Source: Blepharisma japonicum
Taxonomy: Eukaryota; Ciliophora; Heterotrichea; Heterotrichida; Blepharismidae
Direction: 5' to 3'
Length of the DNA stretch: 64,000 nt
NCBI GenBank assembly: GCA_949751835.1
Contig: CATKHK010000044.1
Location: forward strand, 1-64,000
Notes under the pieces: generated by a model
Seen by the model: only the letters and a program-made list of their open reading frames with translations
Database searches by the model: none
What the model was told of the DNA's origin: nothing
In this document: positions 1 through 64,000 of the stretch, piece after piece
Numbering within the stretch: position 1 is the stretch's first letter
How the letters are laid out: the number at the start of each line of letters is the position of its first letter
Translations under genes and position numbers: made by a program

Positions 1-59
1 TATGTGAGGATGCTTTAGAAACATTAGGAGCAATTAAGATGCTGGTTAAAAAATTTTAA
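1..59 (+). CDS. 3' end of an unidentified gene (partial)
   Basis: Frame 3 is open from the window edge and reads 18 residues (ending AIKMLVKKF) before a TAA at 57-59. It is convergent with the next gene, whose stop lies at 71-73, leaving an 11-bp spacer. The family cannot be recognised from so short a tail. The call rests only on the open frame, a sensible composition and the compact convergent layout seen elsewhere in the window, so it could be a chance open frame. Confidence 0.4.
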   Translation, partial: CEDALETLGAIKMLVKKF

Positions 60-70
60 ATAATATACAT

Positions 71-646
71 TTACTGATTTAATCGTTTATCCAACATAAA
101 TTTAGCACCTTGAAGGCTTGATCTTAAAATTTTAGTGGTATTGGGCAAAATTGGGAGAATTTCAATCGGAATATCGCTCTCTTCGGTATCTGCAAATCTT
201 ACAGGGGAAAATTCAATCATTATTTGTTTATTTTTAATACTTGGGAATTCTAAGTGCCTAGGAGCAGGAGAGTACCTATTTATAGTCGTATTAAATATTT
301 TACCGTAACTGTCATCGATAGGTGCTGTACCTCGGGTGGTTGATTGATTTGCATCTTTATCTGATCTGTCACTTAATTTCGTTTGTCTTCTATCATTAAA
401 AATATATTCAGAAAGCAGTGCATTATCATTATGATTGTGATAGGAACTATTTAGGCCAGAAACTTTTCTTTTTGGTTTTTCCATTCTGCTTCTCGACAAC
501 GTTATAATATTTGCGTTATATAAAGGTGATAGAATTTTTTGGACTTTTTCTGGGGAATTGATTATCATGCTGAGCTTTTTAGTTTTTCCGAGTTTCTTGG
601 CTGGTTTTTTAATATGCTTTGGCTTTTGCATTGAATTAGATTTCAT
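71..646 (-). CDS. Basic hypothetical protein, 191 aa
   Basis: This is an uninterrupted frame from ATG (644-646) to TAA (71-73). The N-terminal 50 residues are strongly basic (KPKHIKKPAKKLGKTKK), and the rest is low-complexity with Ser, Asn and Arg. It has no tryptophan, no membrane segment and no domain I recognise. The start lies only 13 bp past the stop of the upstream LRR gene on the same strand. Either the spacer is extremely short or translation starts at a later Met such as M6. Nucleic-acid or microtubule binding would fit the charge, but that is a guess. Confidence 0.6.
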   Translation of the reverse strand: MKSNSMQKPKHIKKPAKKLGKTKKLSMIINSPEKVQKILSPLYNANIITLSRSRMEKPKRKVSGLNSSYHNHNDNALLSEYIFNDRRQTKLSDRSDKDANQSTTRGTAPIDDSYGKIFNTTINRYSPAPRHLEFPSIKNKQIMIEFSPVRFADTEESDIPIEILPILPNTTKILRSSLQGAKFMLDKRLNQ

Positions 647-659
647 TATAATACTTTAT

Positions 660-2303
660 TTAAGATAGATTAATTCCATTTACAGATGCTTCTCTGGTTA
701 GACTTCTTCTATCCTCTACGCTTAATTGGTTGTCCTTTATAATTACTGTTGTGGCTCTGCTCAATCCCTGAAAAGCTGGCATCAATGTCATTGCTCCTCT
801 TCCAGTCAAGCCATTTCTTGCTAAATCTATAACTTGTAGTTTCTTTGCTTGAGTTATTGCTCTTGATAAATTTGTAATTCCCTCGGGTCCTATATTATTT
901 CCTGCTAGTGACAATGTATGAAGCTCTGGTAATTTTGGTAAAACTAAGGCTAATAAATCAGCACCTTGAGGACCAATTTCATTTTTATTGAGGTCTAGTA
1001 CTTTAAGGGTCTTCAAGAAAGGAAGTGAAAGGACAAGAAACCTAATCCCTTCTTCACCTAACTGATTATTTCATAAATCAAGCCTTTCTAAACGTTCAAG
1101 ATTCGGAAGAGCCGTCGATAAAAATTTAGCACCTTGAAAATCAAGAGAATTTCATGATAAATGAAGATTACGAACGCTCGACATCTCAGGTAAAACTTCG
1201 CTTAAAGCCTCCATCCCTCTGACTTCAATTTTATTTCATGACAACATAAGTGTTTCCAAGCTTTTCAGATATACAAAACTAGGGCAAAGTTCTTTTACTC
1301 CATACGGACCTATATTATTGCTGTTCAAATTTAGCGATTTCAGCTGTGGAAGAGCTGGCAAGAGCTGAGCAAGACATCTCGATCCATTATTTTCAAGCAT
1401 ACAATTAGAGAGTTCAATTGAAAGGATTTTTTCAATTCGAGAAGGTTGAAGTGCAGACTCAAATAATGATTTTAGCTTCACATGCATATGACGGCCACTA
1501 TCACTATAACAGCTCTGGATTTTTTGGAACATCCCTGAAGTGTCTTTGCTTTCTTCCAGATCTCTCTCTTCTCTTGGTGTCTCTATATTTTTTAATAAAT
1601 TTGTTTCTGTTTCGATTTTGCATACACCAGACATATAAGCATCAAATGTGTCATCTTGAATTTCAATTCTTACTGCATGAAAAATCCTTTGCCAGTCTCT
1701 GTCTTTAAAAAACGGCTCTAGTCAATTGTTTTCTAAACTTTTTTTAAATTTGCAGCTTCTCACATCTTCTTCTAATTTTTTGAGCTGTTTTTTCAAGTAA
1801 TCAATTCTCATATTTTTATCATCAATGAATTTTTTTAATTTTTCCATCATTTTGCTAGCTGCAATTTTCAAAATATTTTGCTTTTCTTCCGCTTCTTTAT
1901 TGTTCTCATTGATGATTTTGAGTATTGAATCGACCATCTCTTTTCTTTCCATATATTTAGGAATATCGCTTTCTTCTTGAATGAAATCTAAAGCATCAAT
2001 AGGCTCTCTTGTATGCTTTCCTGAAGACTGAACTATATGCAAATCATAACATTTATTGCATAATTTTACCCCAGGGAATCTGCAGAGACAAAGCCACTGT
2101 CCAGATTTTTTCATACAGATATTGCAGTCTTTATAATCAGTCGGCTTTAGATTTTCCAATCTCATTGCCCGATGTTCTGATTTTCGCTTTGAGCCAATAT
2201 GCCAGGAAAGATGAGACTCGCAAAGGTAGTTTGGAGGGTCTTGGCATTTGCATACGTATTCAGGTGCACGTGGGCATCCAGAAGAGGTGCAGTGAGATTC
2301 CAT
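660..2303 (-). CDS. B-box-like zinc finger / coiled-coil / leucine-rich-repeat protein, 547 aa
   Basis: One minus-strand frame runs from ATG at 2301-2303 to TAA at 660-662 once TGA is read as Trp (for example at 1722-1724 and in the LRR unit near 1068). Residues about 5-40 and 58-95 carry two Cys/His clusters (CTSSGC...CKC...C..H; CNIC...CLC...CNKC...H) resembling paired B-box-type zinc sites. Residues about 115-190 form a Lys/Glu-rich coiled coil. Residues about 220-540 hold leucine-rich repeats of the ribonuclease-inhibitor/RanGAP type (LxxLxLxxNxIGxxG). LRRs of this type are protein-interaction scaffolds. The B-box plus LRR order, without a RING, suggests an adaptor or scaffold; the partner is unknown. 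No intron was needed. Confidence 0.75.
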
Positions 2304-2467
2304 CTTATTTATTTTAACAGTTATCCTTAATTTATAAATTATTTTTATTCACATGTCTAGCTGCTCTCAAGTGTGATTTATACTAGATTTATTAAAGTTA
2401 AATTTTAATTTTAGAATTAAATCGCCACAATTTCGTTATTATTTTACCACAAAATTACTTAAGCACT

Positions 2468-2779
2468 CTATTCAGAGTGTACTTCCCGTTCATTCTTCTG
2501 ATTCTGAAAACCATCTTCATAAATCGGTTCTAATCCTGTCATTTCTACTACTGTCGATCTTCTTATGTCCGCAATTGTGGACCTTCAATCTTCAGTGCTT
2601 TGGACCAGGCTTAAAGATCGCAATCTTCCATTAGTCTCCAACTTTGATGGGTACTCATTATACACAAATTCATTTGTAAGTTCTTGTGAGATATGTGATG
2701 TGTTACAGCATGAAAAACACCTAAAATTCTCTGTGCTAAACATCTCTTGAAAAGCCTCTTTTATCTGTAACCTCACCAT
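2468..2779 (-). CDS. Small hypothetical protein, 103 aa
   Basis: ATG (2777-2779) to TAG (2468-2470) is open if one TGA at 2585-2587 is Trp (TEDWRS). The N-terminal half is Cys-rich (FRCFSCCNTSH) and the C-terminal half is charged (STVVEMTGLEP, QNQKNEREVHSE). I do not recognise a family. It sits between the LRR gene and the FAM136A-like gene, all on the minus strand, 44 bp downstream of the latter's stop. Support comes from the open frame crossing a TGA and from protein-like composition; an antisense frame covers part of it. Confidence 0.5.
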
Positions 2780-2823
2780 TCTTTATTATTGGCAATTAAT
2801 TAATTGCATAAACTGATCTTAAA

Positions 2824-3210
2824 TTATTTGTGATTATTGAACAATTTTGTCACTTTAGTTGTCATGCTTTGCATCGTCTGGACGCTGGTCTCTGAGCACT
2901 CGTCAATGCAGCTTTTTCCTGCTTCGTCACTTTCTGGGTTACTTTCAATGCATGATTTAACACAATCTTGAAGCCCTCGTTGGCATCTTTCTATATGAGA
3001 CTGGATTTGCTGTTTTATTTTGACTCCAGGAGCTGTGCAATTTTTGGCACAAATCTTAGAAGTGGATAATGATGTTGGCAGGAGATAGCATTTTGAGGAG
3101 CAATCATAAATATCGGCGTAGAGTTCTTTGATATAAGGATCTATAGATGAAATGAAGGCTTTTTCTTCAGATTTAAGCTTTTCTGCAGTCTTTTTGAAGA
3201 ACTCTTCCAT
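2824..3210 (-). CDS. FAM136A: FAM136A-like (DUF842) mitochondrial protein, 128 aa
   Basis: The family is small, helical and located in the mitochondrial intermembrane space, with repeated CX3C motifs. Here CX3C pairs occur at DCSSKC and ICAKNC, then in ERCQRGLQDCVKSC and KSCIDEC, in the order seen in FAM136A (HIERCQ... is particularly typical). Length (128 aa) is close to the usual 138 aa. There is no signal peptide, as expected for import through the disulfide relay. The start is the only ATG before the coding signal ends. The molecular role of the family is not settled. Confidence 0.7.
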   Translation of the reverse strand: MEEFFKKTAEKLKSEEKAFISSIDPYIKELYADIYDCSSKCYLLPTSLSTSKICAKNCTAPGVKIKQQIQSHIERCQRGLQDCVKSCIESNPESDEAGKSCIDECSETSVQTMQSMTTKVTKLFNNHK

Positions 3211-3434
3211 AAAATGAGTAGATTAGTTAATAATAATGGAAATTAGATGTAAATGATTTGCAGCAGAAATAAGTGATAATAGAAAAGCAAGCTGAATTAG
3301 AATAAGCTATGGATATTATGGGTATTGCAATTTATATACGAAGATTTTATATTTTATAAAATAAGTATGCATTGATACCATTACTATAAACTGCTGTTTG
3401 TTTTTCCATAAATAAAAATTGAATTAAGAATTAA

Positions 3435-4769
3435 TTAAATACCCTTTGAACTTAAAACCCTTATGATTTTCTCTAACACGCTACCTACAGCAATTTGATC
3501 ACCCAAATTTAAAATTTCTCTTGCGATCTATATAAAGCTTGCCTGCAAAAATTTTTTCATTTCATGGACAAATATAAAAACTTCTTCCACAGTTCTTGAC
3601 TCATTGCCAGCTGTCTTAAAAAGTCTATTAAAATGATTTAAAGCTTCTGACTTGTGTATCTAATTATACCTTACAATGACCTCGTCAGCGTTATTCACAT
3701 CAAGTTCAAAATTTTCACATATGGATTTTCTGAATCTTTCCAAAGCAATGAGCTTAACTTTCATTTTTATAATTGTAGGTAGAATCTGTTCCATATTGAC
3801 ACTTATATCAGCAGCTGGCTCTGGAGAATACAGAACTTTATAGATCGAGCTGATAAATGATTCTATATTAGGGATGATTAAAATCACTTGCTGCATTTTA
3901 TCGATTACTTCAAGAGCTTGACTTGAAGATTTTACTTCGAGCTTATTGAGGATGAGTGGCAATATAGAGTTTTCGGTTGAAGAGTCTTGCGATTTTTCTT
4001 CTTCTTCCTCAGTGCTTGATTTCTGATGCGCAATAGGTGTACTGATTTTAGAATGCTCATAAAGTAAAATAACTGACATGACCTGCATATCTGCTTCTAG
4101 ATCGGGATCATATTCTCGGTGAGTGATATGCTTGAAAATCTCTTTTGATTTATTCTTTGTGTTTGAGTGGATGGCTTTAAGAATATTATCGAGATCGCTA
4201 AACTTAGTGAGTTTTTGCCTTAAATCATCGATTTTTTGATTTCTCTTCTTTAATTTAAGCTTAAGTTCCTGATACTTTTCATTCAACTTATTTAAAGTTT
4301 CCTGAGATGTCTCTAGCACATTTTTCATTTCTTCTATTTTTGTTTCAGAACTTTTCTCGTTTAAAGATATATGATTAAGCAAATTCAAAACTGTTTCTGT
4401 CAGACTTGAATAATCTGGAACCAATTTATTTTCACTTTGAACTAATTTCATTTGTGGAAAATCATGCTCTTTAAGTATTAAATTAATTTGTTCTCATAGC
4501 ACATCTCTCAGGTCAGTTTGTCCGTTTGGTTGATTTCTCTTTGACGAAATAATTTCTATTTCTTTCCTTATTGGTGTTGGAATTTTTTTGCTGTAACTTG
4601 ATTGCCTTGCATCAGCATTGCTTGGAATTTTGATATTAATATTATGAGGTTGAGAGGGTTCCTCAGTGTTCAGATAAGAGGATGGAGTGGTTTGTGATGA
4701 TGCACTAGATGCTTTTGGGTGCGAATAATGCCCAGTTCTTTCTGGATTAGGATAACGACCACTTTCCAT
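3435..4769 (-). CDS. CEP70: CEP70-like centrosome/basal-body protein, 434 aa, two 15-nt introns
   Basis: The start at 4767-4769 follows the last in-frame leader without a better Met. Residues about 88-110 carry the W..IN.ILKEH.FPQMKL box (Trp92 is TGA at 4494-4496) that resembles the N-terminal conserved block of CEP70. A coiled coil follows at about 135-190. The frame hits TAG at 3660, but removing 15 nt (3660-3674) continues into IHKSEALNHFNRLFKTAGNE, which resembles the CEP70 C-terminal region (HFQKLF in the human protein). A second 15-nt removal (3528-3542) continues to TAA at 3435-3437. CEP70 is a centrosomal protein implicated in microtubule organisation and cilia. It is shorter than the human protein (about 600 aa). 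The identification rests on remembered motifs and is moderately sure. Confidence 0.6.
3528..3542 (-). other. 15-nt intron 2 of the CEP70-like gene, GC-AG type
   Basis: On the minus strand the segment reads GCAAGCTTTATATAG. It contains an in-frame TAG, and removing it keeps the frame open for 30 more codons to TAA. It matches the other introns at A3, A4, A10 and TAG, but the donor is GC rather than GT. Confidence 0.65.
3660..3674 (-). other. 15-nt intron 1 of the CEP70-like gene
   Basis: The minus strand reads GTAAGGTATAATTAG, phase 0, with a terminal in-frame TAG. Its removal joins ADEVI to IHKSEALNHF, giving a continuous CEP70-like C-terminal region. Confidence 0.8.
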
Positions 4770-4912
4770 TAAGATTTGATCATATTTTAAGCTCAAAGTA
4801 TGAAAGTGCTTTATTTTAAGTTCAACAAATAAGAAAGTCAACCTCCTTAAATGCACTTTTATTTGTCAAGAAATTCGGATGGAAAAACATCAGTATTATA
4901 AAATAAATTAAG

Positions 4913-5692
4913 ATGGGAGATTGTGCTAGCCGACCAAAAGAAGAAGAAGTAAACTCACATATTAAATATAAAGACAATAAAAACGACAAAAATTTTATTC
5001 CGCTTGTAGATATGCCATATCTAAAGGATATTAATAGCAACCCTATTACAACAGCAGATGAGCAGGATCAAATAACTCAATACGTAAAACTATTAGAAAT
5101 AGACATCAAGAAAACAGAAGCCAAGATAAAAGAACTGAGATCAGATCCTCCTAAAAACTCTGGCTCACGCATTGCGATTGAAATACAGAAAGGAAAAGAT
5201 ATAATCCCAGATATATTGTGCTTCCAAGATGCAAAAATATATGTAATTGTTGAAATTCTGCCTCTTAAAACTAAGTTTCAGACGAAACTGGGCAAAAAAT
5301 TTATCCCAAGCTGGTTCGAAGTGTTTAAAGCAAATCTCCCGTTGAGCCAAGCTCAAAAAATTACATTTACTGTTATGCTTGATGTTAAGTTAGGATCTCC
5401 TGTTGAATTTGGCAAAGTTGAAATTGATTTTAAAGATTTGCAAAACCAAGATACCTTGATAGGATGGTATGATATCAAAAGTAATCAAAAAAGAGAAGGA
5501 AATCCTTCGCTGTTTATTAGAGCACAATATATTTACGATGACTATGTTTTTCAACAGAATAACTTAAAGAGGTGTGAGGAATTTCTTCCAAAGGCAAGAA
5601 ATGCTTTAAATGTTTGCAGATATAAATTGGAAAAAGTGGACGAGATTATTGGGCCTGAAGGAAGAGGAGATGTTTATGAAAATCAATATTAA
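4913..5692 (+). CDS. Putative N-acylated C2-like-domain protein, 259 aa
   Basis: The N-terminus MGDCASRPK fits an N-myristoylation site (Gly2, Ser6) with an adjacent Cys4 suited to palmitoylation, so membrane-surface attachment is likely. Residues about 55-80 are a short coiled coil. Residues about 85-205 are predominantly beta, with alternating hydrophobics (IAIEIQKGKDI, AKIYVIVEILPL, ITFTVMLDV, FGKVEIDFKDL, GWYDI). This resembles a C2 domain, although the Asp ligands of calcium-binding loops are not obvious. The C-terminal 45 residues are helical. It is divergent from the CEP70-like gene, with 143 bp between the start codons. The function is unknown. Confidence 0.7.
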   Translation: MGDCASRPKEEEVNSHIKYKDNKNDKNFIPLVDMPYLKDINSNPITTADEQDQITQYVKLLEIDIKKTEAKIKELRSDPPKNSGSRIAIEIQKGKDIIPDILCFQDAKIYVIVEILPLKTKFQTKLGKKFIPSWFEVFKANLPLSQAQKITFTVMLDVKLGSPVEFGKVEIDFKDLQNQDTLIGWYDIKSNQKREGNPSLFIRAQYIYDDYVFQQNNLKRCEEFLPKARNALNVCRYKLEKVDEIIGPEGRGDVYENQY

Positions 5693-5838
5693 TTCTTTAA
5701 AAAACGTAGAAATTTATTATGAAAATATTGTAAAACCAATTTGAATTAGCATATCATATTTTGATAATTAAAAAAGATAAAAAATATTTGTTCTCGTTAC
5801 AAATAATTAAACAGATATTCTCAGTTAAATACAATTAA

Positions 5839-7512
5839 ATGGAGCAAGTCGAAAATTTACCTGAGCTCGACACAGAGGTTCAAAATTTAAAATTAATCAT
5901 CAGTACAATCTCATCTGAAGTTGCAAAACAATTCCCAGGCGATCAAGCTTCTTTTATTCAAACAATCCCCAGAAAAGATTTTATGAAAGAAATAAAACTA
6001 AGAAATCAATGAATTGGCACAGCCATGAGTATCTCACAAACCCTTATAGAAAATTATGAAAGTTTGAGAATATTATACAATGATTTAGTTCTTCAGAATG
6101 AATCAAAAGATATAAAAATCAAAAAAAGCCAAGAAGAAATCCAGAGGCTGAAGTTGATTGAAGAGAGTAAGGCAAGCGCTTTGGAAGTTTCAAGAGATAG
6201 CATTGGCTATGGAAGAAGATCTTTATCGAACCAAAGACCAATTGAAGGACTTCTATTTAGCCAGCTTAATAAAGCTGGACGCACACAAGATATCAATAGA
6301 CACACAAAAGATTTTATTCTTAAAGCTGAAAAACAGAGCTTTAACAAGAAATACGAAGAACTGCAGCAAAAATACTTAGATCAGCTCAATGAAAACCAAA
6401 AATTGCAAAGAAATATAGCAAAATTAGAAGAGCTTATAAAATATAATGCAGTACAGAAACAAATTGCTGATTCAAGATATGAAACTTTATTAAGTAACCA
6501 TCATCAAGTTAAAAGTCAGTTAGAAAAATATGAGAAAAAAGGGAAAGATTTGAAGAAAAGAAAAAGCATGATGCCAAAACTTGTTTCCAAACAAGTAAGC
6601 TGAAAATCAGAAGCTGAGAGCTTAGACTCTAAAGATACCAGCTTACTTGATATTTCTGCAGATGCTATTAAGCCTGAAGCATTAAAATTAGGTCTTAGTC
6701 TTGATAATTCTTTAAGCATTATTGATAGTGAAATCAGAGGAAATAGCGAAAATGCTTCAAATGATTCAAGAATAACTACAGAAGAGTCAGATATTATTGA
6801 AAGTGATCTAGTTAAATCCAAAAATTTTGCGAATAAAGGTCTCACAGATTTCAAGAATATTATTAGGTGTCATATACATTCTCAACAAAATATTCAATGT
6901 GCTCCAATAAGCAAGAATTACAATAATGAAATACAAATATTGGATCAAGTATTAATTTTAGGAGAAAGTGTAGAAAACAAAATAAGAAATGAAGAAGAAA
7001 AAAATAAAAATTGCCTTAAGGAGAATTCATTGTCACAAATTTATACAGAGGAGGTCGCAAATATATGCAAATCTCAATTAAAGGAAGAAACAATTGGAGA
7101 CAAAATTGAAAAATTAAGTATTTCAAAAGATGAAGTAATTAGCATTTTTGCCTTTCAGAAGACAATAGAAGCTTTCATCAACAATAAATCAGAAAAAATA
7201 ATAGAAAAGCCGATTGAAGTTGTAAAGATTTCTGCAACTCAAAAGAACAAGCAAAAAGAATATTTTGATATGGTAAAACATATGTAGACTCTCCGTGCTG
7301 TTGAGCAAAATTTGAATTATTCAGAATCAGTCTACTCTAATACACCTCAAATTTTATATGAAAAATTGACAAAATTCAATGTACCTTTCTGCAAATGGCA
7401 CAAATGGGTTGAAAAAGAAATCAAAGCATTTAAAAAGAGAAATTCAGCTGCTTCTGGGCAATTTCAGTCGAAAGTTTGTTCTCTGTTTCCTTTTATGAGT
7501 AAAGATCATTAA
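5839..7512 (+). CDS. Coiled-coil protein, 552 aa, one 15-nt intron
   Basis: The frame opens at ATG 5839 and crosses TGA-Trp codons (for example 6601-6603). It meets a TAG at 7285-7287, and removing the 15-nt intron 7273-7287 extends it by 74 residues to TAA at 7510-7512. Heptad-rich coiled coils cover residues about 60-115 and 150-250. The middle is acidic and Ser-rich and the C-terminus is more globular (NVPFCKWHKWVEKEIKAF). The C-terminal exon stays in the same frame with good composition, which supports the intron. No family was recognised. A cytoskeletal or basal-body role would fit the composition but is speculative. Confidence 0.75.
7273..7287 (+). other. 15-nt intron in the coiled-coil gene
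   Basis: The segment is GTAAAACATATGTAG, phase 0, carrying the only in-frame stop between 5839 and 7510. Reading through it is impossible, whereas splicing adds 74 residues. It has the shared A at position 10. Confidence 0.8.
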
Positions 7513-7982
7513 TGTTTATTTCTCTGATGTGTGAAAACTTTTAATGTAAATTAAATTGCTTATATTTTATTCTTTATATTATTGTTAATTTATAATTAAT
7601 CAGATGTATGGGGAATATCTTAATTGAAAATCTGTTCTTAATTTTTAAAAAAACCATTAAATTTTAATAAGCATTAGAGTTGAAATGGCAAATCTCATAT
7701 AAAAAAATGGCTTTATAATAAAACTGACAGTTTTAAGAAAATAAAGATTTTTTAAATTATTAAAATTAGAGATATTGTGAATAAGCATCACTTAATAAAA
7801 ATATATTTAGCAAAGCAAGAATATTTTAATTGATAGCGCTTATGAAATGCAGTATTTTTTGCAAAAAAAATACTAACATAAGTGCCTGACGCGGAAGAAT
7901 TATATTTAAAATTTTCCCCTATCAATAAGTAACTAATCATTCAAATTGCTTTATAAGTATATAGATAAAATTATAATTCATT
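7513..7982. other. Intergenic, convergent 3' ends
   Basis: This is very AT-rich sequence between two convergent genes. Stops are dense in all frames. I see no gene, tRNA or clear repeat. Confidence 0.6.
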
Positions 7983-8360
7983 CTAAATTTTTGGTTTTTT
8001 CAAAATTCCTTTCAAAGGTTTCTTCTCGGCAGGAGGCAATGGTACTTTTGATTCTTCAGGAGGTCTTGAAATTGGTGTTGCGCCTCCATTACTGTGACTT
8101 GATTTTTTTACATTGTCTTTCTTTGATATTTTTTTATGCTTTTTTTTCTTAACATTCATTAGTTCAGGAGCTACAGGTGCTAGAGCTGCCTCATCCCCTG
8201 ACATTTCGTTTTTTTCAATGACTGGTAAATCAACTTTTTCTGCTGGATTACTTGTAATATCTAATGATTGATTTATGTGTTTTGGCTGTGAAGAGGAATC
8301 TTCGTCTTCTTGCTCGTGATTTGCGCAGCACAACTGGATTAGCTTGAATATTCTTTGCAT
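7983..8360 (-). CDS. Small protein with a C-terminal KGILK (PP1-inhibitor-2-like) motif, 125 aa
   Basis: ATG (8358-8360) to TAG (7983-7985) is open. An N-terminal CCANHEQEDEDSSS stretch leads to an acidic middle, a Lys-rich block (KKKKHKKISKKDNVKK) and a Pro-rich tail ending KKPLKGILKKPKI. KGILK at residues 117-121 is the short motif used by inhibitor-2 and other SILK-type regulators to dock on protein phosphatase 1. The rest does not look like inhibitor-2 and no RVxF motif is evident. A PP1-binding role is therefore an inference from one short motif. The Lys block could be a nuclear-localisation signal. Confidence 0.6.
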   Translation of the reverse strand: MQRIFKLIQLCCANHEQEDEDSSSQPKHINQSLDITSNPAEKVDLPVIEKNEMSGDEAALAPVAPELMNVKKKKHKKISKKDNVKKSSHSNGGATPISRPPEESKVPLPPAEKKPLKGILKKPKI

Positions 8361-9046
8361 AATTAATAAAGACTATGGGAAAAATGCATGATTTTAATTT
8401 TTATGGAACTTTTACATTATGAATATTGAAGAAAGCGCTCGAAGTGTGTCATATTTAGTAATTTTGTCCAGTGAATTTATAAATTAAATGAAGTTGATTT
8501 GAAGTCAAATTCAATTTCTTATTAAAGAAATCTTTAAATTTTCATTTTGACTTTTATTTATGGATAGATATTTCTTGAGCTTACAAGACTTTTGAAAATC
8601 AAACTATTTTAAAGTTAAATATACAAAAACTGAGATACCTTTAGTAAGTAAACACTAATCTTACCATATAAAGAGATTTTGTGACCAGAAAATTTTCTGT
8701 TTTATTAGATGTGATAAGGTTTAATATCTTTATTAATTTCTTTTATTTATCAAATTCTGACAATGATTATTCTAGCTATCGAAAACTATAAGTTAGTTAG
8801 TGATTACAATAGTCGTTTCATTTTGAAGCAGATAAATTTTTTTATTATTCTCATTCTGTGCATTGGACAAACTTCTATGATGCTATTAATATGCAAAATA
8901 TAATTTTAAATTAGTGAAAAAATTATTTCTCTAATAAAATATGCATCATGCAATATCAAATATAGAATATTGATATATATTCTTCAATTAATCAAATTGC
9001 TTCAGGCCATATAAATAAATCATAGAAATAAATATTAAGCTTGCTA
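8361..9046. other. Intergenic, divergent 5' ends, 686 bp
   Basis: AT-rich and without coding signal on either strand, this is long for the window and presumably carries promoters for both flanking genes. A modest inverted repeat lies near 8491-8515. No RNA gene was recognised. Confidence 0.55.
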
Positions 9047-10261
9047 ATGGAAAAACATCAAATTTCCATACTAAATCCTATTGGAACAGACTTATTACGA
9101 AAACCGATTTCTAAATTTCTCCCAGAAAAAAGACGAAGCAAATCAAGCATAGATTGCACAAGATTGCCCTCTAGCAAAATATCACTCAAACCTTTAAATT
9201 TTAAGAAAATTCAACCCAGAGCAAATCGAAGACATATGAGGCTTGTCAGGTTATTCAGACAAGTAAAAGATTTTGATACTCTATATGATGAAAATGATAA
9301 AGAAATGGACGATTTAATGACGGAAATAGATGGAATAATCAGATCATGTAATTTCTTCAGTGTAAGAAAAAATAGTCACCCTGTCTCCTTAGATCTCAAA
9401 TTGAAACTGTTAACACCTGTGAGAAAATCCAATCAAAGATTCCAAATGAAAAGGCTAAGCAAAGTAAGCTCCGTAGCGACATTCAAGTCAAAAATAAATG
9501 ATTCTTACTGCGATCTCGAAGAAGTTTCTGAACTTTCTGAAGTTTCATCAATACAAGAACCAGAAGACCCTGAAGATATAATTTATGGCCAAAAGGAACT
9601 AAAATCTTCAAAAATAAAGCTACCTTCCTTAAAACTTCTCCAAAAAGAAAACATCCAAGAGCAAATAACAAAAGATTCGAAATCAGAAACATCAAGCAGT
9701 GTTAATCTAAGAAGGGATAGCGCAAATTCTATGGCATCAAGGCGAAGTTTTTCCACCAACTCTATAGGTTCAACTGGCCGAAAAATTTATTTTAAGAAAA
9801 GATCTTTGAGCTGCAATAGAGGGCTTTCTCCATTTAAAATTGTATCAAGTTTCAATAGAAATGGATTCAATAAACACAATCAATTTAATAGGCCAAACGG
9901 ATTTAGAAGGCTGGATTTAAATAGTTCACAGGAAAGTTCCTTAAGTCTTGGGCTGTTTGATGATTATGTAAACGAATTAGAAAAAATTAAAAACCTAAAA
10001 AGATCATTTCCAGAAAACAATTTAAGGGAACTTGGGTCGAGCGAATCTCTTTATAGAGGGCTTCCTAAATTAAAAGAAAAAATCATCCCCCGGCCAAAGC
10101 CCGATACAAGTTTAATAATGCCTAAACCAAAGCCAAGCATGTCTATCAATGATCCGATTAATGTGGAATTAAAAAAATGGCAAACTACATTAGCAAAGCA
10201 CAGACGAGCAATTACAACTCTAAACAGCTTGCTAAATCAAGCGTCCAAAGTTGAATTGTAA
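9047..10261 (+). CDS. Ser/Lys-rich hypothetical protein, 404 aa
   Basis: The open frame begins at ATG 9047 (the upstream TTG CTA codons are not a start) and ends with TAA at 10259-10261. The protein is basic and rich in Ser, Arg and Asn, and mostly disordered. It has a conserved-looking KRSLSCNRGLSPFK segment, a repeated Pro/Lys element (PRPKPD, PKPKPS) near residues 350-365, and a short C-terminal helix. No domain was recognised. Many SxxxR and RxxS sites would suit phosphorylation. Confidence 0.65.
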   Translation: MEKHQISILNPIGTDLLRKPISKFLPEKRRSKSSIDCTRLPSSKISLKPLNFKKIQPRANRRHMRLVRLFRQVKDFDTLYDENDKEMDDLMTEIDGIIRSCNFFSVRKNSHPVSLDLKLKLLTPVRKSNQRFQMKRLSKVSSVATFKSKINDSYCDLEEVSELSEVSSIQEPEDPEDIIYGQKELKSSKIKLPSLKLLQKENIQEQITKDSKSETSSSVNLRRDSANSMASRRSFSTNSIGSTGRKIYFKKRSLSCNRGLSPFKIVSSFNRNGFNKHNQFNRPNGFRRLDLNSSQESSLSLGLFDDYVNELEKIKNLKRSFPENNLRELGSSESLYRGLPKLKEKIIPRPKPDTSLIMPKPKPSMSINDPINVELKKWQTTLAKHRRAITTLNSLLNQASKVEL

Positions 10262-10325
10262 CTTAATTTTCATTATAATTTCTAAAATTATCAGTTTCCA
10301 TTCGTCCATTAAATTAATCCCTTAA

Positions 10326-11246
10326 TTAAAATATGAATGGGAATAAAGCTTTTCTTGATCTTGGATAAAGCAATTTTCCTTCTTTTCCATCAAACTCTTT
10401 AATATACTTTCTATGCCTCAAAGACGCCCAATTAGAAAGAATATAAATAGTCGCTAATAAGAAAACATAAGCTGGCAGACATGATGACAACACCGCAAAG
10501 CTAGCCCATGAAATTACTTCCCAAAAATAATTAGCACAGCTGACCAAGCCAAACCCGCATCCTTTTGGTATCCCTCTTGTTTTCGTTCCTGGAGGTCTTA
10601 GATTTCTCAGCACCATATGACATAAAAAGTTCATAAATTCAGATCCAAGAAAAACTGCTAGCAAGGCTCCCAATATGGCTGTTGAAAAGTTAGGGTCTGT
10701 ATATTTAGGATGGAATAAGAAATAGCCAATAAAAGCACCGTTTAATATCCAGTAATAAGTACAATTCACGAATAAGTTTTTAAGTGGCATTGTTGCATTA
10801 GAAAAGCGATGGACAAGTAATGACTCTAGTTCACGCTTCAAGAAATGTCCCATGATTAGCCAAAAACAGATTTTTTGTGTAATTGTTTTGGCAGCTTCTT
10901 CTCCATAGAAAATATAAGGCAAGTAATAAAGGGCAGGGCATATAAACAATGGTCCAGCATATTCTACCATATACACAAATCTCCAGCTCAATTGTGTTCC
11001 AAGATCTCTAAAAACAAGAACTTTATCTCCTTTAAGATATTCAGCTAAAGTTTTTTCATCATCATAAAGAGCGACTCCTGTTGGCGTTCTAATAGTGAAT
11101 TTTTGTCTTTCCGGAGACCATTGTTTATCTATTTATGATTTACGTTTCTGATTGAACATTTTCTTGAAATCTTTAACTGTGAGCTTGTCTGTGATAGAAA
11201 ATTTGCCTAGGTCTTTCCCAGATCTGCTGATCACTTCAACCTCCAT
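10326..11246 (-). CDS. TECR: Very-long-chain trans-2-enoyl-CoA reductase (TECR/TSC13), 301 aa
   Basis: This ER membrane enzyme catalyses the last step of very-long-chain fatty-acid elongation, reduction of trans-2-enoyl-CoA with NADPH. The N-terminal ~80 residues form the ubiquitin-like region of TECR (MEVEVISRSG...). A multi-spanning reductase domain follows, with HFLKRELESLLVHRFS, PKGCGFGLVSCANYFWEV and a C-terminal RHRKYIKEF...PRSRKALFPFIF, all typical of the family. Length matches human TECR (308 aa). An in-frame TAA inside codon 38-43 is removed by a 15-nt phase-1 intron (11129-11143). The start codon lies only 31 bp from that of the divergent neighbour. Confidence 0.9.
11129..11143 (-). 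other. 15-nt intron in TECR
   Basis: The minus strand reads GTAAATCATAAATAG. It interrupts the ubiquitin-like region with TAA in frame. Removal (phase 1) gives FNQKHKQWSPERQ and a full-length TECR. Confidence 0.85.
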
Positions 11247-11277
11247 TAAAGATAATAATTAACATCTCTATGCAATT

Positions 11278-12048
11278 ATGGGGGAAGAAAATGCAAATCC
11301 ATTTAAAGTTATGAGAAAAACCATGACTACTTTTTCAAGAAAAGCAAAACAAATAGAAAATAATTTAGGAAGAAACGAAGAAAATGACCATGAGAAGAGA
11401 TATGACTTTTTAGACCTAATTCGAAAGAATCAAAATAGGTGAGATGAAGACTTCAATTCTCATAAAAGAAGAAAAGCGTTTTCTCAAGACTCAAAGCTAA
11501 AAGAATATCCTTGTGTGACTGATATTAGGGAATCTAAAAGTTTCTTTCAGACAAAAAATAGAAGAAATAGCAACTTTGGGTCTATGAGGCCATCTACATC
11601 ACTTTTGAATAAAAGAAAACAGATAGACATTTCAAAATATAAAGAAAGAATTTCATCTTATGCTAAAGAAATGCATTTAATTTTCAGAGAAGAGTCTCAT
11701 AAGCAAAACATTAGATATTTCCCAAAAAGATCAGAATTCTTGAAATTAAGAAAAGCTAAAGAAAAAATATCAAGAAAAAAAGCGAAATTAAGACTGCTAG
11801 CATATAATAGCAACCAGATAGAGCTGGATTTGCCTATAGCTTCCCCTCTGTACAATATTGTAGGCGCATGCGCAATTTTAAGTTCTCCAATATCAACTCC
11901 TGCAACGCCGATGATATATGAGTGCCAGATAAAGAATAATAATTCTCTTAAAAGAAGATCTGTAAGCAGCTTATCAAAAAGAAAAGAAAGCCCTATAAAA
12001 CTTAATTTACTTCTTGAAGATGAAACTTTTTCATTGACCCCTTGATAA
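11278..12048 (+). CDS. Basic hypothetical protein, 256 aa
   Basis: ATG at 11278 opens a frame that crosses a TGA at 11440-11442 (NQNRWDED) and a final TGA-Trp at 12043-12045 just before TAA at 12046-12048. The protein is Lys/Arg/Ser-rich. The central stretch KYKERISSYAKEMHLIFREE is probably helical, and ASPLYNIVGACAILSSPISTPATP is a small hydrophobic patch. No domain was recognised. It is divergent from TECR with a 31-bp spacer between start codons. Confidence 0.65.
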
Positions 12049-12203
12049 TTACAAAATTATTTATAATATAATAGTGACATTTACTTAAATTGATATTCTG
12101 TAAAATATACAAAATTAATTATAAAGTATTTCAATAGAGTTTTTTTAATTTTTGATATCAATTTGAAAAATAATTAACCAACTTTGGTATTTTAATATCA
12201 AAG

Positions 12204-14498
12204 TTAATCTTCTTGGAGTGTTGCTAATATTTCTTGTATTGCAGTATCCATTTTTTGGATTTTTTTCTTCTTTTTAGGTTTTATCCTGTATTTAAACTTC
12301 GAATCATATTTAGATATTTGTCCAAATGATTGAGCTTCCTTGGCTTCTCCAGAATTTATTTGAATTTTAAGTTTAGCAAGCTCAATTTTCATTTCTCTTA
12401 GCTTAAATTTCGTATCTTGTAAATCGTTTTCAGCAATTCTTTTTCCTGTTTCTTCTTTCTCTATTTTCTGCTTAAGGTTTGCTTGCTCAGTTTTCAAGAA
12501 CTCTCTTTTTGAGCTGAAATCTAAATAAAGCACATTTTCTAATTAAAAGTTACTTTTATTTTCTAGTTTTCTTAATTCTGCATCTGCAAAATCAAGCACC
12601 ATTTTACAAGAGAGCACTTCTTTATTTGCTCTATTGCCCACTATTTTCATCTCTTCTAAAATCTTATTCAAAATTATGCTGAGTTCTTCAGATCTTTCCT
12701 GATATTTTTTATACTCAGCCACAAGCTCATCAAATTTTTCTTTTTCTTTTGCTCTTAGTTCTTCAAGCTTTGACTTTTGGATGAATAATTTATTTTCTGC
12801 ATCTTCTTGCTCTTTTTTCTTTTCATCAATTGATAGCTCTATTTCATCAACACTCTTTTTGTCTACAAATTTTAATCGTTTTAAATCACTTTTTATAGCA
12901 GGTGCTCTTTTACTCCTGAATAAAGCCCTATTGATTTTCATATTTTGGTTGATGCTCTTGATATATTTGTAGTCGAGTGGATTCAAATCTAATGACAGAT
13001 TAAGAATGCTCTTATTCAGTCTTGAGGCTTCTGACAGTTCTCTTCCTGCCCCATCTTTTAAATCGTTTTCTCTAAGTTCAAGTGATTGCAAAGTCTTATT
13101 TTTTTGTAAAGATTCTGCAAGAGACAGGCCACCTTGTTTAGTAATTTTATTGCTAGAAAGATCAATAGAGGTAAGCGAAGCATTTCTTCAAAGTCCAAAA
13201 GCTATATGTTGAACACCTTCATTTCCTAATAAGTTCTTTTTTAATATAAGAGTCTTTAAGCTGAAGTTTTTTCCTAAAGGCTCAGTAATTACTGAAACTC
13301 CTTCATCTTGAAGATTGCAGTTTGACATATTCAAGTATTCAAGCTCTGTGTTTGCTTCTAGCAATTCTTTAATATAATTCGATATATGAGGGCCTAAAGG
13401 ATTATTTTCTATATTAAGAGCTTTTAAATGAGGGTTGCTTTTGAGGGATCTGAATAGTTTTCCTCCACCTCTAAAACTCAATTTATTTCCAGAAGAGTCG
13501 AATTTTTTTAACTGGCACATTGCGCCATAAAGTCCATTAAATAGATTAGCGAAAGGCTCAATTCCTTCATCAGTTATATTATTCATAGAGATATTTAGCT
13601 CTTCCAAATTTGTATTTACAAGAGTTTTTGCTAATAATTCCATAGGTCTTGCTCCAGAGTTATTATTCGACAAATCAAGAAATAATAAAGTTTTATTCAT
13701 TTTGAGCCCCTCTATCAAATTAGTCATTCCAAAAGGCCCTAAAGCAGTACTCGCAAAGTTCAAATAAAGCAAAAGTTTATTATATTTCAGCATTTGTGCG
13801 ACAGATTTTGACGCGGTTGTTGAGAGTCTATTTCTATGTAAACCTTCATGCGATGATATATCAAAACTTATCATTGATGGATGCGCAGTCAATAAATTTA
13901 TAATTACTTTCGCTCCTCCTGGAGTAATGTCATTACTACTTATATCTATATGTACAATGCTTTTATTTTTAGATAAGCATTTTGCTAGATATATAGCACC
14001 TTCATCTCCAATACTATTTTTCGCAAGTAGAATACTATGAAATTTGTTGCTATTTCTTAGCAAATGACCTATTTTTTTGGCAGCATTAGGGCCAATACTG
14101 CATTTCCTCATATCAAACTTTCGATCCTTAAAGCTTTTACCTGAAAACATTTGAAATTTCATTTCTTGCTCTTGATGCAAAGAAATTTGTAAGTCTTCAC
14201 ATTTGGCTTTGAATATTTCTGATAGCTCAGTGTTTGATAACCCATCAAAATATGCTGATGAATTGAGCAATGCTGTTGTAGTTTGTGCTGTAAATGGACG
14301 AGGAAATGATGTATTTAGACAAGAGAAACTTTTTCTATTGGATTGATTTGTTTTTCGAATTGCATCTCTTGAGAGAGTTTTTCTTAAAATTTTATTAGAA
14401 GGAGTTGATATAGCTGTAGAAGGTCGGGCTGGAAGAGTGGTCCCAGTGATTGCATTTTCAAGTTTGGCTCAATGCAAATTTATTGTGTCATTCATCAT
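12204..14498 (-). CDS. Leucine-rich-repeat protein with C-terminal coiled coil, 759 aa, one 15-nt intron
   Basis: ATG at 14496-14498 (a second Met follows immediately) starts a frame with TGA-Trp at 13188-13190 and elsewhere. Residues about 125-520 are ribonuclease-inhibitor-type LRRs (LFLDLSNNNSGARPMELL, LEELNISMNNITDEG, LEYLNMSNCNLQDEGV). Residues about 540-750 form an extended Lys/Glu coiled coil. A TAA at 12543-12545 lies in a 15-nt phase-1 intron (12539-12553), after which the coiled coil resumes and ends at TAA 12204-12206. LRR plus coiled-coil proteins of this kind are common in ciliates and often axonemal, but no specific orthologue was recognised. Confidence 0.75.
12539..12553 (-). 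other. 15-nt intron in the LRR/coiled-coil gene
   Basis: The minus strand reads GTAACTTTTAATTAG, phase 1, with TAA in frame. Splicing joins RKLENK to KNVLYLDFSSKR, so the coiled coil continues for another 110 residues. Confidence 0.75.
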
Positions 14499-15090
14499 TT
14501 TTAATTTGTGAAAATAAGAGTTTCATGAGTAAAAATTGCATTAAATGATATTTTTATATAAAAAAATATAATTTTAGTTAGCTAATATAGAAAACTTCTA
14601 ATTAAATTCTATTAATAATTTCATTTACAATTTAATGAAAATAATGCACTTGCTGAAGAAAATAATGATCATTTCTGAATTGCTAGAGATTTTTCACTTT
14701 AAAATCATAATTTTATCAAGCAAAATTTTTTTAAGTTTATTTAATAATTTTTAATTTGAAGTAGTGGATAATAGCACCATAATGGAACCCAATCTAGTTT
14801 TCTCCTTTATTATATGATAAGGATTATTAATGATTGTTGGCTACAATTCGTCTCAAAGTATGCTCATATCGGCTCACTTTCTTAGATTGATCTATAATTA
14901 CCACATGCAATGAAATGCAGTGCCAATTCCACCAATATTAGGATCTTTATTCTATCATCTGCTCAGAAATAAAGAATTTTAGAGAAAGAATCAATTTTAA
15001 TCAAATAATGCAAAAGATTCGATACACTTCAAAAATCAAATATTTCCATTAAATATGTGTAGTTGAGATATCGACTCATGCATTTTAGAT
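14499..15090. other. Intergenic, 592 bp, part of a gene-poor interval
   Basis: It is AT-rich upstream of the LRR gene. The part near 14780-14960 is less AT-rich, but no frame or RNA structure I can defend emerges. No gene is called. Confidence 0.5.
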
Positions 15091-15748
15091 TTAAACATCA
15101 TAACTTTCTTGTCATCTAAACAAAGACATTTCTAATAAAATAAATAGCTGATGAGAATCGTGAGTTGCCCGAGACAACAACAATCGAACCCTATAATCAT
15201 TATCAATTATCAGGATAATGCCAGAAGGTTGTTGATGACCAAAACAAAATAGGAAGTCAAAGAGCTTAAATGAGCCCTGATTTAATGCATCTGGAGTCTT
15301 CAATATTTTGACATCATCTTATTCATTTTCAGTTTCATAAATAATCTAATTAGCTCTATTTTGCCTTTTTTTCAAAAAAATAAGGCGAAATGATTTGATG
15401 GTAAGTATTGACATATACTTTATAAGCTTTAATAAATTCTGGGTAAGGAATAGAATTCTTCTTATATGATAGCAAGTTTTTCTTAATCTTTCTCTTTTCC
15501 TGTATCATCAGCACTGACTATTCTATTAGTTCTTAACTGTTGATGATTTAATAATCGATTATCAGCATTTTGATTCAACTGGTTTTGATTACCATTTGTT
15601 TGATTATTTAGAGCTATACATTTTAATACACCTTTTTTGAGAAAAACTCACAAAAATGGGTGCTTACTGACTGTCCAAAATTGTGTACTTAAGTATGGTT
15701 TAGTTGAGGATCAAGCAAATTAAATTGATTTCGAGCTTTTAATTCCAT
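15091..15748 (-). pseudogene. Probable decayed protein gene
   Basis: On the minus strand, protein-like segments follow one another in different frames. An ATG at 15746-15748 (MELKARNQFNLLDPQLNH) comes first. It is followed by a segment with TGA-Trp (FWTVSKHPFLWVFLKKGVLK, then Asn/Gln-rich) to TAA 15483-15485, a shifted segment (NSIPYPEFIKAYKVYVNTYH) to TAG 15356-15358, and a last segment (DDVKILKTPDALNQGSF) to TAA 15091-15093. No 15/16-nt GT-AG or GC-AG intron that I could find repairs the frame changes. The most economical reading is a gene broken by indels, or sequence errors in an intact gene. The product family is not recognised. Confidence 0.4.
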
Positions 15749-15999
15749 ATTATAAACTATTAAGATATTTCAATAAATTATCTGAATTAAAGATAAGTAA
15801 GCAAATCGCTAATGACATATTTTATTCTTAAATATAAGATTTTAAACCATTTTAATTAACTGCCAAAACAAAATGAACTCATATAATCTTTTGGATAGAT
15901 TAAATTTACAATCAATTAACAAAAATTTTAACTATAGACTTAGATTTAACGATAAGTTTTCTAATGACTCATTTTTTTTGAAATTAAATATTAACAATT
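15749..15999. other. Intergenic between the decayed gene and the next CDS
   Basis: This is AT-rich sequence with no coding signal. It presumably holds the promoter of the coiled-coil gene that starts at 16000. Confidence 0.5.
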
Positions 16000-17802
16000 A
16001 TGGAAGATCCAGAACTTCTCAAACAGCAGCTTGAATTTCTTCAGTTAGAGCTGGATGATGCTAAAGCTAAAGAGATTCAAATGAAAAATATGTATGAGTC
16101 GATGATCGAAAGCTTAACCTCATCAGACATATCAGCATCTCAAACAGTAATATCTATTAAGAATAGCTCTATAGAGGAACTAAATAAAGTAAAAGCTGAG
16201 TACGAAACTCTTATAAATACGTTAAAAAAGAAGAATAAAGAAAAGGTAAAAAAACTTAAAGCAGAATTAAATAATTATATAGCAAAAAATTCTGAGTTAG
16301 AATTAGCACAAAATGATTTCAAGAAAAATTTTGAGGATAAAGTCAGTGAATTAACACATGAGATACAAATCATTACAGATCAGAAAAAAGAGATGGAAAA
16401 TTCGTTAAAAGAAATAGTAGAAAATTCAGATAAAAAATTGATTGAAAGGCTTAGGCATGAAATTGAATCGTTGCAACAGGAAATTGAATTCGTCAAAGAT
16501 GAAAATGAGCAAGACATAAGAAGAATTCATGAACAAAATAGCAAAAACCTTCAAGATTTTAAAGATATCTATGAACAAGATAAAAAATTTCTCGAGTCAC
16601 AAATTAGGAAACTTCAATGTGAATTAGTTGAAGAGAAAAGAAAAATATTAGAAGAAGACCAAACTTCTATTGACCAAAGAATTGAAAATTCAATTTCAGG
16701 TATTGATGAAAGAATAGATGACTTAGAAAAAACGAAAAAAGAAGCAGGAAAGATAATAGGCAAGTGAAAAAATGATTTAGACAATCTTGTTTCCAATATT
16801 AGACAAGCACTTACAGAAACTGGTGCATTGTCATTAAAAAAGCAAATAGACAGAACTGAGCAAATGCTGAACTTTGCAGATGATACTCAAGAAGAAATTA
16901 AAAAATTGAAAAACCAACTGCTTTTCTTCCAAAAACTTGTAAAAGCCTTTGAAGTTAATGAAAATAAGCTGAGAAGCCAACTAAATATCCAAGAAGAAGA
17001 AATCGACAAGCTTAAAAGAGCGATTAGGCTAAGAGTTAGTGAAGACAAAAACACTGATTATCAAAGCTTAATTAATGAACTCTCCGATCAGCTATTATGC
17101 AAAGAAACAGAAATCTCAAGATTGAAAAGAAAAATAGGAGATTTAAGATGTGAAATCGGAATAAATATTGCAAAACCTCCTATTCCTTCACCTAGAGGAA
17201 AGCATAACAGAGCTCAAACTACAATGACTAAAGGAAACGTCAGCCCAGTTGAATTAATCCCGTGCAAAGAAAGCACAAATGAAAATTCAGAAGAAGCCAA
17301 CCTTATGCTAAAAGAAATTTTAAGCAACTCTTCAGCGATTGAGTGCAAAATGTGCAAAAACTGCATATCAACTCAAATTTTCTATGAACACATAGAAAAA
17401 TGCAAGATGGGAGCTATTTTATTTACCGACCAAATTAATTATCCAGAAAGGCTGAAGCAGGCTCAAGAAAAAATCGAAAGTTTGGAAAAACAAATAGAGA
17501 TTTTACACATAAATATCGACAAAATCATGAATCAGAAAGAAAAAATGCGAATTGACAACGAGAAACTTATAATAGGATACAAAGAACTAAAATTAAAGCT
17601 TGCTATGTGTGAAGAAAAATCAAACCATAAAGAAAACGAATTTATGGGAGAGGTGAGGTGCTTACTTGAAGTTTTAACAAAATTTAGAAGCAATGCAGTT
17701 CTACCAAAAGCTGTTTCTACTGAGATTGAGCATGCAATTAATCAGAGCGCCAGATTCTTTGGCGGAAAAATAGCACGAAAAACAAAATCATATTTGGGAT
17801 AG
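16000..17802 (+). CDS. Long coiled-coil protein with one C2HC zinc finger, 600 aa
   Basis: The frame from ATG 16000 crosses TGA at 16765-16767 (IIGKWKNDL) and ends with TAG at 17800-17802. Heptad-repeat coiled coil occupies most of residues 1-385. Cys452-x2-Cys455-x8-His464-x3-Cys468 forms a C2HC finger like those of the ZC2HC1 group, and another coiled coil follows (475-545). Coiled coil plus a single C2HC finger is frequent in ciliary and basal-body proteins. No intron was needed. It lies 170 bp upstream of the dynein gene on the same strand. Confidence 0.75.
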
Positions 17803-17971
17803 GCACTCAAAAATTAATGCAACCTTTCAAATTAACATTAAAATAATGAAAATTAATTGATAATTTATTGAGAGCTAATCTTAATATCTCGATAAGAAAT
17901 TATTTATATTTCTCTATACTTCAAAGCTAAATTCTAAGCCAAAGTCTCCATAACTGTTTATAATCATAATT

Positions 17972-20900
17972 ATGTCAAGCCGCGGCCAACAGGCAAAACC
18001 AAACTCAGGCAAGAAGAGTGTTCGGGCCAAATCATATGGACCTCGAGTCTTGCTTAACATCCCTGATTTCAAAGCACTTTCAAAAATGATGGACACAGAC
18101 CAAATCGAGCCTAAAATTTCAAGGAAAAAGCTTCCTGAATTAGAAGAACCTCCAATGCCTCCAGCTGTGGAAGAAGAAATAAAGGTAAATGTCAATAACC
18201 CTTGGATATCAGATATCATATCTCAGAAGACATTAGATAGCGCTAAAGGCCTCCCTGCCAGGCATATTAAAGCAGTTATGAAGCATGAGAAAATTATTCC
18301 CACCAAAGATAATGAAACCAGTTTTAAGCTCGATCAATCTGAGCTATCATCCCCTGCAAAAGAAGAACTACCTGGCTCAAACCCAGAAAAAACCAAAAAA
18401 CTTCTCCAGCGAGAATATGCCAACTTTGAAAACCCTGATTTAAAATCAACAAGGGACATTTCAAAATTTGATTGCTGGATAGAATCAATGAAGCCTGAAG
18501 ACTGGGTCAAATTTTATAAAGGAAAACCTGGCCCTCATGGGTCTTCACCAGTTTTTGAGGATGGAGTCTACTCATGGGAACCAATAGACTTACTAGGGTA
18601 TGATTCTAATGGCAAAAAGTTTTTAGTCAGGATCAGAAAAAACATGCTTGAGAAAAAAGTCCAGCGTCTTGCTATTAAATTTCACGATGAAAATCCTAAA
18701 GAATTCGAAGCACGTGTCATCCAAGCCAGAGAACTTCAACAAAACTATGATTCTGAAGTCAGGTTTTTGGACATGGTAGACGCAATTTCAGCTACTGACG
18801 TGTCTCAATTGCGTAAAGATGTCAAGGCAAAAATCTTGAAAAAAGCCGTCGCTACAAGTTTGGAATTTGAAAAAGACAAGTATATGGAACTTCTAAAACA
18901 ACTTGTGTCTGTAATTGACGAAGAATATGTAAGAGCGATGAAAAAGTGTGTAATTTTGCTGAGAATGCAGGACCCGAAAAATGACCATGAATTTATTCAG
19001 AAAAAAATCCCGATTCGGAGGTCAATTCCAGTTATTCCTGAGTTTGGGACCATAACTATTCCTTCCCATCCGTACAAAAAGATGAAAAAAGAGCTTGATA
19101 AAAACCACTGGTATAAGACAACTTCTGTGGTTCAAGTAAATAAAATAATGGCAGCTAAATGCTATAGCTTTCAAGAGCATCGTTTTCTAGAGACAAAAAA
19201 TCTTCTTATGCCAATGGAGCTGAGAAATTTATATAATACTCAAAGAAATCATCATCAGGCTATTAGGCAGCAAATTTCAATCCATTGGAGAGAATATTTA
19301 ATCAGTGAAACCCAAGATAAAATGGCTGAACAATATAATTTCTTTGCTGTTGACTCTGAAGAATATCTAAAAGGAGCTTTACATACCATTTTAAGAAGAA
19401 TGGATTTAATTATGAACACTCAAGTAAGGACTTTTGCAAGGCAAAGCATTGACGATTGAGTCAATTTTTTAAAATCCTTTTCCTCCCCTGAGGAATCTGA
19501 AGTATACAGAAAAAATGAGAAACCTTTAATAATTCTCCAGCTGAACATTGAAGAAGACTCAAGGAAGAAAAAAGATGAGCAGGCAGATACAGTTCCTGGG
19601 CAAATTGATTTTAAGCCAACACTTCAGCAAGCCCACAAGTTTATAAGTGAATGTATTGATTGGATTGTAGAAGCAACCAATAAAATCACGAACCTTGAAT
19701 CTGACTTAGTGCCATTCATGAATATTCCTAAAACCCCAGTTTTCGAATTAAATGAAGAAAGTGAATGGGTCGCAATGGCAAAAAGCGAAATTTCAGCAAT
19801 GATGGAAAAATACCAAAGTGGGCCGCTTCAGATTTTAGAAGAGTTTAAAGCTTTTGAATGGGTTGGGAAAATGAAAATAAAAGATTACGTCAAAGATTTG
19901 CTAAAAGGGAAGCCTTCAATTGACAAGCTCAGAAATGAATTACTGAAGCTTAAAGCTGCAAAAGAAGATTTAGTTTCAATATCAACCTTAGTCATAAATT
20001 ACGATTTTTTCCAAATCCAATGTCACAAGTTCAAAGAAACTATGGATAAGAAAATCAATAAGTGCATGAATGCTTTATTAGAAGGAATCTCTAATTTCTG
20101 TTCAGAAGAAGTCAAAAATATTCAAGATGAGTACGAATTTACTTGCAATAAAGTCAAGACAATCCCAACAAATGAAGCTGAGCTGTTTGAGCTTAAGCAA
20201 TTTGCTAAAAACATCAAGCTGAAAAAGCAAGAACTTATAAATAAAGAAAAAGAAGTTATAAGCCACACTTTGATACTTGAAGACTATCAGTTCAGGCTAA
20301 ATGAAGAAGTCAGTATCAATTTATGGCAGTGTAAAACTTGGCCAATTGAAGTCGAAGCTTCCACAAAAGAAGGCATCGGAAGACTTGAAGTTGAAGAAGA
20401 AAAATTCCGAGAGAAGCTTGAAAAAGAAAAAGACAAGTGGTTCAAAGAAATAAGCCAACTCCATACAGATTTCGAGCTCGTCCAACAGTTTGCAGACTAC
20501 TCCAATTCTTCTTCTCACTATGAAGATGTCAAAAAGCTTGAAGATCATTTGAAGCAAGCCATGGACCAATTCAATTCGTTTAACCAAAGAGAAACTCTAT
20601 TTGAGCTGCAGCTTTCAGATAAAACTGAGCTTCAAAACATGATAGACGATTTTGAGCCTTTCAACAAGCTCTGGACAAATGTCAACGATTTCAAGTATGG
20701 GCACAATTCTTGGACTAATGAGAAAAAAATCCATGAACTCAATTCAGTAGAAATCTCAAGTAATGTTGACAGATGGCTTAGAGAATGTTTTGTGTTAACG
20801 AAAAAACTATTAGAAAAGAGCCCAGAAGCTATTAATGTTATCAACCACTTGAAAGAGCATTTAACTGAGTTCCAAACGAATATCCCTCTTATAAAAGCTA

Positions 20901-23900
20901 TTTCTAACGAAGCTTGGGGCGAAGATCATTGGAGAAGAGTTGCCCAAATTGCAGGACTTCCATCTGAGCAGCTTGATGCCAAGCATGAAACAGTGTCCAC
21001 TTTAATAGAAAAAGGATTAAAGAACTACATAGAAGAAATAGAAGAAGTCTCATACAAAGCACAAAGAGAATTTAAGCTTAAGAAGAAGTTAGAAGAAATG
21101 AAGAAAGAGTGTGAAGGCCAGTTCCTTGAAGTTCTAGCTTATAAGGACACTCATATTGTTAAGTCTGTAGAAGATATACAAACTTTACTAGATGAACAAA
21201 TAGTGAATATTCAAGCCATGAAGACTTCGCCTTATGCGAAGCCAATTGAAAGACAGTGCAAAGAATGGGAATATAGATTGCTACATATTCAAGAGACTCT
21301 TGAACAATGAATGAAATGCCAAACAGTTTGGATGAACCTTGAGCCAATTTTCGCATCAGATGACATTCAAAAACGTATGCCTGGGGAGTATAGAAAGTTT
21401 AGAGGAGTGGATAGTCAATGGAAACTTCATATGGATTCCATTTGCAACCCAGGAGGAAACCAAGCTACTCAGAACACCAATCCGAACCTACTAGACTCTG
21501 TCGCAATAGATGGCGGCACTCTTACACTTTTCAAGGACGCTAATGAAAATCTTGACGAAATCCAAAAATCAATGCATCATTACTTGGAAACCAAACGTCT
21601 CTCTTTTCCACGTTTCTTTTTCTTATCTGACGAAGATTTATTAGATATTTTGTCTCAAACAAAAGACCCTCTTCGTGTACAAGAGCACATTAATAAATGT
21701 TTTGAAGCCATCGATAAGGTTGTCTTCACTGAAAGACAAGAAGTCACTCATATGATTTCTCCTGAAAAAGAAACAGTTCAGCTTATTGATAAAATTGATG
21801 TAAATGAAGGAGACAAAAAAGGGAATGTGGAGTTTTGGATGGGAGACATTGAAAAGTCTATGTATAAGACTATTAAAGAAATCACCAAAAAAAGCTTCAA
21901 TGAATATCAAAAGCAAGAAAGATCTCAATGGATTAGAAACTGGCCATCAATGGTAGTTCTAGGAGTCAATCAGCTGTGTTGGACTGCAGGTGTAGAAGAT
22001 GCTATTAAAAATAATACCATGAAAGCATACGAAGATAAACTCACAAAACTCATCATGGGGGTTGTCGTCATGGTTAGAGGAAAGCTTGATTCTCTGCTGA
22101 GGAAAACACTCTCTGCAGTTATTACACTAGATGTCCATGCTCGTGATATAGTCACTGATTTGAAAACCAAAAAAATCACAAATAATAACCAGTTCGACTG
22201 GATTGCTCAATTAAGATACTACTGGGAAGGCAGCACAGACATTACAGTCAAAATGGTCAACTCTTCTATCAAATATGGCTTTGAGTACTTAGGAAACACT
22301 CCCAGACTAGTTATCACCCCACTCACAGATAGATGCTATAGAACACTAATAGGAGCTTACAACTTATTTTACGGAGGCGCTCCAGAAGGTCCAGCAGGCA
22401 CAGGCAAGACTGAGTCAGTAAAAGATCTGGCCAAAGCAATAGCTGTCAAATGTGTCGTCTTCAACTGTAGTGACTCTCTTGATTTCACATCTATGGCCAA
22501 ATTCTTCAAAGGCCTTGCCTCAAGTGGCTCCTGGTGTTGTTTCGATGAATTTAACAGAATTGAGCCTGAAGTGCTATCAGTCATTGCCATGCAAGTTTTG
22601 CAGATCCAGCAAGCAATAAGAGAAAAACGAAAAACATTTACATTTGAAGGCACGCAGCTTAATTTAGTGCACTCCTGTGCAATCAACATTACTATGAACC
22701 CTGGCTATGCTGGAAGATCTGAGCTTCCTGATAACTTGAAAGCTTTATTCCGGCCTTGTGCTATGATGGTTCCTGACTATGCCATGATCAGCGAAATTTC
22801 TTTGTTTTCCTATGGCTTTGAAAATGCTAGAAGTCTAGCTGCAAAAGTGGTGGCGTCTCTTCGTTTATCGTCTGAACAGTTATCAACGCAAGACCATTAT
22901 GATTTTGGTATGAGAGCAGTTAAAGCGATTTTGACTGCTTGTGGAAACTTAAAAATGAAGTACACTGACGAGGTGGAAGATATTTTGGCTCTAAGAGCAC
23001 TTAATGATGTCAATTTACCTAAATTCACCAGTAATGATATACCACTTTTCCTTGGGATTACTTCAGATTTGTTCCCTGGGGTCACTATTCCTAAGATTGA
23101 TTATGGAATTTTATTAACTTCTATAGAAGCTGCATGTGAAATGCAGAACTTACAAGCAACAGACGAATTCAAGAGCAAATGTATACAGCTTTATGAAACT
23201 ATATGTGTAAGGCATGGACTTATGCTTGTAGGACAAACTTTTTCAGGCAAAACTAAAGTTATCAACACTTTACAAATGGCTCTAAGCAGCGTTCCAAATA
23301 ATCCAGAATTCACTAAAACCCTTAAAATCACCTTAAATCCTAAATCTATCACATTAAACCAATTATACGGAAGATTTATCGCAGAGTCTCATCAATGGTA
23401 CGATGGTGTCATTTCTCAAACGTTTAGAACCTTTACTGCAGAAAAAGGCCCAGAAAGGAAATGGGTTGTATTTGATGGTCCTGTTGATTCCAAATGGATT
23501 GAAAATATGAACACTGTGCTGGATGATAACAAAATGTTGTGTATGCAGTCAGGAGAAATTATTAAAATGACTGAAGGGATGACCATGATGTTTGAAGTCG
23601 AAGACCTAAAAGTGGCATCTCCTGCGACTGTGTCTCGTTGTGGTATGGTTTTCCTTGAACCTCATCGACTAGGCTGGGTCGTTTTAATCCAATCTTACGT
23701 GTACTCGCTACCTTACTTTATCAGAGACAAGCATGGAATGCATATTATTGACACTTTTTCTTGGTTTTCATGGCCATTAACTGAATTTGTAAAGAAAAAG
23801 TGCAAACTCCCTGCACCTGTTACTGAAAATGAAATGGTTAGCACGATTCTCAATATTTTTGACTGCTTTATGATGGAGTACAGAGATATGGTAAGGGAGG

Positions 23901-26900
23901 ATGAAGCTGAATCTCCGACTAAAAATGCGCCTAAAGAGCATGTTTTGCCAAAAGAGTTTGAAGAAAACCTTCCTCAGTGGATTCTTTTCAGTGTAATATG
24001 GGGATTCGGAGGAATTACTGATGAAACTACGAGATCAAAGTTCTCCGAATTCTTAGGAAAGCTCATGGCAGGGGAAAATGTGGTAGATCTCTATAGGCTT
24101 CTTGATACTCCTGAAGACTGGGAACCCAAAAAATATGATTCCAAACTTCCTGGAGAATTCTTTGATATAGTATTTGCAAAGAAATCCACTGGTTACCATT
24201 GGATGCAATGGGTTAATTATCATGCTGGCACATATACTCCTGACAAAAACTCAAATTTCCATGAACTTATTATCCCTACCAAGGATACTATCCGTATTTC
24301 TTATCTTATGCATTTCATGGCTTCTGCTTACAAGCATATCCTTTTCTGTGGTCCAACAGGCACAGGTAAAACAGTGTGTGTTCTTGATACTCTTCGTTCA
24401 TCTTTTTACAATGAAACCTTCACCTATCTTTTTATGGCTTTTTCAGCTCAAACCTCAGCTAATAAAATCCAGCTAATGATGGAATCCTGTATGGAGAAAA
24501 AGTCAAGATTTGTAAACGCACCTGCTGGGAACAGAAAAATGGTCATTTTTGTAGACGACTTAAATATGCCTCAAAAAGAAACATATGGAGCTCAGCCTCC
24601 TATTGAACTTTTAAGACAATGGATGGATCATGAAGGATGGTATGATTTAGAAACCAAAGAATTCAAGAAATTCAAGCTTATACAGTTTGCTGCTTGTATG
24701 GGGCCTCCAGGCGGAGGAAGAAACCATGTCTCACAGAGATATTTGAGACATTTTAATAAACTGTACATTGAGCCGTTTGGAGAGGATTCTTTGAATTCGA
24801 TTTTTTCAACTATTGTGGACTGGTTTTTCATTAAGCAGTCAGAGCCATTTTCACGAGCTATTGTGCAGCAAAAAGAAAATTTGGTTCATGCTACAATACA
24901 AGTTTTCCAGAGGATAAGCAAAGAGTTACTGCCAACTCCTGCAAAAATGCATTATATTTATAACTTAAGAGATGTTTCTAAAGTATTCCAAGGAATTTCA
25001 AATGCCACTGCTTTAGCAATTAAAGAAGAAGCTGATTTAATAAGATTATGGGCTCATGAGTGTCAAAGAGTATTCCAAGATCGTTTAATAAACAATAAGG
25101 ACAGAGAATATTTCAATGATCTTCTTAAAGAATCAATGAAAAAATACTTCAGGAGAAGCTGGGAAGATGTTGTAACAGTAACACCTTTACTTTTCGGGTC
25201 TTTTATACCTATGATCTCTCGTGAAGAAGGAAAAGCTAAAATTCCTGACTTATACTGTGAGCTCAAAGATCAGACATTGCTGCAAGAAAAAATGCATGAA
25301 TTTCTAGAATATTACAACCAAATTTCTCCAGCAAAGATGAACTTAGTATTGTTTATGGCTGCTATTGAGCATGTTGTAAAAATAGTCAGAATAATCCAAC
25401 TGCCGCTTGGAAATGCATTATTATTAGGTGTTGGAGGAAGTGGGAGAAAAAGTCTAACGATGTTGGCTACATCAATAGCTGAGTATTCCATTTTTGAAGT
25501 TGAGGTTAGCAAGAACTTTGGAATGACTGAATGAAGAGACAGACTCAAGGCACTTTTCTTTAAGACTGGTCTTGAAAACCATCCAACAGTTTTCTTATTC
25601 AGTGACACACAAATTTCAAATGAAGGTTTCTTAGAAGACATCAACAATTTGCTGAATAATGGTGAAGTTCCTAACTTATTAGAATCTGAGGACAGACAAA
25701 ATGTTATTGATACATTGCAAGAAGAAGCTAATCAAAATAAGAAAGGAGGCTCAGCAGAAGCAATTCATGCATATTTCATTGAAAGAGTAAGATCTAATCT
25801 TCATCTTGTGTTTTGCTTGTCACCAATTGGAGAGTCTTTTAGGACAAGAATTAGAATGTTCCCATCACTTGTAAACTGTACAACTATTGATTGGTTTTTG
25901 CCTTGGCCTGAAGATGCATTGAGATCTGTTGCCCAGAATTTCTTAAAAGATGTAGACGTTGATAATCAAGTGAAAAAAGGGCTTGTAGAGATATGTGTAG
26001 ATATGCAAGAAAGAGTCACTAATTTAACAGCTCGATATAAAGCGGAGCTTGGAAGACATTATTACATTACCCCTACCTCTTATTTAGAACTTATATATAC
26101 TTTCAAGAATTTACTGAACACTAAAAGAGTTGAAGTCAAAAGACTAGGACAAAGATATGAAAATGGACTGGAAAAGCTCCTCGATACAGCTTCTAAGGTG
26201 TCTGTCATGCAAAAGGATTTAGAAGAATTGCAGCCGAAATTAGTGGTAGCACAGGCTGAAACAAAAGAAATGATGAAAGTTCTGACTGTTCAGCAGAAAG
26301 AAGCACTGGAAATCCAACAGAATTGTGAAAAAGATGAAGCTAGGTGTAAAGAGGAAAGAGAGATTGCTCAAGGAATCAAAAAGGAATGTGAAGAGAAGCT
26401 TGAAGAAGCTATGCCTGCTTATGAACAGGCACAAAAAGCATTGAAGTCACTTGATAAAAGCCAAATTGATGAAGTCAAACATATGGCTAGTCCGCCACCA
26501 GGTGTGAGATTTACTATGGAAGCTGTATGCAAACTGATGGCTATTGAGCCAATCATGGTTCCAAAAGCTAATGGCTTTGGGAAAGAGCCAGATTATTGGG
26601 AAACTGCTAAGAAGAATCTCCTGAACAGACCAAGACTTATGGACGATTTGCAAAATTATGATAAAGATCACATGGATCCTGTTATTGTAGCGACTATTGA
26701 AAAAATTATAACACACCCAGAATTCCAACAAGACAAAATCAAAAGAGCTTCATTAGCTGCATTTGGGCTAAGTATGTGGGTCAGAGCTATGTTTAAGTAT
26801 GATAAAGTCATGAAAGAAATCAGACCTCGACAAGCTGCACTTGCAGAAGCAGAAGCCAGACTTAAGGCTGCCGAAGATGAGCTACGAGTGAAAATGGAAG

Positions 26901-29900
26901 CTTTGCGAAGCATCCAAGAAAGGGTTCAAAAATTAGAAGCTGATTATCAAAAAGCTGTTGATGAAGAGCTCAGACTTCAGCATGAAGTCGATATGTGCAG
27001 AATTAAGCTAGAAAGAGCTCAAAAGCTTATTGATGGCCTTAAAGATGAAAAAGTCAGATGGGGAAAAGAAGCCCAAACTTTGAAAGAAAACTATAAAAAT
27101 GTGGTTGGAGACTTGATGATCAGCTCTGGAATTATAGCTTACTTAGGAGTTTTCACAGGCACTTATAGGTCAAGCTGCATTGAGCATTGGATAAAGCAGC
27201 TCAAAGAAAAAGACATCCCAAGTTCAGCTGAATTTTCATTGAAAGATGTAATGGGAGATCAAGTAAAAATCAGAGACTGAACATTGGCATACCTGCCTAA
27301 TGATAGCTTCTCTATAGATAATGCAATTATTATGGAAAATTCCTCAAGGTGGCCTCTTATGATTGATCCTCAAGTGCAAGCTAATGCATGGATCAAGAAG
27401 ATGGAAGGTGAAAGACTTGATGTTACAAGATTAAATAGCGATAATCTTACCAACACACTTGTGAACGCAATTAACTATGGTAAGTCAGTCCTCATTGAAA
27501 ATATGGGAGAATCAATCAATCCTGAGCTCGATAATGTTCTATCTGCCAAAAAAGGAAGTGAAGGAGTAGTCAAAATTGGAGACAAAACTGCTGAAATGTC
27601 AAGAGACTTCAGACTATACATGACTACAAAGCTTCCAAGACCTCATTATGCTCCAGAAATCTGTGTAAGAGTAGCTTTAATGAACTTTATGACCACAGAG
27701 GAAGGACTACTTGATCAAATGTTGTCGCTCACAGTTAATGCAGAAGCCCCTCATATAGAAGCAAGCAGACAAAAATCAATTCAAGAAAACGCAAGAATAA
27801 GAAAAGAACTGAAAGCTATAGAAGATAATATCTTAAATCTGGTCTCGAACTCTGAAGGGGATATATTAGAAGATGAAACTCTTATTGAAACTCTACAGAA
27901 ATCTAAACAATCTTCAAAGGATGCCTCAGAACAGCTTGAAAAAATGGAAAACATTCAAAAACATATCAACGATACTCGTAAGAATTATAAATCAATTGCC
28001 ACAAGGGTTTCTCAGCTTTTCTTCTGCATTGCTGACCTCTGTGTAATCGAGCCCATGTATCAATACTCTCTTGAATGGTACGAAAGAATTTATTCCCTTG
28101 CCATTTCTGAAGCAGAAAAAAATTCAATAGTCCAAGAACGTGTGAAGAACCTTATCAGCACTTTTACTCTCCTTCTCTATCAAAATGTATGCAGATCCCT
28201 CTTTGAAAAAGACAAGCTGCTGTTTTCTTTTCTTGTCTGCTTAAAAGTAATGACAGGAGAAGACAGAATCAATCAGCAAGAACTTAGGTTTTTAATGACT
28301 GGAGGCACCAAAACTGTAGTCAATAGGCCAAACCCTACACAAGAAGGAGAAAGAATGTGGCTTGAAAATAAAGATTGGGCCGCAATTTTGGAGTTAAGCG
28401 AATTTGAAGCTTTTAAGAATTTTGATAGGGAATTTGAATTAAAGGTAGATGAGTGGAAAACTGTATGGGAATCATCAGATCCTTTAGAAAGTGCTTGACC
28501 AGGTGGGTGGAAAGAAAAACTTGCACAATACCAACAAATTATTGTGTTAAGAATTTTAAGACCTGACAAAGGAATTCAAGCAATTGAACAACTAATCACC
28601 CAAGAGCTTGGGCCTGAATTTATTTCTCCACCTCCATTTAATCTTGAATTATCATTTAAAGACTCAAAGCCAGATGTACCAATAATATTTATTCTAAGTC
28701 CTGGTGTTGATCCTATTAGTGAAATAGAAAAGTTGGCCATAAAATTAGGACTGAGAGGGAAGATGGAGCCTTTATCTCTTGGTGATGGCCAAGGTCCAAA
28801 AGCTGAAGCTGCACTTGATCGTGCAATTTCGACTGGAGGTTGGGTAATTTTGCAAAACTGTCATCTTGCTGCTAAGTTTATGCCAACTCTTGAAAAAAGA
28901 GTTGATGAAATTGTTCCCGAGAGGACTGACGATAACTTCAGACTGTGGCTGACCTCGATGCCTTCAGATTTCTTCCCTGTTTCTATCCTACAAAATTCTA
29001 TAAAGCTAACAAATGAACCTCCTAAAGGTCTTAGGAAAAATTTAATAAGGTCCTTCCGTTCCTATGATCTTGCTGCTTTTGAAGATAATGCAAAGCCTAG
29101 AGAGTTCAAAAGAATGTTATATGGTCTGAGCTTTTTCCATGCCTTAATCCAAGAACGACGAAAATATGGAGCTTTGGGCTGGAATATCCCTTACGAGTTT
29201 TCAATGAGCGATCTATCAATTTCATTTTACCAGCTGAGGATGTTCTTAAATGAATACGAATTAATTCCATGAGACGCCTTAAAGTACATGGTCGCAGAAG
29301 CAAACTATGGCGGAAGAGTTACTGATGTTTGGGACAGAAGAACTATTAATACTATTCTAGAAGACTTCTACACAGAAAATATACTCAAAGACAAATACTG
29401 TATCAATGAATGTGAAGTCTATCAAATTCCTCCAGAAGGAAATGTTGATAGCTACTTGAACTATATAGAAGAAAATGTGCCACATTATGACCAAACCCAA
29501 GTCTTTGGGCTTCATGATAATGCATCAATTACAAAATCCATCAATGAAACCAGTTCTTTATTGTCAGCTTGTTTATCTTTATTGCCTCGTACCTTAGCTG
29601 GCGCTGATAAAACTCCTGAACAAATGATGACAGAAATAGCTGTCAGCATATTTAATAGGATGCCTAATCCATTTGACATTGATGAATGCATGAAGAGATA
29701 TCCTATGATGTACAATGAATCAATGAACACAGTCTTAATACAAGAGCTGATCAGATTTAATAGGCTACTTAATGTGGTCAGATCATCCACAGTGCAATTG
29801 AAAAATGCAGTTGAAGGGCTTGTTACTATGTCAGCTGACTTAGAGAAGGTAGGAAATGCACTTTTTGATAACAAAGTTCCTGAAATGTGGATGAATGTAG

Positions 29901-30475
29901 CATATCCTTCACTTAAGCCACTAGCTCAATGAATCGATGATTTTATTACTCGTCTGAAGTTCATGCAAGATTGGCTCGATAATGGCCCACCAGTTGTCTT
30001 TTGGATTTCTGGGTTTTATTTCACCCAATCTTTCTTGACGGGAACCATGCAAAATTATTCCAGAAAATACCAAATCCCTATAGATACACTTTGCTTTGAT
30101 TTTGAAGTGATGCCAGAAGCCCAAACTCAAGACGTTATTTCAAGCCCTCCTGCAGATGGATGCTATATTTCAGGCCTTTTCTTAGATGGAGCCCGATGGG
30201 ATGATGAGCTGAAATGTGTGGCAGAACCTCTTCCTAAAATTCTTTATTACCCTATGCCGGTTATTCATCTTCAGCCTACAAAAATTTCAGAGCTTCCCAA
30301 AAAGCATGTCTACGAATGTCCAGTTTATAAGACTTCTAAGCGACAAGGAACTCTTTCTACAACTGGCCATTCTACAAACTTTGTGCTTTCAATTAACTTG
30401 GCACTTCATAACTCTCACAAACCTTCTCATTGGATTAAGAGAGGCACAGCGTTGCTTACTCAGCTAGATTATTAA
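17972..30475 (+). CDS. Axonemal inner-arm dynein heavy chain, DNAH1-like, 4,167 aa, no introns
   Basis: This is a single 12.5-kb frame with seven TGA-Trp codons, several at conserved Trp sites (GMTEWRDRLK at the AAA4 P-loop, KIRDWTLAYLP, NEYELIPWDALKYM). The tail and linker fill the first ~1,430 residues. P-loops are GPAGTGKT (1473, AAA1, the main ATPase site), GQTFSGKT (1754, AAA2), GPTGTGKT (2127, AAA3) and GVGGSGRKS (2486, AAA4). Stalk coiled coils and a microtubule-binding domain lie at about 2726-3050. The C-terminus has LSTTGHSTNFV and HWIKRGTALLTQLDY. FFKGLASSGSWCCFDEFNRI is closest to what I recall of DNAH1; DNAH3/7/12 is the alternative. The length fits single-headed inner-arm chains. 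It drives ciliary beating. Confidence 0.93.
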
Positions 30476-30525
30476 TTATTAAAAATTTTAAAATTGAAAC
30501 CAGTCAAACCCTATGCTTATTTAAG

Positions 30526-30807
30526 TTAGCGCATATAAGGACCGATTTTTCCACGGCTTCTCCCTTGCAAATCAGTTTGATAATCAAAGCTAGTGTCTCT
30601 AGATGCGAATTTCTTTATGTAAATTATAGAAGATATCGCTCCAATTAAATAGATAGTCCCTGCCCAATAACAGACATGATAATTTTCGACCTTGTCTTCA
30701 ACAGGGATATATTCATAATCTTTGCTTAAAAAATATCCCATGCCGAACATGTAAATTACTCCAATTACTGAGATAAACAGAAAGTAGTAACCAGCTGCTG
30801 CACCCAT
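30526..30807 (-). CDS. Ribonuclease-kappa-like two-helix membrane protein, 93 aa
   Basis: ATG (30805-30807) to TAA (30526-30528) is open. One transmembrane helix lies at residues about 5-27 (FLFISVIGVIYMFGMGYFL). A polar loop with YIPVEDKVENYH follows, then a second helix at about 47-66 and a basic tail. The layout resembles RNASEK, a V-ATPase-associated protein: GVIxxxMxxxF helix, then IEDxP-like loop, then a second helix and a basic C-terminus. Sequence identity beyond this pattern is weak. It is convergent with dynein, with 50 bp between stops. Confidence 0.5.
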   Translation of the reverse strand: MGAAAGYYFLFISVIGVIYMFGMGYFLSKDYEYIPVEDKVENYHVCYWAGTIYLIGAISSIIYIKKFASRDTSFDYQTDLQGRSRGKIGPYMR

Positions 30808-31377
30808 TTCTCAATCTTTATTTAAGGCATATGATTTACATTATGGAGTTTGCACAATTATAAAGAAAAACTTTGGGAGTAGGCTTGGTGGTAAGTATTT
30901 GGGAATTAGAAAACAAATTTGAAGAGCATCGAAGAAAGATAAGGGGGAATAATGTGAATTTAGTTAAAAACTTTTTATTAGTCAAAAGCTCGATAAGATC
31001 CTATATTCTGGAGATGTTAGAGGATATATGATGAATGAATAAAGGAGAAGGTGCAAGAGACTCGAAAAAATTTTAAAATGCCAATTTATCCTATTAAAAT
31101 GAGATATAATTCGAAATTTGAGGAATCATTAATAAATAACTTTATCAGATCTTTATCAGATATTTTATGCATATTCTAAAATATATTGATTGCTGCTTTT
31201 ACCTAATTTTATATGCACTTCTTAGCTAGATTTTTTAAATATAGATATAAAAGTGTTCATTAATAACTTTATTCAGTAAATTTGGCATTCCATTTTGATG
31301 TAGCAACGCCTTATTTACGTTTTAAATTATTTAATTTATATAAATGTGTGATGTGTAAGAGAAAAACAGCACTTTAG
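30808..31377. other. Intergenic, 570 bp
   Basis: AT-rich, with no coding frame of defensible length, no tRNA and no repeat seen. It separates two divergently oriented small membrane-protein genes. Confidence 0.5.
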
Positions 31378-31713
31378 ATGCTATTTTCAAAATATATTCA
31401 AATTTCAAATTACTTTGTCGTCGAAATGCTTTCATCTAAGGTTGCTTTTATAACAAAATTGCTTCTTCGTTTGAAAGCTATGTCCTCAAATTTTTGGTAT
31501 TTCAAATCAATTTTATTTGCATTCTTTCCTCTATGCAATGTGATTATAATCGCATCTTTGTTGGTTGTGTCTACTTTATTTGGAACTGAGCAGCCCATAC
31601 TTAATAGTTTTTATTTTTTTATAATACCATTTATATATTGTTATGCAATTAAGTTAGTATCAGACTTCTATATGGTTAGATCAGATTTTGAAATCTGAAT
31701 CTCTTTATATTAG
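31378..31713 (+). CDS. Possible small membrane protein, 111 aa
   Basis: ATG 31378 to TAG 31711-31713 is open if the TGA at 31696-31698 is Trp. Two strongly hydrophobic stretches (SILFAFFPLCNVIIIASLLV; FYFFIIPFIYCYAIKLV) flank a short polar loop. No homologue is recognised. An antisense frame of 62 codons overlaps it, so the coding strand is uncertain, but the plus frame is longer and has a coherent two-helix pattern. Confidence 0.35.
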
Positions 31714-31873
31714 ACCATAGCATAATTTTTAATATATTTTAAATCATTTAGTTAATGTTATCATTTTCGTTATTTTATTTCATTCACCAAAAAATTAAAA
31801 ATGAATACACAACTTTAACGAAAAATTACCCTAAAGCCTCGATATAAAATATTTATTATTTAAATATTCCAAA

Positions 31874-34800
31874 CTATTTAATTTTATACACTACAGTATT
31901 GCAATCTTCTCTTGTAATTGTAATCGACTTGTTATCTTCTGACCATTCTAAATTGAGGATATCCAAATACTCTTTATAAGTAGATCCTTTTGACTGAACT
32001 TTTTCTATATTATGCACAAGCCACGGCTTAGAGTTAGAGCCGCTCATTAGTTCTTGGAAAAAGCCTTTTTCCATTTTTCATATTCTGACTGATCCATCTT
32101 TAGAGCTATAAGAAGCTAAAAGTTTGCCAGTTTTATCAAATTCAACCGCAGAAACTGGACCTTCATGTCCTTCTAAAACTTTCCATTGATTTGCTGTTTT
32201 TAAATCATAAATCACAATCAATTTATCTAATGTTCCTATTGCTAATCGTTGGGTTAACTGAGAAAAGCCTACCATCGGAAGCTTTTTAACAAGATTTTTT
32301 AATGCTTCTCCAGCCTTTTCTAAACAATTTTTTCTAATAATAGGGCTGTGTGGATCAAGTGTCCTCATTATAACTTCAATAATTCCTGGCAAAAATATAG
32401 CAGCCTCTTCATATTTTTTGGTTATAAACATATTAAGAATTGTAAGGCAAGTTTCAGGAAATGTCTTCATGAAAGTAAAATTATCTATTTCTTTTGATAA
32501 AAACTCCAAGAAAAAGTTGACATCGCAAGCTACAATTTTAAACAAAGCTTTGTAAAATGTCCCTTTAAGCTCTGTATCTTTTTCACTATGTATTAGCAGT
32601 TCTCTACACAAGTCTATAATTTGATTTTTTGTTAGATTAATTTTCCAAATCGCTATTCCTTCACCCAGAATCTTTGCAGCAATTGCAACGTAGTTTTGAA
32701 TTTTAGATTTTATCATATTTCTTAAAGACACAACAAGGTTTTCAACGACTTCTGAATCTATTTGGTGCCGCTCAATAGCAAGAAATCCTAATAAAATTGA
32801 GCATAAAGATTCAATTAGACTTACATAATGATGATTATTAGCAGTGGTGCTATTGCTTTCGCTAAAATCAATCATTTTTTGGCTATAATTCACGATCCCG
32901 TCAATCTTCTCTTTACTTAAGGCAGGCATTAAACTTTCAAGCAGATCTCCAGCAATAAGATTTCCTGATAAAAATTGCAAAGCTAATACTGCAGGATCAG
33001 GATTTTTAAAATTTTGCATGTGGCTTGCATTAACTTCTCTATGAGAGTTAGCAAGCTGCTTCACATTTTTCCTTAAATTTGTTTTCAAGCCTTTAAGGCT
33101 GTTTATAATTGATAAAATTCCTGACATTAATACAGAAGAAATATAACTGGAAATTTCATATCGATCTCTTAGGCTAGGCACTGCAAAAGATAAGCAGCCA
33201 TCTACACCTATAGTTCCAATAGAATTTTTCACGACAGGATCTTCCATATGTATTAGTTCTTGCAGCCCATACTTAATTGCTGCATGAGCTTTGCATTTTT
33301 CAAATCAGCAGGTTAAAAGGCTTAATACATATTCTAGCTGAGCTGGTGGTTGTTTTAATTTTGAAACCTTTTTGGCTATTGAGTTTACATTCAACATTAT
33401 TGTTGGAAAATCTCTTCCAGCAATGCTAACAGTTTTTACAGATAAAGGAGCTCTTGCTTCTACTACAAATTGTTGGCGGATATTAAACTGAAGAACTTTA
33501 TGCTTATCAATCATAGATTCGTCCATATCTTCTAATGTATCTGTTGAAGCTCGAGCTCTTACTATTTGCCTTATATAATTTTTGCTAACTGTTTCATCAA
33601 CTACTCTTTCTAATGCTTGTAGGCTCATATTAAAAATATACCCCTTTGCATCTTCACATATTGTAATTAAATAATCTTGAGTCATATGAATGTAGGCTTC
33701 TTTCACTCGTGCAGATACAGCTGGAAAATTAAACGCCACCTCATTTGTGTTTAGAGAAATTAATAATATTGAGCCATCTTCGCATTGTGCAAGTAAGGTT
33801 TGGTCTCATTTGGCCCAAATTTCATCAAAATATTCTGAAGTGATTTCTGCTTCCCGAATTGGCTGGACTTGTAAAACAATTTTGATTAAGCTTGCACATA
33901 CATTTATAACATGAAGTGGCTCTCTTTTTTGTATTTCCACACTTAATCGCTTTGATTTTCTGTTTTCTTCGATTTCATCTGTTGTGAACCCAGCAAATGC
34001 TTTAAAATTCCCTGAGATACTTTGGGGTCTATTATATTCTTCACTGCTAATAGAATATCTGAGAAATGATCCTGCATTAAAATTTCAAAAACACATGATA
34101 TTATCTTCGCTGCAAGTTACAAGTTTATCTTTTGATAGCAGGATACAAATAATGGCAGTATTATGATATGAATATGATACTGCGGTTTGCTGAGGTAAAA
34201 ATGGACAAACAAAGACATTTCCAAGAGAAGTTCCAATTATATAATAAGGCCAACTATCTGAAAGGATCACGGTGCTTACAGTAATAATTTCATTTTCTTT
34301 AAAAAGATGCAATAATCTGCAGTCTGCATAGCAATTTAAGTCATTATTTTGTAAAGAGAAATTTATTGATTTTGACTCCAAAATTGTTTGGGTTTCCATT
34401 TCCTGAAGATTAATTGCAATAACTGCTTCTTTTTTCCATGCCAGAATTTCATTATTATAGAAAATAAAATTTTGTAAAGGAGTATCAATTGCAGCAATTA
34501 TACTGTCTAACGAGTTTAAATTTGTCCCTGTTTTATATTTGACGACTGAGCTTTTCATCCCAATAAAGCTTTTTTTAACATTAGGATCATACCCATCAAT
34601 CATTTCATCGAATCCAATTTCATCCAAAATTGTTCCAATTTCATATCTCAAAATCTTTCCATCATTCAAAACAATATATAAAAAATCTTGTACGAACTCC
34701 GCTTTTACAATAATTCTGTCAAGCTCTAGATATGATTTATCTTGCTGCTTACTTCGAAAACTTGAAGAGTGAATAAATGTAAGGCTTGATTCATAGATTA

Positions 34801-35488
34801 TAGCCATTAATGAAGCATCTTTTGCTAGTGTGAATGAAACTGCTTGCTTATCTGAGCTTACATTAAATGACCATAATGGGTCGTTGGATATTGCGATGAG
34901 TTCATTCTTATTGAAATAATACTTGCTCAAATCAGGAACATTCCATCAGCTCACTTCTCCTTTATTATCCATTGCGATTAAATTTCAGTTCCATGAGTGA
35001 ATTCAAGAGACTTTTGATCCCATGGTAAACTTCCCAATTTGTTCCATGGACCAAACGTCTATCAATAAAATTTGTTTGATTTCTCCAGTTGCTGCTATCA
35101 GGCGCTTTTGGATCCCAACGATTTTATCTATCTTAGTTTGCTTTGGGATCATTTTTGATGACGAGGAACTAATACATCGCCCATCACTTATATCTCAGCT
35201 GCGGATTTTATTATCTGCATGGAGCGATATAACTCACATATCACTACTAATTAAATCTGGACTTGGAGGTTTTATAAATGTAAGAGCCTTGCATTCGATA
35301 TCTTTTCCTATTGTGCAGATAATATCAGGCTTATATGTTTTCAACGAAGAAAGCCAAAAGCAAATTTCACCTGTATCAGAGCCTGTACAGATAAACCCTT
35401 CTCTTGCTGCAAGGCATGTGATTCTGTGAATAATATCTTGGGCGTTCTTGTTCCAAAAAATAAAGGGTATGAGGGTTGAAGATGACAT
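31874..35488 (-). CDS. WDR7: WDR7 / Rabconnectin-3 beta homologue, 1,204 aa
   Basis: One frame from ATG 35486-35488 to TAG 31874-31876 contains about nine TGA-Trp codons (for example 32078-32080 in SVRIWKMEKG). The N-terminal ~330 residues hold WD40 repeats: IPFIFWNKNAQD, CTGSDTGEICFW and SWDISDGRCI match the WDR7 start. The middle is helical, with armadillo-like character. The last ~130 residues hold the two terminal WD repeats (VIYDLKTANQWKVLEGHEGP; FDKTGKLLASYSSKDGSVRI), as in human WDR7. WDR7 pairs with DMXL proteins to form the metazoan RAVE-like complex that binds and assembles V-ATPase, and it also acts in vesicle trafficking. It is somewhat shorter than the human protein (about 1,490 aa). 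Confidence 0.85.
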
Positions 35489-35808
35489 TTTAAAGAATTA
35501 TTGGATCTTTGAACAGGAATAATTTGCTAGATAGAAATTACAATATTTTTATTGATTTGACAAATATTAACTATCAAAAATAATTTTTTTCTCATTTTTT
35601 ATATTAAAACTCATAGTCTTAATAACACAATTTCTCTTGATGTTTACCTAGCATTCTAATTATTTTCGTTATGTTTAATAATCATATTTAAGTATCAAGT
35701 CTATACTAGTAATATTTAAAATCCATTTTTGTTTTTTATTCGGGGTAGTAGATAGTTGAGCTTATTATAAACTGAAAAAATTGAATTACATTAAAACTAC
35801 TCAATTAC
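35489..35808. other. Intergenic, 320 bp
   Basis: AT-rich spacer between two minus-strand genes. It should hold the WDR7 promoter. Nothing else was recognised. Confidence 0.5.
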
Positions 35809-36487
35809 TTAGCCATTTCTATGACTCATTTCCTCACATAATTCTTTTATGAGAATTTCCACAATGGTTTCAGGAGAGCAATATCTCATTTCGGGATCCT
35901 GCTTTGCTTTTTTAATAAGGCAATTCCATCGATTTTTAACGTTATTTTCGTTACGTCCAGGGAGTTCTTTTGCAATCAAACTCCATTTATTTCCGAATTG
36001 CTTCTTTAATTGAAGCAAGTATATATCTTCTTCATAAGTCCATTCTCCTTCTAATATAAATCTTACTGTTGAGCTGTGGATTTAAATGGTTGTGCCACCT
36101 TTCTCGACAGTGTTTGCCTTTTCTGACCTCATTCCCACCATGAAACTCCTTATTGATCTCTTGTGCAACCAAAGCTCATTTCTTTAAGCCATGTAAGTTG
36201 ACAAGATCTTGAAGGAGCTTTTCTTCTTTTTCTTTTCATGATACAGTTCGTATGCCTCCTCTGCTAATCTTTGGTTTATTATTATTAGCTGCCTGTGAAT
36301 TTGTGTTTGGCATAAAGTTGAATGTTTGATTCAGATTGTATATTGGGATATAAGTATTGGTATTAAAGTCAGGAATGCAAGGCACCCAGACACAGCCTTG
36401 AGAAATATTCTCAAAATTAGGTAGCTGCTGGCTATATTGATTATATTGATAAAAGTCCCAATACAAATTATTGTTCTCCTTATCCAT
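35809..36487 (-). CDS. R2R3-type Myb DNA-binding protein, 220 aa, one 16-nt intron
   Basis: Two Myb repeats follow an Asn/Gln-rich leader of about 80 residues. The first (KEKEEKLLQDLVNLHGLKKW...GKHCRERWHNHLNP) has two Trp encoded by TGA at conserved positions. The second (KGEWTYEEDIYLL...NKWSLIAKELPGRNENNVKNRW) follows immediately. RERWHNHLNP and GRxxNxxKNRWN are hallmark motifs of c-Myb-like R2R3 proteins. The frame change between repeats is resolved by a 16-nt GT-AG intron at 36051-36066. It is presumably a sequence-specific nuclear transcription factor. Confidence 0.88.
36051..36066 (-). other. 16-nt intron in the Myb gene
   Basis: The minus strand reads GTAAGATTTATATTAG. Removing 16 nt restores the canonical junction HLNPQLNKGEWTYEEDI between the two Myb repeats; without it the frame is wrong. 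Confidence 0.88.
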
Positions 36488-37108
36488 TGTTCTATTATGG
36501 CTAGGTAAGAAGTATTCAGATTCAATTGAACTGGTAGAGCATTAACTGTAGAAATAAGTTCAAGTAAAATAAATATAATTTTAGCATAAAATTGAGCTCA
36601 TGATTGTGTTTAGAATTTGAATTTATCGAATGAGATATTTTATTCCCCAGTTTTAGATAATTCCGGATAGAAGCAGTTTAGCAAGAGCCTAGTCTGATTC
36701 CTTCTGCCATAAAATATCTATTATCCAGTGTACTAATTTAATGAATTTTTATAAGAAATCGTTAGAAGAATTTGAATCAAGTAAAAAAGATTTTTCAAAA
36801 AAATATATTAGTAACCTCCATATATTTTGAAAAATATGTCCAAGCTGGATTGTAAAAAATACCTATGTGTCAATAATATCACATTCAAGCATAAATAGTC
36901 AGATTAGTCAAATTTTGCAAAATTTCTCTGGCAACTTTTTCCATTTCTTTTCTTGGGAATTTACAATTTTTAAAAAATTAAATTAAAATAATTTAATAAA
37001 AAACCAATATAAGGTATTATAGATCTAAATTCAAGTAATTAATAATTTTAAAATATATTTAGCCTGATGCACATTTATGATTTAGTAATTTTATATCTTT
37101 TAAGTAAT
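36488..37108. other. Intergenic, 621 bp
   Basis: AT-rich. A long inverted repeat lies at 36791-36834. No coding frame or RNA gene was recognised. Confidence 0.5.
36791..36834. repeat. Inverted repeat / hairpin
   Basis: The arms TTTTTCAAAAAAATATAT (36791-36808) and ATATATTTTGAAAAA (36820-36834) are near-complementary around an 11-nt loop. It lies about 275 bp downstream of the kinase stop in transcript direction. It could be a hairpin at an RNA end, a matrix-type AT element or chance in AT-rich DNA. Confidence 0.45.
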
Positions 37109-38221
37109 CTATTTATTTTCAGCCTTCTTTCTAGCTTGGTTTTTCCATTTTCTTCCATATAATTTCTATATAACTCTTACGGCTATAACCATTGCTCTAA
37201 TTGGCTTCACGGCTTGAATAATTTCTTCCTCTGTTGGGGCAATAATTGGCTCTGTCGTTGGAAGTAGAGGATGGCAATCCATATTAATCCACGGATCTTG
37301 CAATAATTCATACATCTTTATCCTTGTATCAGGGTTTTTATCAAGTAATCTAATCAATAAATTTTGTAACTGGGGTGAAATTTGTACTGTTTGATCAAAT
37401 GCTAGCTCAAAGCTTTGAATTGCATCAAAAATTGATAAAAGTGAATCTCCTGCTATATAAGGCAATTTTTTGTAAATCATTGCATATAATGTAAGCCCCA
37501 AGGCCCAAATATCAGCTGATTTCCCTGAAAATCCTTCAGTTTCAGGCGAGCAGCACTCAGGTGGGAAAAACTGATAAGTCCCTAAGGTTCTGCTTTCTAC
37601 ATCACTTTCCCCAAATATATGAGCTTGGCCAAAATCTCCAATTTTTACATTCCACTCATCAGTGAGTAAAATATTTTGTGGCTTAATATCTCTATGGATA
37701 ATATTATGATAGTGTAAATATTCCAGCCCACATACCATGTCTCTAAAAAATTTTCTAATTTGCTGTTCTCTGATGACTCCAGAAGAATTCCAAGGGAAAT
37801 AAAATGTCTCATTATCAGCATCCCACTCCATAATAGCGCCTTTCCCACAGAAATCCATGATCATGTAGATTTTGTCTCTATCTTCATCATCAATTACTTC
37901 ATATAGAGAAACCACATTGACATGGTTTAATTTTTTCATCAGCGCAATTTCTTTCGCTACGTCCTGTAGAGCATTAGTAACAGTCATCCCGCCGTCTTCA
38001 TTTCTGTAGTAATCTCTCTTTTTGCGAAGCAGTGCTTTGTTGTAGATTTTGACAGCATAAAGCTCAGCTCCTTTTTTGCAGAGCTTTACCTTACCAAATG
38101 CTCCTTCTCCAAGGTTTTTGATGATGGAGTACTGATTTACCATTGTGTTTCCGTCTTGATCAACCCCACGGACAACTTCATTAGTTTCTATAACTGTGTG
38201 TTTGGCCTCTTCTTCTGACAT
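37109..38221 (-). CDS. CaMKK/LKB1-like serine/threonine kinase, 365 aa, one 15-nt intron
   Basis: All catalytic motifs are present: LGEGAFGKV (37-45), Lys58 in YAVKIYNK, HRDIKPQN (Asp178) and DFG (196-198). GTYQFFPPECC replaces the APE region, and GFSGKSADIWALGLTLYAM follows. The insert after the ATP site and the LDKNPDTRIKMYELLQDPWI ending are typical of CaMKK/Elm1/LKB1-type kinases that act upstream of AMPK. I chose the Met of MSEEEAKH (38219-38221) because an earlier in-frame Met would overlap the divergent gene. A TAG at 37166-37168 is part of a 15-nt intron, and splicing adds a basic 18-residue tail (KLYGRKWKNQARKKAENK). Confidence 0.85.
37166..37180 (-). other. 15-nt intron near the 3' end of the kinase gene
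   Basis: The minus strand reads GTAAGAGTTATATAG, phase 0, ending in an in-frame TAG. Spliced and unspliced products differ only in the last residues: an 18-residue basic tail against three codons. Confidence 0.7.
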
Positions 38222-38238
38222 CTTTATGCTATTGCAAT

Positions 38239-38634
38239 ATGAAAAATCCATCACTCAAGCATAAATTAGGACAAAGAAAAGTAAAGCATTTCAAAGAGAA
38301 GAAAATCAAAGAGGATGCAAAGCAAATAGAAGTTCCTGAAGCTCCTGACAGGTTCAAACATCTATATAAAGAGATGAGTGGAGGGGAAAAAGCAAGAGGA
38401 AATGAGCTTCCTAAGCCAAATAGATTTTCTAAATCGTTAACGTACAGAGAGAAAGCCAAAAAAGAAAAAGAAAAACAAATCAAGCAAAAAGCTTATGAAG
38501 AAAGAAAACAGCAGGAAAAAGAAAAACAGAAATTCAAGACAGCACACCTTTTAAGTGCAAAAACTAAAAAAGGCCAGCCAAAACTTGGGAACCTAATGAT
38601 GCATATTTGTGATAAATTAGGGGTAAAAAAATAA
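38239..38634 (+). CDS. Fyv7/CCDC59-like rRNA-processing protein, 131 aa
   Basis: The protein is small and very Lys/Glu-rich, mostly a charged helix (residues about 70-105). It ends with AKTKKGQPKLGNLMMHICDKL. The KTKKGQPxLxNxxxxLLxKI ending is what I recall as the signature of the Fyv7/TAP26 (CCDC59) family, nucleolar proteins of 18S rRNA maturation. The start at 38239 lies 17 bp from the kinase start on the other strand. Without a search, other basic nucleolar proteins remain possible. Confidence 0.6.
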   Translation: MKNPSLKHKLGQRKVKHFKEKKIKEDAKQIEVPEAPDRFKHLYKEMSGGEKARGNELPKPNRFSKSLTYREKAKKEKEKQIKQKAYEERKQQEKEKQKFKTAHLLSAKTKKGQPKLGNLMMHICDKLGVKK

Positions 38635-38650
38635 ATTTTTTAGAAGCTTT

Positions 38651-38765
38651 AATTAGCATAAAACAAGAAATTTTTAACTAAGAGGCACATCTGTGCTAAA
38701 TAAGAATTTTTTAATTATTTAATTAATATGAAACAAGAAATTTCTGCACTAAGAGCACAGCTAAA
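38651..38765 (+). repeat. Imperfect direct repeat of a gene start, 70-bp period
   Basis: Sequence at 38651-38698 (ATAAAACAAGAAATTTTTAA then CTAAGAGGCACA) is repeated imperfectly at 38721-38765 (ATGAAACAAGAAATTTCTGC then CTAAGAGCACAG). The second copy contains the start codon and first residues of the next CDS. In the first copy the ATG is ATA and the frame is closed, so it looks like a relic of a small tandem duplication. Confidence 0.55.
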
Positions 38766-39879
38766 AGAACTAGAAGACGAACTAGACCGAGTCAAAGGAG
38801 AACATAAAATCAAAGAAGCACAGAATTTACAACAAATCGACAAGCACAAGAGAAAATGAGAAGTCAAGCACAAAGCACTTTTAAAAGACATCCGCCTGAC
38901 TCAAGAAACATATGAAAGAGAAAAAAACAAGTGGCAGAGTCAAATGCAAGGCCTTGCAGATACTTTGGTGGCTATAAAGCAAGCTTCTCAAAAAGAAGAA
39001 GAGTCAGAGAAAAAGTTTTTACAGCAAATTGATGCAGAACTAATTGCAGTTGCTGGAAGAATTCAAGCAAGATCAAGAGATGAATCAGTTTCTATTGAAG
39101 GAGATACCATCCAAGATAGCATGAGTGAGGATTCTTCCATGCCAGAAACAACCAATAATCTTGTAAATTCAATTATTAAAGCTCGGGAACTGATCAAAAT
39201 GCTATTAGAAAGAAATACAAGGCCACCTATGTCAATTCCTCCATTAACCAATATAAACCCTCCTAATATAGAGCCACTCGATATATCAAAATCGCTGACA
39301 GAAAGCTATAGGGACTCTTCAATTTATAACAAAATCCTTATAAATGACGATATTTTGAACTCTTTATCAATGTCAGAAAGAGAAGCTGTTGTGTATTCTC
39401 TTATAAATGCAGGAGCAGGGATTGAGGAAAAAAGAGATGTCAAGCTAGAGGACCTTTTAAATATCACTGGAGCAGGAGCTGAAGAAAAATTCGTCTTGAG
39501 TTCGGCAAGGTTGGAAGATTTATCTAGCATTATTGAAGAAGAATCTGGGGTTGACTCCGCGAAAAATCCTATTGGGCTAACCTTTACATTACCAGAAATC
39601 AAAGAAAATGATGCTGAGTCTCCAAGAACTTTAAATAAAGCTGCTCATATAAATTTAAGTCCTATTTCTACCCCAAAATCAGGGAGATCAGAGCTTAAAA
39701 GGTCTCAAAGTTTTGGATACTCAGATGTTCCAACACCTCTAAGCGAGAGCAATGAAATGAATAAAGCGCAAATACAAGACGACCTTGAAAGTAAAAACTC
39801 AAAATCAGGGAATTTAGAAGGTACAGCCGAATTCGAAAGGTTGAAAAGAGACTATAGCGGCTTATTGGAAGAAGACTAG
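38728..39879 (+). CDS. Coiled-coil and disordered protein, 383 aa
   Basis: ATG 38728 opens a frame with one TGA-Trp (KHKRKWEVKHK) and ends at TAG 39877-39879. Residues 1-105 form a strong coiled coil (ISALRAQLKELEDELDRVKG...). The rest is acidic and Ser/Pro-rich, with short helical elements (NSLSMSEREAVVYSLINAG). A possible phosphorylation-rich patch (LSPISTPKSGRSELKRSQSF) lies near residues 310-330. No family was recognised. It is tandem with the potassium-channel gene, 73 bp apart. Confidence 0.7.
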
Positions 39880-39952
39880 GATAAATTTTTGACACCCTAA
39901 CCATAATTTTAATTTCCATTTTAAACTAAAGTTGCCAAAATTAAATAGTTGA

Positions 39953-41251
39953 ATGTTGATTCATACTTCAGCTGATGACTTTATTAGTGAAAGTTCTAGA
40001 TCAAGCTTAATTCTGAGCTCATTTTCAATGAATCATTTGTCAAAATCATCTAAAAACCTATATATCCAATGACGACTAGCGGAGCTGATTGCTGCGATTT
40101 TTGCTGTAATTGGAATAATAACTTCAACAGTTGATTATGAAAAAAGCTATTCAGATGATCGAACACATTCAAATTGCAAGGAAAATGAAGAAGAAGCCTT
40201 TAACTGAATAACTTTTGCGTTTACAGTGATTTCATTAATTTTCCTTTACATTAGGCACCAATCTAAACAACAATGATACAGATTTCGCAGAAACCCTTTT
40301 CTAGTTAACACACCTAAGTATGATGAATTTAACCGCACTATCAGGAAAAAAAGAAGACGACTTTCAATGAGTTTTTTCCTTGAGTCCATTATTTTATCAA
40401 TTTTTCCTTATCCTTATATACATGCACCAATTTACATAAGCCAAAACTATAGACTTGCTAAGCCAGACGGAGGAAATAACACAGTTGAAGTTTGCTATAT
40501 ATTTACTGAATTTTTATATGTATTCATGTTTGTAAGAGTCTTATTTATATTCCGAGCTATATTTAACTTAAGCTCTTATCAAGATGACCATGCAAGATAC
40601 TATTGCGCTAAGTATGAAGCGAAATCAAACGTAAGATTTTCAATAAGATGCTTGATGAAGACGCATCCATTTTTTGTGGTTGCTGTTTTCATTGTTCCAG
40701 GGTTTCTTTTATTTGGAATATTTTTAAGGGTGTTTGAAAGGCCTTATACAGATATTTCTGGATTCGATTTCGAGTCATATTCGAATGCAGTATGATGCTG
40801 TGCAGAAGCAATAGCAACAATTGGATTTGGAGATCTATACCCTGGGACCCATTTTGGAAGAATGGTTACAATTGTTTCTGCCTTATGGGGAGCTTTCGCC
40901 TTTTCTATGGTGGTGTTTATACTGGAAACGTCATTACAGCTAGACACCAGTCAAAATAAAGCATTTTATGCTATAAAAAGTACTCGTGCTGCAGGAATTG
41001 TAGCTATTGATGCATTCAGGCTTAATCTCATAAAGAAGAAATATGGGGTAAGAAGCATGGGATTTAAGCAGCAAGTGGAAGAGCTGGAAAAATCATTAAA
41101 AGTATTCCACGTTACCAATAAAATGCTAAATACCATACAAAGTAAAGAAGAAGCTGGGCTAATACAGACAAAATCCAAGTTCAAAAAACTAAACACAAGA
41201 CTTTCCAGGATCGAATCAAAGCTTGATAAGCTTCTTGGAACAATTAATTAA
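39953..41251 (+). CDS. SK-type (calcium-activated) potassium channel subunit, 432 aa
   Basis: Once TGA is Trp, the frame from ATG 39953 to TAA 41249-41251 shows several membrane helices: LAELIAAIFAVIGIITS, ITFAFTVISLIFLYI, SFFLESIILSIF, YIFTEFLYVFMFV and FFVVAVFIVPGFLLF. A pore helix and filter TIGFGDLYPG follow (GFGD 291-294), then the last helix. The order and the lack of a charged S4 fit the SK/KCNN family, and the filter is GFGD rather than GYGD. The C-terminus has a basic segment, the likely calmodulin-binding position, then a coiled coil (KKLNTRLSRIESKLDKLL). It would conduct K+ and repolarise the ciliate membrane after calcium entry. Confidence 0.8.
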
Positions 41252-41310
41252 TATTTCTACTTGTATTAGCCCATATTAATCTAATTTTTAAATAAGTTTA
41301 TATTCAAACA

Positions 41311-41736
41311 ATGGAGTCTAAAAGCATAGGTAAAGATTCTATGCTAGGGTTTTATATGATGCCTCCTACAATAGATGAGAACTTTGACCAAGTCGCATAC
41401 CAAGAACATATAAAGAATCTTGACAAATTAATTGACGCCCAGAAGCTGGAGGTTGAAAATTTCTCCCCTGATGACTTCAAAAATCATCAATTGCCTCTAG
41501 CTCGAATTAAAAAAATAATGAAATCCGACGAAGATGTCCGCATGATAAGTGCAGAAACCCCTGCACTTTTTGGGAAAGCGTGTGAGCTGTTTATAATAGA
41601 GCTGGCCCATAGAGCATGAATCCACACTGAAGAAGGAAAGAGAAGGATTTTGCAAAAAAATCACATCATGGCTTGCATTGACAAAACAGATATTTTCGAT
41701 TTTTTGCAAGACCTCGTCCATACAAGAAATAGTTAG
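41311..41736 (+). CDS. NFYC: NF-YC (HAP5) CCAAT-binding factor subunit, 141 aa
   Basis: The histone-fold domain spans residues about 61-135: [20 protein letters not shown], then [13 protein letters not shown], then [15 protein letters not shown], nearly identical to known NF-YC. Trp103, an invariant residue of this fold, is encoded by TGA at 41617-41619, which is clean evidence for the code. NF-YC pairs with NF-YB and then binds NF-YA at CCAAT promoters. The 60-residue leader is unlike animal NF-YC, and the long Gln-rich C-terminus is missing. It lies 59 bp after the channel gene. Confidence 0.93.
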
Positions 41737-41808
41737 ATTAAATATCAAATACCTTGGGTAAAATGATACAATTAGGATTAATTATCATTATTGAGATTTA
41801 AATAAATA

Positions 41809-44800
41809 ATGGTACTCATATTTTTCCTTGTAGTATTACAAGTGTATGTATTTGGGGTCACTGAAGACCCATTTGCAGCTTACATTTCACAGAATGAATA
41901 TTTAAACCTGAATTTAAATGATTTTTTTGAAGGTGAAGAATTAGCATTTTCTGTAGGTGAAAATAACTTTACAGGAGACAGCCTGCAGATATTTGATCCA
42001 ATTTATTTTAATACCACTCATTCAATTGAATTCGGAAACATAAGAGGGCCTTCAGTTCAGGAGACCCCGAATCAGAGGCAAGTTTCATCATTTAGGATGG
42101 ACAACAAAATGATAATGTTCGGATTTTTCCAGAGTTATATAGAAATTTATAGCTTATTGCTGACAAATGGGCAATTAGCGATGCACTGAAACGAGAGCTT
42201 GGATTATCAACATATGGAACCAAATATACTGCAAGTTGCATTATTTACTAATGGTGACAGTAAATATGCACTTATTTTGCTTGGCCAGTTAGAAGAAGTT
42301 GACGGACAAAATGTGACGAGAAATGATTTATATGTCATGAATGTTACTAACCCAGAAGAGCCTGATCAGCCTGAGCTCCTAAACTTGTGAGATGTGAGAT
42401 ATACATCTAGCTTGAAAATATCAACTGAAATACAAGGTACTACAGTAATACCAATTTCTGGGATTTTTTCTGCTAGCTTTTCGTCATATAACGGCGTGCT
42501 TTTTATTTATAATTTCAGTGATCCTTATGGTCCAGTGCTTATGCAAACTGTAACGAGGTATTTTACACTCCCGAACGCAAATAATCTAATTCCTAATCCA
42601 GTAGATTCACTGATTTTAGATTCGTGTATTTATCTGCTGGATACCAACATTGGAGTCATTTTATATGAACTGAATCCTCAAAATCAGTTCTTTTTTGAAT
42701 CAGATTATTTTGACTTGTCCAGATTTGGTAGAAGCTTCAGTATTGCATATAAAGACAATCCTTCTCAGCTTGAAAGAGCTATAGCTGTAGGCACTGAGCA
42801 AGGAATCATTGCATTCAGTCCTATTAAATTTGATGAAGTATTTTGAGTTACAAGCTATGACTTATATGGAAATATATCGCCAATAAAATCAAGCCAAAAC
42901 TTGCTGAATTATTTCTTTTTAGATGTATTAGGCCAAAATAATACATCATTAATGGTAATCCAAGATCGATCTATTTTTGCACAAGATATATTGTTTCATT
43001 TAGATATCGAAGCACTTGTGGGGCAGAAATTTGATCCTAATGGGATGTGGAAAGTGTTTTATGGCTTTTATGGCCAGTTTTTCTATGTGAGATTTGATCT
43101 TTATGCAATAACTTCTTATGGGTTTACACTGGACTATTGAAGATTGAGAGTCACACCAGGCGATTTTGTTTATTCAGCTGAAATAATAGCAGAATCAGCA
43201 TTAGTGTCAAATGAAAAATCGACAAGATGAATCACAGTCATGGGTATTCCTGAAAGTATCAATAGCATTCTGTATATGGATGGGTATACCCCAATTCCAT
43301 TGGAGCCTATACAAATTAATGTTGAATTTGACGGATTTATTGCTAATATTATTGGCAATCCAACAAACTTTTTTTCTGGACCAAATATGAATTTTTCTCT
43401 ACAATTAAATAGTATCTCTTCAGATTTTTCATTTACATATTCACCTTATGAAATAGTCAGCTACTTGGAAACTGTCCCAATTAATATGAATCTTACTTCT
43501 GCCCAAATAATTGGAATTGAACTTTTTATGTATACACACAATGAAATTTTTGTATTTAATTATGGTGAAAGTGGAATAGACAAGTTTGCCTCACTGATTA
43601 ACCCTATTTCTACAGTTATATGCTCTCAAGGATGGCTTATTTATTCCTTACCTGAACCTGGCTCTCCACTTATAAGTTTGATTGATTCTGCATCTAACCA
43701 GACAATCCAAACTTGGACTCCTTTGGTACAATGCAATATATTTATCGCATATAATAATTATTTACTTTGTGGGGACCATGATTTAATTGATCTTTATATA
43801 ACTAATGAAGAAAATAATATGTATGAAAGCATGATACAAGTATCAGCAAAGCTTTTTAATATGGACTTATATATCATAGATGCCACTATGACGTCTCCAT
43901 CAGAAAACTTTCCTGACTCTTATCTATATATTTTAGATCAGTATAACGGTGTCAATATTATCGATTTAGATTTTGTGTATAATGGAGAAATTCCTATTCT
44001 TCCTTACTGTGTAGATAAAGCAAACATAACCAATGCTGTCAGAATGATAGGAACTACAGAGCAAATATATATAATATTCAGCGATGGATCAATAGATATT
44101 TACTCTACAACTCTAACTTTTATTAAACGAGTTAGAGCTAGATATCAAGCAACTTATATTAATGCTAAAAATATTCAGAATGTGCTATTTATTCAGGTTA
44201 CCGGAAAAATTTTAGTTATAGATGGGCTACAAACAACACATAGTAGTTTGCTTGCATATATTCCAGTTGAGGATTCTTGTCAATTTGACGTCTCAAGTGA
44301 GTACGAAGTTTACTGGGGAATTATTGGAGTTTTATGCCCAAATAAAACAAATCAAGATCTGATGTTTTATGGCTCAAATTGTCCAACAATACCTTATGAC
44401 CAGCCCTGCCAATTAAATTTTTATTCTCAGATATCCATGGCTAATCCTTTATCAGTAAGCCAGCTCCAATACATTGCAAATTTAACATTAAATGCATCTA
44501 ATGAGGTTTCTTCTGTTTTTCTACCAGTAATTCTCAACATTTTTCCAGATGGGGAAAATATATGAATTAATCAAGAGCTTTGGAATATTAGCCAACAGCT
44601 GGTCATTGATTATGATATAGAAGCAATTGTAGACTTAGGAAGCTCATATCAAGGACAAAATGTAAAATCCTATTTAAATATCAATGGGAAATATCCAACA
44701 TTTAATTATAAAGAGCCAAACTATGTTCCTGCTATAAAATGACCCCAAATGATATTGACAGATCACTATGAAGGAGATTATAATGAAAATTTCACAGACC

Positions 44801-46296
44801 ATACTGCAATTAAAAATACTAATAGGGTTATCGTTGCAAGTAGCACACAAGGTCTGCTTATATTTAACTTAACTGGTGTACCCAGCGAGGACGATAGTTT
44901 CAATTCTCCAGATGTCCCAGTTGAAAACACTTTAAACGTTTCAGACTATATAAATGGTACAAATCCTGTTTGCTCTATAGTTGAAGATATAGGAACTCAA
45001 GGTGACTTAACTTTATTTGTAACTGCTTGTCAACATCAGATGACTGAGCAATTTTCCTGAAACGAAGGAAAATTAGTGAATTTAACTCTTAACCAGTTTG
45101 CTTTGGTTCTATGAGAGTATGACTTTGTGAGAGGAAGTGTAACAAAAATAAGTGTTTTAGAAGTCGAGTTCAGTCCCGCATGACTTAAAGCAATTCCTTC
45201 CACTAACTATGACTTCATGCTGATTTCAATTGATTCTTCAGATGAAGCAGACTATGAAAAATACAGAAATAATCATGTGATCAGAATTGCTGTGCATTGA
45301 AATAGCGACGATTTAAATTTGACGATTGTAGAAATCATTGACTTCCACTCTCTTCAACTTCCAGCTTTTTATGCTCACGCAGTTGATGGAGTTTATTCAA
45401 ATAATGACTTATATTTATATGTGGCCGATCATTGATATGGAACAAGAATTCTTCAAACGAAGAATGGCAATGTTACTAATGTCAGTGAAATAGTAGGCGG
45501 CCTACCAATGAAGGATGGTGATTATATTGTATCTGTTGGGGTATGTGGGAACTTTCTATTTACTGGGACTGTTGGGACTAAAATTCACCAATTTTTATTA
45601 AACTCTAAGAGCAGCCCGCAAGTGATGACGAGATTTTATCCATACAACAATACATTGAACGATTATATTGCTCTTCCATCTCTTATCGTTTGTTCTGACT
45701 ACTATCAGCCTGATTTTATAGTATCCTCAATTCTTTCCTCCAAAAGTGAGTTTTACATAAGAGTTTATAACACAAAAGTGAGTGCTGATAACTCAATAAT
45801 GTACGACATGACAATTTCTCCACAGTTGTATCCTCAAGCTACTGGAAGTGTAGCATTCTTAAATTCTAATACAATAACTGCTATTGGAGCTCTAACACCT
45901 TATCTAAGAAGCTATATTTTGAAAAAGCCTCAAATAATTATTCCTAAAATGACACTTAATGAGTATAAGCAGATGCTAAAGGAATGAGGAACGGACACTT
46001 TTGAAATATTTGTAACATTAGCTAATGAAAATATGTCAGTAAACTCGACATCTATAAGTGTAAGAAGAACTGCTGCAGGTAGTAATGATAATGATGATGG
46101 TTATCAGTATCATAGTAATGGCAACTCATGATGGATTTGGATGATACTTGGATTTTGTATTGTTTTAATTCTAATCATGTCTTGCCTTTTAGCAAGGTAT
46201 TTCTTGAAGAAACCAAAACCCCATACTATTCAAAATGAAAGGCCATTATTTTTGACCCAATTTTCAGATTTTGATAATGATGAATATTTTGACTAA
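41809..46296 (+). CDS. Large type I membrane protein with a beta-propeller-like ectodomain, 1,495 aa
   Basis: An N-terminal signal peptide (MVLIFFLVVLQVYVFG) starts a 4.5-kb frame with about fourteen TGA-Trp codons and stop TAA at 46294-46296. The ectodomain is rich in N-glycosylation sequons and in repeats of the form VxxLxxS.xxIYxVxD/NxxxP with short beta strands (FIQVTGKILVIDGLQTT, NTSLMVIQDRSIFAQDI). This resembles LVIVD-type propeller repeats. A single helix (WIWMILGFCIVLILIMSCLL) at about 1440-1462 precedes a 38-residue tail with an acidic ending (DFDNDEYFD). Surface adhesion or receptor function is plausible but unproven. No known family was recognised. Confidence 0.8.
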
Positions 46297-46485
46297 ATTT
46301 AATTCTTAATTAATTAAAATTGTTTTGCAAAATAATATAAGTAAATTTACTAATTGATAAATGTCTTATTTTTATCAACCTACTTAGAATTATACTTGCT
46401 AAAAATTTCTCATCAAATCAAAATGCTTAATTTGCATGAGTAGAAGAAAATAACTTCACAGTCAAAATCATTTTATAATATAAAA

Positions 46486-47376
46486 ATGGCTCTCGACGGT
46501 ATTATTGAAATGAGAAAAATCCTTGACAGACTTGAAACTGCCATTCCTGGCCCTTTGGTTACAGAGTGGCTGAATAACATTGCTGATCCCTCATTTGGGC
46601 TGGTTGATGATTTAGTTTATACATTCTTAAATAGTGTTGAAAATAATGACGTAAGCAAGCACACTGTAAGAATCTTACGGCAGTTGAACACTCATATCAA
46701 AGCTAAAGTGCTTCCTCAGATAACGGAAAACAAAGTCTTCCCTGAAGCTATGTATAAATATATTACCGGTACCAAGCCAGAAGAGGTCTGTCATGATGCT
46801 TTCTTGTTATTCACTGCAATATATGGTAATGAAAACTTCAAAGACCTTAAAGATGTTTCCAGCTTTATGCGGGCTTTGTTTGACGCTTTGGAATACATTC
46901 AAGAAGAAAACGCTTATAATGCTGTGGTCAGAATTTTAATTTCTAGCTCAAAAGAATCAGAAGAACTGTTTCTAGAATTATGCTCCACTCATAAAAATGC
47001 TAGATACTTTGGAGAGCTGCTGCTACAACTACTCAACAAAAGTGAAGGTGAAGAAACTATAAAATGCTTAGAATGCTTGAAGCTCATTTTGGAAAGCCCT
47101 GCAACTCAAGGCTTCTTTTATACGAATGATTTGAAATTACTATGTGACATCGTCATTCAGAACCTAGAAAATCTTTCAGATTTTCTTCTAAAAGCCAGAT
47201 TTTTCGAAATCCTTAAAGACATTGTTAAAAGTAATGGATTTTTGTCACTAAATCACAGGACTGAAGAAATAAAATCAATATCAGAAATTTACCTAAACTC
47301 AGATGTGTCAGAAATGAAATCTTACTCAGAAATAATTTTAGACACAATAAAAAGCATCACTCAAGGGCCTGCTTAA
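46486..47376 (+). CDS. SPIN90/Dip1-like leucine-rich (DUF2013) protein, 296 aa
   Basis: The protein is all-helical and armadillo-like. The segment ATQGFFYTNDLKLLCDIVIQNL (residues 207-227) matches my memory of the conserved FFYTNDLxVLxDIxxRxL block of the SPIN90/Dip1/Ldb17 leucine-rich domain, which activates Arp2/3 complex without a pre-existing filament. No SH3 or Pro-rich extension is present, so only the core domain is here. It is convergent with RFC2, with 22 bp between stops. Assignment is moderate; other armadillo-fold proteins could share the motif by chance. Confidence 0.55.
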   Translation: MALDGIIEMRKILDRLETAIPGPLVTEWLNNIADPSFGLVDDLVYTFLNSVENNDVSKHTVRILRQLNTHIKAKVLPQITENKVFPEAMYKYITGTKPEEVCHDAFLLFTAIYGNENFKDLKDVSSFMRALFDALEYIQEENAYNAVVRILISSSKESEELFLELCSTHKNARYFGELLLQLLNKSEGEETIKCLECLKLILESPATQGFFYTNDLKLLCDIVIQNLENLSDFLLKARFFEILKDIVKSNGFLSLNHRTEEIKSISEIYLNSDVSEMKSYSEIILDTIKSITQGPA

Positions 47377-47398
47377 TAAAAATAAATTCTCTATTTAA

Positions 47399-48367
47399 TT
47401 AAGATTGACACATGCTTATCTCGCACAGCTTTGCAAGGCATCCGTGCACTTGTAACAAAGTGCAGACTCCATCAAGCATCCTCATTCTTAGCACTGCGAT
47501 TTCTTTGAGATATCTCAGCTGCATGTGCTCATTCATGCTAAAATTTGTAACAACTCGATAGAGCGATCCAATGATATCTAATGGTGAGTATCCTTGGATC
47601 CACAACACTTGCAAACTATCAGCTGCTGTAGTAAACTGCCCTTCAGTGCATTTTTGGATAACACTTTTAAGTAAATCAGGGTGAGGCTGATCACAAACTC
47701 TGAAAACATTTTCAAAATTGACCACATTAAAAGCTGATACTGTTGCTTGCAAATTATTAATTGCATTTCTCATGTCGCCTTCTGCAGTGAAAACTAAAGC
47801 TTCCATGCCTTTGTCGTCATATGTGACACTTTCTTGGTCTGTGATCCTTAATAATCTTTGTAACACCTCAGCGTCATTAAGTCTTGTGAATCTCAAAATG
47901 GCGCATCTGGATTGGATAGCTTCTATTATTTTAGAAGAATCGTTGCAGGCTAAAGCAAATCTTGTGGTATTTGTATAGTCAGTCATAATCATTCGTAGAG
48001 CCTGCTGGGCACTTGCTGTCATGGAATCTGCTTCATCGAGGATGATTACTTTGTGCATGTTCGGAGGGACATTTACTTTTTGTTGGGCAAAAGCTTTGAT
48101 TTTTTCTCTGACAACTTCAATGCCACGCTCATCTGAAGCATTAAGTTCACAGACTCCTTGCTTTACAGAATCTCCAAGCATTTGGCGGGCTAAACATCAG
48201 ATGCTAGTAGTTTTGCCACAACCTGGAGGGCCCACAAGGAGAAGGTTTGGCATGTTACCTTGAAGTGCAATTGAATTAAGCTGCTGAATTGCTCGTTCGT
48301 TGCCTACAACATCTTCTAAAACTTGAGGTCTGTATTTTTCTACCCATGGTATCTCAAAGTCACCCAT
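47399..48367 (-). CDS. RFC2: Replication factor C subunit 2 (yeast Rfc4 orthologue), 322 aa
   Basis: This is a clamp-loader AAA+ subunit that helps place PCNA on primed DNA. The start MGDFEIPWVEKYRPQVLEDVVG matches family N-termini. Walker A is GPPGCGKT (46-53), Walker B DEAD (111-114), and sensor/SRC motifs appear as IQSRCAILRFTRL. The C-terminal collar follows. Trp57 is TGA (48197-48199) where human RFC2 has Leu. CDQPHPDLLKSVIQKC and WIQGYSPLDIIG correspond to the human RFC2 collar region. Length is right (human 354 aa, with a longer leader). Confidence 0.93.
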
Positions 48368-48519
48368 TATAAAATATTCGGGTAAAGGGATTAAGCATAT
48401 AAGTTAATTTTACTCATATATCGAGTGGAAGTTAAAACTGATAATATATTCCAGATATTTCATATGGCTTCTATATCATTTTTAAATAGAATAATAAAAT
48501 TTATTTTTAGAATTTTGAT

Positions 48520-49296
48520 ATGGAAACACTTGTAGTTTGTGCTTCAGGTTTTACAACTCAAGAAAAAGCAAAAATCTCTGAAAACGTCACAGAACTAGGA
48601 GGAAGATTCGAAGCAGATCTTACTCAAGCAGCATCAGTCCTTGTTGCAAAACATTATGGAACTCTCAAAACCCAAACTTCAAGTGACAAGAAAATCCCCA
48701 TCGTAACCATCAAGTGACTTAACGACTCCTATCTTAAGAAAAAATTCAATACCCAATACTCCCGTTATAAGCTTAATTTATTTGATGGCTTAAAAATTTG
48801 GCCTTACAAGATCTCAAAAGAAAAAACGCGAGCAATCCAAAAAAAAGGAGGCCAAATTGTTGAAAATTTTTCTCCAGAATGTTTTTGTGTAGTTACTACA
48901 AATAAACATATAATCTATCTTCAATACTGTTTGCCTGAGACTAAAATAATTCCAGAAGAATGAATAGATGAGTGCCTAAAAGAAAATAAATGGATTGATC
49001 CTCAAACTATTATGATCTCTAAGCCCATCAATGATGATGACTATGTCCAAGAGTATTATTTAGGAAAATGCGTATTTTGGATGGATGGAATAGAACCTGA
49101 AGAAGAAAAGGATTTAAAAGAATTAATTGTGTTAGGAGGAGGGACTTATGTTAATAAATATCTCCCAAGAGTTACTCATATTATAACAAGAGATACGAAA
49201 AAGCAACCTCTTAACGTAAGAAAAGTTCTTCCAGGATGGCTAAGAGAATGCTCCTTTCAAAAAAAATGTATTCCAGGACCCATAGCAATTATTTAA
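48520..49296 (+). CDS. Triple-BRCT-domain protein, 258 aa
   Basis: BRCT-like folds are seen at residues about 1-85 (VVCASGFTTQEK...ELGGRFEADL...IVTIKWLNDSYLKKKF), 90-170 (LFDGLKIWP...KKGGQIV...IIPEEWIDECLKENKWI) and 182-258 (YYLGKCVFWMDGI...VLGGGTYV...VTHIITRD...VLPGWLRECS). The conserved Trp of BRCT helix 3 is TGA in the first two domains (48715-48717 and near 48961). BRCT tandems bind phosphoproteins in DNA-damage response (TopBP1, PAXIP1, Rtt107, ECT2 types). Which orthologue this is cannot be told by eye. It is divergent from RFC2. Confidence 0.85.
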
Positions 49297-49340
49297 TTTA
49301 TAAAATAAACAGTTTAAGCAGGAAATATTTAAAATTATTA

Positions 49341-50912
49341 TTACTTCTTTTCGTGTCCGCCAAAGCTTCCTTTATATGAGTTATGAGCTTTTCTATTATG
49401 GCGAGGCTTTACAATTCCATCAGAGTTGTCTCTGCATGATAAAGGTGTACTCTCCCTTGTCACATTATCTAGTTCTTGTACAATGATTGCTGGATTCCCT
49501 TCAGTTTCAACTGTATCTGTTGTGCTTGGTCTTTCCAATTTACTCGGGCTTTCATCGTAGAATGTTGAATTTCTGAAATCATCATGGCTTTCATCCAATG
49601 TTTTCCCACAGCTTGGTAGCCCATCTAATACTTTTTTATTCATAGATAAAGACCCTCTTGGGAATATTTGTCTTGCTGCTGCTTTGTCAGACTTCATTTG
49701 GCAATAGATGACGCAATATAAAATCCCAGCCAAAAACAAGCACATTGTACTTATCATACTAAAAGTTGCGCCTTGATCAACGCAGAATGAAATATTTTCG
49801 TCCCCAGCTTCAACTTTGCAAGAACCATTATAAGAGGCTTCAGATATGCTAAACCAGTTAAGTATAGCTATCAGGCCAAACAGCACACACAAAGGAGGCC
49901 ATAGGAAATTTGTTTCAGAAAACCCAAACTGCTTCCTTAAAACTATATATGTTAAATTTTCCATTCAAAGGCAGAAGCACATAAAAGAAACATAGATAAG
50001 CCACGAATATATATACCCTGCATTTTTAGCACGGGTGATTGCTGTACATAAACGCTCTTCAGAAGCATAATGTGTGCTGCTTCCACATGCTGGGCCAGTT
50101 ATGCAGGAGTAATCTTTATTTTCCCAGCCATCTTGATCCTTCATATAAGTTAGAGTCCCGTATTGCTTTTCAATGTTATAATAAAAGAATCAGCTTCACC
50201 CTAAGCTGGCTCCTAAGAAGCCAGCTCCAATCAACATAACAGGCAAAATTTTTCCATAAAACCAAGGTCTGTAATACTCAGTTCCATCAAGTTCTCTATT
50301 TTCTTCTAGCTTTAGACTTTTCAATCTCAACAAAATAAGAACAAAAATTGAGCCAGAGCTTGTAGCAAGAAATGAAGCTAACAGTAATTTTAGCCCGCTT
50401 TCGCTGCATATATTTTCTGTATTGTCACAGTCTGATGCAAACCCAACAGAAGTTAGCCCAGCATACGCCACGAATTCAACAAGTCGGAGAATTCCAATAG
50501 AAATTGCTAAAAAATAAAGAAACTTTATTTTTCCAAACCCTTTTCTGAATAAAATGAAAATCAGTCTTTCTAACAGTAAAACAATCAAAATTGTGGTAGT
50601 TATCTCAAATGCAATTATTACCACATGTCCGCTTTGTAAGTTTTTTGCTTTGCTGCAGAGATCAGTTTCTGATGACTTGCAAGCGTTATGCTTTAAGCAG
50701 GAATAAGTTGTTCCATCGTATTCTGATGGGCAGTTGGTGCATTCAAAAAAGTTGTATTCATACGACTGGTCTTTGTAGACGAAGGAGACTCATTGAGGGG
50801 ATAAAATACTTGCTAGAGAGAGCGCGAGACAAAGCAAGAAAGAAAGGATTGAAATTGTGAAAGCAGATTTCAAAATTAACGCAAACGTTTTGCCTTGTTG
50901 ATCAATTATCAT
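49341..50912 (-). CDS. Internally duplicated tetraspan-like membrane protein, 523 aa
   Basis: The frame from ATG 50910-50912 to TAA 49341-49343 contains TGA-Trp codons. Each half has a helix, a Cys-rich ectoloop, then three helices. The first loop has ECTNCPSEYDGTTYSCLKHN with NACKSSETDLC. The second has MKDQDGWENKDYSCITGPAC with SEERLC. Both halves carry a second small loop with two Cys (SDCDNTENIC; SCKVEAGDENISFC). The C-terminal ~130 residues are cytosolic, polar and Ser-rich. The pattern suggests tandem duplication of a four-helix unit, with disulfides in the loops. No known family is recognised. Start codons of this gene and the PDI-like gene are 21 bp apart. Confidence 0.75.
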
Positions 50913-50933
50913 ATTTACAATTGAGTTTATAAA

Positions 50934-52562
50934 ATGGTGATTCTCTATTTTATCATGTTTTTGCCCTTGATTCTAGCGAGTTCTAATTGCACAATCCCAA
51001 ATTTTTCTGTTGGGGACTTCAATATAACATCAGAGCAGCACTTCAAAGATATCATGAAGCAGGAAGAAATTTTTTTGCTTGGAATATCAGCTAAATGGTG
51101 CACTCACTGCTGCCAGATAGAACCAATATATGCAGAAGTGTTTGAGGCTCTTGAAAAACTAACTCCAAAGATAAAATTCGTTAGAATTGATATGTCAAAG
51201 CTAAATTTTATTAAAAAACACATCCCAGGGACTGATCAATTGCCACTTCTCTACGTGATAAAAAAAGGAAAGTTTTATAGATACGAAGATCTCATGAAAG
51301 TAGAAAATATCGTGTCCTTCCTCGATAAAATTTACATGCCAGTTTCTACTATCAACTCTGAGGATGAGCTTGACACTTTTTTCGAAGCTCCAAGAGAAAA
51401 TAAAAATTTCTTACGTGTTTTGGGGATATTTTATGAAAATGATGATAGTGAAGATTCGCCACTGAAAGAATATGAAAAGACAGCTATTTCTTTGGCTAAT
51501 TGAATTGGATCGAAAATGGGGATTTTAACAAATAAAACTCTTATCAAAGAACTCAAATCTAAAGGAAGTGAGATTGTTAGATGCTATAATTGTTTAGCTT
51601 TGAAGAAAAAAGACTCTGACCTAAAAATTCTAGATTTAGAAATATCTCAAAATATTAAGAAATGGATTTCTGCAGCTGGAGTTGGAATTGTTGAAGAGCT
51701 TTCTGGGTATAATTTTCAGGTTTATAAAGAAATAGCACTTCCTATGCTTGTGATGTTTCTCGATAAGCATAATGTTAATCAGGATTACTATATCAATATA
51801 CTTACCAAAGTGGCAAGAGACTTTGACGAAGATATAAAATTTGTCTGGATGGACGGAACTGATCCTATGATAAAACAAAGGAAAAAGAAGCTTGGATTAG
51901 TCACTGAAATTCTTCCAAGTATGGCTTTTAATGTTCTTGACGATAGAATCCTGCCTTATAAAGAAGGCCAACCCATCACAGAATCAAGTATAAGGCTATT
52001 TGTTTCAGATTTTATAGAGAATCGTCTATCATCTAAAAACATAGCTGACATAAGGCCAAACCCTGAGTTGGAGAGTAAATATTCAGATACCCCTATAGTC
52101 ACTATGGATCAATTTGAAGAAAAAGTGTTATCAGAAGGAACTGACGTGCTCCTCTTGCTTTATTCTTCCTATCAAAATGAAGATTCTCTAAACCTTGCCC
52201 CATATTTCAATAAAGTTGCCAAGCGTTTCAAAGAATTGAACTATCCTCATGTAAAAGTCTATAGAATGGATACCGCTACTCAAACTGTACACAAAAACGT
52301 TAAAATTGATCATGTGCCAGTTATATATTTATTCCCAGCTTACCACAAAAATCCTCCTTATGTCCAATATACAAATGAAGCCAAAGTCCCTCCAATGATG
52401 TTCTTTGTAGAGAAATACGCTGACATCAAATTCCAGTTACCTGAACTTCCACACCTAAGCCCAGACCAAATTGGGCCTTATTGGGAACAGAAAGCGCAGT
52501 TGCCTCCAGAAAAGCAAGAAAGAGTTGCTGCACACAATGAAAGAAGAAACTGGGATTTATAG
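50934..52562 (+). CDS. PDI-family protein with two thioredoxin-like domains, 542 aa
   Basis: A signal peptide (MVILYFIMFLPLILAS) targets the protein to the ER lumen. Domain a (about 25-130) has the redox site WCTHC (Cys56, Cys59) and a cis-Pro at QLPLLYV (Pro104), so it can form and exchange disulfides. A degenerate middle thioredoxin region follows. A C-terminal thioredoxin-like fold (about 390-490: DVLLLLYSSYQNEDS...DHVPVIYLFPA) has lost both cysteines. There is no KDEL-type ending (RRNWDL*). The order a, then inactive modules, is that of non-classical PDIs. Confidence 0.8.
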
Positions 52563-52604
52563 AATTTAGGTAAATTAAGCATAAAATATCAGTAATTTAT
52601 AGCT

Positions 52605-55352
52605 CTATAATAATCTATTCATTTTGGGGATCAAGTTGTCGGATTTTGAAGGTGATAACTGTTGAGTTGGCTCAGCAGTTTTGGTGCCTCTTCTATATTT
52701 TGGAGATATAGTAGATGGTCTTGAGTTGGCATAAATAGAAGATATAGCTTTCATTTTCATTTCTTGTTTTCTCATAAAATCTTCATCGTGAAGTCTGAGT
52801 TCTTCTATCTCTCTTTCATTGGGGAAATCTAAAGGTATTTTTTGTGAATAAGGGTTGTTTTTAGAGATACTATACTTTCTTTTGAAGTTTTGGCGGACTG
52901 CCAGCATTGATTTTAGTTTATCTAAGTCTTCAGTTTGTTGGACATTTTCTTTTCCATTTATGAGCATGTCTACATTTTTGAGGAGTTTTCGGGTCGACTT
53001 TTTTTTGAAAACTTTTTTATCAACTGAGATTGGTTCTTCTGGAGGCATTGGGAATTCAGCTAGTTCTTCTTCATCAAATTTTCTGCCGGTCCTTCTTTTC
53101 AGTCTTTCTTGTAGCTGTTTTTTAGTCAAGTTTACAATGAAATCTAAATTTTCTCTATTATTAGTAGAGGGAGGCTGGGAAGTTCTCTCATTAGAATGGT
53201 GTCTTTTATCTCTCCCAGTATGAGATTTTGAACGAGGCTTGCTAAACCCTTCAGCAACTTTGTGATGAGCACTATAAATATCAATTGTCCCTTGCTTCAA
53301 GAAATGTGCAGTTTTATATGTAGGAGGCCTTTCTTTATTCTTTCTCTTTTTATTCTGTGAAGGTTCTTCATCAATAATAGGGAAAATGCTGCAAGGAACA
53401 GCTGGATTATTTTTCGAAAAAGATGGAAACTCCCCTTCATTGCTTTGCAACTGGAAATTATTAGACGATGATTGTATATCCCATTCAGCCATAATATCTC
53501 TAGATGTATATACAACAGGTGAAATAAAATCTCCTCTTGATGTAGATTGGCCTGATTTTGGAGGTAAACGTATGAATCCGCCTACAAAAGAATCTTCTGT
53601 CCTGATACTTTCTTCGGTATCAATATGATCATTAAGCTCTTCTTTAGCTTCATAATGAGCAGCATTTGATGTAAACTTGTTGGGAACTTCTTCCACAACT
53701 GGAAGTTTCGCTTTGCTTTCTCTTTCATCAAAAGAAGAAGTATAAGGCCTCGAGTAAACTTCATTCATTTTAGTTTCAGGTGAATTTGAGCTATATCCAG
53801 GCAAATAAGGAATTGGTTCATTGGTAGCTAAAAATAAGACAGGAGAATTTCTTGATTCAGTTTTTTCTGTTTCCTCATTCATTTGTATTGGAACAGTTGG
53901 CGTTATCTCTAATTCTTCGTTGAAAAATATAGCATCTTGACATGAATCTGAATCGTATGACTCAATTTCTTCATTTCTTGATATATCTGCAGAATTTTCT
54001 CCTCGAGAAATTGGGCTGTCACATTGGTGAAGTCTTAAATCAAAAGCTGGAACTCTATGAATTATTTGGTCTGAAGATTTAGATGGGCTCATATATTTCT
54101 GAGGAGAAGGGGAAAATTGCATTTTTGTTTCTTTTTTGGAAACTGGGGTGGAAGGATATAAATAAGGACTGAGCAGTGGCTCATCTATAGAATCTTCATT
54201 ATGAGAGGCCAATGTTTCAATTTCACTTTGCTCAGTTCTATGGCTTTCGCAAAATTCTTTTACCTTAAAATCAGGCTCAGACAAAACATCTGGCTCAAAC
54301 TCAGGGTCTGGGTCATCTTCATAGCCAATTTTAGAAATAGTTGCATCAAAATTCTGCAAGAGCTCAAGATCTCTGATTTTTCTATCAAGACTTGGGAAAT
54401 CTATAGAATTATGCAGCTCAGATTCGTGATTAACTGGAAAACCAAAAGTATTGTCTATACAGAGGTTCTGGGAATGTTCTTTAAAAGATTCGCCTGCCAT
54501 ATGACAGGAATCTGGTTCAATTGGATTATTATATGGACATTTTGCATAAAACTTTAAAGTTTGTGGAGTTATAGGAGCATGCAGAGGTAAATAAGAAATT
54601 TCATAACTATGCATGAGTTTTAAATAGCTCACAGCTAGACATACAGTGATTCTCATAGGGATATCTAAAGCCAAGCCTACTAAGCATTGTATAATTGCTC
54701 CTTCAAGCGAGCTTTCTATTCCTGTCCCAGTTACATAAATTGCCCAAAATATAAACAACACAATCAGCATAATTATAATTAGAATACTTTTTTCAAGCTT
54801 TCTAACCTTTTTAAGCATATTTTCTCCATAGCCTGCAATATTAGTATTTAGTCTTGTTTCAAGAATAGTTGAATGATCTCGAGGATTTTCATTTTGGATT
54901 GTATTTAAATCTCATGAGGTCTGATTAAAACTTGCTATGTATGACGAGTAAACTATAGATGAGAGGGCCAAAGAGACTCCTGTAGATAGAAGAGCACTGA
55001 TTACAGCATTCCCATAAGAAAGATCTGAATTATAAGTTGTGAAAATTATATTAAATCCTCACAAGCTGACTAAATAGCAAGATAGCAAAAATAAACCACC
55101 AGAAGGTGGAATTTCGTACTGCACTTGTCTGTATGTGAATATTGCATAAATTGGAATAAGTCTTTTGCATACCTTTTTAAAAGATAAATTAGGATGAATG
55201 GGGATTTCCCGCGCGATTTCAAAATTGGATCTGTTGTTATAAAATACATTTCTGAGAATTTTTGCTAAGCGAATCATCAAATAAAGTGTTCCTATTGTAA
55301 AACAAAAGAAAAATACCGAAATTACAACTCCTGCTGCTTCCCAGCCTGCCAT
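52605..55352 (-). CDS. Five-helix membrane protein with a 660-residue disordered tail, 915 aa
   Basis: Membrane helices are seen at about 5-28 (AGVVISVFFFCFTIGTLYLMI), 82-104, 115-141, 189-208 (SILIIIMLIVLFIFWAIYV) and 218-245. Everything after about residue 250 is polar, acidic and Ser/Pro-rich with scattered basic patches (KNKRKNKERPPTYKTAH; KTKKQLQERLKRRTGRK-like). TGA-Trp codons occur in the membrane part. No family was recognised. The tail may be a phosphorylation-dense scaffold for cytoskeletal partners, an inference from composition only. The gene ends 42 bp from the PDI-like gene (convergent). Confidence 0.7.
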
Positions 55353-55724
55353 GTTAGTTTTTAGGTTAAATTATTTGAAAAAGTTTATATCGGCGTTATG
55401 AAAAATACTTTCAGTTGATTTATTTCTATATTCTTAATTAAGGCTAGGTTATTTTGAGCGAATACTAAATAGTCTCTATAATCTCAGTTTGAAATTGAGT
55501 TCTAATAACTACGAATGCAGATAACCTCAAAATATAAAAATATGTTTAATTCCTGCATTTTGGGTAACTTATTCAATAGTTATAAGGAAATAAAAAAAAT
55601 TATTGGAGTCATAAGAGGAAACAAGTAGTATATTTAGCAAGTTTGAAGGACATTATTATCAGCATTTATACAACTCAGCTTGCTTTCATTTTTTAACGAT
55701 TTTAATTAAATCAATGTTTAATGT
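55353..55724. other. Intergenic, 372 bp
   Basis: AT-rich sequence separating two minus-strand genes. It has no coding frame and no recognised RNA or repeat. Confidence 0.5.
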
Positions 55725-58083
55725 TTATAAAATTTTGTTTATAATTGACTGCAGCACTTCTCTTCCAGCACTTTTTGGTATTGTTTCATCAATGCCAGCT
55801 TCTTTATAACTCGCTAAATTTCCTTCTTCATTATTTGAATACATCGCAATAATATGGGGCTTCCTGGCATATTTATATCCATTTTGCCTAATTATTTTCG
55901 CTGCCTCAACACCATTAGGAACATCTATTACTATAATGCATAAAGAGTTCTCTCCGGCTGCCTTTGTAACTTTATTTGCCAAATCCTCTTTATTTCCACA
56001 GATTTCTACCTCTTTCCCTAAAATAGCTTCCATATTTTTCTGTAGGGAATTTGCGAGGAATTTATTTCCTATCAAAATAAAACCTTTGTGGATTACATGA
56101 AAATCTGATAAAAAAGAGCCATTGGAATTATGCATAAATGATGAGGTGTTTACAGGCAAATGATTAATTCGACCTGGAACTTCTATTTCTTTTTGTAAAT
56201 AATGTGATAAACCGAAAATAGTGACATTTTCATCAACATCATCTTCTCCATTTTCACTTTCTTCAGCATCTTCTGGGTGATTTGGCTTAAGTTTGTTATC
56301 TTGCAAATAAGAAGCTGATTCTTTTGTTTCTTGCTCCGAGAAATATCTTTCCCTGCTTTGGTTAATTTGTATAATTTCTGTTTTTTCTTGGCTCCAGCGT
56401 CATGAAATAGTTGTGGAGTCTATATCAGCAGAGTTCTCATATAATTTTATTTGTGGAGCATCAATGGCGGCTTGTCCTGCATGCTCTTGAAGTTTTAAGC
56501 TATAAACTAAATGAAATACAGGCGGTTGTTGTGGGCCGTGACTTAAGATTTGTCCTCCAAGAATAGTTAGCATGATATCAAACATAGCTAGCTCTACTGT
56601 ATCATATTTTTTTAAAATTTCATGCATTTCTTCGATTTTTTTAATTTTATTGGGGTCATTGCTGAATAAATAATTAAATTCATTGATATCTAAAGTTTGA
56701 GAGTCAAAAGTAAAACTATAATTTATATATGTTTCATTATCGTGAGTCTATATGAAAATTACAATTTTTCCTAGAAAAACTGAGATGTTTGATTTTTTGT
56801 CTGATTTTAAAATGATAAAATGAATCACTCCTTTCAATAGATTATTATGTAATTGCCTATCACAAAAAATAGGACTGTTAAGATCTGGATGCTTGCTAAG
56901 AGTAATATTCAATTTTTTAAGTTTTGCATCACATCATGACCATTGTATGATATTTGCAATCTCAACTTCAGCATCAAATTTATCATTTTTCAGACTCACA
57001 TCCCCAATTAAACACTGCAAAACTGTTCTTGTCATTTTTTGGCATGAAATACATTTAGCAAGTCTTGTGAATTCGTTTTCAGAAATTGCGGTTTGCTGAA
57101 CATAGCATTCAGTTAATTTTTTTTCTGTTTCTGATACTTTAAATTCCTGAGCTTTATTAATAGAGGCTAAAAAATTTCTTCTTGCAATTTGGTTACTAAT
57201 ATCCGATATGGTTAGATGAATTGCAGGCTTATGATTAAAATGCACTGGTTTCGCTTTTACTAATATTGGCATTGAGTCCAAAGTCAATTCTTCTTCAACT
57301 ATCATTCCTTCTAAAGCATTTTTTAAAATTTTATCAATAGTTTCTTTTGCTGTAAGAGTAAAAAATTCTGTAGCATGAGCTCCTAAAACTCGAGAAAGCC
57401 CTCTTTTGTCTGCATATGCAATAGCTGCATCATTTGTCATAATAATTCTTTCATCCTCTCCTATAATCAAAATTGAATTACTGCTGCTATCTATGATGAA
57501 GCTTTGAAATATTGATCTAGCTCTATAAATATCAACAAGTAGTCACAAGTCTCTTCTATCTTTTTCAAGAAGTGACATAACCAGTGTCAAAATCACCCCT
57601 GTAACAATACTTTGAGGAATGTTAAGTTCAATTCCATGGATTATCTCAATAAATATAAAAAGTAAGTAAAATCCAACATAACTAATTCATGTTTTATAAG
57701 TGTAATAGTCTATATAGAAAATTACGTATCACTCAATCAACAAAATATCCTAGCATTAATACGTCATTTTCCCTAAGTTGAATTTCTATTGCTAATCCAA
57801 TTATTAAACCCCCTAATCTTGCAATTGTCATTTGATAATTCAGCCCAAGCCATAAGCATCCACTTAAAGTAGAAAATATAATAAAGCAAATTGAGTATGA
57901 TTTCATCGCTCAGTAGACAAGAGCTATGAAGCTCCCTACAAAGGCAAAAAAAAATTTTAATGATGTTCATGAGTACTTAAAAATTTCTGATTGGAACTTG
58001 GATTCTGTTTCATGATTTTCATAGTAAAGAAAAGGAGACTGTTTATAAATGTAATCAATTGAGTATTTATAGTTTGTTCCCAT
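55725..58083 (-). CDS. Degenerate membrane hybrid histidine-kinase-like protein, 775 aa, introns of 16 and 15 nt
   Basis: About six membrane helices fill residues 38-165. A PAS-like domain (about 178-290: SILIIGEDERIIMTNDAA) and a helical linker follow. An ATPase-like region has RQLHNNLLKGVIHFIILK in place of the N-box and a GGQIL fragment. A receiver-like domain ends the protein (about 655-775: IVIDVPNGVEAAKIIRQ, then IPKSAGREVL). No phospho-acceptor His motif (HExRxP) and no acidic pocket (ILIGNK replaces the DD pair) are visible. The receiver keeps one Asp and the Lys. Two introns (57710-57725, 56748-56762) are needed for continuity. The protein probably signals without catalysis or is a sensor scaffold. 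Confidence 0.7.
56748..56762 (-). other. 15-nt intron in the histidine-kinase-like gene
   Basis: The minus strand reads GTAATTTTCATATAG, phase 0, with TAG in frame. Removing it joins SVFLGKI to THDNETYINYSF inside the ATPase-like region. Confidence 0.8.
57710..57725 (-). other. 16-nt intron in the histidine-kinase-like gene
   Basis: The minus strand reads GTAATTTTCTATATAG, almost the same as the 15-nt intron downstream with one extra T. Removing it switches frame from the N-terminal membrane helices to the rest of the protein; both frames are closed otherwise. Confidence 0.8.
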
Positions 58084-58642
58084 TTTTATTTGTATTCATT
58101 TCTGATCATTAATTTGACTAGCAATTCAGCTTTTTAATAAGAATTAGAAGGCAAATAAACACTTATGATTTTATCTAAGAGAAGATAAGCTATAGTTGAT
58201 TAATCAGAGGTGATAAGGTATTTTAGATTTAAATAATGGTTTATATTGTTTATATATATCATAAATTGAAAAATATCAAATTATAAATAGATAGATATCA
58301 TTACCTTTCAATTACAATATTAAAAGAAGCTTGCAAATAGAGTTTTACTATTCATTAATTTTATTAATTTATATTAAGACTTTTAATTTAAAATATACTA
58401 TTTGATATTTTCTTAAAGAATTATTACTAAAAGATGGTTATTATAACTAATAGATTAAATGCTTAAATACAATCTTGCTTGGATAGGATAGATGTGAATT
58501 TAAAAAATATTTTTATAAAAGTATAAAATATACCAGAAAAATTATTCTAAATTCAAAGAAGATAAGCCACAAGTTAATTTATACTAAACTCAAATCCAAT
58601 AGATTCAATAAATAATATGACTAAAAAATAATCAACAATTAA
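58084..58642. other. Intergenic, divergent 5' ends, 559 bp
   Basis: Strongly AT-rich sequence between two divergent genes. It should contain both promoters. No other feature was seen. Confidence 0.5.
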
Positions 58643-59758
58643 ATGGCGAGGTTTCTTCTGTTACTAGGATTTGCCTTTGCAATTTATGAAATTCCTTTGC
58701 TTCCAGTTCATGAAACTCCAGAAGAAAAAGTTGCATATTTCAAAAGCATAAAAGCTAGAAGAGAACAAAAAAAGACTTTTCAAGCTACAAGTGAAATCTT
58801 TCTTAGCAATTATTTAGATGCCCAATATTATGGCCAAATTGGAATTGGCACTCCTGCACAACCATTCAAAGTTGTTTTTGATACTGGATCTTCTAATCTT
58901 TGGGTTCCTTCATATGATTGCCGAACAACTGCTTGCTTTGTTCACAAGACTTATAGATCTTCAGCTTCCAGCACTTATGTAAAAAATGGAACAGCCCTCA
59001 ATTTGACTTATGCCAAAGGTGCAGTAGAAGGCTTTATAAGCCAAGATACAGTAAGCTGGGGAGATTTCACTATTACAAATGTACTTTTTGGAGAAATTAC
59101 CAAGCTTGATGGAGTCTCATTCATTGCAGCCAGGTTTGATGGAATTTTGGGCATGGCATGGCCTGCTATTGCAGTAAACAACATTCCGCCAGTTTTTAAC
59201 ATGCTAAATCAGCAGCAAAACTTGACTAACTTTCAGTTTGCATTTTACCTTAGCGTGGCCGCAGGAGCTTATGGAAGTAGACTTACTCTTGGAGGATATA
59301 ATCCTAGCTTAGCGAAAACTCCTTTCCAATATGCTCCATTATCTAATAAGACATACTGGGAAGTAGCCATCTCTTCTATTACAGTTGGAAGTAACACTAT
59401 TGACCTTACTGGAATCCACGGAGTTGTTGATACTGGAACATCCATTTTGATTGGAGACAGAGTGCTTATTGACTTAATTAGCGAAAAGGTAGGAGTAGTG
59501 AAGACTGATTGCAAAGATTTAAACACCTTGCCAATTGTCACTTTCAATATTGCTGGAAATAGTTATCCTTTGACTCCTCAGCAATATGTATTACAAGTGA
59601 CTTCTCAAAACCAAACAGAATGCATATCAGGGTTCGATGCAATGGATTTCCCACCATACTTGAAAAACACTATCATTTTAGGTGATATGTTTATTCGGGC
59701 TTATTATACTCTTTTTGATTTTGCTAATTCCAGAGTAGGCTTTGCTAAGGCAGCTTAA
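58643..59758 (+). CDS. Cathepsin D/pepsin-type aspartic protease, 371 aa
   Basis: A signal peptide (MARFLLLLGFAFA) and a propeptide of about 40 residues precede the mature domain (YYGQIGIGTPAQPFKVVFDT). The two catalytic motifs are DTGSS (Asp80) and DTGTS (Asp263). The flap Tyr (TYAKGAVEG) and paired cysteines are in place, and the ending ILGDMFIRAYYTLFDFANSR is canonical. It probably acts in food vacuoles or lysosomes. It lies 33 bp upstream of ISCA2 on the same strand. No intron and no TGA-Trp. Confidence 0.95.
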   Translation: MARFLLLLGFAFAIYEIPLLPVHETPEEKVAYFKSIKARREQKKTFQATSEIFLSNYLDAQYYGQIGIGTPAQPFKVVFDTGSSNLWVPSYDCRTTACFVHKTYRSSASSTYVKNGTALNLTYAKGAVEGFISQDTVSWGDFTITNVLFGEITKLDGVSFIAARFDGILGMAWPAIAVNNIPPVFNMLNQQQNLTNFQFAFYLSVAAGAYGSRLTLGGYNPSLAKTPFQYAPLSNKTYWEVAISSITVGSNTIDLTGIHGVVDTGTSILIGDRVLIDLISEKVGVVKTDCKDLNTLPIVTFNIAGNSYPLTPQQYVLQVTSQNQTECISGFDAMDFPPYLKNTIILGDMFIRAYYTLFDFANSRVGFAKAA

Positions 59759-59791
59759 ATAATTACATTTATTATAAATTAAATACACACA

Positions 59792-60148
59792 ATGATTCGA
59801 TTATTTTCGAGAAGATTCTCATATCTCAATGTAACTAGCCAATGCGCAGCAAGAATAAAGAAGATTTGTAAGGCTAATGAGTTTATGAGGATTTTAGTTG
59901 ATGGTGGAGAAGGGTGTGGAGGATTTGTGTATAAGTTCAATATTGAGTCAGAAATGAAGGATAATGATTACGTGATAGAGAGTGAAGGAGCTAAAATAGT
60001 AGTTGATAAGGATTCTATAGGTCTGATTAAAGGATCTACTATTGATTTCACAGATGAGATGATCAAAAAAGTATTTGCAGTCAAAGAAAACCCTCAAGCT
60101 GATATGACCTGTGGATGTGGAAGCTCGTTTTCCCCCAAATTTAAATAG
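59792..60148 (+). CDS. ISCA2: Mitochondrial iron-sulfur assembly protein ISCA2-like, 118 aa
   Basis: A basic mitochondrial leader (MIRLFSRRFSYLNV) precedes the A-type carrier fold. The three metal-binding cysteines are Cys42 (EGCGGFVYKF, corresponding to the GCSGF motif), Cys107 and Cys109 (CGCGSSF). EGCGGF rather than GCSGF is a small variation. FKFN/YKFN and the GSS ending favour ISCA2 over ISCA1. With IBA57 and ISCA1 it helps make 4Fe-4S clusters for mitochondrial enzymes. Confidence 0.88.
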   Translation: MIRLFSRRFSYLNVTSQCAARIKKICKANEFMRILVDGGEGCGGFVYKFNIESEMKDNDYVIESEGAKIVVDKDSIGLIKGSTIDFTDEMIKKVFAVKENPQADMTCGCGSSFSPKFK

Positions 60149-60336
60149 TTAACTACAAACAAAAATTGAATTTGTGCTTAGTTTTTAAAAATATATCTAA
60201 TTTTAATTTAGTTTGCACAGGTTATACTTCTATAATTAAGTCTTAAATAGGTAGAGTATCTCTCTCAGTGCGTCAGAGCTTTATAAGTTTCTTAGCTTGT
60301 TAAATTTCTCAATTATATTAGTTGCATATATAAAAT

Positions 60337-61485
60337 ATGGAAGAAGACATCATCTCATTATTAGAAAGTGTCCATCCTGGTGAATCCAAAAAGTTCCCAG
60401 ACCTCGACTCTTTAATTTTGACTTGGAAATACATTTCTGCTTTGCCACCTAATCTACGAAATATTAGATTACTATACAGATTTTTAAAGAAAAAAGACAT
60501 CGAGAAACCAAAAGCGTCACTTTGTATAGTCCATGGCTTTGGAGAACATAGTGGAAGATATATTAATGCAGCTATTCATTTTGCGCTGCTAGGATATGGA
60601 GTACACATGATTGATTTCAGGCATGCAGGATTATCTGGAGGAGCAAGAGCTGGGCATAATCTTTATGAATTGCAAAGCGATATTAATCTGCTTCTTCAAC
60701 AACCTGATCCGACCATTCCTTGCTTTTTGTGGGGGCATAGTATGGGTGGGCTGCTTGTTACAACTGTTTTGATAAATAATCCACAGCTCCCAATTACTGG
60801 AGTCATAATTTCTGCACCCTTTTATGGGTCTTCTAATGCTGATATTAGCAAAGGAAAGGAAATCGCTATGAAACTTGCAACTCCTCTGATAAACCAAGGC
60901 GTTTTTAACGCTTTTATTTGTCCTACAAGTGTAAGCAGAGATGATCTATACATCCGTGCGATGTTTGAAGATAAGAAAATGCTTCCTTTGTTAGGCTCTT
61001 CAATGGCTCTTACTATGATCGAACACTTAAGACCTGTTGTCTCCCAAGCCTCAAAGATGAGGCATCCAGTAATATTTTTGCATGGAAACAAAGATGCTTT
61101 AACTCTCTGTGAAGTGACTCAACAAGTGTATAAAAACTGTGGAAGCAAAGATAAGACAATGGTAGTCCTTGAAGGAGGTTACCATGAACCACATCATGAC
61201 TTAGAAAGAGACGAGTTTTTGAAAAAAATTAGTGATTGGGCAGATCAAAGGCTAAAAGAAGGGAAGGCTTATGGATATGTGGCACAGATAAAGATTGGAT
61301 CAGCTGGATATCAAAAAATGGGAAAACTCTGTAAGGCATTAATTGCGATAGGAGTTTTGATATACTTGGGTATAGCATGGAAAATCAGAATACCAAATAT
61401 GATGGCTTTAATCTTAAAACTAGGCAGTTTTCTGTTAAGATTATTCTGGCCGATAACATTATTATTTAAACAGATAAGGGTTTAA
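60337..61485 (+). CDS. Monoacylglycerol-lipase-like alpha/beta hydrolase with membrane anchor, 382 aa
   Basis: An alpha/beta-hydrolase (Hydrolase_4) domain has the nucleophile elbow GHSMGG (Ser135), acid Asp253 (LHGNKDAL) and His283 (GGYHEPHHD). HGFGEHSGRY is a strong marker of the MAGL/lysophospholipase group. Two hydrophobic helices at about 330-350 and 358-378 form a C-terminal membrane anchor not found in bacterial relatives. It would release fatty acid from monoacylglycerol or lysophospholipid. Stop at 61483-61485; the next gene is convergent, 39 bp away. Confidence 0.85.
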   Translation: MEEDIISLLESVHPGESKKFPDLDSLILTWKYISALPPNLRNIRLLYRFLKKKDIEKPKASLCIVHGFGEHSGRYINAAIHFALLGYGVHMIDFRHAGLSGGARAGHNLYELQSDINLLLQQPDPTIPCFLWGHSMGGLLVTTVLINNPQLPITGVIISAPFYGSSNADISKGKEIAMKLATPLINQGVFNAFICPTSVSRDDLYIRAMFEDKKMLPLLGSSMALTMIEHLRPVVSQASKMRHPVIFLHGNKDALTLCEVTQQVYKNCGSKDKTMVVLEGGYHEPHHDLERDEFLKKISDWADQRLKEGKAYGYVAQIKIGSAGYQKMGKLCKALIAIGVLIYLGIAWKIRIPNMMALILKLGSFLLRLFWPITLLFKQIRV

Positions 61486-61524
61486 GGTATTCATTAGTAT
61501 ATTAAAATTATGTATAAGTGGGTC

Positions 61525-64000
61525 TTATTGGCTTCTCAGCGTTTGTGCTAAAGGTATTCTGGGCGAGAAATGCTGAATGTGAAACTTCCCAAAATCAAAA
61601 TTAAATGCTTTTTCTGAATGTGATCGTGTCGTCACTGCTTTATTTGTAACACTAAATTTGCTTGGTGTATACTTCCCAGATAATTTTGAAAATTTTGGAA
61701 GCTTGCTAGACTTGTTTTTGATTTCAGGAAGAGTCACAAGCTTAAAAGGTATAGCTCCTGCAGCTTGTCTATTTCTTTCTTCAATCGGCGGTAACTCAGT
61801 AAGAGTATCTTTAATAAGCGGCTCTTTCCTAGCAATAGACTGCATAATCAAGTTTGCGATATTCACAATATTCTGAGAATGTGACGGTGTTTTTGTATTT
61901 CCTATAAGTTTAGTAACTGTTTTAAAGAGCAAATTATCTTGCGATATCAGTAATTCTTTTAATTTCGCTTTTCTGTCCTCAGCTTCTGATTTTTCAGCAA
62001 ATTGGAATTTCACAGAAGAAGGAATCATGTGGGATGTCTCGCAACTGAGGTAATTGTAATAATATTTAGCATCTTTGAGATTTTTAAACTCGATTCAAGA
62101 GTTGGAAACCAGATCATAAGCCCTTTCTTTTGGGGTTAATTTTATTAATTCTACAGCTCTGATTTTTCTTTGGTATTGCAAGACAAGGGAAAAATATTTA
62201 TCGCCTGGATGGGCTCCATATGGCCAGCTACAAATCTTGGTGATTGGGATGTTTTTTTCGAAGCCGTCTGGCATAGGAGCAGCTGCTTGCAAATATGCTA
62301 TCCATACTAAGTCGCTTTCAGGGGATGAAAATGGAGATTGGGTTACCTTTATCCCTAATCGCTTAGCTAAAAATAAAATATTAAGTGGCTGGATGTACTT
62401 TGAGCATTCAAATTTAGCAAGAGAGTGCTTTGATGAGAAAGGGTGGCCAATTAAATCTAGATAGTACATGAAATATAATTTCTGAGTTCTCACATCATTT
62501 TCAGCCTTCATGACTTTTTTGCTTTCTGTCTGCGGCTCTCTTTCAATGTTCATTTTCTTTAAATCAAATTTGTTTCTAGAATTCTCCATTTCCTCTTCTT
62601 CGCCTGGTGGCATAAAATGAATTTCTCCATGAGCTGTGACGACTCTGTTAGAAATATCACTTTCGCCTCATTTGTCATCATTGCTTTCATCCTCATTTGG
62701 CAATCATCTATCTCTGTTGTACCTGACTCTCACTAAATCTTGCTCGTTTGTTAGAGAAATTATATTTTTAAACTTATCCAGGGTGGTTGGTCTTGAAGCT
62801 TCTTTAGCTTTATAAGAATATTCTTCAAATAAAGAGGTTTGACGAGCTTGGCTATAAGCAGTACGAACTCCTGATGCTTCAAGAGGAGAATGATCAGGGC
62901 TGTCTCTCTCAGATATCTCAGGCATTGATGTTTTTGGTATCAATAGTCCAAGCTCGCTTCTGCTTGATTCCATCTGGGAGCTCATAGTTCCTGGCTTTGA
63001 ATAATTGCTTGTTTGCTGTCTTGATGATGCATTTTTACTTGTTCTGGATAACTCTTGTGAAAGATCAGACCTTTTTGCAGACTCAGAAGACATTTTTGAA
63101 TTAGATTTTGCTGCTTTATTAGAGCTCTCTGAGCGTAGAGCTAATCTCGATGGGGTATTTCTTAAGTTATGTTCTCTAGAATTAGGCTTAGAGCCCTCAT
63201 TATCAAACCAAAATTTGCTAGATTCCTTTGATGTAGGAAGAGAGCCAAGTATATTGATTTCTTTTAGCGCTCCTAAGTCTTTATTGAATCCTTCCATAAT
63301 AGAAGAAAGATCAGGAGTCTTTTTTTGCCCACTTTCTGGAGTTGGAGCAAAATCTTCGTCCGATAAATTTTCGGAGTCTCTGCCCAGAATTTCAGAAAGG
63401 TCCTCCTGCAATTTTAATGACTGCTCTCCATTTAATATAGATCCTTCAGGGCTTGCTTCTACATTGACTGCTTTTAATAGTTTTTGCCATAGTTTGCTGC
63501 CTTTGCCACTTTTTCTTTTAGGGTCCGCTGTTGGTGATTGGGCTGGGGTTCTATTTTGGCTTGTGTCTTGCTGCGCTTTTTTAGTTTCTGCGTTTTTACC
63601 TCTTCTAACTAAGCCTTTCATATCATTAAAAGACATGCTACTGGAAAGCTTCACACCTTCAATTGATACGGTTCTCAGCATCTCCTCTTGAATTTCTTTT
63701 AGATTTTGGCTTTCTGGTTCTGGCCTGTGGCTGTAAAAGCCTGTTTGTGTTCTAATTGCATCTCTTGCAGGGAACTCTGTAAGAGGCATTGAGCTTGAAG
63801 GAAGAAGAGACCCATCAACACTGCTTTCAGCTCTGCTTTTAAGTTTTCTTGTAGTACTCTGGCCACTGTTACTGCTATAGAGAATTGGTGATTGCCGAGC
63901 ATTGAATTCCATAAGAGTTGGGCTAATTGTTTTCCCCCTCTGCGATTTTCTTACATTGACAGGTGTTTCAGCTTTCTCTTCAACTTTTTTAGTTTCTGAT
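61525..64000 (-). CDS. WW-region (CEP164-type) coiled/disordered protein, 5' end beyond the window, at least 824 aa
   Basis: One frame is open from the right edge to TAA 61525-61527, with TGA-Trp at 62704-62706, 62668-62670 and 62095-62097. The long N-terminal part is Ser/Pro/Lys-rich and disordered. Near the C-terminal third lies LAKRLGIKV...DLVWIAYLQAAAPMPDGFEK, then WIEFKNLKDAKYYYNYLSCE. These match the helix plus WW module found at the CEP164 N-terminus (LGI.P..E..L.WIA...L.APLP; W....YYFN...G.S). The second WW Trp seems lost. The order is unlike animal CEP164, where the module is N-terminal, so the family assignment is tentative. Confidence 0.6.

Follow-up and report, generated by a model that had tools for sequence, protein, structure and literature searches.

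The primary paper on the tiny introns of the ciliate Stentor coeruleus is reportedly that of Slabodnick et al. 2017. According to PMC9505925, 8173 of the 8806 introns of this species are 15 nt long and 633 are 16 nt, the borders are mostly GU-AG, and the branch-point A lies at position 10 in the 15-mers (8005) and at position 11 in the 16-mers (442). The same paper describes conserved recognition sequences in U2 and U6 and a Cwc25 protein that lacks the glycine motif (PMC9505925). Introns predominantly of 15 and 16 bp are likewise described in Blepharisma stoltei, with UGA read as tryptophan (PMC9942806). The subject of a paper on Stentor pyriformis is algal group I introns. Papers on both Stentor and Blepharisma have thus already described the heterotrich intron of 15 or 16 nt with a fixed A, and the DNA examined here mostly adds confirmation.

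The window, a stretch of 64,000 nt from the genome of Blepharisma japonicum, contains the nine segments announced by a first-pass annotation, seven of 15 nt and two of 16 nt. That annotation carried no list of its nine, and its seven 15-mers were equated with the matches of GTAANNNNNANNTAG (GTAA-N5-A-N2-TAG), of which the two strands of the window hold exactly seven. In 100 dinucleotide-shuffled windows the mean number of matches was 2.05 and the maximum 6, so that seven was never reached; when length (11–24) and position of the A were varied in GTAA..A..TAG, the 15-nt form with A10 came first with seven matches and the runner-up had five. The shuffles predict about two matches per window and one of the seven, 35527-35541, fits no frame, as would be expected if the set consisted mainly of chance matches chosen for rescuing frames. 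This reading is very improbable, as homologous protein flanks both sides of the junction for eight of the nine segments (c-Myb, art-1 and, for the other six, paralogues in the same genome), and of the 31 occurrences of the motif within 314 kb just one lies antisense to predicted coding sequence. Judged from the sequence, these eight are, with a probability of about 0.95, ordinary tiny heterotrich introns of a genome with TGA as tryptophan, which would be removed by a canonical U2-type spliceosome with branching at A10. The genetic code is apparent from the longest open frame, an intronless dynein heavy chain gene that has 4174 codons when TGA is read as tryptophan versus 1408 under the standard code. 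The telomere repeat CCCTAACA gave 168 matches of a three-unit pattern versus none for its reverse.

The 16-nt phase-1 intron GTAAGATTTATATTAG (36051-36066, minus strand), which has A10 and no A11, lies in a two-repeat Myb gene (35809-36487). Its removal puts both Myb repeats in one frame, and the top stretch of the comparison with c-Myb (1h88_C, whole-sequence E 1.6e-33) spans the junction gap-free. The very-long-chain enoyl-CoA reductase gene (10326-11246), whose product has a PF02544 match with TECR_N under its cut-off, contains the 15-nt phase-1 intron GTAAATCATAAATAG (11129-11143, minus strand), and the spliced protein aligns gap-free with art-1 at the junction (22of_A, E 8.4e-62). In the protein kinase gene (37109 to about 38221), the 15-nt phase-0 intron GTAAGAGTTATATAG (37166-37180, minus strand) has a counterpart in a 64% identical paralogue (G000:C6:274193-274426), which is interrupted at the same codon by 15 nt that include an in-frame TAG and resumes its homology beyond them. 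The 15-mers preserve the frame, as would also be the case if one TAG or TAA within each segment were decoded as an amino acid or skipped and there were no introns at all. Such read-through is very unlikely, since the 16-mers shift the frame and cannot be read through, and exactly those five residues are absent from art-1 and several paralogues.

For the remaining introns the evidence comes from paralogues, among which both the presence and the length of introns differ at fixed sites. The 15-nt phase-0 intron GTAAGGTATAATTAG (3660-3674, minus strand) belongs to a coiled-coil-like gene of unassigned function (3528-4769), for which Pfam returned no match reaching the curated cut-offs, only weaker ones. 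Six paralogues, all the matches found, show homology to exon 2 of this gene (43 aa), and at this site a 15-nt intron is likewise present in L037, L038 and L044 and absent in L039, L040 and L045. The only plus-strand member, the 15-nt phase-0 intron GTAAAACATATGTAG (7273-7287), lies in another gene of unassigned function (5839-7512); among all four matches, paralogue L042 also has a 15-nt intron there and L041, L043 and L046 are uninterrupted. A third gene of unassigned function (12204-14498) is interrupted by the 15-nt phase-1 intron GTAACTTTTAATTAG (12539-12553, minus strand), and in the four of six matches examined, paralogues L047 and L050 have a phase-1 15-mer, with and without a stop respectively, and L048 and L049 have none. 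An alternative reading of this site is a 33-nt intron at 12521-12553 with its 3' end at the second TTTATTTAG.

The membrane-protein-like gene at 55725-58083, whose product has weak PAS and receiver matches under the cut-off, carries as its first intron the 16-nt phase-1 GTAATTTTCTATATAG (57710-57725, minus strand), and further on the 15-nt phase-0 GTAATTTTCATATAG (56748-56762, minus strand). Removal of the former restores the frame, with 139 open codons upstream, and removal of the latter links two open frames, one with 329 codons and the other with 340. Paralogue L036 (71%) also has a 15-nt intron at the latter site; at the former it has instead the 15-nt, stop-free and frame-silent GTAATTTATACGTAG.

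The ninth segment, the 15-nt motif match GTAATTTCTATCTAG (35527-35541, minus strand), is intergenic, with the start codon of a WD40 gene (31874-35488) 38 nt downstream of it. That gene has no coding frame that passes through the segment, and a TAA at 35498-35500 stands between it and the ATG at 35488, so it explains no frame break; it is either a 5'-UTR intron or a chance match. The first-pass annotation, in which the nine segments explain all frame breaks in recognised genes, is confirmed in part, with eight of them supported as introns.

Length and borders were also examined in 314 kb with a gene finder told only GT...AG and a range of 10-30 nt, and 15 of its 19 introns were 15 nt long. The peak at 15 nt is limited to GT-AG: in a comparison of 12 border pairs, none of the 11 others yielded more than one 15-mer. 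No length peak appeared when the borders were left free under a heavier penalty, 15 nt occurring in 1 of 11. Although no inner motif was given to it, A10 is present in all 15 of the 15-nt introns. An in-frame stop was found inside 14 of these 15; because 15 is a multiple of three, a 15-nt intron breaks the frame only if it contains such a stop, and detection by frame breaks is biased accordingly. In phase-1 15-mers the in-frame stop T9-A10-R11 itself includes A10, and with the three phase-1 introns excluded A10 is found in 12 of 12. Of A3, A4 and A10, which the first-pass annotation saw in all seven of its 15-mers, A10 is borne out, while A4 is missing in 3 and A3 in 1 of the 15 independently called introns. 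The ending TAG does not generalize, as 5 of the 15 end in CAG.

These features also bear on a reading of the segments as internal eliminated sequences (IESs) or retained germline pieces, excised as DNA rather than RNA. Blepharisma is described as having about forty thousand IESs, some 70% of them intragenic, but these are said to bear terminal repeats, TA among them, with the median of their lengths at 255 bp. The segments have instead GT...AG ends, A10 and a fixed length of 15 or 16, which makes DNA excision extremely unlikely.

Counts of the motif itself are less uniform. For GTAA..A..TAG in the 314 kb (lengths 11-21), the 15-nt form with A10 leads with 31 matches and the runner-up has 21; without the A10 condition, GTAA...TAG has no 15-nt specificity, with 44 matches at 15 nt and 45 at 22 nt. 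Genome-wide there are 4920 matches of the 15-mer with A10, against 3478 of the reversed pattern, and the 16-mers with A11 (1563) and A10 (1555) are nearly equal in number. The reversed 16-mer patterns give about 4310 matches, more than the pattern itself, so that reversal is a poor control for composition. One of the two 16-mers in the window, 57710-57725, has A11, so its A keeps its distance from the 3' end, as the first-pass annotation had it.

The genome encodes the parts that such splicing would use. A search covering U2 and U6 snRNAs found a U6 gene (92.8 bits) with an intact ACAGAGA box and three U2 genes, all with GUAGUA; Rfam at gathering thresholds had no match in the window. Homologues of the branch-site binding protein SF1 (an SF1-HH protein), CWC25 and ISY1 are encoded as well, and the glycine plug of Cwc25 is mostly missing. 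In the proposed mechanism, the first letters of the intron, GUA(A), would pair with U6, and the U-rich stretch surrounding A10 with U2. The candidate branch point A10 would then attack G1 to form a lariat with a loop of 10 nt and a tail of 5 nt, and the terminal AG would serve as the 3' splice site. Both this role of A10 and splicing of the segments in vivo are predicted from sequence features. The segments approach the minimum size of spliceosomal introns, and their spacing of nine nucleotides between G1 and the candidate branch A makes spliceosome geometry testable.

Ten paralogue introns were positioned by protein homology, and two of them, in L036 (362-376) and L050 (428-442), are likely frame-silent; these stop-free introns occupy sites homologous to frame-breaking introns of the window. 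A frame-silent intron reads as an insertion of five codons into an uninterrupted gene, and its retention causes neither frameshift nor stop, and 15-nt introns may escape detection that rests on frame breaks alone. Stop-free motif copies in predicted coding sequence show no clear excess for the 15-nt GTA..A..YAG (12 sense versus 17 antisense), and the GTAA form has 9 sense versus 5 antisense. At three sense stop-free copies (3660, 37166 and C44:89465) the predicted gene had stopped at the TAG of the segment. We give roughly even odds to the proposal that frame-silent introns (phase 1, no stop at 9-11) make up a sizeable share of all 15-nt introns in this lineage, that 15 and 16 nt interchange at one site, and that, with an altered Cwc25 tip, the spliceosome measures a fixed distance from branch to 3' site with a 5' spacing tolerating one base. 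None of the literature titles listed deals with in-frame stops inside the 15-nt introns of heterotrichs, and the frame-silent point may already be in print in supplementary material to the papers on Blepharisma and Stentor. The excerpted text of PMC5014332 contains neither 'Stentor' nor 'heterotrich'.

Among described systems, Loxodes magnus, a karyorelict of the sister group of heterotrichs, has very short introns, as here, but with a mode of 17 bp, a negligible number below 16 bp and a depletion of multiples of three, whereas the introns of the window are mostly 15 nt (PMC11441545). B. stoltei is alike in its predominantly 15/16-bp introns, UGA as tryptophan, AT content of 66%, the same telomere repeat and gene density; its assembly has 41 Mb in 64 telomere-to-telomere sequences, compared with 45.2 Mb in 224 contigs here (PMC9942806). 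Stentor, described as using the standard code, differs in this from the present genome with TGA as tryptophan. Its 16-nt introns mostly have the A at 11, with the additional base on the 5' side of the A; 57710-57725 matches this arrangement and 36051-36066 differs, resembling the minority of Stentor 16-mers (191) reported with the A elsewhere than at 11. Introns of 15 and 16 nt, GU-AG borders, A10 in the 15-mers, conserved U2 and U6 recognition sequences and the loss of Cwc25 glycines are common to S. coeruleus (PMC9505925) and the genome analysed here, a second tiny-intron genome whose Cwc25 glycine plug is mostly lost.

Of the nine short segments in the window, eight are supported as introns by homology across their junctions, as judged from sequence. 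The pattern GTAANNNNNANNTAG has seven matches on the two strands of the window, a number reached by none of 100 shuffles (mean 2.05), and these were taken as the seven 15-mers of the first-pass annotation; together with the 16-mers at 36051–36066 and 57710–57725, both on the minus strand, they bear out its count of seven plus two. Its proposal that all nine explain frame breaks holds for eight and fails for the segment at 35527–35541, which lies in no coding frame. Under forced splicing this segment joins no frame of the downstream gene, whose ATG, at 35488, lies beyond a TAA (35498–35500). The other six 15-mers join open frames (phase 0 in four, phase 1 in the remaining two), with 478/74, 329/340, 410/18, 662/111, 38/267 and 407/43 codons open upstream/downstream.

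Splicing of 36051–36066 yields a two-repeat Myb protein whose alignment with c-Myb is gapless from RWHNHLNPQLN across the junction to KGEWTYEED. The junction at 11129–11143 is likewise gapless in the alignment of residues 18–300 of the spliced protein to art-1, a very-long-chain enoyl-CoA reductase (E 8.4e-62). In the protein kinase gene interrupted at 37166–37180, exon 2 has only 18 codons, and a paralogue (64% identical) holds at the same codon a 15-nt segment of other sequence, GTAATTGTTATTTAG, followed by KLYGRKWK. The site 3660–3674, in the coiled-coil-like gene at 3528–4769, has a 15-nt intron at the same codon in three of six paralogue matches (loci L037, L038 and L044, absent in L039, L040 and L045). 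The intron at 7273–7287 is present in one of four (L042, absent in L041, L043 and L046). For 12539–12553, a phase-1 15-mer occupies the site in L047 and L050 and is absent in L048 and L049, the comparison covering four of six matches and leaving out two, on contigs C25 and C14, with one in-frame TAG each. For the gene containing 56748–56762 and 57710–57725 the comparison was with L036, its nearest paralogue (identity 71% across 506 residues), ten remoter matches (23–28% identical) being left aside; in L036, GTAAAAATTATATAG occupies the site of 56748–56762 and GTAATTTATACGTAG that of 57710–57725. Extra consensus-form 15-mers occur at the alignment end in L038 (253–267) and L044 (202–216, both in match orientation), where the window gene at 3528–4769 has none.

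On the minus strand, the intron at 12539–12553 is directly followed by AAAATGTGCTTTATTTAG, the end of which resembles a second 3′ splice site, and 12521–12553 may possibly be a 33-nt intron or one with an alternative 3′ site. The six codons added by AAAATGTGCTTTATTTAG (NVLYLD) are absent, by eye, from the four paralogues compared.

Intron length and borders were also examined with a codon-scoring gene finder in which any GT...AG of 10–30 nt could be skipped at a flat cost (the length-free model), applied to 314 kb comprising the window, 50 kb adjoining it and 200 kb elsewhere. Genes above the score limit contain 19 skips, of which 15 are 15 nt long, one is 16 nt, two are 17 nt and one is 29 nt, while 11 other border pairs, used as a control, give 7 to 28 skips each with at most one 15-nt skip per pair. 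The model recovers two of the nine window segments (56748 and 12539); those missed have a short end exon, lie in a weak gene or fall outside the CDS. All 15 of its fifteen-mers carry A10, the branch-point candidate. Since phase-1 introns are detected via the stop T9-A10-R11 and are thus biased towards A10, they were removed, leaving A10 and A3 in 12/12, A4 in 9/12 and A elsewhere inside in at most 6/12. The invariance claimed in the first-pass annotation therefore stands for A10 and not for A3 and A4, one of which is missing in 4/15, and TAG is not a general ending, CAG being found in 5/15. In 29 introns pooled from all sets, four of them selected by the window motif and ten from paralogues listed with a pattern requiring A10, T stands at position 9 in 24 and A at position 10 in all 29.

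Motif counts over 45.2 Mb in 224 contigs gave 4920 matches for 15-mers with A10, 1563 for 16-mers with A11 and 1555 for 16-mers with A10. If the 16-mer counts are taken as background, the excess of the 15-mer form is about 3,360. Reversed, the 15-mer pattern matches 3478 times and the 16-mer patterns about 4310 times, a control that overstates the background because its 16-mer values exceed the 16-mer matches themselves. With gene models permitting 15-mers with A10, the 31 motif matches in the 314 kb were classed as spliced (12), at a predicted stop (3), silent inside CDS (3), just upstream of ATG (2), antisense to CDS (1) or none of these (10); the last class includes 11129–11143, though homology supports an intron there. 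Elsewhere in the genome, in G000:C1:56314–59002, two 15-nt motif copies each recur unchanged 2202 bp further on (56314/58516 and 56786/58988), which probably reflects a tandem duplication carrying its introns.

As 15 nt is a multiple of three, the presence of an in-frame stop depends on phase: phase 0 puts the final TAG in frame, phase 2 the TAA at positions 2–4, and in phase 1 a stop arises only if positions 6–8 or 9–11 form one. All six window 15-mers within coding frames contain a stop, as expected for introns found through frame breaks, as do 14 of the 15 from the length-free model. Eight of ten paralogue introns have one, a set from which the alignment-end 15-mers of L038 and L044 are excluded, as are four pattern matches, found in L036, L043, L049 and L050, that are coding by alignment. 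The two stop-free members, GTAATTTATACGTAG (L036:362–376, plus strand) and GTAAATTCTATATAG (L050:428–442, plus strand), are consensus-form, phase-1 segments homologous to window introns, which a plain ORF search would call coding. The former sits exactly at the site of the frame-shifting 16-mer 57710–57725 and appears as a five-codon alignment gap; the latter is at the site of 12539–12553. Motif copies show no clear excess inside spliced CDS in the 314 kb, so frame-silent introns are probably not common.

The snRNA search covered U2 and U6. U6 has one genome match with an intact ACAGAGA box, the GUAGUA branch-binding site is intact in each of three U2 genes, and an SF1-HH protein is encoded, which together point to an ordinary U2-type spliceosome; the introns it would act on place A10 nine nucleotides from G1 and leave five nucleotides downstream of it. 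The third U2 gene (L032:1501–1693, plus strand) has diverged stem-loops (130.8 bits versus 161.2 and 156.9) and an unchanged branch-binding site. The best match of the ISY1 homologue to the human ISY1 chain of 6ff7 starts at residue 31 and that to isy-1 of 8ro0 at residue 10, so the first residues are not conserved. The single Cir_N match is the CWC25 homologue (L033:763–1638, minus strand), with the N-terminus MGLKFLNKKSWH. Of the plug glycines, Gly2-Gly3-Gly4 in human Cwc25, it retains the first alone, whereas the Stentor protein is described as without the motif (PMC9505925). Such changes were conjectured to give space for a 10-nt loop (PMC9505925), with which the predicted termini of Cwc25 and ISY1 agree. 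The gene adjoining CWC25 (L033:1695–2385, plus strand) has a predicted 16-nt intron, GTAAAAATTAATTTAG, with A at positions 10 and 11.

The window, which forms the beginning of contig 44 (its first 64 kb), has 66.6% A+T, and its longest open frame reaches 4174 codons with TGA as tryptophan versus 1408 under the standard code. This frame belongs to an intron-free dynein heavy chain gene (17972–30475, plus strand; 4167 aa). The three-unit CCCTAACA pattern has 168 matches and its reversed form none; among the matches listed, it lies at contig ends on C5 and C38, whose lengths are known, and at several more contig starts. Blepharisma stoltei, with an assembly of 64 sequences and 41 Mb, is reported to share UGA as tryptophan, an AT content of 66%, 15/16-bp introns and the CCCTAACA telomere repeat (PMC9942806); the present genome, differing in assembly size, is assigned to Blepharisma or a close relative. 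The 4670 multi-exon genes of B. stoltei among 25,785 (PMC10946202) are of the same order as the motif-copy excess found here. The tiny introns, which the first-pass annotation had called a heterotrich trait, are already published as such: Stentor introns are 15 nt in 8173 of 8806 cases and 16 nt in 633, with the branch A at position 10 in 8005 and position 11 in 442 (PMC9505925), a conserved A near the intron 3′ end is described for Stentor (PMC10946202), and about 95% of heterotrich introns are given as 15 bp, the remainder being 16 (PMC11441545).
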